Below are positions 1 to 32,187 of a stretch of DNA of 32,187 nucleotides, piece by piece. A model generated the notes under the pieces. It was not told where the DNA came from and ran no database searches. It worked only from the letters and a program-made list of their open reading frames with translations. Source of the DNA: Lachnospiraceae bacterium (GTDB lineage Bacteria; Bacillota; Clostridia; Lachnospirales; Lachnospiraceae); contig JAEERY010000027.1 of assembly GCA_016286035.1 (NCBI GenBank), positions 1 through 32,187 of the forward strand. Direction: 5' to 3'. The position numbers and the translations under genes were made by a program. The stretch's first letter is position 1. Every line of letters begins with the position of its first letter.

Positions 1-643
<643 letters not shown>

Positions 644-664
644 CTATAAACTCTACTTGCATAT

Positions 665-721
665 AAAAAAATAGCACCTTAAAGGGGATGCGATCGCATT
701 CCCTTCAAGACGCCTTTGTCC
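665..721 (-). promoter_or_regulatory. gdhA leader: ANTAR-like hexaloop hairpin overlapping a terminator
   Basis: Read on the minus strand, GGAC-AAAGGC-GTCT (721 to 708) is a 4-bp stem with a six-base loop that has A at position 1 and G at position 4. Its 3' arm and part of its loop also form the base of a long hairpin (714 to 673) whose outer arms pair as GGCGTCTTG with TAAGGTGCT, using G-U pairs, above an AAGGG/CCCTT stem. The sequence then runs A-TTTTTTT (671-665). The two folds exclude each other, as in transcription attenuation. The predicted transcript start (about 722) is at the first base of the hairpin. Five similar elements occur in this window. Confidence 0.8.
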
Positions 722-728
722 AAACGGT

Positions 729-757
729 ATTATACATTACACATTTATCATGTGCAA
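729..757 (-). promoter_or_regulatory. Promoter of gdhA
   Basis: The -35 box TTGCAC (757-752) and -10 box TATAAT (734-729) are separated by exactly 17 bp. It begins 29 nt after the dapL stop codon, with no conventional terminator in between. Confidence 0.85.
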
Positions 758-786
758 GTACTTTTTTATTTTTTTCAAAGCCTTTT

Positions 787-2001
787 TTAGATCTTTGTTA
801 TTCTCATGACGGCTTCTTTTGTCGCATCCTTGTCACCGAATGCTGTCAGTCTGAAATATCCTTCACCGTGAGGTCCGAAACCGACTCCGGGAGTACCAAC
901 GACTGCTGCCTTATCAAGCAGTGTATCAAAGAATTCCCAGCTGCTCATTTCATTCGGTGTCTTAAGCCAGATATAAGGCGAGTTTGTTCCTCCGTAAACT
1001 TCATATCCGGCATCCTTAAGACCGTTGAATATATATGATGCGTTTGCCATGTAGTAGGCTATCTGTTCTTTTATCTGTTTCTTTCCTGCCTCGGAGTAGA
1101 CTGCCTCACCTGCTCTCTGTACTATGTAGGGTGCACCGTTATATTTGGTACCGTGTCTTCTTGCCCAGAGGGAATTGAGTTTTGTTCCTCCAACAACAAG
1201 GTCCTTGGGCACAACGGCAAAGCCTAATCTGAGTCCCGTGAATCCGGCATTCTTAGAAAATGATCTGAGCTCTATGGCACAGGTCCTTGCCCCTTCACAT
1301 TCATATATGCTGTGAGGTATGTTATCCTCAGAGATGTATGCTTCATATGCTGCATCATATATGATCACGGAGCCTGTTCTGTTTGCATGGTCTACCCACT
1401 CCTGAAGCCTGTCTTTACTTATAACTTCACCGGTAGGGTTGTTTGGGAAACAAAGATATATTATATCGGCTTGTCTGTCAGGTATCTCAGGACAAAAACC
1501 GTTCTCAGCCGTACATGGCATATATACCACGTCGCTCCACTGTCCGTTCAGTTCATCAAAACTTCCGGTTCTGCCAGCCATTACATTTGAATCAACGTAT
1601 ACGGGATATACGGGATCACATACAGCTATCACGTTGTCTTTTGAGAATATCTCCTGAATATTTCCCGAGTCTGATTTCGCTCCGTCCGAAACAAATATCT
1701 CATCGGGATATATCTCACATCCGCGAGCCTTGTAATCGTTCTCAACTATGGTATTTCTCAAAAATTCATATCCGAGATCGGGAGCATAACCTCTGAAAGT
1801 CTCCTTTACACCCATCTCATCAACAGATCTGTGAAGTGTCTCTATGATAGCAGGTGCAAGCGGCAGTGTCACATCTCCTATTCCCAGTCTTATGATCTTC
1901 TTTTCGGGATTCTCGCTTTCAAACTTTTTAACTTTCTTTGCTATATCCGAAAACAGATAACTGCCTCTTAATTTCAGATAATCTTCATTGATCTTTAACA
2001 T
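787..2001 (-). CDS. dapL: LL-diaminopimelate aminotransferase
   Basis: A PLP enzyme that transfers the amino group of glutamate to tetrahydrodipicolinate, giving LL-diaminopimelate in one step for lysine and peptidoglycan synthesis. The protein has 404 residues, normal for the family. The N-terminus (MLKINEDYLKLRGSYLFSDI) and RLGIGDVTLPL are DapL hallmarks. FPNNPTGE (about 185-192) and the PLP lysine K250 in SFSKNAGFTGLRLGF are visible. The ATG is preceded by GGAGG at good spacing. It has its own promoter (2088-2116) and hexaloop leader (2011-2070). Its use of glutamate as amino donor fits a position between gltD and gdhA and explains why it might share their regulation. A different class-I aminotransferase is possible but unlikely given the N-terminus. 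Confidence 0.95.
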   Translation of the reverse strand: MLKINEDYLKLRGSYLFSDIAKKVKKFESENPEKKIIRLGIGDVTLPLAPAIIETLHRSVDEMGVKETFRGYAPDLGYEFLRNTIVENDYKARGCEIYPDEIFVSDGAKSDSGNIQEIFSKDNVIAVCDPVYPVYVDSNVMAGRTGSFDELNGQWSDVVYMPCTAENGFCPEIPDRQADIIYLCFPNNPTGEVISKDRLQEWVDHANRTGSVIIYDAAYEAYISEDNIPHSIYECEGARTCAIELRSFSKNAGFTGLRLGFAVVPKDLVVGGTKLNSLWARRHGTKYNGAPYIVQRAGEAVYSEAGKKQIKEQIAYYMANASYIFNGLKDAGYEVYGGTNSPYIWLKTPNEMSSWEFFDTLLDKAAVVGTPGVGFGPHGEGYFRLTAFGDKDATKEAVMRITKI

Positions 2002-2010
2002 ATTTCCTCC

Positions 2011-2070
2011 AAAAAAATATAGCGCCCCAAAAGAGATGCATGCACATCTCTTTTAAGACGCCTTTGTCCC
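2011..2070 (-). promoter_or_regulatory. dapL leader: ANTAR-like hexaloop hairpin overlapping a terminator
   Basis: On the minus strand GGGAC-AAAGGC-GTCTT (2070 to 2055) forms a 5-bp stem (two G-U pairs) with a hexaloop of A1 and G4. The competing hairpin (2062 to 2021) pairs GGCGTCTT with GGGGCGCT around a long AAAAGAGATG/CATCTCTTTT stem, and is followed by TATA and seven T (2017-2011). The ribosome site GGAGG comes right after the T-run. The predicted start of transcription lies about 11-14 nt upstream of the hairpin, slightly farther than in the other copies. Confidence 0.8.
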
Positions 2071-2087
2071 ATGTGTTCACAAACAAT

Positions 2088-2116
2088 GTTATACACCAGG
2101 ACAACCCTATATGCAA
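2088..2116 (-). promoter_or_regulatory. Promoter of dapL
   Basis: TTGCAT (2116-2111) and TATAAC (2093-2088) with a 17-bp spacer. It starts 19 nt after the gltD stop, with no separate gltD terminator visible, so the leader hairpin at 2021-2062 probably also ends the gltD transcript. Confidence 0.82.
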
Positions 2117-2135
2117 GTATTTTATAGGCTTGTTA

Positions 2136-3644
2136 TCAAAGGTTTGAATATCCCATAAGGGATTCATCAACCTCTCTTGCCGCCTCGCGGCCTTCCGCTA
2201 TCGCCCACACAACAAGAGACTGTCCTCTGTGCATGTCGCCTGCAGTAAATATATTCTCACGGGATGTCTTATGCGAACCCTCCGCTGTTGACACGTTGGT
2301 ACGCGCGTTGCAGTCCACCTTAAACTGCTGCGTAACATAAGACTCGCTTCCCAGAAATCCCGCTGCAATGAGTACCAGATCAGCCTTAAGTTCTTTCTCT
2401 GTACCCTCAACGGGAACCATGTTAAATCTCTTGGTCTCCTTGTCAAACTTGCTTTCCAGTTCGACAGTTTTTACACCCTTAAGATGGCCTTTTGAATTCT
2501 TTAAGAATTCCGTAACAGTGGTCTTGAATATCCTGGGATCTTTTCCGTAACAGTATATTGCTTCCTCCTGACCGTAATCCGTCTTTATGACCTTGGGCCA
2601 TTCGGGCCACGGGTTGTTTACGGCTCTCTCGTTCGGAGCAGGAGGCATCATCTCTATCTGAGTGACATCTGCGGCACCGAGTCTTATACTTGTACCCACG
2701 CAGTCATTTCCTGTGTCACCGCCACCTATGACTATCACTCTCTTACCCTTAAGTGAACCGAAACTGAAATCATCCGCAGTAATCACACTGTTACTGTCAT
2801 AATCATTGTCCATCAGTTTTTTGCTGACTTCCTTTAAGAAATCAACAGCAAAGTATATGCCTTTGGCATCCCTTCCGGGAGCCTTTATGTCTCTGGGGTT
2901 TGATGCACCGCAGCACAGTACAACTCTGTCATATTCCTTAAGAATCTCTTCTGCGGTTATGTCTTTGCCGACATTGACAGAGCACTTAAACTCGATACCG
3001 GCCTTCTCCATAAGATCTATCCTTCTATCTATGGAGCGCTTGTCAAGCTTCATGTTTGGTATACCATATCTTAACAGTCCGCCGGGTCTGTCACTTCTTT
3101 CAAAGACCGTGACACTGTGTCCTCTTCTGTTCAAGAGCTGAGCCGTAGCAAGGCCTGAAGGACCGCTTCCTATAACAGCTACTTTCTTTCCTGTGCGAAC
3201 CTTCGGTATTTCTTCCGTAACAAGTCCGTGCTCATATGCATAATCGATAATCGCTCTCTCATTGTCCTTTGTTGCGACAGGCTCGGTATGAAGTCCACAG
3301 GTACATGCAGCCTCACATAAAGCCGGACATACTCTTGATGTGAACTCAGGAAAACTGTGAGTTTTGGAAAGTCTTATGTATGCCTGCTCCCAGTTACCCT
3401 TATGAACAAGTTCGTTGGTCTCAGGGACCAGATTGTGAAGGGGACATCCGCTGGCCATTCCCGATATCATGACACCTGCCTGACAGAAAGGTATGCCGCA
3501 GTCCATACATCTTGCACCCTGGATCATCTGATCTTCTTTCGGAAGTGCTGTATGAAACTCTTCAAAGTTTTTGATCCTTTCCTTTTCAGGTATCGTTATA
3601 CTGTCTTTTCTCTTATAATCCAAAAATCCGGTTGGCTTTCCCAT
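2136..3644 (-). CDS. gltD: Glutamate synthase (NADPH) small subunit
   Basis: Beta subunit of GOGAT: it takes electrons from NAD(P)H through FAD and Fe-S centres and passes them to GltB. It has 502 residues, the usual size. The N-terminal Fe-S region has Cys46, 49, 54 and 67 (ARCMDCGIPFC...GCPLHN) and Cys106, 110, 114 and 116 (VCPALCEAACTC). The FAD Rossmann motif VIGSGPSGLATAQ lies at about 157-169 and a second nucleotide motif VIVIGGGDTGND farther on. The ATG overlaps the gltB stop by one base (TAATG) with GGAGGTGA inside the end of gltB, so the two subunits are translationally coupled. It is the last gene of the putative long glnA operon. Confidence 0.97.
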   Translation of the reverse strand: MGKPTGFLDYKRKDSITIPEKERIKNFEEFHTALPKEDQMIQGARCMDCGIPFCQAGVMISGMASGCPLHNLVPETNELVHKGNWEQAYIRLSKTHSFPEFTSRVCPALCEAACTCGLHTEPVATKDNERAIIDYAYEHGLVTEEIPKVRTGKKVAVIGSGPSGLATAQLLNRRGHSVTVFERSDRPGGLLRYGIPNMKLDKRSIDRRIDLMEKAGIEFKCSVNVGKDITAEEILKEYDRVVLCCGASNPRDIKAPGRDAKGIYFAVDFLKEVSKKLMDNDYDSNSVITADDFSFGSLKGKRVIVIGGGDTGNDCVGTSIRLGAADVTQIEMMPPAPNERAVNNPWPEWPKVIKTDYGQEEAIYCYGKDPRIFKTTVTEFLKNSKGHLKGVKTVELESKFDKETKRFNMVPVEGTEKELKADLVLIAAGFLGSESYVTQQFKVDCNARTNVSTAEGSHKTSRENIFTAGDMHRGQSLVVWAIAEGREAAREVDESLMGYSNL

Positions 3645-6600
3645 TATCTGTCACCTCCCTTCGATGTTGCTGCATAGAAGGCATCGATCTGTGCATCCTC
3701 AAGACTCATGCCCTGCTCAATGAATTCCTCTGTATACTGCATTATCCTCTTGTAATCAGCAGGGATTATCTTTTTAAACTTGGCAAGATATCCGTCAAAA
3801 TCATCAAGTACGGTCTTTGCTTTTATCGAACCTGTATAGGCCACATGCTTCTCAAGGAGATTTCTAAGTTCTTCCTTGTCTGCCTTGTGCTCAACCTTCT
3901 CCATTAGGACCATCTCTTTATTAAGGTTTCTGTATAGTGTGTTATGCTCATCCAGTACATAAGCGATACCTCCGCTCATACCTGCCGCAAAGTTCTTTCC
4001 CGTAGTACCGAGGATTACCGCAACACCACCGGTCATATATTCGCATCCGTGCTCTCCGACACCTTCAACAACAGTCTTGGCACCGGAATTCCTTACACAG
4101 AATCTCTCACCTGCCATGCCGGCGATATATGCCTCGCCAGATGTTGCTCCGTAAAGGGCCACATTTCCGACGATGATGTTGTTCTCGGCATCATATGCCG
4201 CATCTGACGGTGCCTTGACTATCAGCTTACCTCCCGATAATCCCTTACCGAAGTAGTCGTTACTGTCTCCGGTAAGATCAAGTGTGAGACCTGCAGGTAT
4301 GAATGCACCGAAACTCTGTCCGCCGGCACCCTTACAGTCTATTGTGATGGTATCTTCCTTAAGTCCGGTATGATGCTGTCTTGTGATCTCCGCACCTATA
4401 AGAGTACCGAAAGCCCTGTCCACGTTTCCGACTTCTATACTGCATTTAGCTTTCTTTCCGCTCTTTATGGCATCCATTAAGGATCTGTCGTTATCCATCA
4501 GCTGCTGATCTTTCTTTCCTGAAAGTTCAAAATCATAAAGGGCTTTTGGATCAAATATGTTATTGCCTGATGGCTCGCCTGTTATTATCCTGTCGAGTTT
4601 TATCTTGGCTTCAACTCCCTCAAGAGAATCTTTTCTCTTTATGAGATCTGTTCTTCCGACAAGCTCATCCACTGTTTTAACACCAAGCTTAGCCATATAT
4701 TCTCTGAGTTCTTCAGCGATAAAACGCATGAAGTTCTCAACATATTCGGGCTTACCTATAAATCTCTTTCTGAGTTCGGGATTCTGTGTGGCAACACCCA
4801 TCGGACATGTGTCAAGGTTACAAACCCTCATCATCACACAGCCTAGTGTAACCAGTGGAGCTGTAGCAAATCCGAATTCCTCGGCTCCGAGGATCGCTGC
4901 AATCGCTACATCCCTGCCGCTCATGAGCTTACCGTCAGTTTCTATAACAACTCTGCTCCTTAAACCGTTTAACTTAAGTGTCTGATGAGTCTCAGCAAGT
5001 CCGAGCTCCCACGGAAGTCCGGCATTGTGGATCGAACTTAACGGTGCAGCACCCGTTCCTCCGTCATACCCCGAGATAAGGATGACTCCGGCACCTGCTT
5101 TTGCTACACCTGCAGCTATTGTACCGACACCTGCCTCGGATACGAGTTTTACGGATATCCTTGCATTTTTGTTTGCATTCTTAAGGTCATATATCAGCTG
5201 AGCCAGATCCTCGATCGAATATATATCGTGATGAGGCGGAGGAGATATGAGACTTACACCGGGTGTTGAATGTCTGGTCTTTGCGATCCAGGGATAAACC
5301 TTTTTACCCGGAAGGTGTCCGCCTTCACCGGGCTTTGCTCCCTGAGCCATCTTTATCTGAATCTCGCGGGCACTGACAAGGTATCTGCTCGTTACACCGA
5401 AACGTCCGCTTGCAACCTGCTTTATTGCCGAGCTCCTGTCATGATCGGTTCCTGCACTCTCAAGACGTTCATCACTCTCACCGCCCTCACCGCTGTTTGA
5501 TTTGCCGTGAAGTCTGTTCATGGCGATCGCCAGAGCTTCATGAGCTTCTTCCGAGATAGAACCGTATGACATCGCACCTGTCTTGAATCTCTTTACAATC
5601 TCATCAACGCTTTCAACCTCATCTATGGATACGCCTTTTTCGGGATATGCAAAATCCATGAGGCTTCTTATGTATCCGGTCTCTTCACCGTCTATCATCT
5701 GCGTATACTGCTTGAACTTTGAGTAATCTCCTTCTCTGGTAGCCATCTGCAGCATATGTATCGTCTTTGGATTATATCTGTGAGTCTCACCCTGTGAACG
5801 CATTTTGTGACGTCCCACAGAGTCTATCGTCATGTCTGTTGTCAGTCCCAGAGGATCAAATGCCTTGCTGTGCTGTCTGTCAGTATTTGCTGCGATATCC
5901 TCTATGGTTATTCCGCCGATCCTTGAAACGGTTCCGGTAAAGTATCTGTCTATGACACTTTCAGATATACCTACAGCTTCAAAGATCCTGCTGCCTCTGT
6001 ATGACTGTATCGTTGATATACCCATCTTCGATGCGATCTTGACGATGCCCTGTATAACTGCTGTATCATAATCCTTGCATGCAGCATAGTAATCCTTATC
6101 CAGGATACCCTCTTCAATGAGACGTGAAACCGATGCATGAGCCAGATACGGATTGACTGCACTCGCACCGTATCCCAAAAGTGTTGCGAAGTGATGAACC
6201 TCTCTGGGTTCACCGGATTCAAGTATAAGACTCATTGCCGTGCATTTCTTTGTCCTTACAAGGTGGTTATGCACTGCTGCCACAGCTAAAAGTGAAGGTA
6301 TTGCCACATGGTTCTCATCAACACCTCTGTCTGAAAGGATCAGTATGGTCGCACCTGCTTTGTAGGCTCTGTCAACCTCAACACAGAGATGATCGATGGC
6401 TCTCTCCAAAGGAGTGCTCTTATAGAAGAGCATCGAAACCTTCTCTACCTTGAGTCCAGGCTTATTAAGCTGTGATATCTTGAGAAGATCAAGATCTGAA
6501 AGGATGGGATTCTTGATCTTTAATACCTCACAGTTCTCCGGTTTTTCCTCAAGCAGATTTCCGTTCTTGCCAACATATATGGTTGTGGCTGTTACTATCT

Positions 6601-8182
6601 TTTCTCTTACCGCATCGATCGGAGGATTGGTAACCTGCGCAAAAAGCTGCTTAAAGTAATAGAACAGCGGCTGATACTCCTTTGACAGAACTGCTATGGG
6701 AGTATCTATACCCATAGAACCTATATGCTCACTGCCGTTAAGTGCCATGTTGCATATCTGTTCCTTGTAATCCTCATATGTGTAACCGAATGCTTTCTGA
6801 AGTCTTATGAGCTCTTCGGGAGTGTATTCCTTTATCTTCTCATTCGGTATCTTTATATCCTGAAGATTGATGAGATTGGAATCAAGCCACTCACCATACG
6901 GCTCGCGGCTGGCATATCTCTCCTTTAACTCGTTATCCAGAATGACTGCCCCCTGCTTTGTATCAACAAGAAGCATCTTGCCGGGATGAAGTCTCTCTTT
7001 CTTTAAGATATGCTTTTCATCAACCTTTAATGATCCTACCTCGGATGAGATGATAACTCTGCCGTCATCCATCACATAGTATCTCGAAGGACGAAGGCCG
7101 TTCCTGTCAAGGATGGCTCCCATAACATCACCGTCCGAGAACAGAACTGATGCGGGACCGTCCCAGGGCTCCATCATGGTAGCATAGTACTGGTAGAAGT
7201 CTCTCTCCTCCTGTGAAATGGTATCATTGTGCTCCCAGGGCTCGGGTATGAGCACCATCGCTGCAAGAGCAGGATCCATACCTCCCATGATCATGAACTC
7301 AAGTGCATTGTCAAGCATTGCCGAATCTGAACCCTCAGCAGAGATGATGGGAAGCACCTTTGTAAGATCCTCTGGTGTAAAAAGACTTGTTGCTATGGTC
7401 TCTTCTCTTGCCAGCATCTTATCGACATTACCCTTGATCGTGTTAATCTCACCGTTATGTACTACAAGCCTGTTGGGATGAGCTCTCAGCCAGCTTGGAT
7501 TTGTATTTGTAGAGAATCTCGAATGGACAAGTGCTATGGCAGATTCATAATCCTTGTCCTGAAGATCTGCAAAGAATGTCCTTAACTGGCTTACCAAAAA
7601 CATGCCTTTATAAACTATCGTCCTTCCTGAAAGAGAAGGCACATATGTATTCTCGTTACTCTGCTCAAATACTCTTCTTACGATATAAAGCTTTCTGTCA
7701 AAAGCCAGGTCATCCGTAATAGCTGCAGGTCTTTTGATAAATGCCTGATATATGTAGGGACAGCTCTCTAAAGCCTTCTGGCCGAGTACCTTGTCAAATA
7801 CAGGTACCTCTCTCCAGCCTAAAAAGCTTAAACCTTCCTTTTCCACTATAACCTCAAACATCTTCATGGCCTGACTTCTTTTGAGTTCGTTCTGGGGGAA
7901 GAAGAACATTCCGACACCGTACTCTCTCTCTTCGCCTATTTCAATGCCAAGGTTTGAACATATTTTCTTAAAATATTTATGAGGGATCTGTGTGAGTATG
8001 CCTACACCGTCACCGGTCTTTCCTTCTCCGTCTTTTCCTGCACGGTGCTCCAGATTTTCAACGATCTTTAATGCATCGTCTACTATGGCATGACTCTTTT
8101 TTCCATGGATATTGATAACAGCGCCTATACCGCAGTTATCATGTTCGAATTGTGAATCATATAAAGTGTTTGATACTTGCAT
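3644..8182 (-). CDS. gltB: Glutamate synthase large subunit
   Basis: Alpha subunit of GOGAT: it hydrolyses glutamine and uses the ammonia, channelled internally, to turn 2-oxoglutarate into glutamate. It has 1512 residues, full length. The class II amidotransferase nucleophile is Cys17 (EHDNCGIGAV), so a 16-residue propeptide must be removed. The FMN/synthase domain shows GGTGAAPLSSIHNAGLPWE. The 3Fe-4S cysteines are C1115, C1121 and C1126 (GCVMMRVCNLDTCPMGVATQ). The C-terminal glycine-rich beta-helix domain (AGGQSFGAF..., GGVAVILG) is present. The start lies 19 nt after the pyrG stop with a modest GGAAG ribosome site. No promoter is seen in that gap, so it is read as part of the asnB-pyrG-gltBD run. 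Confidence 0.97.
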   Translation of the reverse strand: MQVSNTLYDSQFEHDNCGIGAVINIHGKKSHAIVDDALKIVENLEHRAGKDGEGKTGDGVGILTQIPHKYFKKICSNLGIEIGEEREYGVGMFFFPQNELKRSQAMKMFEVIVEKEGLSFLGWREVPVFDKVLGQKALESCPYIYQAFIKRPAAITDDLAFDRKLYIVRRVFEQSNENTYVPSLSGRTIVYKGMFLVSQLRTFFADLQDKDYESAIALVHSRFSTNTNPSWLRAHPNRLVVHNGEINTIKGNVDKMLAREETIATSLFTPEDLTKVLPIISAEGSDSAMLDNALEFMIMGGMDPALAAMVLIPEPWEHNDTISQEERDFYQYYATMMEPWDGPASVLFSDGDVMGAILDRNGLRPSRYYVMDDGRVIISSEVGSLKVDEKHILKKERLHPGKMLLVDTKQGAVILDNELKERYASREPYGEWLDSNLINLQDIKIPNEKIKEYTPEELIRLQKAFGYTYEDYKEQICNMALNGSEHIGSMGIDTPIAVLSKEYQPLFYYFKQLFAQVTNPPIDAVREKIVTATTIYVGKNGNLLEEKPENCEVLKIKNPILSDLDLLKISQLNKPGLKVEKVSMLFYKSTPLERAIDHLCVEVDRAYKAGATILILSDRGVDENHVAIPSLLAVAAVHNHLVRTKKCTAMSLILESGEPREVHHFATLLGYGASAVNPYLAHASVSRLIEEGILDKDYYAACKDYDTAVIQGIVKIASKMGISTIQSYRGSRIFEAVGISESVIDRYFTGTVSRIGGITIEDIAANTDRQHSKAFDPLGLTTDMTIDSVGRHKMRSQGETHRYNPKTIHMLQMATREGDYSKFKQYTQMIDGEETGYIRSLMDFAYPEKGVSIDEVESVDEIVKRFKTGAMSYGSISEEAHEALAIAMNRLHGKSNSGEGGESDERLESAGTDHDRSSAIKQVASGRFGVTSRYLVSAREIQIKMAQGAKPGEGGHLPGKKVYPWIAKTRHSTPGVSLISPPPHHDIYSIEDLAQLIYDLKNANKNARISVKLVSEAGVGTIAAGVAKAGAGVILISGYDGGTGAAPLSSIHNAGLPWELGLAETHQTLKLNGLRSRVVIETDGKLMSGRDVAIAAILGAEEFGFATAPLVTLGCVMMRVCNLDTCPMGVATQNPELRKRFIGKPEYVENFMRFIAEELREYMAKLGVKTVDELVGRTDLIKRKDSLEGVEAKIKLDRIITGEPSGNNIFDPKALYDFELSGKKDQQLMDNDRSLMDAIKSGKKAKCSIEVGNVDRAFGTLIGAEITRQHHTGLKEDTITIDCKGAGGQSFGAFIPAGLTLDLTGDSNDYFGKGLSGGKLIVKAPSDAAYDAENNIIVGNVALYGATSGEAYIAGMAGERFCVRNSGAKTVVEGVGEHGCEYMTGGVAVILGTTGKNFAAGMSGGIAYVLDEHNTLYRNLNKEMVLMEKVEHKADKEELRNLLEKHVAYTGSIKAKTVLDDFDGYLAKFKKIIPADYKRIMQYTEEFIEQGMSLEDAQIDAFYAATSKGGDR

Positions 8183-8201
8183 ATATATTTCTTCCTTTCT
8201 G

Positions 8202-9806
8202 TTACCTTGCTTCCTTCCAGATCAAGGCTGCTTCGATAAGTCCTTTAAACAGCGGATGTGGTTCATCCGGACGGGATTTGAACTCCGGATGGGCCTGTGT
8301 GGCTACGAAAAACGGATGATCCTTAAGCTCTATCATCTCAACTATGTGTCCGTCCGGCGAGGTACCCGACAGGATCATTCCGTTTCCTGTCAAAACATCT
8401 CTGTAGTCATTGTTGACCTCGTACCTGTGTCTGTGTCTCTCGCTTATATCTGTCTTATCATAAAGTTTATGAGCGATCGTTCCTTCCTTTAACCTGCAGG
8501 GATATGCTCCGAGTCTTAATGTTCCTCCTATATCCTCAAGCCCTTCTTTATCGGGCAGTATACATATGACAGGATTCTTTGTATCCGGCGTAAACTCGGT
8601 GCTGTCCGCATCCTCAAGCTTACATACATTCTTTGCAAATTCGACTATGGCCAGTTGCATGCCAAGACATAGTCCCAAGTATGGAAGCTTGTGCTCTCTC
8701 GCATACTGTGCTGCGAGGATCTTACCTTCGGTTCCCCTGTGTCCGAAGCCACCGGGAACAAGTATTCCGTTAACATCCGAGAATATCTCATCTGCATTTG
8801 ATCTGTTGAGTGTCTCGGAATCTATCCATTTGATATTCACTTCGGCATGGTTTGCTATACCGCCGTGCTTTAAAGCTTCAACAACGCTTAAGTATGCATC
8901 GTGCAGTTCCACATATTTTCCTACCAGAGCGATAGTCACATCTGTCTTTGGATTGTGGAAATCATCGACCATCTTCTTCCACTGTGTCAGATCCGGTTCA
9001 GGACAATCAAGTTTCAGGCATTCACACACAGCCTGTGCCAGGTGTTCGTCTTCCAGCATCAGCGGGACTTCATAAAGCGAAGGAGCGTCAAGATTCTGAA
9101 GAACATGCTCTTTTTTTACGTTACAGAAAAGTGCTATCTTTTCTCTCATGTGATCGTCTATCGGATAGTCCGAACGACATACCAGGATGTCCGGCCATAT
9201 ACCCATGCTCTGCAGACTCTTCACACTCATCTGTGTGGGTTTTGTCTTCATCTCGCCCGATGCCTTCAGATATGGGATAAGCGTTACCTGGATGATTATC
9301 GCGTTTTCTCTTCCAACCTCAGCCTGGAACTGTCTTATCGCTTCCAGGAAAGGCTGGCTTTCAATATCTCCGACCGTTCCGCCTATCTCGATGATGGAGA
9401 TCGTTGTCTTATCACCGCTTCCTTTATGTATCCTGTCCTTTATCTCATTTGTGATATGAGGTATGACCTGAACGGTTCCTCCGCCGTAATCACCGTGTCT
9501 TTCCTTATTTAAGACTGACCAGTAGATCTTACCCGTTGTCACATTCGAGTTATGATCAAGGCTCTCGTTTATGAATCTCTCATAATGTCCCAGATCAAGG
9601 TCTGTCTCAGTTCCGTCGTCCGTTACGAAGACTTCACCATGCTGTATGGGATTCATGGTACCCGGATCCACATTTATATATGGATCGAACTTCTGCATGG
9701 TCACATGATACCCTCTGGCCTTCATTAGTCTTCCCAAAGAAGCCGCCGTTATTCCTTTTCCCAGTCCGGAGACAACGCCTCCGGTAACAAATACATATTT
9801 AACCAT
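8202..9806 (-). CDS. pyrG: CTP synthase (glutamine hydrolysing)
   Basis: Makes CTP from UTP, ATP and glutamine. I set the start at the ATG at 9806 ([18 protein letters not shown]), not a GTG six codons upstream. The ATG is the family-standard start, gives 534 residues, has GTGGAG just before it, and lies one base after the asnB stop (TGATATG). The synthetase domain shows [19 protein letters not shown] and [16 protein letters not shown]. The C-terminal class I amidotransferase domain shows the nucleophile Cys in [10 protein letters not shown] and the HPEF dyad near the end. Tight coupling to asnB and gltB places it in the glutamine-use operon. Confidence 0.97.
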
Positions 9807-9807
9807 A

Positions 9808-11397
9808 TCATTCTCCACTTGCACCGTAGTTTGAAAGTACTCTGGCTGAAGGATCGTTTACGTTGCATCCTTCCCATTCTTTGTTTGGCATCCAGAAATC
9901 CACGATCATCTGTGCCTGTCCGGGATAGAATTTCTCAAATATCTCTCTGTAAAGCAGTGATTCCTTTGTGAAGGGTTTTGCAAAATCATACTTCGCAGAA
10001 AGCTTTTCAAACTCTTCATCGCTGTATTTTTCCTGAGCATAATCTTTTAAGTGATCGACCATTGAATGACCTACCGCATCCGAAAAGGCTGCCTTTTCTC
10101 TCATAAGTATGTCATAAGGCAGATAATCACCTTCAAATGCATGTCTGAGCAGATACTTGCCTTTGTTATACTTATTCATCTTCATCTCGGGATCTATGCT
10201 CATAACATATTTGACAAAGCCCAGATCACCGAAAGGTACTCTTGCTTCCATTGAGTTTGATGAAATACATCTGTCTGCTCTCAGCACATCGTACATATAC
10301 AGCTCTCTTATCCTCTTTGCAGCTTCTTCCTGAAAGGAAACAGCATCAGGAGCAAAGTCGGTGTACTTGTATCCGAAGAGCTCGTCTGATATCTCACCGG
10401 TCATTAAAACTCTGATATCGGTCTGCTTATGTATTGCTTTACAGATAAGATACATTCCCATGCTGGCTCTTATCGTTGTGATATCGTATGTACCAAGGAT
10501 CGAGATGACCTCTTCCAAAGATTCGATGACATCATCCTTTGTTATGATTATCTCCTGATGATCACTTTTAAGATAATCAGCAACTTCCTTTGCATACTTA
10601 AGATCGATCGCATCAGTGTTCATACCTATGGCAAATGTCCTTATAGGTTTCTTTAGTATCTTTGCAGATACCGCACAGACAAGCGAACTGTCAAGGCCTC
10701 CGCTTAACAAGAATCCCAAAGGCGCATCGGCATCAAGTCTTTTTTCGATACCCGAAACGAGCTTATCGTGGATGTTCTTACATACGACCTCGATATCATC
10801 GCTTATCACCTCATCTACCTTTGTCATATCCCTGTAAAGAACAAACTCTCCGTCAGCATAGTAATGTCCCGGAGGGAACGGTCTTACCTCTTTTGCAAGT
10901 CCTATCAAGTTCTTTGCCTCACTGGCAAATATGATATTTCCTTCACTGGTGTATCCGTAGAACAGAGGTCTGATTCCTATCGGATCTCTTGCAGCTATCA
11001 GATCATCCTTTTGTGCGTCGTATATGATGCACGCATACTCGGCATCAAGCATTGCAAACATGTCGGTACCATACTTTTCGTACATAGGAAGAAGTATCTC
11101 ACAATCCGAATCACTGACAAATGTGTATTCCTTCTCAAGTTCTTTTTTGATCTTCCTGAATCCGTATATCTCTCCGTTACATACAAGAGCATTCTTCGAC
11201 GAATTATTATTAAGTTCAAAAGGCTGCATTCCTTCTTCCGTCAATCCCATGATCGCAAGTCTTTCGAAACCTAAAACAGTATCGCCGTATCGTAAGATAC
11301 GCTGCATATCGGGACCTCTGGATATTGTTTTGTCGAAGTGTTCCTTGAATTCATCAAGTGAAACTCCCTTTCCCTTATATCCCATGATCGAGCACAT
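9808..11397 (-). CDS. asnB: Asparagine synthase (glutamine hydrolysing)
   Basis: Converts aspartate, glutamine and ATP to asparagine, glutamate, AMP and PPi. It has 529 residues, slightly shorter than E. coli AsnB (about 554). Cys2 after Met1 (MCSIMGYKG) is the class II amidotransferase nucleophile. The synthetase half has the pyrophosphate loop [14 protein letters not shown] and the later [14 protein letters not shown] segment. AGGAGG lies 7-8 nt before the ATG. It is separated from the amt stop by about 100 nt that hold a GC-rich hairpin but no good promoter, and it is coupled downstream to pyrG. Confidence 0.95.
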
Positions 11398-11440
11398 ATG
11401 CTTATCCTCCTAAAAAAACTTTTTATAAAACCCACCACAA

Positions 11441-11468
11441 GCCGAGCTGCTTTCAAACGCGGCCCGGC
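11441..11468 (-). other. GC-rich hairpin between amt and asnB
   Basis: On the minus strand GCCGGGC (11468-11462) pairs with GCTCGGC (11447-11441), 7 bp with one G-U, over a 14-nt loop. The following bases TTGTGGTGGG are not a T-run, so it is not a normal intrinsic terminator. It could be an mRNA processing or stability element, a weak pause site or a partial terminator that lowers expression downstream of amt. A TATACA box is nearby (11486-11481) but has no matching -35 box. Confidence 0.5.
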
Positions 11469-11501
11469 ATTGTAAGTGAATGTATACTTTATTTATCTGC
11501 T

Positions 11502-13256
11502 TTACTCTACATCCTGCAAAGCATCGTAATCTTCTTCTCCTGTTCTGATCTTAACAACCTTCTCAACAGGATATACAAATATCTTTCCGTCTCCGATATG
11601 GCCTGTATAAAGAGCTTTCTTTGCAGCTTCTATAACTGCCTCTACCGGGATCTTGCTTACAACTACTTCTACCTTTACCTTCGGGAGCAATGTAGCATCG
11701 ACTTCAACACCACGATATTTCTCTCCGGCACCTTTCTGTATGCCACAACCCATTACCTGAGTGACTGTCATACCGGTAACACCAAGTTCGTTCATTGCCT
11801 TTCTCAAAGTGTCGTATCTTGAGAGTCTTGAGATTATAACGACCTTGCTTATACCTGTTGCAGGCAGTGCGTTTACAACCTTGACTGCCGCATCCTTTGC
11901 AGCCTCGCTCGCTTCCTCATATACATCTGAACCAAGACTTGTGTTCTCGTTGATATCCATTGTCATGGTGTTTGAAATATCCATGATAGAGAAGCCTGCG
12001 TATGCACTTGTAAGACCATGTTCTGTTCTGTCAAGACCGATGATCTCTTCTTCTTCAGAAACTCTTAAACCGTTAAACTTCTTAATAAGTGTGTAAGTAA
12101 TGATGATAGTAACAACAGTCCATGCGATAGTAACTGCAAGACCGCCAAACTGCTTGATCAGCTGACCTATACCGCCGCCGTAGAAAAGACCTTCCTCAAT
12201 GCCTGCGAGTGCAAATCCGGGAGCTGTTTCTGTAGCGAAGAGTCCGACTGCGATCGTACCCCAGATACCGTTGAACATATGAACCGCAACAGCACCGACG
12301 GGATCGTCTACATGTACTACGTTATCTGTGAACCATACACCGAAGACTACCAGTAAACCTGCGACCAGACCGATGATGGCTGCGCCTGCACAATCAGTTA
12401 CGTCACAGGGAGCTGTGATAGCAACAAGACCTGCAAGTGAAGCATTCAGACACATTGAAACATCAGGTTTTCCGTATTTAACCCATGTAAAGATCATACA
12501 TACTACTGTTGCAACTGCAGGAGCAACTGTTGTGGTAAGGAATACCGAACCAAGTGTTTCAACATCCGTTGCTGCCGCACCGTTGAATCCGTACCAGCCA
12601 AGCCAGAGAATGAATACACCAAGTGCTGCTATAACAAGGTTGTGACCGGGGAATGCATTGACTTTTGTTATCTTACCGTCTTTGTCCTTAACAAACTTAC
12701 CGATTCTGGGTCCTAACATCCAAGCACCGATCAAAGCACATATACCGCCGACCATGTGGATACAGTTTGAACCAGCGTAATCGTGGAATCCCCACTCTGC
12801 AAGGAATCCGCCGCCCCATGTCCAGTGAGCTTCTATCGGATAGATGATAGCTGAGATCACTGCTGAGTAGATACAGTAAGAAGAAAACTTTGTTCTCTCA
12901 GCCATGGATCCTGATACGATCGTTGCTGTTGTTGCACAGAACACCAGGTTGAAAACGAATCCTGAATAATCAAAATTGCTGTAGCTGCTGAATACATCAA
13001 ATGAGAACTTTCCTGCAAATCCGCCAAGCATGTTTTCACCAAGCATGAGGGATGCACCGCAGATGAACCACATCACGGTTCCTATACAAAAGTCCATCAG
13101 ATTTTTCATGATGATGTTTCCTGAGTTCTTGGCTCTTGTAAAGCCCGCCTCACACATCGCGAATCCGGCCTGCATCCAGAATACCAATGCGGCACCTATC
13201 AAAAACCATACGCCATACACTTCACTGTGGATAGCTTCAAAAATTTCACTCGTCAT
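11502..13256 (-). CDS. amt: Ammonium transporter fused to a C-terminal PII signal protein
   Basis: The start is the ATG at 13256 (MTSEIFEAIHS). A GTG nine bases upstream overlaps the GAGGAG ribosome site and is unlikely. The 584-residue protein has an Amt channel (about 1-420) with several membrane segments, the twin histidines at about H167 (GSNCIHMVGG) and H326 (VAVHMFNG), and the WTWGGGFLAEWGFHDYAG stretch. A linker of about 45 residues joins it to a full PII domain (about 470-582), recognised by VTGMTVTQVMGCGIQKG, the T-loop EKYRGVEVDATLLPK, GHIGDGKIFV and KIRTGEEDYDAL. In E. coli GlnB the uridylylated Tyr51 lies in YRGAEY; here that position is Val (YRGVEV), so control is probably by nucleotide and 2-oxoglutarate binding alone. 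It follows glnA after 70 nt that contain a hexaloop element. Confidence 0.95.
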   Translation of the reverse strand: MTSEIFEAIHSEVYGVWFLIGAALVFWMQAGFAMCEAGFTRAKNSGNIIMKNLMDFCIGTVMWFICGASLMLGENMLGGFAGKFSFDVFSSYSNFDYSGFVFNLVFCATTATIVSGSMAERTKFSSYCIYSAVISAIIYPIEAHWTWGGGFLAEWGFHDYAGSNCIHMVGGICALIGAWMLGPRIGKFVKDKDGKITKVNAFPGHNLVIAALGVFILWLGWYGFNGAAATDVETLGSVFLTTTVAPAVATVVCMIFTWVKYGKPDVSMCLNASLAGLVAITAPCDVTDCAGAAIIGLVAGLLVVFGVWFTDNVVHVDDPVGAVAVHMFNGIWGTIAVGLFATETAPGFALAGIEEGLFYGGGIGQLIKQFGGLAVTIAWTVVTIIITYTLIKKFNGLRVSEEEEIIGLDRTEHGLTSAYAGFSIMDISNTMTMDINENTSLGSDVYEEASEAAKDAAVKVVNALPATGISKVVIISRLSRYDTLRKAMNELGVTGMTVTQVMGCGIQKGAGEKYRGVEVDATLLPKVKVEVVVSKIPVEAVIEAAKKALYTGHIGDGKIFVYPVEKVVKIRTGEEDYDALQDVE

Positions 13257-13278
13257 AATAATCACTCCTCATATAAGT

Positions 13279-13313
13279 AAAGGCACGTTCCCTGCGGAAC
13301 GCGCCTTTGCGTT
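13279..13313 (-). promoter_or_regulatory. amt leader: intercistronic ANTAR-like hexaloop hairpin
   Basis: On the minus strand AACGC-AAAGGC-GCGTT (13313 to 13298) is a perfect 5-bp stem with the conserved hexaloop. The overlapping competitor is a 13-bp hairpin (13308 to 13279): AAAGGCGCGTTCC pairs with GGAACGTGCCTTT over the loop GCAG. The following bases (TTTACTTATAT) make a poor T-run, so termination here is probably weaker than at the other copies. No promoter lies between the glnA stop and the element, so this copy would act on transcription coming through glnA. Confidence 0.78.
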
Positions 13314-13326
13314 AATCTTTTTATTC

Positions 13327-15426
13327 TTATACGTAGAACAGCATCTGTTCATATGTAGGATACGGCAAGTATCCTTCAGGGATCAGAGGCTCTGCAAGGT
13401 CTGCATACTTTCTGATCTCTTCCATGTCAGCAAGTACCGTGTCATGGTAGAACTTACACTGGTTGATATCTGCTTCCATAGCTTCTGCCTTTGCCACATC
13501 CTTTGAAAGGACCTCGGTTGCCTTGATGACATCCTCGTAGTAGCTTGAAAGCTTCTTAATAAGTTCTGTCTGAGCACCTACAGCAGGTTCGATACCAAGC
13601 TGCTTCTTTGAAAGTGCTGACTGTGTAAGCTCATCTATGTATCTCATAAGAGCCGGTGCAAACTGCTTAAGTACCATATCCTCAAGTGTGAGTGCCTCGA
13701 TATGAAGTGTCTTTGTGTAATTCTCTATACGTATCTCATATCTTGACTCAAGTTCTGTATCAGAATAGATATGATGTTTTGCAAACAGCTTCTTGTTCTT
13801 ATCTGCTATAAGAGCTCCCATTGCATCGGGTGTTGACTTCAAGTTGAACAAGCCTCTCTTTTCTGCCTCGTCAACCCACTCCTGTGTATAACCGTTGCCG
13901 TTGAATATTACTCTCTTATGCTTGATTATCGTATCCTTTACAAGTTTGTGGATAGCTTCATCAAGTTTATCCTTCGGTACATCCTTTAACTCCTCATAGA
14001 ATACACTGAGCGATTCAGCAACTGCTGTATTGAGCATGATGTTCGGTCCTGCAACAGATACTGAAGAACCAAGAGATCTGAACTCAAACTTGTTACCTGT
14101 GAAAGCAAAAGGTGATGTACGGTTTCTGTCTGTGGTATCTTTTGTAAAGTGCGGAAGAACCTGAGCTCCCGTCTCCATAAGTACCTTTTCAACCTTACCG
14201 AAGTATTCATCTTTTTCTATAGCCTCGATAACTCCCGTGAGCTCTTCACCCAAAAACATTGAGATGATAGCCGGAGGAGCCTCGTTTGCTCCAAGTCTGT
14301 GATCGTTTCCTGCAGATGCAACTGAAAGTCTCAAAAGATCTGCATATTCATCAACAGCTTTGATAACTGCTGAAAGGAAGATCAAGAACTGTGTATTGTC
14401 CGCAGGTGTCTTTCCGGGATTTAATAGGTTCTCTCCGGTGTTGGTCGTGAGCGACCAGTTATTGTGCTTACCTGAACCGTTTATTCCTGCGAAAGGCTTC
14501 TCATGAAGCAGACATACATATCCGTGTTTCTCAGCAACCTTCTTCATGATCTCCATGGTAAGCTGGTTATGATCTACAGCCACGTTTGTTGTATCGAATA
14601 CAGGAGCAAGTTCATGCTGGCTGGGTGCTACTTCGTTATGCTTTGTCTTTGCGGGGATTCCGAGTTTCCAAAGTTCCTCGTCGAGGTCATGCATGTATGC
14701 TGCAACCCTTGGTTTGAGATTTCCGAAATAATGATCATCCATCTCCTGTCCCTTAGGAGCAGGTGCACCAAGAAGTGTTCTTCCTGTAAATATCAGGTCT
14801 TTTCTCTTCTTGTAATCCTCTTTGTCTATGAGGAAATATTCCTGTTCGGGTCCGACTGTTGTGAGTACATTTGTCACATCGTCTTTTCCCAAAAGCTTTA
14901 GCATCTTGACTGCTTCCTTGCTGATCGCATCCATCGATCTTAAAAGAGGTGTCTTCTTGTCAAGTGCTTCTCCGCTGTATGAGCAGAATGCTGTAGGAAT
15001 GTAAAGTGTCTTATCTTTTATGAATGCCGGGCTCGTAGGATCCCATGCTGTATATCCTCTGGCTTCAAATGTGGCTCTGATTCCTCCTGAAGGAAAACTA
15101 GATGCATCAGGTTCTCCCTTTACCAGTTCTTTTCCCGAGAAGTCCATGATGACTTCGCCGTTCTCTACAGGACAGATAAAACTGTCATGCTTCTCTGCTG
15201 TGTAACCTGTCATCGGCTGGAACCAGTGTGTGAAATGTGTTGCACCGTTCTCAACAGCCCATTCCTTCATTGCAACCGCAACTGCGTTTGCTACATCGAT
15301 CTCAAGGTGGGTATTATTATCGATCGTCTTCCTAAGTGCCTTGTACATGTCTTTCGGAAGTTTTTCTCTCATGATCTTATCGCTGAATACAAGACTTCCG
15401 AAAAGCTCAGGGATTGATTTTTCCAT
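13327..15426 (-). CDS. glnA: Glutamine synthetase type III
   Basis: Makes glutamine from glutamate, ammonium and ATP. At 699 residues it is of type III size (about 700-730) and much longer than type I (about 450). It carries type III features: N-terminal IPELFGSLVFSDKIMREKLP, THWFQPMTG followed by EKHDSFI, and GPEQEYFLID, HNEVAPSQHE and NGSGKHNNWSL in the catalytic core. AGGAGG lies just before the ATG. The promoter (15569-15597) and the hexaloop leader (15515-15557) lie upstream. It opens the probable operon with amt-PII, asnB, pyrG and gltBD. The symbol glnN is also used for this type. Confidence 0.96.
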   Translation of the reverse strand: MEKSIPELFGSLVFSDKIMREKLPKDMYKALRKTIDNNTHLEIDVANAVAVAMKEWAVENGATHFTHWFQPMTGYTAEKHDSFICPVENGEVIMDFSGKELVKGEPDASSFPSGGIRATFEARGYTAWDPTSPAFIKDKTLYIPTAFCSYSGEALDKKTPLLRSMDAISKEAVKMLKLLGKDDVTNVLTTVGPEQEYFLIDKEDYKKRKDLIFTGRTLLGAPAPKGQEMDDHYFGNLKPRVAAYMHDLDEELWKLGIPAKTKHNEVAPSQHELAPVFDTTNVAVDHNQLTMEIMKKVAEKHGYVCLLHEKPFAGINGSGKHNNWSLTTNTGENLLNPGKTPADNTQFLIFLSAVIKAVDEYADLLRLSVASAGNDHRLGANEAPPAIISMFLGEELTGVIEAIEKDEYFGKVEKVLMETGAQVLPHFTKDTTDRNRTSPFAFTGNKFEFRSLGSSVSVAGPNIMLNTAVAESLSVFYEELKDVPKDKLDEAIHKLVKDTIIKHKRVIFNGNGYTQEWVDEAEKRGLFNLKSTPDAMGALIADKNKKLFAKHHIYSDTELESRYEIRIENYTKTLHIEALTLEDMVLKQFAPALMRYIDELTQSALSKKQLGIEPAVGAQTELIKKLSSYYEDVIKATEVLSKDVAKAEAMEADINQCKFYHDTVLADMEEIRKYADLAEPLIPEGYLPYPTYEQMLFYV

Positions 15427-15456
15427 TTTTGTCCTCCTTTTCTAATCCAGTCTTCT

Positions 15457-15492
15457 ATTCGGATCCGCGCCACCCGAATCAAAACCGTTTTG
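15457..15492 (-). other. Two extra hairpins in the glnA leader
   Basis: Between the attenuator and the glnA ribosome site the minus strand has CAAAA-CGG-TTTTG (15492 to 15480), then ATTCGG and CCGAAT (15479-15474 with 15462-15457) around an 11-nt GC-rich loop. Neither has a T-run or the AAAGG loop. They make the glnA 5' leader (about 135 nt) longer than those of gdhA, dapL, purF or the kinase gene. Function unknown. Confidence 0.45.
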
Positions 15493-15514
15493 CCTAAAGC
15501 ATTTTTTTACAAAG

Positions 15515-15557
15515 AAAAAGGTGCTTCGACCTCTCTTGGTCAAAGCACCTTTGCTTT
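15515..15557 (-). promoter_or_regulatory. glnA leader: ANTAR-like hexaloop hairpin overlapping a terminator
   Basis: On the minus strand AAAGC-AAAGGT-GCTTT (15557 to 15542) is a perfect 5-bp stem; the loop is AAAGGT instead of AAAGGC but keeps A1 and G4. The competing terminator is a 15-bp hairpin (15552 to 15517): AAAGGTGCTTTGACC pairs with GGTCGAAGCACCTTT over the loop AAGAGA, and runs into TTTTTCTTT. The loop change C to T is matched by A in the terminator's 3' arm, so that fold keeps its pairing. The predicted transcript start (about 15562) is only a few bases before the hairpin. Confidence 0.82.
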
Positions 15558-15568
15558 TCATAGTGTGT

Positions 15569-15597
15569 ACTATACTCTCATAATTTTTTGTTGTCAA
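15569..15597 (-). promoter_or_regulatory. Promoter of the glnA operon
   Basis: TTGACA (15597-15592) and TATAGT (15574-15569) with a 17-bp spacer. It starts 19 nt after the carB stop. The intervening sequence is only A/T runs, so no separate carB terminator is evident. Confidence 0.87.
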
Positions 15598-15616
15598 CAA
15601 CTTTTTTTAAATTTTT

Positions 15617-18600
15617 TCAAAAAATTGTTGCAACCTTTATTGTCTGTTCTTCAAGCACATCAAGAAGCACCTTTACGGTATCAAGAGATGTGAACATTGT
15701 GACATTATTCTCTATCGCACATCTTCTTATGGCCACACCGTCCTCATAGTGTATACCTGAAAGGATAGCTCTGGTGTTGATAACATAGCTCACATATCCG
15801 GCTCTTATTGAATCAAGGATCTCCTCACTGCCCTCACTGAGTTTATGACGGACTCTGGTCCTTATTCCGTGTTCCTTAAGGAAATCGGCGGTTCCTATGG
15901 TAGCCTCAATATTAAAGCCCATATCATAGAATCGTCTGATAAGAGGAAGTGCCTCCTCCTTGTCCTCATCAGCAAGAGTCACCATTACAGTACCATAATT
16001 TTGCAGCTTGATACCTGATGCGATAAGAGCTTTATACATGGCTCTGTGAAGTCTCTCATCATAGCCTATGGCTTCACCTGTGGATTTCATCTCAGGCGAC
16101 AGATATGCATCCATTCCTTTAAGCTTCGCAAATGAGAATGCCGGTGCCTTCACACACCATCTTTCTCTTTCCTTAGGATACAGTTCAAATATACCCTGCT
16201 CCTTAAGACTCACGCCAAGGATGACAAGAGTCGCTATATCCGCAAGTGAATATCCTGTGGCTTTCGATAAGAACGGAACAGTTCTTGATGATCTTGGATT
16301 AACCTCGATTATATAAACATTCTCATTCTCATCAACGATAAACTGTATGTTGTATAAACCCACGATACCTATTCCTATACCGAGTTTCTTTGCATATGTG
16401 AGTATGGTTCCCTTTACCTTGTCAGATATACTGAAAGTCGGATATACGCTTATTGAGTCACCCGAATGAACTCCTGTCCTCTCAACGAGTTCCATGATTC
16501 CCGGAACAAACACATCACTTCCGTCACATATGGCATCGACCTCGAGTTCCTTACCGCGTATGTACTTATCGACAAGTACAGGCTTATCCTCATCCACTTC
16601 AACGGCAGTCTTCAGGTAATGCCTCATATCGGCTTCCTTTGAGACTATCTGCATGGCTCTTCCGCCAAGAACAAAGCTCGGGCGTACCAGCACAGGGTAT
16701 CCTATCTCTTCGGCAACCTTGACACCGTCTTCGATATTTGTAACAGCCACACCTCTGGGCTGTGGTATATCAAGCTCAAGCAAAAGCTTTTCAAACGCAT
16801 CCCTGTTCTCAGCCTTTTCTATTGCTGCACAGTCTGTACCGATTATCTTAACTCCGTATTCTTTTAACGGTTCTGCGAGATTGATTGCAGTCTGTCCGCC
16901 AAGGATTGCTATGACACCTTCGGGTTTTTCCATCTCAACGATGTTCATTACATCCTCCACGCACAAAGGCTCAAAATAGAGTTTGTCGGAGGTTGTATAG
17001 TCGGTGGATACGGTCTCCGGGTTATTGTTTATGATTATAGCTTCATACCCGGATGCTTTGATGGTCTTTACCGCATGAACGGTCGAATAGTCAAACTCCA
17101 CACCCTGACCGATCCTTATGGGGCCGCTTCCCAAAACTATTATCTTTTTCTTATCAGATATGCGTGACTCGTTTTCCTCCTCATATGTTGAGTAGAAATA
17201 CGGTATATAACTCTCAAACTCAGAAGCACAGGTATCTATCATCTTGTAGACAGGTAATATTCCCTGCTCTCTTCTTAAGTCAAACACAGCGTGAGCATCC
17301 ATGTTCCAAAGGACGCCTATCTCCCTGTCGGAGAATCCCATGCGCTTGGCTTCGTATAAGACATCTTTATCCCCGATATTTTCAACCAGGGTCTTTTCCA
17401 TGTTTACGATATTAAGAAGCTTCCTGATAAAGAACACATCTATTCCTGTTATATCCGCGATCCTATGAGGCTCACTTCCCAGTCTTAACAGCTGAGCGAT
17501 CGCATATATACGGTCATCGGTTCCTTCTTTTATGTATTCTTCCAGTTCTGTGACATAGCTGAAATCAAATTTCGAATGATGAAGATGATACACACCCACT
17601 TCAAGCGATCTTATAGCTTTAAGCAGACTTTCCTCAACAGTTCTGCCCACGCTCATGACTTCACCCGTAGCCTTCATCTGGGTGCTAAGAGTGTTATTGG
17701 CATCATTGAACTTATCAAAAGGGAATCTCGGCATCTTGGTTACAACGTAATCAAGTGCAGGCTCAAACGATGCAGGTGTGTTTGCTATGTTGATCTCATC
17801 AAGGCGCATTCCTACACTTATCTTTGCAGAAACCCTTGCGATAGGATATCCGCTGGCTTTAGATGCAAGAGCAGAAGACCTTGACACCCTCGGATTTACC
17901 TCTATCAGATAATACTGGAATGATTTTGGATCAAGAGCGAACTGAACATTACATCCGCCTTCTATTCCAAGTGCCCTTATGATCTTAAGAGCACTGTCTC
18001 TTAGCATGTGATACTCTTTGTTTGTCAGTGTCTGAGAAGGACAGACAACTATAGAGTCACCGGTGTGTATTCCTACAGGATCGATGTTTTCCATGTTACA
18101 GATAGTGATAGCGGTGTCGTTGGCATCCCTCATCACCTCGTATTCTATCTCTTTATATCCTTTTACGCTCTTTTCAACCAGCACCTGATGTACAGGAGAA
18201 AGTGTCAGTGCGTTCTTTAATATCTCACGGCATTCAGTCTCATCGGATGCGAATCCGCCGCCTGTACCCCCCAGAGTGAATGCAGGTCTTATGACAACAG
18301 GATATCCGATCTTTTCTGCAGCCTCCAATCCCCCCTGCATGTCTTCAGCGATCAGTGAAGGGAGCACAGGCTCACCCAGACTTATACAGAGTTCCTTAAA
18401 CAGCTCTCTGTCCTCGGCTCTCTCTATACTCTCAGTCTTGGTGCCCAAGAGTTCCACTCTGCACTCTTTTAGTATTCCCTTCTTTTCCAGCTGCATCGCA
18501 AGGTTAAGACCGGTCTGGCCTCCTATTCCCGGCAAAATGGCATCAGGTCTTTCCATCCTTATTATCTTTGCTATGAATTCCAGAGTCAGTGGCTCCATAT

Positions 18601-18793
18601 ATACCTTGTCAGCTATCGACTCATCTGTCATTATGGTAGCCGGATTGGAATTACACAGTATTACCTCATATCCCTCTTCACGGAGAGAAAGACAGGCCTG
18701 CGTTCCGGCATAATCGAATTCAGCCGCCTGACCGATGACTATCGGACCCGAGCCTATGACAAGTATCTTCTTAATATCGGTTCTCTTAGGCAT
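15617..18793 (-). CDS. carB: Carbamoyl-phosphate synthase large subunit
   Basis: Makes carbamoyl phosphate from bicarbonate, two ATP and the ammonia released by CarA, for arginine and pyrimidine synthesis. I chose the ATG at 18793 ([22 protein letters not shown]) over a TTG six codons upstream. It is the family-standard start, has AGGAG at 7-nt spacing, and gives 1058 residues. The two homologous ATP-grasp halves both show the GSGPI.IGQ..EFDY signature (near residues 13 and 555), and the C-terminal MGS-like allosteric domain follows. It overlaps the end of carA by 8 nt and is the last gene of purF-carA-carB. Confidence 0.97.
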
Positions 18794-19913
18794 GCTTCTT
18801 CTCCTCTCCAAACTCCTCTATATTCTTAAGGAAACAGTCAAACAGGTAAGAACTGTCCTGAGGACCCGGAGCACTCTCTGGATGATACTGGACAGAGAAT
18901 ACCTTATCCTTAACACATTCCACGCCCTCTATCGTCTTATCAAGCAGATTTATATGCGTGGCAACAAGCCCGGTACCTTCAAGGCTGTAATCTGCAACAG
19001 CGTATGAATGGTTCTGGGATGTTATCTCCAGTTTATCTGTTTTAAGATTTCTGACAGGGTGGTTTCCTCCCCTGTGACCAAACTTCAGTTTATATGTCAT
19101 TGCTCCGTATGCGAGCGAGATTATCTGGTGTCCAAGACATATGCCGAATATCGGATATTTACCTATAAGATCCTTTACAGTCTGGATAGTCTGTGTGACA
19201 TCCTGCGGATCACCCGGTCCGTTTGATATGAACACTCCATCCGGGTTAAGTTTGGCTATATCGTCTGCTGTGGTGTTCCATGGTACTACAGTGATACTGC
19301 ACCCTCTCTTTGCCATCTCACGGAGTATATTCTTCTTCATACCGCAGTCGATAGCCACAATGTGTACACTCTTTGAAGAGGATGAATCTGTCTCTATCAT
19401 TCCCGCTTTATAAGGTTTTGGTGTGCTTACCTTTGATACCACGTCCTTATCGGGTGTCCAGTTCTCTAATTCATCCACGATCTTTGCTGTGTCAGTATCT
19501 GCTGATGTTATATATGCCTTACAGCTTCCAAAATCTCTGATATGTCTTGCAAGCTTTCTTGTATCTATACCGCTTATACCCGATATATCATATCTTTCCA
19601 TTACCTGTGACAGTGTCTCAGTGCAACGGAAGTTTGAAGGCTCATCACAGTATTCTCTTACTATAAGTCCTGATATAGACGGTCTTGCTGTCTCATAATC
19701 CTCATCACACATACCATAGTTACCTATGAGAGGATATGTCATAACAACCGCCTGACCGGTATATGACGGATCGGAAACAATCTCCTGGTATCCGACCATT
19801 GATGTGTTGAAAACCAGTTCAACAGCCTTATCAGACGATGCACCAAAGCCATCACCTATGTAGACTGAGCCGTCTTCCAAAACGAGTTTTCTTTTTGAAT
19901 TATCTCCGTTCAT
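18786..19913 (-). CDS. carA: Carbamoyl-phosphate synthase small (glutaminase) subunit
   Basis: Hydrolyses glutamine and channels ammonia to CarB. It has 375 residues, normal length. The N-terminal CPSase domain ([27 protein letters not shown]) is followed by a class I amidotransferase domain with the nucleophile Cys in [15 protein letters not shown] and the HPE pair in [13 protein letters not shown]. The ATG lies 21 nt after the purF stop, with AAAGGA upstream as a moderate ribosome site. Co-transcription with purF is inferred from this spacing and the lack of a promoter. Confidence 0.97.
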
Positions 19914-19934
19914 AACAAAGATCCTTTCATTATC

Positions 19935-21317
19935 CTACAGACTTACCGGATAGTCATTGTCAAAACATGCCTTGCAAAGCGGAAGGCCTCCGGTCATCTG
20001 TTCAAAATCCTCAAGATGCATATATGCCAACGAATCGGCACCTATACGGTTTTTTATCTCATCGACACTGCATTCATTTGCGATGAGCTCACTGTTGTCA
20101 GGTACATCAGTACCATAATAACAAGGGTACAAAAAAGGCGGAGAGCTTATACGAACGTGCACTTCTTTAGCCCCCGCTTTTCTCATCATCCTTATAAGGT
20201 TTGCCATAGTCGTTCCCCTTACTATGGAATCGTCTATGAGTACAACACGTTTATCTTTCACAACACTTTCAATAATGCTGAGCTTCATATGTACTGCTGA
20301 TGTTCTCTCACTCTGTGTCGGTTTGATAAATGTCCTTCCGACATAACTGTTCTTTGAAAATGCGGGCATGAATGGTATATTGCTGTAACTTGAATAACCG
20401 ACAGCCGCAGTAAGTCCCGATTCAGGTACTCCCGTCACAACGTCAGCATCCACAGGGTATCTTGCAGCAAGTGCCATTCCACCCCTTAATCTTGCATCAT
20501 ATACACTTATCCCGTCAATATGTGAATCGAGTCTTGCAAAATAAATATACTCAAATACGCAGTGTGCTTTTCTTTCTGACTTTATAAGCAGACTGGTACT
20601 TATTCCCTCTTTTGTTATTACAACGACTTCTCCGGGTTCTACATCCCTGATTAGCTCTCCGTCAACCGCAGTTATCGCGGCACTCTCTGAAGCGAGTATA
20701 TATGAATCGCCGACTTTTCCTATGCATAAGGGTTTAAGTCCAAGAGGATCCCTCACACCTACGAGCTTCTGCGGACTCATCACCAAAAGAGCATAACCTC
20801 CTTTAAGGTTTTTTGCCACATTCGTTACGGCTTCTTCTATAGAAGATGTTACCATACGTTCCTTGGCTATCCTGTATGCGATAACTTCTGAATCAGAGGT
20901 TCCGTTGAATACGGCACCTTCCTTTTGAAGTTCCTCTTTCATCTGTGTGGCATTGATAACGTTTCCGTTATGAGCCAGCGCCAGAGTACCCTTTGCGTAG
21001 TTTAAAGAAAAAGGCTGCGCATTTTCTATACAGCTTGCACCCGCAGTTGAATATCTCACATGTCCGATTCCGATATTACCTCTGAGTTTATCAAGGACTT
21101 CTTTATGAAAAACCTCACTTACAAGACCCATGCCTTTATGAGCACAGATATTTCCGATCGGTCCCTGTGTGTCACACACAACTATGCCGGCCGATTCCTG
21201 GCCTCTGTGCTGCAATGCGGTAAGCCCGTAATATATCACCCTTGACGCATCGGTATCAGAACTTCCCCAGATACCGAACACACCACATTCTTCGTGTAAT
21301 TTATCGTCTACATACAT
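19935..21317 (-). CDS. purF: Amidophosphoribosyltransferase
   Basis: First committed step of purine synthesis: PRPP plus glutamine gives phosphoribosylamine. It has 460 residues. Cys11 (EECGVFGIWG) is the class II amidotransferase nucleophile after a 10-residue propeptide. The PRPP loop is VVLIDDSIVRGTTM. The four cysteines expected for the Bacillus-type 4Fe-4S cluster are visible (HCVFEYIYF, LYPCYYG, LCKACFDNDYP), which implies an oxygen-sensitive enzyme and fits an anaerobe. GAGG precedes the ATG. It is the first gene of purF-carA-carB, behind a promoter and hexaloop attenuator at 21329-21409. Its linkage to carAB instead of other pur genes is uncommon. Confidence 0.96.
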   Translation of the reverse strand: MYVDDKLHEECGVFGIWGSSDTDASRVIYYGLTALQHRGQESAGIVVCDTQGPIGNICAHKGMGLVSEVFHKEVLDKLRGNIGIGHVRYSTAGASCIENAQPFSLNYAKGTLALAHNGNVINATQMKEELQKEGAVFNGTSDSEVIAYRIAKERMVTSSIEEAVTNVAKNLKGGYALLVMSPQKLVGVRDPLGLKPLCIGKVGDSYILASESAAITAVDGELIRDVEPGEVVVITKEGISTSLLIKSERKAHCVFEYIYFARLDSHIDGISVYDARLRGGMALAARYPVDADVVTGVPESGLTAAVGYSSYSNIPFMPAFSKNSYVGRTFIKPTQSERTSAVHMKLSIIESVVKDKRVVLIDDSIVRGTTMANLIRMMRKAGAKEVHVRISSPPFLYPCYYGTDVPDNSELIANECSVDEIKNRIGADSLAYMHLEDFEQMTGGLPLCKACFDNDYPVSL

Positions 21318-21328
21318 AAAGAATCCTC

Positions 21329-21370
21329 AAAAAAAGACACTTCGAGTTATACTCGAAGCGCCTTTGCTTC
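21329..21370 (-). promoter_or_regulatory. purF leader: ANTAR-like hexaloop hairpin overlapping a terminator
   Basis: The clearest copy. On the minus strand GAAGC-AAAGGC-GCTTC (21370 to 21355) is a perfect 5-bp stem with hexaloop A1/G4. The same GCTTC arm and part of the loop form the terminator GGCGCTTCGAG / CTCGAAGTGTC (21362 to 21336, 11 bp with two G-U pairs), followed directly by seven T (21335-21329). The purF ribosome site follows at once. The predicted transcript start is about 6 nt before the hairpin. Confidence 0.85.
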
Positions 21371-21382
21371 ACCATTTGGTAG

Positions 21383-21409
21383 TTTATACTTTTTATGACA
21401 AAATGTCAA
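21383..21409 (-). promoter_or_regulatory. Promoter of purF-carA-carB
   Basis: A perfect TTGACA (21409-21404) begins 9 nt after the stop codon of the upstream histidine kinase. The -10 is TATAAA (21388-21383, 15-bp spacer) or the overlapping TAAACT (17-bp spacer). The leader terminator at 21336-21362 is the only terminator candidate for the upstream signalling operon. Confidence 0.8.
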
Positions 21410-21418
21410 TCGGCATAT

Positions 21419-24097
21419 TTAGAATTTTTCGGTAAACAATAGTCCAAAGGTCCCCGCTCCACAGTTAACCGCTATGGCAGGTGATGCCTTCTGGAAATAT
21501 ACATTTTCAAAATGCATTCTTTCCTCTACCATGCTCTTTATGGTCTCAAGTTCTTTGGTGGTAAGGCCTACATATGTAACGAACAGTATACTCGTGTCTA
21601 TGTTATTGTGTGCAAGCGCAGAATCTATATATTTTTTCCATACACGCTGGGTCGCACCGAAATATACGCTTCCCACTCCCATCTTACCTTTTTTCAAAAC
21701 AAGGACCGGCCTCATAAAGAATGCCTTTGTAAGATCCGCCGTCTTTCTGCTTACCTGTCTGGCTCTTGCGAGGAAATCAAGATTGTCAACAATAAAGCTT
21801 GTATGAACGTGTTTCTTCATACGTTCAAGACGGGCCACTATCTCAACTGCACTCTTTCCTTCTGCAGCCATACGACAGGCCTCGAGTACCATGAGTCCCT
21901 GACCGCTTGAAAGATGTCCCGAATCGATGACGGAAACATTTTCAAATGCTGCCGCCGCATCTATAGCAGGTTTGTATCCGCTGTTACCTACTTTCTTTGA
22001 AACAACTATATATATGATATCGTTTGCATAAGAGAGAAGTTCTGCAAAGAACGCCTCATGCTGATCGACAGACGGGGCACTTGTACTGACGTTATGTGTC
22101 TCATCGCTCATATAAGCTAAAAGTCCTTTTGTGTCGATCTCCTGACCGTCTCTAAACTCACCCTCAGCTGTATGGACGATATGCGGCATAACAGCAATAC
22201 CGTATTTTTCTATCATCTCTGCAGGAAGATCCGCAACACTCTCTGTTGCTATTGCCACATGACGTTTCTTATGATGCGACTGCATCCATGACATCGTCTC
22301 CTGAGCTATCGTATCATCGTCATCCGTAGAATATACGATATCCGAAGGAAGCATCTTGAACAACTGCCTCTCAAGCGCATCGCCGCTGACAGGCTTGACC
22401 AGGTAACCATCAAAACCTTCTTTTTCGTAAAGGGCTTTATATTTGGGTTCCGCATTAGCAGTCAGGATGACCATCTTAGACTCTCTGCATCGTCCACCCG
22501 TCTGCTTCTTGATCTGTTTTGCACACTCTATACCATCCATCTCAGGCATAAGGTGATCCATAAAGATCACATGATAATGCATATCAAGGGTTTTCTTTAA
22601 AGCCTCATAACCACTCGAAGCTGTATCGATGGTAACTCCTGTACTCCTTAACAGTTTGGATACGACCAAAAGATTTGACTCACTGTCATCTACAACAAGG
22701 ACCTTTGCATCAGGAGCTTCAAATCTCTTCTTGTATCTCTCGATAGTCTTTGCCTTGTGTCTTGCCTCAAGATTGAATTCACCAATCTGTACATCGTCAA
22801 CGATGACCTGCGGTATCTCTACCACAAATGTGCTGCCTTTGGTATACACACTGTTAACGGTGATCTTACCGTTCATCATATCAACTATCTGTTTAACGAT
22901 AGCAAGTCCCAGTCCCGTACCTTCTATATGTCTGTTAGCTTCTTCATCAACTCTCTTAAATGCAGAGAACAGATATGGCATATCCTCTTTCTTGATACCC
23001 ATTCCGGTATCAGAGACAGAATAGATCACATTTACGGTATTGTCATTTCTCTCACCGCACTGGATGGACAGTGTAACAGAACCTTCCTTTGTATACTTAA
23101 TGGCATTTCCTACCATATTTATAAGGATCTGTTTGATCCTGACATCATCGCCCATCAGGCCACCGGGGATATCCGGAGCAATATTCACATGAAAATCGAG
23201 TTTCTTCTCTTTGGCTCTTATCCAGAGCATGCCGACAACTTCTGATATCATGTCACCGGGGTGATAAGCCACCTCTGTCAGCTGCATCTGACCGGATTCG
23301 AACTTGGACATATCAAGTATGTCATTTATAAGATGGAGCAGGAGCTTGCTGGCTGCCTGTATGTTCTCAGCATCTTCCGCAACCTCATCGGATATCTCCT
23401 CTCTTAAGATCATCTCATTTAATCCTATGATGGTATTGATAGGTGTTCTTATCTCGTGCGACATGTTTGAGAAGAATCTGTTCTGTGATTTGTACAGCGC
23501 ATCGATCTCAGCTTTCTGAGTCTCGATCTTCTCAAGCGCCTCTTTTTGCTTGTTTATCTCATAACTGACCATCGTAACGATCATAGTAGATACTAAAACA
23601 AGCGTGATATATGAACTGAAATAATCAAGCTTGGTAAATCCTATTTCAGCCAATTCGTCAATATCATAGTAGATCCAGTGCATCAGAGCCGCCATTAACG
23701 CTTCTATTGTCAGGAATACATATTTCTTCTTTCCCTCAACGATAATAGCAATATAAAGCACTCCGACCAAAAACCATGTGATATCACCATATGAAAGCCT
23801 GCCTCTCACACTGACATCCTCAGGTATTATCATCACAATGATCAAAAGAGAGATGATAGGAGCGATCTTTTGGACGCAATCCTTCTTTACGGCTACCAAA
23901 GTCAGTGTCAGGCATAAAAAGAACATGACTATCATGATGACATTATCTACAAAAACGCCCTCTGCATCCGGTTCTATCAGGGTTGCTATGAAGTAATATC
24001 CGAAAAGGACCGGCAAAGTCATAGCCGAAAGAGCAACAAACAAAACATCCTGTTGTTTTACACCTCCAAGAAGGGGTGATTTTATATTTTTCATCAT
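21419..24097 (-). CDS. Membrane hybrid histidine kinase with receiver and C-terminal DegV domain
   Basis: An 892-residue protein. About six membrane segments (roughly 18-178) are followed by a short coiled coil and the HisKA box with His214 (FFSNMSHEIRTPIN). The HATPase domain has N-box INMVGNAIKYTKEG, SDTGMGI and IEGTGLGLAIV. The receiver (about 464-583) has phosphoacceptor Asp514 (FMDHLMPEMDG) and LVKPV. A complete DegV/EDD fatty-acid-binding domain (about 612-892) follows: ATESVADLP, TSAPSVDQ, DSGHLSSGQG and the C-terminal NCGAGTFGLLF. DegV proteins (FakB) bind fatty acids and present them to a kinase; here the domain could act as a lipid sensor or effector, which is inference. The ATG overlaps the preceding kinase stop by 4 nt (ATGA). 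It is the last gene of the operon. Confidence 0.93.
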   Translation of the reverse strand: MMKNIKSPLLGGVKQQDVLFVALSAMTLPVLFGYYFIATLIEPDAEGVFVDNVIMIVMFFLCLTLTLVAVKKDCVQKIAPIISLLIIVMIIPEDVSVRGRLSYGDITWFLVGVLYIAIIVEGKKKYVFLTIEALMAALMHWIYYDIDELAEIGFTKLDYFSSYITLVLVSTMIVTMVSYEINKQKEALEKIETQKAEIDALYKSQNRFFSNMSHEIRTPINTIIGLNEMILREEISDEVAEDAENIQAASKLLLHLINDILDMSKFESGQMQLTEVAYHPGDMISEVVGMLWIRAKEKKLDFHVNIAPDIPGGLMGDDVRIKQILINMVGNAIKYTKEGSVTLSIQCGERNDNTVNVIYSVSDTGMGIKKEDMPYLFSAFKRVDEEANRHIEGTGLGLAIVKQIVDMMNGKITVNSVYTKGSTFVVEIPQVIVDDVQIGEFNLEARHKAKTIERYKKRFEAPDAKVLVVDDSESNLLVVSKLLRSTGVTIDTASSGYEALKKTLDMHYHVIFMDHLMPEMDGIECAKQIKKQTGGRCRESKMVILTANAEPKYKALYEKEGFDGYLVKPVSGDALERQLFKMLPSDIVYSTDDDDTIAQETMSWMQSHHKKRHVAIATESVADLPAEMIEKYGIAVMPHIVHTAEGEFRDGQEIDTKGLLAYMSDETHNVSTSAPSVDQHEAFFAELLSYANDIIYIVVSKKVGNSGYKPAIDAAAAFENVSVIDSGHLSSGQGLMVLEACRMAAEGKSAVEIVARLERMKKHVHTSFIVDNLDFLARARQVSRKTADLTKAFFMRPVLVLKKGKMGVGSVYFGATQRVWKKYIDSALAHNNIDTSILFVTYVGLTTKELETIKSMVEERMHFENVYFQKASPAIAVNCGAGTFGLLFTEKF

Positions 24098-26685
24098 TTC
24101 TCACCGCCATTCTCGGGTGCAAATTCGATTATATCGTCTTCACCCGCAGTTTCTTCACTGTTTTCAGGTGCTTTTACTCCTTCAATATGCTGTCTGATAC
24201 TGTCGATAAGATCTGAATAATGCTTCATCATCGCATTGTGACTATCTTCAGATATATCAGTTGCACCTTCCTTAACCTTAGATTCTATGCTCTTTGCCTT
24301 CTCAGAAAGTTCCATGGCACCGATCATCTTTGAAGTACTCTTAAGCGCATGAACAAGTATCTCGTAATCATACATGCTCTTATCTTTATAGTGTTCTTCA
24401 AGACCAACCTTCTTGGTCACAGACTCTGCCACAAACTGTTTAAGAAGCGAATCATACAGATCCGTATCACCCTGACAGTAATGCAGTCCCTGATCCACAT
24501 CTATATTTAACTCCTTAAGGAAAGCATACTTATCCTTTTCTTCTTTTATATCTGTCTTCTTATCAGGGATAACTTTTTTAACTTCTTTATTACCTTCAGG
24601 TTTGGATGCCTCTTTTTCAGGTTGTGAAACATCCTCATATTCGATCATTGTTCTTGGAAGGACCTTAACAAGAACTCTCTCAAGTTCGACTATCTCAATG
24701 GGCTTGCTGACAAATCCGTCAAAGCCCTCCTTCATGAACATTTCTCTTGCAGTACTGACAGCATTGGCGGTAAGAGCAACTATAGGAACATCCTTGTTCT
24801 CACGTTTGTACTCGGCTCTTATATGCTTCATGGTCTCTATACCGTCCATTCCGGGCATCATATGATCCATAAATACAATGTCATATTCCTTTTCTCTGCA
24901 AAGATCGATAGCTTCAGGGCCTGACATGGCAGTCTTAACGCTCATCCCATAACGGTTTAGAATAGAACATGCAACCGGAAGGTTCATGATCTCATCGTCA
25001 ACTACAAGAGCTTCAACTCCCTTAAGCATCAGACGTTTTTCATCAACCTTGCTGTCTCCCTGACGGCTGTTGAGGACACCAACAACAGGGAAACAATAGA
25101 ACGGTTTCTCCATGATATGAGCCTTCGCACCCTTTGGCAGTTCGAAACTGCTGTTTGCGATTATCTCCACCATGATGTCACTGGCAATACTCTCCATATA
25201 TTCAACATCTGCCTCGTACTCTTCCTGTCCGACAAAAAGATGTGTAAGCTTAAGCGTGGATACGAGTTTCTTTAGATTCTCAAGATTATCAACCCTGTGC
25301 ATCTGAACACCAAGTCCAAGTACGATATTTCTGACCATGGAATTGTAGTATTCCCTGACGCTTGGATTCTCGAATTTCTCAAAGTGCAGAAATGCACCAA
25401 TGCACAGATCCTCTCTGTTCTCAACCGACATACAGCTTACAGGATCCAGAACCTTCTGGGGTATACTCATACGAAATGTGCTTCCGACACCCGGTGTGCT
25501 TTCTATTGTTAAAAAGCCTCCCAGAGCTGCAACAAATCCGGATACGACTGACATACCCAGTCCCAGTCCGCTCGAAGATCTGGTACGTCCCGAATCAGCC
25601 TGGTAGAATCCTTCAGTGATACGCTCAACCTCTTCCGCATTCATTCCTATACCGGTATCGATGACCTCAAGGTGCAGATTGATACCATAGTCCTGTTTTA
25701 TCGCAGATATCCTTACATACACTCCGCCTTCCTTGGTATACTTCAAACCGTTCATCATCAGATGCCAGAGTATCTTCTTTAACTTATAGACATCGGTCTG
25801 CATAGCAGCAGGAATAGACGGGTCCACATCAATAACAAGTTCGATATCATCACTCTTATAGGGTTTGAGTTTATTCACAAGATCACAGAGAACTGAAGAG
25901 ATCATGTACTCCTCTTCATTTATTGCAAGACTGTTCCTGTCTATCTCAGAATAATCAAGGATATCGCTTATCTGTTCAGATACCTTTACACCAGCTTTGC
26001 TGACTGCCTCCATATCGGAGCGCAGTTCCTCATCCATCTCTTTTTCAATACATACCTGGGAAAGACCGATAACGGCATTGATAGGTGTTCTTATCTCATG
26101 TGACATGTTTGCCAAGAAGTCATTCAGCCTGTCTGTGGCATCGGTAAGTTCCTCGATCTCCTTATCTGATCCGCGAAGCACCTTGTTCCACTTGTCTAAA
26201 ACCATTCTTGCAAACCAGCTGATCATGGTGATCATTGTTACATGAAGTATCGTACGGGATATAACAAGCGGATCAAAAACTGTACCATTCTGAGACATGA
26301 GTATCAAACCGTAGCATAACGTGAGATAGTATGTCATCTGACAAAGCGAGATAAGATTTTTAACACCTGATATGGTATAGAGCATGATAACAGTAGACAT
26401 GACGATCGCCAGATCATACACACTGGTCTCATGAATACCATAAAAGAAAAATGTACACATCATAAGTACAGAGTAGACCCATAATCTGTGCATGTCAGAT
26501 CCGCTCTGCAATATATGTGTTATCCATGCGGCAATAAGGCCGATAGGAATAAGGATAAACGCCCAGCTCTCCCAACCCATGAGAGCCGACTCCCCCAGTA
26601 ATATTAAAGAAAAGAGTGTGTAACTGATCAGGATGATCAAATGTGATGCCTGAAACAGTTCATTTCTTTCTTTTCTTTGACGCAT
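24094..26685 (-). CDS. Membrane hybrid histidine kinase with receiver and HPt domain
   Basis: An 863-residue phosphorelay protein. About six membrane segments (roughly 14-163) lead to the HisKA box with His196 (FLANMSHEIRTPIN). The HATPase domain has MNGLKYTKEG, DTGIGM and SSGLGLGMSV. Residues about 425-540 look like a degenerate receiver without a clear phosphoacceptor. A full receiver (about 557-677) has Asp607 (FMDHMMPGMDG) and SKPIE. After a charged Lys/Glu-rich linker comes an HPt domain with His779 (VHALKSTSKMIGA). AGGAG precedes the ATG, which lies one base after the upstream stop. Kinase, receiver and HPt in one chain suggest phosphate is passed to a separate receiver protein; the neighbouring two-receiver protein is the obvious candidate. 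The signal is unknown. Confidence 0.93.
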   Translation of the reverse strand: MRQRKERNELFQASHLIILISYTLFSLILLGESALMGWESWAFILIPIGLIAAWITHILQSGSDMHRLWVYSVLMMCTFFFYGIHETSVYDLAIVMSTVIMLYTISGVKNLISLCQMTYYLTLCYGLILMSQNGTVFDPLVISRTILHVTMITMISWFARMVLDKWNKVLRGSDKEIEELTDATDRLNDFLANMSHEIRTPINAVIGLSQVCIEKEMDEELRSDMEAVSKAGVKVSEQISDILDYSEIDRNSLAINEEEYMISSVLCDLVNKLKPYKSDDIELVIDVDPSIPAAMQTDVYKLKKILWHLMMNGLKYTKEGGVYVRISAIKQDYGINLHLEVIDTGIGMNAEEVERITEGFYQADSGRTRSSSGLGLGMSVVSGFVAALGGFLTIESTPGVGSTFRMSIPQKVLDPVSCMSVENREDLCIGAFLHFEKFENPSVREYYNSMVRNIVLGLGVQMHRVDNLENLKKLVSTLKLTHLFVGQEEYEADVEYMESIASDIMVEIIANSSFELPKGAKAHIMEKPFYCFPVVGVLNSRQGDSKVDEKRLMLKGVEALVVDDEIMNLPVACSILNRYGMSVKTAMSGPEAIDLCREKEYDIVFMDHMMPGMDGIETMKHIRAEYKRENKDVPIVALTANAVSTAREMFMKEGFDGFVSKPIEIVELERVLVKVLPRTMIEYEDVSQPEKEASKPEGNKEVKKVIPDKKTDIKEEKDKYAFLKELNIDVDQGLHYCQGDTDLYDSLLKQFVAESVTKKVGLEEHYKDKSMYDYEILVHALKSTSKMIGAMELSEKAKSIESKVKEGATDISEDSHNAMMKHYSDLIDSIRQHIEGVKAPENSEETAGEDDIIEFAPENGGEK

Positions 26686-26686
26686 A

Positions 26687-29050
26687 TCACATCTCCTTCA
26701 TATTGTAATTTGTGTCTTCATCTATCATGTCTAAAACGATGTCGGCAAATACCGGATCGAATTGTTTACCTTTACAGGTTTCTATCTGCTCCCTTATTGC
26801 TTCCTGGGGCAGTATGTCACGGTAACTCCTTCTGCTGGACATCGCATCATACGCATCTGCTAGTGCAATGATCCTTGCCTCCTCCGGAATATTCTCGCCT
26901 ATCAGACCTTCCGGATAGCCTCCGCCGCCATATCTTTCATGGTGATATTTTGCTCCTACGGCAAGTTTGGGCATCTCAGTGATATTCTCAAGGATCTTTG
27001 CTCCCACAACTGGATGCGTCTTTATTATCTCAAACTCATCTTCAGTGAGTTTTCCTGGCTTGTTGATTACTTCATCGGGTATTCCTATCTTACCCACATC
27101 ATGTAGGAGTCCCATCATATATATATCATTCGCCTGATTCTCGTTATACCCCGCTCTCTCGGCGATCATTCGTGAGTAGTGGGCAACTCTTGTTGAATGA
27201 CCGTTTGTATATGTATCCTTGGCGTCTATAGCCTCAGCAAGCGATTCAACGACATGTATAAACAGGTTCTCGTTTTCCTTTGTCTTTTTAGCCACCTCAT
27301 GGCTTAAATCCTTCTGAAGTGCTATCAGTTCAACCATATGGCTGACTCTCATGGCAAGAACCTCAGGCACGAATGGTTTCTTTATAAAGTCGACTGCACC
27401 AAGAGCGAGTCCTCTGCTCTCTGATTCCTCACTCTCATCCGCAGTAAGGAATATTACGGGAATATCTGCAAGATCACCCTCCAGCATATGTAACTTTTCA
27501 AGTGTCTCAAATCCGTCCATGACAGGCATCTTTATATCCAGCAATACCAGATCGGGTCTTTCATCGGTTATATAATCCAGCAGTGCCTGACCTGATTTCA
27601 GTGCTGTTACACGCATGCCGTTCTTACTCAGAACATGACCTGCGATCTTAAGGTTTGAAACATCGTCATCAACGATGATGACCCATGGAATATCGTTTTT
27701 CTTCTTTAAGCTTTCCTTCCCGACATGTTCTGCTTCAACCGCTATGGAAAGAGTATTCTCATGCTGAGCATGCCAGTTACTCACGATATTTCCTATAACG
27801 TTTTCAATATAATCCTCAAGGATATCGGTCAGAAATACAAAGTACTGATTCTGTCTGTACCTCATAAGGAAGTCCGATTTCCTGAGTTCATTCATAACAT
27901 AATCACCGAAAAGATCAGCGTTCTTTACGAATTCCTCATCACTGATTCCCTCTACAGGTGACAGGGTAAATAAAACCTTGCATGCACTCTTGTTGTTTCT
28001 GATAATGTATCTTGTCACATACTGATATACATATGCGAATGATTCCTTATCAAGTTTGTATGCGGCATCAGCAATATTTCTCTCCTCCATCAGCTTGCTG
28101 ATGGTACTGATATCCATTTCTTTTTCAGCACCGATATCATCAAGGAAAACGTCAGTGGAATGAATGACATAACCATGCTTACCACCGTTTTTTGCACTGT
28201 ACAATGCTTTATCCGCATCTATGAACAAAGTCTCATAGTCTCTTCCAAATTCGGGAACGAATACTGCTCCTATTGATACACCAAGTGGTATATCCATCTC
28301 TTCGCCCATGAGTTTCTTTGCATCTGAGAATATGCCCTCATTCAGTCTCTTACATATATCTGATACGATTGCTTCCTGCGTTACGCCGTTTCCGAATGCT
28401 ATGAACTCATCTCCTCCGATACGTCCCATAACGCTTCCTTCCGGCATATTTTCGCTTATGATACGGGCTATGCTCTTAAGGACCTTATCACCCATATCAT
28501 GACCGTAAATATCATTGACCAGTTTGAAAGAATCAAGGTCAAGCACCATAAGACATCCTGTCAGACGCTTACATGCATCAGGCATCTTTTTACCGACAGC
28601 AGCTTTATTAAGAAAACCTGTCAGCTTATCTATGGTCGCCTCTTCTATGAGGTTTTGCATCGTCTCATTTTTGGAAACAATGTTGTTTATCCTTCTGATA
28701 AGTACATCAGGATCAAAAGGCTTTCTTAAAAAGTCTGATACTCCTACCTCAAATCCCCTGCTCTCTGTTGCAGTATCCTCATCTGCCGTTAAGAACATAA
28801 CTGGGATCTGCTCCTGACCAAGTTCCTGCTCCTGGGCACGGAGTTTCTTCAGCGTCTCAAAACCATCCATTACAGGCATCTTTATATCAAGAAGAATAAG
28901 ATCGGGGCGGTTCTCCTTTGCATAATCAAGTAATGCCTGTCCCGACTTCAAAGCTGTCACTCTTTTATTGTTCTTGCTCAGTATGCGACCTGCCATCTGC
29001 AGATTCGCTATATCATCATCAACTACTATTATCCAATCAACTGTTGCCAT
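26687..29050 (-). CDS. Dual-receiver c-di-GMP signalling protein (REC-GGDEF-degenerate GGDEF-REC-HD-GYP)
   Basis: I use the ATG at 29050 (MATVDWIIVVDDD), which has AAGGAGAA at ideal spacing; a GTG six codons upstream lies too near that site. The 787 residues contain REC1 (about 5-125, Asp55 in LLDIKMP), GGDEF (about 135-300, intact GGDEF at 212-216 but no RxxD inhibitory site), a degenerate GGDEF-like region (about 335-430), REC2 (about 455-575, Asp505) and HD-GYP (about 590-787, HD at 650-651, HHERYGGGGYP with GYP at 711-713). The protein should both make and degrade cyclic di-GMP, or switch between the two by phosphorylation. It is cytosolic, with no membrane segment. It starts the three-gene operon; the next kinase begins one base after its stop. 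Confidence 0.93.
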   Translation of the reverse strand: MATVDWIIVVDDDIANLQMAGRILSKNNKRVTALKSGQALLDYAKENRPDLILLDIKMPVMDGFETLKKLRAQEQELGQEQIPVMFLTADEDTATESRGFEVGVSDFLRKPFDPDVLIRRINNIVSKNETMQNLIEEATIDKLTGFLNKAAVGKKMPDACKRLTGCLMVLDLDSFKLVNDIYGHDMGDKVLKSIARIISENMPEGSVMGRIGGDEFIAFGNGVTQEAIVSDICKRLNEGIFSDAKKLMGEEMDIPLGVSIGAVFVPEFGRDYETLFIDADKALYSAKNGGKHGYVIHSTDVFLDDIGAEKEMDISTISKLMEERNIADAAYKLDKESFAYVYQYVTRYIIRNNKSACKVLFTLSPVEGISDEEFVKNADLFGDYVMNELRKSDFLMRYRQNQYFVFLTDILEDYIENVIGNIVSNWHAQHENTLSIAVEAEHVGKESLKKKNDIPWVIIVDDDVSNLKIAGHVLSKNGMRVTALKSGQALLDYITDERPDLVLLDIKMPVMDGFETLEKLHMLEGDLADIPVIFLTADESEESESRGLALGAVDFIKKPFVPEVLAMRVSHMVELIALQKDLSHEVAKKTKENENLFIHVVESLAEAIDAKDTYTNGHSTRVAHYSRMIAERAGYNENQANDIYMMGLLHDVGKIGIPDEVINKPGKLTEDEFEIIKTHPVVGAKILENITEMPKLAVGAKYHHERYGGGGYPEGLIGENIPEEARIIALADAYDAMSSRRSYRDILPQEAIREQIETCKGKQFDPVFADIVLDMIDEDTNYNMKEM

Positions 29051-29125
29051 TAAAATTTCTCCTTGCACATGAGGGTTTTACCACCTGCAAAATCCCCATA
29101 TTTTACACTACTTCATACATAAAAA

Positions 29126-29154
29126 ATTGTATTATCGAAGGGCTTTAATGTCAA
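29126..29154 (-). promoter_or_regulatory. Promoter of the three-gene signalling operon
   Basis: TTGACA (29154-29149) and TACAAT (29131-29126) with a 17-bp spacer, about 75 nt before the start codon at 29050. Confidence 0.82.
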
Positions 29155-29218
29155 TTGTTTTACATGCTTTACGTGTCTTATCAACCATACCATAAATTCA
29201 TGACTTATAACGAAAAAA

Positions 29219-29250
29219 TGCACGAAATGTCGAAATTCGTGCACGAAATG
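29219..29250. repeat. Direct repeat and dyad, possible operator
   Basis: TGCACGAAATG occurs at 29219-29229 and again at 29240-29250, a 21-bp period equal to two helical turns. Within it TGCACGAA (29219-29226) and TTCGTGCA (29236-29243) form a 25-bp dyad, with the smaller palindrome CGAAATTCG inside. It lies about 65-96 bp upstream of the -35 box of the signalling operon, a usual place for an activator site. No binding protein can be named from the sequence. Confidence 0.6.
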
Positions 29251-29403
29251 CAAGTAAATATTCTTAAGTAGACTTTTAGTATTGTTATGTAAACCGTTTT
29301 AGCGATAGAATTTCTGATTAAATATACCTGCTCCTGTTCACATTTTTCCTCTCTGGTTTCTCAAAACCACTTTGATTATCAATTCAAAATCCTGCCATTA
29401 AAA

Positions 29404-29429
29404 AGACGCCTATATAAATATAAGCGCCT
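29404..29429 (-). terminator. Terminator of the kinase-phosphatase gene
   Basis: On the minus strand an 11-bp hairpin (AGGCGCTTATA pairs with TATAGGCGTCT over TTTA, with two G-U pairs) is followed by five T ending at 29400. It lies about 60 nt after the stop codon at 29490. Its base resembles the hexaloop-element terminators (GGCGC...GCGTC), but the AAAGGC hexaloop is absent. Confidence 0.8.
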
Positions 29430-29489
29430 CCTAATATCATATTAACTATATGCACATGAATTAAAAGTAAATAAAGACAGTGATTTCTT

Positions 29490-31055
29490 CTAGAATTTTA
29501 AGATTATCGCTGTGCAGTTATCCATTGCAGGATGTCTGTGGGCACATTTATAGAATTCTTTTATTGCCTTGTCTCCATCTTTCTTCATATACTTTTTCTT
29601 TTCAGCATCGGTAGTGACACCGCTTACTCCGTCGGAACACATAAGAATTATATCTCCCTTTTTTATCGTCCCTGTCCTTATGTATGCCATCTGACTTCCG
29701 GCAGTTTCCTGCTTTCCCAGATAACATGTAAGGGTATGAAAGTCCTGTGTTGTCACATTCAGTCCTGCATTAAGTTTGTCCTTGGCAAGGATATGTTCTT
29801 CACTCATTTTTTCCAGATGATTATCGCTTAATCTGAATATCGGACTGTCTCCTATATTTGCGATACAATATGTATCGTTTCTCCACATAAATATCGATAT
29901 GGTCGATGCGGTCATCCCGATCTTCTTACCCAGTATGATGATCTTTTCATTCAGCTGATCCAAAAACTCTTCTATAAGATTTTCGTTCAATCCTTCATCG
30001 TTACGATAGTTTTCGATGAAGTGAGACACCGCCTGTATCGCTGCCTTTGAAGCCAGCTCTCCGTGGCTTGATGATGCAACACCGTCAGCTATTGCCGCTA
30101 TGTGTATCTCTCCTTCCTGACAGTCTATATACCCTTTAATCTCGCAATCCTCGCCGGCATATTGAAAGAGTGTATCTACCATAAAGTTATCCTGATTTAC
30201 ATTTCTCATGCCTATATCGGTTCTGGCATGATAATGAACAGAATAGCTCTTTTCCATTGTTGAAGCCTGAATATCTCTTCCGTAAAATGCTTTCGCAAAA
30301 GCCTGTATAGTCTTATATCTTTTATCCTTATCCAGTGACAGTCCGTTAATCAATGCATTCTGCATCTTTGAATTCAATGACAGTCTCATAAGGATAGCAG
30401 GTACAGGATCGTAAAGCTGTCTGTCTGACGGAGATGGGATACCTTCGCCTGATAACAGATAGATTATATTAACACACAGAGAATATATATCAGTCCACGG
30501 TCCCTGTTCATCTGCAACAGCGGATTCCGGAGCATCGAGACCAAGATGAGAAAAGATTATATTGTTTCTTAAATGAGCCTGGCTTATCGATGTAGCAGTC
30601 CCGAAATCGATGAGAAAGAGTCGTTTGTCTTCGTCTATCAGAAAGTTACCCGCAGAAATATCTCTGTGTATGATACCTCTTTCATGCATCTGATCTAATG
30701 TAATAAGTGCAGACGGGAGTATCTGCTTTAAAAGATTTATACCTATCTTTCCACCGTTTTCTTCTTTATACTTTGAAAGCGATATACCTTTTATCAGCCT
30801 CATTACCAGAAAATGCTTTTTATCGATCACAAAGTAATCATATCTATGGGAAATATTAGGGACATTATCAAGTGCCTTTAGTATCTTTGCTTCATGCAAT
30901 AAGCTGCTATCCGAGCATTTGATGGCAACAAACCTGTTTAAAAGGTGGTCTATTGCCTTATATGTACTTCCAAATCCGCCTTGTCCTAAAAGCTCTGTTA
31001 TCTCGTATCTGTTCTTAAGCCTTGTACCCTTTTTTATTTCCATGCTTTCCGTCAT
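29490..31055 (-). CDS. Hanks-type Ser/Thr kinase fused to a PP2C-type phosphatase
   Basis: A 521-residue soluble protein. The kinase domain (about 15-260) has the glycine loop GQGGFGS (24-30), Lys46 (VAIKC), HRDISAGN with catalytic Asp132, DFG (150-152) and APE (175-177), so it looks active. The PP2C domain (about 270-521) has the metal-binding motifs RNVNQDNF, ADGVASSSHGE (Asp324), NIGDSPIF, CSDGVSG (Asp475) and MDNCTAI (Asp512), so it too looks active. In most Firmicutes kinase (PrkC) and phosphatase (PrpC) are separate proteins and PrkC has a membrane segment and PASTA repeats; this protein has neither. GAGG lies 7 nt before the ATG. It is alone in its transcript, behind a promoter and a hexaloop leader like those of glnA, gdhA and purF. 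Substrate unknown. Confidence 0.93.
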   Translation of the reverse strand: MTESMEIKKGTRLKNRYEITELLGQGGFGSTYKAIDHLLNRFVAIKCSDSSLLHEAKILKALDNVPNISHRYDYFVIDKKHFLVMRLIKGISLSKYKEENGGKIGINLLKQILPSALITLDQMHERGIIHRDISAGNFLIDEDKRLFLIDFGTATSISQAHLRNNIIFSHLGLDAPESAVADEQGPWTDIYSLCVNIIYLLSGEGIPSPSDRQLYDPVPAILMRLSLNSKMQNALINGLSLDKDKRYKTIQAFAKAFYGRDIQASTMEKSYSVHYHARTDIGMRNVNQDNFMVDTLFQYAGEDCEIKGYIDCQEGEIHIAAIADGVASSSHGELASKAAIQAVSHFIENYRNDEGLNENLIEEFLDQLNEKIIILGKKIGMTASTISIFMWRNDTYCIANIGDSPIFRLSDNHLEKMSEEHILAKDKLNAGLNVTTQDFHTLTCYLGKQETAGSQMAYIRTGTIKKGDIILMCSDGVSGVTTDAEKKKYMKKDGDKAIKEFYKCAHRHPAMDNCTAIILKF

Positions 31056-31090
31056 ATTGAATCCTCAATGCTGTCGTAACCTTATCAAAC

Positions 31091-31136
31091 AAAAACAAAG
31101 GCACTTATATATCACTATATAAGCGCCTTTGCCAAT
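31091..31136 (-). promoter_or_regulatory. Kinase-phosphatase leader: ANTAR-like hexaloop hairpin overlapping a terminator
   Basis: On the minus strand GGC-AAAGGC-GCT (31133 to 31122) is a short 3-bp stem, extendable past one mismatch by an AT/AT pair, with the conserved hexaloop. The competing hairpin (31131 to 31096) is long: CAAAGGCGCTTATATA pairs with TATATAAGTGCCTTTG over GTGA, followed by TTTTTGTTTG. The first hairpin is the weakest of the six copies, but the loop, the overlap and the position at the 5' end of the transcript are the same. Confidence 0.72.
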
Positions 31137-31146
31137 ACTTGCTTTT

Positions 31147-31175
31147 AAAATATATTAAAACATGCTCATTGTCAA
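31147..31175 (-). promoter_or_regulatory. Promoter of the kinase-phosphatase gene
   Basis: TTGACA (31175-31170) and TATTTT (31152-31147) with a 17-bp spacer. The -35 box directly follows the T-run of the tuf terminator. Confidence 0.78.
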
Positions 31176-31179
31176 CAAA

Positions 31180-31209
31180 AAGGCTCCCAGGATTTCTCCC
31201 GGAAGCCTT
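31180..31209 (-). terminator. Intrinsic terminator of tuf
   Basis: On the minus strand a 13-bp stem (AAGGCTTCCGGGA with TCCTGGGAGCCTT, two G-U pairs) over a GAAA tetraloop, followed by a T-run (31181-31177). It lies about 35 nt after the tuf stop codon. Confidence 0.93.
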
Positions 31210-31243
31210 GATTTATTTATTTGGTTGGGCTGTTCGCTCTAAA

Positions 31244-32187
31244 TTACTCGATGATAGAAGCAACACGACCTGATCCTACTGTACGTCCACCCTCACGGAT
31301 AGCGAATGTAAGACCCTGATCCATAGCGATAGGATGGATGAGCTCGATTGTCATCTCAATGTTATCACCAGGCATGCACATCTCTGTGCCTTCAGGAAGG
31401 TTGCAGACACCAGTTACGTCTGTTGTTCTGAAGTAGAACTGAGGACGATAGTTGTTGAAGAAAGGTGTATGACGTCCACCTTCATCCTTTGTAAGAACGT
31501 AAACCTCAGCTGTGAACTTCTTGTGGCAAGTTACAGAACCGGGCTTTGTGATACACTGACCTCTCTGGATACCGTCACGGTCTACACCACGAAGAAGGAG
31601 ACCTACGTTGTCACCAGCTTCACAGTAATCCATAGTCTTACGGAACATCTCGATACCAGTACATACAGACTTAGCTGTCTCTTCCTTGATACCAACGATT
31701 TCGATTTCGTCGTTAAGGTTGAGGTGACCTCTCTCTACACGACCTGTAGCAACTGTTCCACGACCTGTGATTGTGAATACGTCCTCAACAGGCATAAGGA
31801 AAGGCTTATCTGTCTCACGAGTAGGTTCAGGGATGTAAGAATCAACTGTATCCATAAGCTCCATGATCTTGTCGCCCCACTCACACTTAGGATCCTCAAG
31901 AGCCTTAAGTGCAGAACCACGAATGATCGGGATATCATCTCCAGGGAACTCATACTCTGTAAGAAGGTCTCTGATCTCCATCTCAACGAGGTCAAGAAGT
32001 TCAGGATCATCAACCATATCGCACTTGTTCATGAATACGATGATGTAAGGAACACCTACCTGACGAGCAAGAAGAACGTGCTCTCTTGTCTGAGCCATAA
32101 CACCATCAGTAGCAGCAACAACGAGGATAGAACCATCCATCTGAGCTGCACCAGTGATCATGTTCTTTACATAGTCAGCGTGGCCAG
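31244..32187 (-). CDS. tuf: Elongation factor Tu, C-terminal part
   Basis: EF-Tu carries aminoacyl-tRNA to the ribosome as a GTP complex. The reading frame is open to the window edge ([23 protein letters not shown]...), so the first 80 or so residues, including the P-loop, lie outside. The remaining GTPase motif NKCD is present in [13 protein letters not shown], followed by domains 2 and 3 ([42 protein letters not shown]) and the normal C-terminus. The first in-window Met (32161) is internal, not the start. A strong terminator follows. Confidence 0.97.

Follow-up and report, generated by a model that had tools for sequence, protein, structure and literature searches.

The window, which is the whole analysed stretch of 32,187 nt (Lachnospiraceae bacterium, GCA_016286035.1, contig JAEERY010000027.1, positions 1–32,187, forward strand), carries on its minus strand six copies of a small hairpin with a six-nucleotide loop. 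The source bacterium is from gut or rumen. The copies are located in the leaders of gdhA, dapL, amt, glnN (type III glutamine synthetase), purF and a kinase-phosphatase gene, where the initial annotation had placed them and with the stems that it quoted. In all six leaders, a longer hairpin shares bases with the small one: its 5′ arm includes the small hairpin's 3′ arm and some of the loop, in agreement with the reuse claimed earlier. The calculated folding energies of the long hairpins range from −21.0 to −28.1 kcal/mol, whereas those of the small hairpins alone are −1.1 to −5.8 kcal/mol. The combination of AAAGGY, a stem of at least 3 bp and an overlapping long hairpin occurs seven times in the window, in the six leaders and at 7609 inside gltB, compared with a mean of 0.04 and a maximum of 1 in 100 dinucleotide shuffles of the window. 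An Rfam scan of the window gave only matches below the gathering threshold, and a plasmid BLAST search gave no match.

All coordinates given here refer to minus-strand features. In the gdhA leader, the hairpin GGAC[AAAGGC]GTCT (708–721, loop in brackets) is predicted to be 5′-terminal and is a putative antiterminator. The terminator hairpin that reuses part of its loop and 3′ arm spans positions 673–714 (−23.8 kcal/mol) and is followed by a T-rich tail (672–664), and the −10 element of a promoter-like sequence, TGCACA-16-TATAAT (756–729), ends 7 nt before the stem. The dapL hairpin TGGGAC[AAAGGC]GTCTTA (2054–2071), the stem of which had been quoted as GGGAC/GTCTT, overlaps a terminator at 2021–2062 (−28.1 kcal/mol); its promoter match is weak (7/12), and a comparable hexaloop leader precedes dapL in the relative G012. 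The 3′ ends of both the gdhA and dapL copies are interrupted by A. The amt hairpin AACGC[AAAGGC]GCGTT (13298–13313) is located between the stop of glnN and the start of amt. It has a weak promoter-like match (8/12), and its overlapping long hairpin (13279–13308, −22.8 kcal/mol) lacks a U-tract; the mode of action of this copy is uncertain. The glnN hairpin AAAGC[AAAGGT]GCTTT (15542–15557) begins 11 nt past the −10 end of the promoter TTGACA-17-TATAGT (15569–15597) and overlaps a terminator at 15517–15552 (−24.7 kcal/mol). The purF leader contains the hairpin TGAAGC[AAAGGC]GCTTCG (21354–21371; stem quoted as GAAGC/GCTTC), a terminator at 21333–21365 (−21.0 kcal/mol) and a match to the promoter TTGACA-17-TAAACT (21381–21409). 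The kinase-phosphatase hairpin GGC[AAAGGC]GCT (31122–31133) is weak, with a small stem of just 3 bp, and overlaps a terminator at 31094–31133 (−24.3 kcal/mol) behind a match to the promoter TTGACA-17-TATTTT (31147–31175).

The element is kept at glnN loci of related bacteria. A scan of the regions upstream of 80 glnN genes, which imposed no rule on the loop sequence, yielded 63 matches in 57 of the loci, mostly from Lachnospiraceae. The loop has A at position 1 in 61 of the 63 matches and G at position 4 in 61, as expected from the A1/G4 rule put forward in the initial annotation, while position 3 is free. One clade has the loop AAGAGC, with A at position 4 and G4 lost. The remaining 23 of the 80 loci yielded no match, including seven Butyrivibrio loci; six of these seven were checked, and all were positive for an ANTAR protein. 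A promoter matching in at least 10 of 12 positions ends 6–15 nt ahead of the stem in 54 of 56 glnN leaders. In 29 leaders of other genes, the best promoter match is at most 14 nt from the stem in 20, and is further away or absent in the rest.

The two folds are mutually exclusive, and both covary. Compensating variation in the small stem, which the initial annotation had read from the six copies, recurs in the relatives: 20 cells changed on both sides, against 5.2 after shuffling, and 44 against 14.5 across genes. The small stem was also assessed with a search model, R1, that takes no account of the element's 5′ arm. Among matches with E ≤ 1e-5 in genomes with an ANTAR protein, 30 of 33 have an in-register small stem of at least 4 bp, whereas swapping the 5′ arms among matches in 2000 rounds gave a mean of 19.5 and a maximum of 26. 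Between 1e-5 and 0.01, the stem is present in 20 of 43 matches (swapped mean 9.4, maximum 16). Only 1 of 18 R1 matches in genomes without ANTAR has such a stem, and an A1/G4 hexaloop is formed by 42 of 76 matches in ANTAR-positive genomes, compared with 1 of 18 in ANTAR-negative ones. At E ≤ 0.1, R1 had no match in 7 of 34 ANTAR-positive genomes of the window's family. The places examined comprised the match list down to E of about 0.008, with own-genome rows and opposite-strand duplicates dropped and G016:C41 and G044:C47 left out.

Genes of nitrogen or glutamine metabolism follow 39 of the 42 A1/G4 hexaloops found by R1 in relatives, namely glnN, purF, gltB, asnB, pyrG, amt, glnA, dapL, gdhA and, in one relative, nifH. 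The proposed nitrogen and glutamine regulon is thereby supported, and a random scatter of plain terminators at gene ends, which the initial annotation had named as the outcome that would speak against it, is contradicted. The kinase-phosphatase gene was rejected as a primary target. Leaders closely similar to its own precede nadE in G007 and G009, and the order in G009 is leader, nadE, kinase-phosphatase; because of this order, it looks as if nadE was lost from between the leader and the kinase-phosphatase gene in the window. The nadE gene of the window genome is located on contig C11, behind a PPDK_N gene. The agcS, puuD and C11 copies of the window genome are kept as uncertain, since their stems have 3–4 bp; the relative G222 has AAGGC[AAAGGC]GTCTT ahead of a PPDK_N gene that resembles the one on C11. 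We dropped the copy at C37:6579, judged to be a plain terminator located 44 nt past a gene of methyl-accepting type (named by eye), and the R2 matches L131, L133, L135, L136 and L145, which are inside reading frames.

The window genome encodes exactly one ANTAR protein, and its gene adjoins a glnA. In a class sample of 147 genomes, ANTAR proteins are present in 30 of the 32 genomes with an R3 match at E ≤ 2e-5 and in 51 of the 115 without one, uncorrected for phylogeny; in a first sample, the genomes outside the window's family gave 5 of 13 versus 1 of 14 (p = 0.077, likewise uncorrected). The expectation that carriers encode an ANTAR protein thus holds for the window genome and most others, but fails for the strong carriers G147 and G210, the 2 of 32 without an ANTAR match at 2e-5; at E ≤ 1e-3, 14 of 64 have none. 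The small stem of G210 has only 2 bp, while G147 has the perfect hairpin TAAAGGC[AATGGC]GTCTTTA. ANTAR proteins are encoded in the genomes of 48 of the 50 glnN loci checked (out of 80), so this comparison is uninformative; the two genomes without ANTAR (G097, locus L070, and G099, locus L075) also yielded no glnN element. In 27 of 30 ANTAR loci read, which were the best-scoring of the ANTAR searches, glnA is directly 5′ of the ANTAR gene, and the other three (L083, L084 and L088) are within about 2 kb of EutA.

The ANTAR response regulator expected from the initial annotation was found in part. Modelling of the ANTAR protein from the window genome gave a receiver-like fold, with matches to Rv1626, EutV and AmiR. 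However, the phosphate-accepting aspartate is absent: among the 22 aligned homologues, out of 27 linked to glnA, this column contains G (9), T (7), S (2), A (2), M (1) and P (1), and F, M, I and P, A, S occupy the two columns of the acidic pocket. The protein therefore differs from EutV in not being a response regulator that is phosphorylated. In EutV, K149 and E160 contact RNA (PMC8934654), and Y164 stacks on G4. K149 and E160 are kept in 22 of 22 glnA-linked homologues; the Y164 position is H in 13 and F in 9, and the R142 position is R in just 2.

Alternatively, the switch might respond to a different hexaloop-binding protein or, as a tiny riboswitch, to a small molecule, with the ANTAR protein a bystander or acting on glnA only. 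The carriers without an ANTAR match, above all G147 with its perfect hairpin, the loss of the R142 and Y164 contacts, the clade with A at loop position 4 and the absence of a second hexaloop are in its favour. We nevertheless consider it improbable, given the co-occurrence of element and ANTAR, the prevalence of A1 and G4 and the lack of any above-threshold Rfam match for the window. Furthermore, in the window genome, G022 and G010, the ANTAR gene is behind a glnA with the hexaloop in its own leader, although in the window genome this hexaloop is the tip of a long hairpin, so that the folds are not exclusive there. A hairpin of 16 nt is also very small for a ligand pocket.

The A1/G4 loop matches the known ANTAR recognition rule, as the initial annotation stated, but the pairing of hexaloops that belongs to this rule is missing. 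Known ANTAR sites have their hexaloops in pairs (PMC3369931, PMC8164766), defined as two hexaloop hairpins with a linker of 2–25 nt (PMC8164766), and both hexaloops are reportedly essential for EutV (PMC3369931). A search upstream for a second A1/G4 hexaloop, closed by a stem of at least 3 bp, gave 1 of 56 glnN leaders (shuffle mean 1.3), 0 of 29 leaders of other genes (0.7) and none of the six window copies (0.16); a similar scan recovered the double motif in 1 of 3 eut loci. With one hexaloop and no second one upstream above shuffle level, the element is outside the dual-hexaloop family. The ANTAR protein may still need two hexaloops, with its dimer pairing tandem copies or different transcripts, or with an unrecognised second structure serving as P1, the recruitment hairpin. 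Tandem copies 43–85 nt apart occur (L006, L011, L014, L018, L080, the window genome's own luxR leader, G010 and G161), and 5 of 57 glnN leaders have downstream A1/G4 hexaloops. This number is within that of shuffles (mean 2.6, maximum 9), however, and most glnN leaders in the 80-locus scan yielded one copy each. According to the available part of PMC8934654, a EutV dimer engages a single hexaloop at any one time, and a requirement for two is an unlikely explanation. On another reading, the leaders are plain intrinsic terminators, or terminators of upstream genes, that begin with an A-tract and GGC, and the small stem is due to chance. In ANTAR-negative genomes, 17 of 18 R1 matches are terminators of this kind and lack the hexaloop, and the weak C37, C11, agcS and puuD copies partly resemble them, but this very improbable reading is already contradicted by the covarying small stems, the shuffle mean of 0.04, the genes that follow the hexaloops and the position of the glnN sites between a strong promoter and a gene.

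The leaders are probably best explained as a whole as single-hexaloop attenuators that are relieved by the glnA-linked ANTAR protein. RNA polymerase would start a few bases ahead of the small stem, so that each transcript carries a single 5′-terminal hexaloop. Left to itself, the RNA would pair its loop and 3′ arm with the distal arm, forming an intrinsic terminator of much greater stability at which transcription ends. When nitrogen is short, we infer that the ANTAR protein, which is NitR-like and has a pseudo-receiver domain, binds the hexaloop as it exits the polymerase and holds the small stem, which would deprive the terminator of its 5′ arm and allow read-through into ammonium, glutamate, glutamine and glutamine-using genes. 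The nitrogen state may be relayed to the pseudo-receiver by glutamine synthetase or P-II. Of the initial annotation, the regulon, covariation, A1/G4 loop and presence of ANTAR are retained, and the known two-hexaloop motif and phosphorylated response regulator are not.

We lean, with less confidence, towards a Clostridia-wide nitrogen control in which glutamine synthetase-linked ANTAR proteins with dead receivers act on single hexaloops right at the start of the transcript. If true, this would contradict the requirement of ANTAR antitermination for a recruitment hairpin (P1) and an antiterminator (P2), P1 being replaced by the hexaloop's being first out of the polymerase. Such a control would link about ten operons of the window genome and more in relatives, up to nitrogenase. 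The proposed switch, if right, would also give Lachnospiraceae a nitrogen regulator and account for the dependence of purine, NAD and kinase genes on the nitrogen supply of gut and rumen bacteria. In the available part of their study, Walshe et al. reduced the definition of the minimal ANTAR site to one hexaloop, kept two in the antitermination model, proposing the single hexaloop as a site without showing antitermination by one, and called for further bioinformatic and experimental study of single-hexaloop function (PMC8934654). The element, conserved across many genomes, is a natural candidate for a single-hexaloop antiterminator, and it comes with a ready list of genes and a single candidate regulator.

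Dual-hexaloop ANTAR antiterminators include the eut leaders of EutV, nasF of NasR and amiE of AmiR (PMC3369931, PMC3369936 and the available part of PMC8934654). The element shares with these targets the A1/G4 hexaloop, an ANTAR protein in the genome and a hexaloop stem whose 3′ side overlaps the 5′ arm of the terminator, except in the glnA leader of the window genome. It differs in its single hexaloop, the lack of P1 and linker, and the predicted position of the hairpin at the extreme 5′ end of the RNA, and the ANTAR protein differs in its receiver domain without a phosphate acceptor. Dual motifs ahead of genes for glutamate and glutamine synthesis, P-II and ammonium transporters had already been reported by Ramesh et al. 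The ANTAR gene Clo1313_2030 of Clostridium thermocellum is co-expressed with a GS-GOGAT cluster and was suggested to encode an ammonia-responsive antiterminator; unlike for the leaders analysed here, the available part of that study describes no RNA element (PMC4676874). The RAT of SacY and BglG is a 29–30-nt stretch with one stem-loop (PMC3369931). The element resembles it in being one small hairpin that overlaps a terminator. RAT is not known to have an A1/G4 hexaloop, and SacY and BglG belong to a different protein family. The nitR gene of Clostridium saccharobutylicum is reportedly linked to glnA, as is the ANTAR gene here. The ANTAR-family protein NitR is said, in the available part of PMC6316151, to induce GS/GOGAT by antitermination under nitrogen limitation (Stutz et al. 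2007), which resembles the antitermination of nitrogen genes proposed here. Beyond the GS/GOGAT targets named there for NitR, the candidate targets of the element include type III glutamine synthetase, purF, gdhA, dapL, amt, nadE, pyrG, asnB and, in one relative, nifH.

The window is contig C38 of a genome of 3.02 Mb in 95 contigs. On its minus strand it encodes, in order of transcription, a partial tuf, a protein kinase-PP2C fusion, three signalling genes, purF, carA, carB, glnN (a type III glutamine synthetase), an Amt-P-II fusion, asnB, pyrG, gltB, gltD, dapL and gdhA. The six leaders with a stem-AAAGGY-stem claimed in the initial annotation are present as described. The loop AAAGGY on a stem of at least 3 bp, overlapped by a long hairpin, occurs at seven places in the window (the six leaders and position 7609 in gltB), compared with a mean of 0.04 and a maximum of 1 in shuffled sequences. 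Folding of the six leaders gave -21.0 to -28.1 kcal/mol for the long hairpin and -1.1 to -5.8 kcal/mol for the small hairpin alone. Because the long hairpin is far lower in energy, the terminator is the predicted default fold, and the small stem would need help to form. However, the amt copy lacks a U-tract. The Amt protein (11502-13265) is an ammonium transporter carrying a fused C-terminal P-II domain. Positions 21419-24097 encode a DegV domain fused to a histidine kinase and receiver, and a hairpin at 29396-29431 (E 4.96 with R1, a search model of loop and terminator only), just 3' of the kinase-phosphatase gene, resembles the terminator of that gene's leader.

The small stem shows compensating changes. 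In 47 aligned hairpins (alignment A2), both sides of pairs had changed in 20 cells versus 5.2 after shuffling, and 85% of the cells were paired versus at most 55% in slid versions. Alignment A3, with 54 sequences from many genes, contained both-side changes in 44 cells versus 14.5; its five pairs with both-side change were not above shuffles (370 of 500 reached five). The sequences of A2 and A3 had been selected for possessing the stem. Therefore, a blind test was performed with R1, whose matches in relatives were fetched before the 5' arm was inspected. At E<=1e-5, 30 of 33 matches in genomes with an ANTAR match were paired in exact register over at least 4 bp, whereas the controls gave a mean of 1.6 (maximum 7) for shuffled 5' hexamers and 19.5 (maximum 26, 2000 trials) for 5' arms swapped among matches. 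Weaker matches in these genomes had such a stem of at least 4 bp in 20 of 43 cases (swapped mean 9.4, maximum 16), and R1 matches in genomes without an ANTAR match in 1 of 18. The training of R1 contained no gltB, asnB, pyrG, glnA or nifH leader, and no purF leader except the window's own. G001 and the genome of locus L008 share their ANTAR place, as do G008 and the genome of L026; R1 matches at glnN in such genomes are not independent, because the same genomes supplied glnN sequences to R1.

The loop is conserved upstream of glnN. We scanned 80 glnN loci from named genomes, mostly Lachnospiraceae, for any six-base loop on a stem of at least 4 bp with an overlapping terminator, leaving the loop letters unrestricted. 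The 63 matches, in 57 loci, had A at positions 1 and 2 and G at positions 4 and 5 in 61 cases each, while position 3 varied (A 40, G 11, C 8, T 4). Chance probably accounts for at least one match, TCCGGC in L021. There was no match in 23 loci, among them L020, whose upstream sequence is absent, and L031, L052 and L079, which have a similar hairpin but miss the short terminator. The 23 also include the seven Butyrivibrio loci. Two or three tandem hexaloop-terminator units, 43-85 nt apart, precede glnN in L006, L011, L014, L018 and L080; others lie in L151 (18094-18136 and 18052-18093), contig C5 of G161 (49296-49510) and contig C5 of G010. These units would act as serial attenuators. Against our reading, a clade (G004, G008, G011, G018, G019, L026) keeps the stem around the loop AAGAGC, with A at position 4; it is possibly a re-tuned loop-protein pair. 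Its copies mostly precede glnN (that of L026 is at 2881), and there are two ANTAR matches in G008, G011 and G018, a second weak one in G004 and one in G019.

Other nitrogen and glutamine genes carry the element in relatives. A hexaloop with A at position 1 and G at position 4 (A1/G4; at least 4 bp, either strand, loop start -6 to +8 of the match) was formed by 43 of 94 R1 matches examined, 42 of 76 in genomes with an ANTAR match versus 1 of 18 in those without (Fisher p=1.1e-4). Downstream of the 42 are glnN (14, two being tandem copies at one gene), purF (8), gltB (4), amt (3), gdhA (3), asnB (2), glnA (2), pyrG, dapL and nifH (1 each), and another gene or none (3), named by BLAST against proteins of the window and contig C45, or by Pfam for gdhA and nifH. 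In a class sample, 29 loci of the best matches to model R3 were read with the register free to shift by 2; 23 contained an A1/G4 hexaloop of at least 4 bp and 6 did not. The 23 precede glnN (11), amt (3), asnA (2), potA, a PPDK_N gene, a CP_ATPgrasp gene, a GATase_3 gene and an asnB-like gene, and no reading frame was found behind two. Copies of 3 bp precede a cyanase gene in L296 and glutamine-dependent NAD synthetase in G007 and G009, the latter two resembling the window's kinase-phosphatase leader. The order in G009 is leader, nadE, kinase-phosphatase (L314, 201-3774); in the window (29490-31133) nadE is missing between them, although the tuf-side sequence and leader still align. The window genome has its nadE on C11, downstream of a PPDK_N gene whose leader is hexaloop-like. 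In L186 (1517-1577), from another family, a single hexaloop, GGGC[AAAGGC]GCTC, and a terminator precede nifH; a further hairpin, judged by eye to have 8 bp and a 7-base loop, lies just upstream.

Searches with models R2 and R3 and reading of contig C87 identified further copies in the window genome; they are a minimum and perhaps incomplete, because each search scored 150 of its 877-1196 first-look candidates. They precede a gamma-glutamyl-GABA hydrolase-like gene, agcS, a P-II gene accompanied by a polyamine ABC operon (TTGGC[AAGGGA]GCTGG) and, as two tandem copies, a LuxR-type gene (TGAAC[AAGGGA]GTTCA and AGAC[AAAGGC]GTTT). Several are weak, given small-hairpin energies of -3.2, +0.3, -1.3, -4.4 (hydrolase) and -2.8 (agcS) kcal/mol. 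In the leader of the glnA beside the ANTAR gene, TCTGC[AAAGGG]GCAGA, the hexaloop is apical on the long hairpin, and its binding could not exclude that hairpin, which is at odds with our reading. An AzlC-family gene has TTTAAAC[AAAGGC]GTTTAAA directly in front of its start codon, with no terminator seen (L128 1501-1520; G000:C78:70755-70774); the loop of this hairpin may contain the ribosome-binding AGG, and translational control is possible.

The expectation that carrier genomes encode an ANTAR protein largely held. The class sample comprised 147 genomes of at least 90% completeness, 81 with ANTAR, one of these (G152) under the family cut-off. ANTAR was present in 50/64 genomes with and 31/83 without an R3 match at E<=1e-3, 36/43 and 45/104 at 1e-4, 30/32 and 51/115 at 2e-5 (p=1.7e-7), and 24/26 and 57/121 at 1e-5; these co-occurrence tests ignore phylogeny. 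Among the relatives, 45 of 61 genomes had ANTAR. In this first sample, hexaloops were formed by 37/63 matches with versus 0/4 without ANTAR inside the window's family, and by 5/13 versus 1/14 outside it (p=0.077). However, some class-sample carriers had no ANTAR match, and 7 of 34 ANTAR-containing genomes of the window's family had no R1 match at E<=0.1.

The single ANTAR gene of the window genome lies between glnA and purA. The best NCBIfam match of this glnA is TIGR00653 (type I), at 393.9 bits, below the cut-off of 429. Among the 30 best-scoring loci from three ANTAR searches, glnA is directly 5' of the ANTAR gene in 27; the other three have EutA within about 2 kb and keep the aspartate. 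The phosphate-accepting aspartate was found in none of the 22 aligned proteins of the 27 glnA-linked ones, so signalling by phosphorylation is unlikely. The AlphaFold2 model (mean pLDDT 86.8, pTM 0.68) consists of a receiver-like domain, one long helix and an ANTAR domain made of helices, and its nearest solved structures include Rv1626 and EutV, with AmiR at rank 6. Against our reading, two EutV contacts are not kept in the aligned glnA-linked proteins; the EutV numbering used here was matched manually to the chain. AmiR likewise has a pseudo-receiver, and AmiC-AmiR signal via protein contact (PMC3369936). By analogy, we infer that the signal arrives by protein contact, with GS or P-II as candidates. 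The ANTAR protein would bind the hexaloop, and binding would favour read-through.

In 54 of 56 glnN leaders, the end of a promoter with at least 10/12 matches is 6-15 nt ahead of the stem, most commonly 8 nt (3% of shuffles reach 10). As transcription generally starts some 7 nt downstream of the -10 box, the hairpin probably occupies the first bases of the RNA. The best promoter match was within 14 nt of the stem in 20 of 29 leaders of other genes. A second upstream A1/G4 hexaloop with a linker of 2-25 nt was found at shuffle level, in 1/56 glnN leaders, 0/29 of other genes and 0/6 in the window; a downstream one occurred in 5/57 glnN leaders (shuffles 2.6, maximum 9). The method is able to see the double motif: a similar scan of three eut loci (L265-L267), with a terminator also required, returned ATTACAC[AACGGC]GTGTAAT-7 nt-GAGC[AATGAG]GCTC and a terminator in one of them, from G049, but no double motif in the remaining two. 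The canonical dual hexaloop and terminator in the eut locus L265 (minus strand, about 7759) lie beside a true-receiver ANTAR gene. No paper on such single elements was found in searches of an open-access library, whose coverage does not extend to Stutz et al. 2007 (NitR). The element differs from the dual-hexaloop sites of EutV, where, according to Ramesh et al., both hairpins are essential (PMC3369931). The sole hexaloop, at the 5' end of the RNA, would be fully formed before the terminator arm is transcribed. Walshe et al. describe a EutV dimer touching one hexaloop at a time, propose recruitment by the first hairpin (P1) and antitermination by the second (P2), and mention that single sites might exist (PMC8934654).
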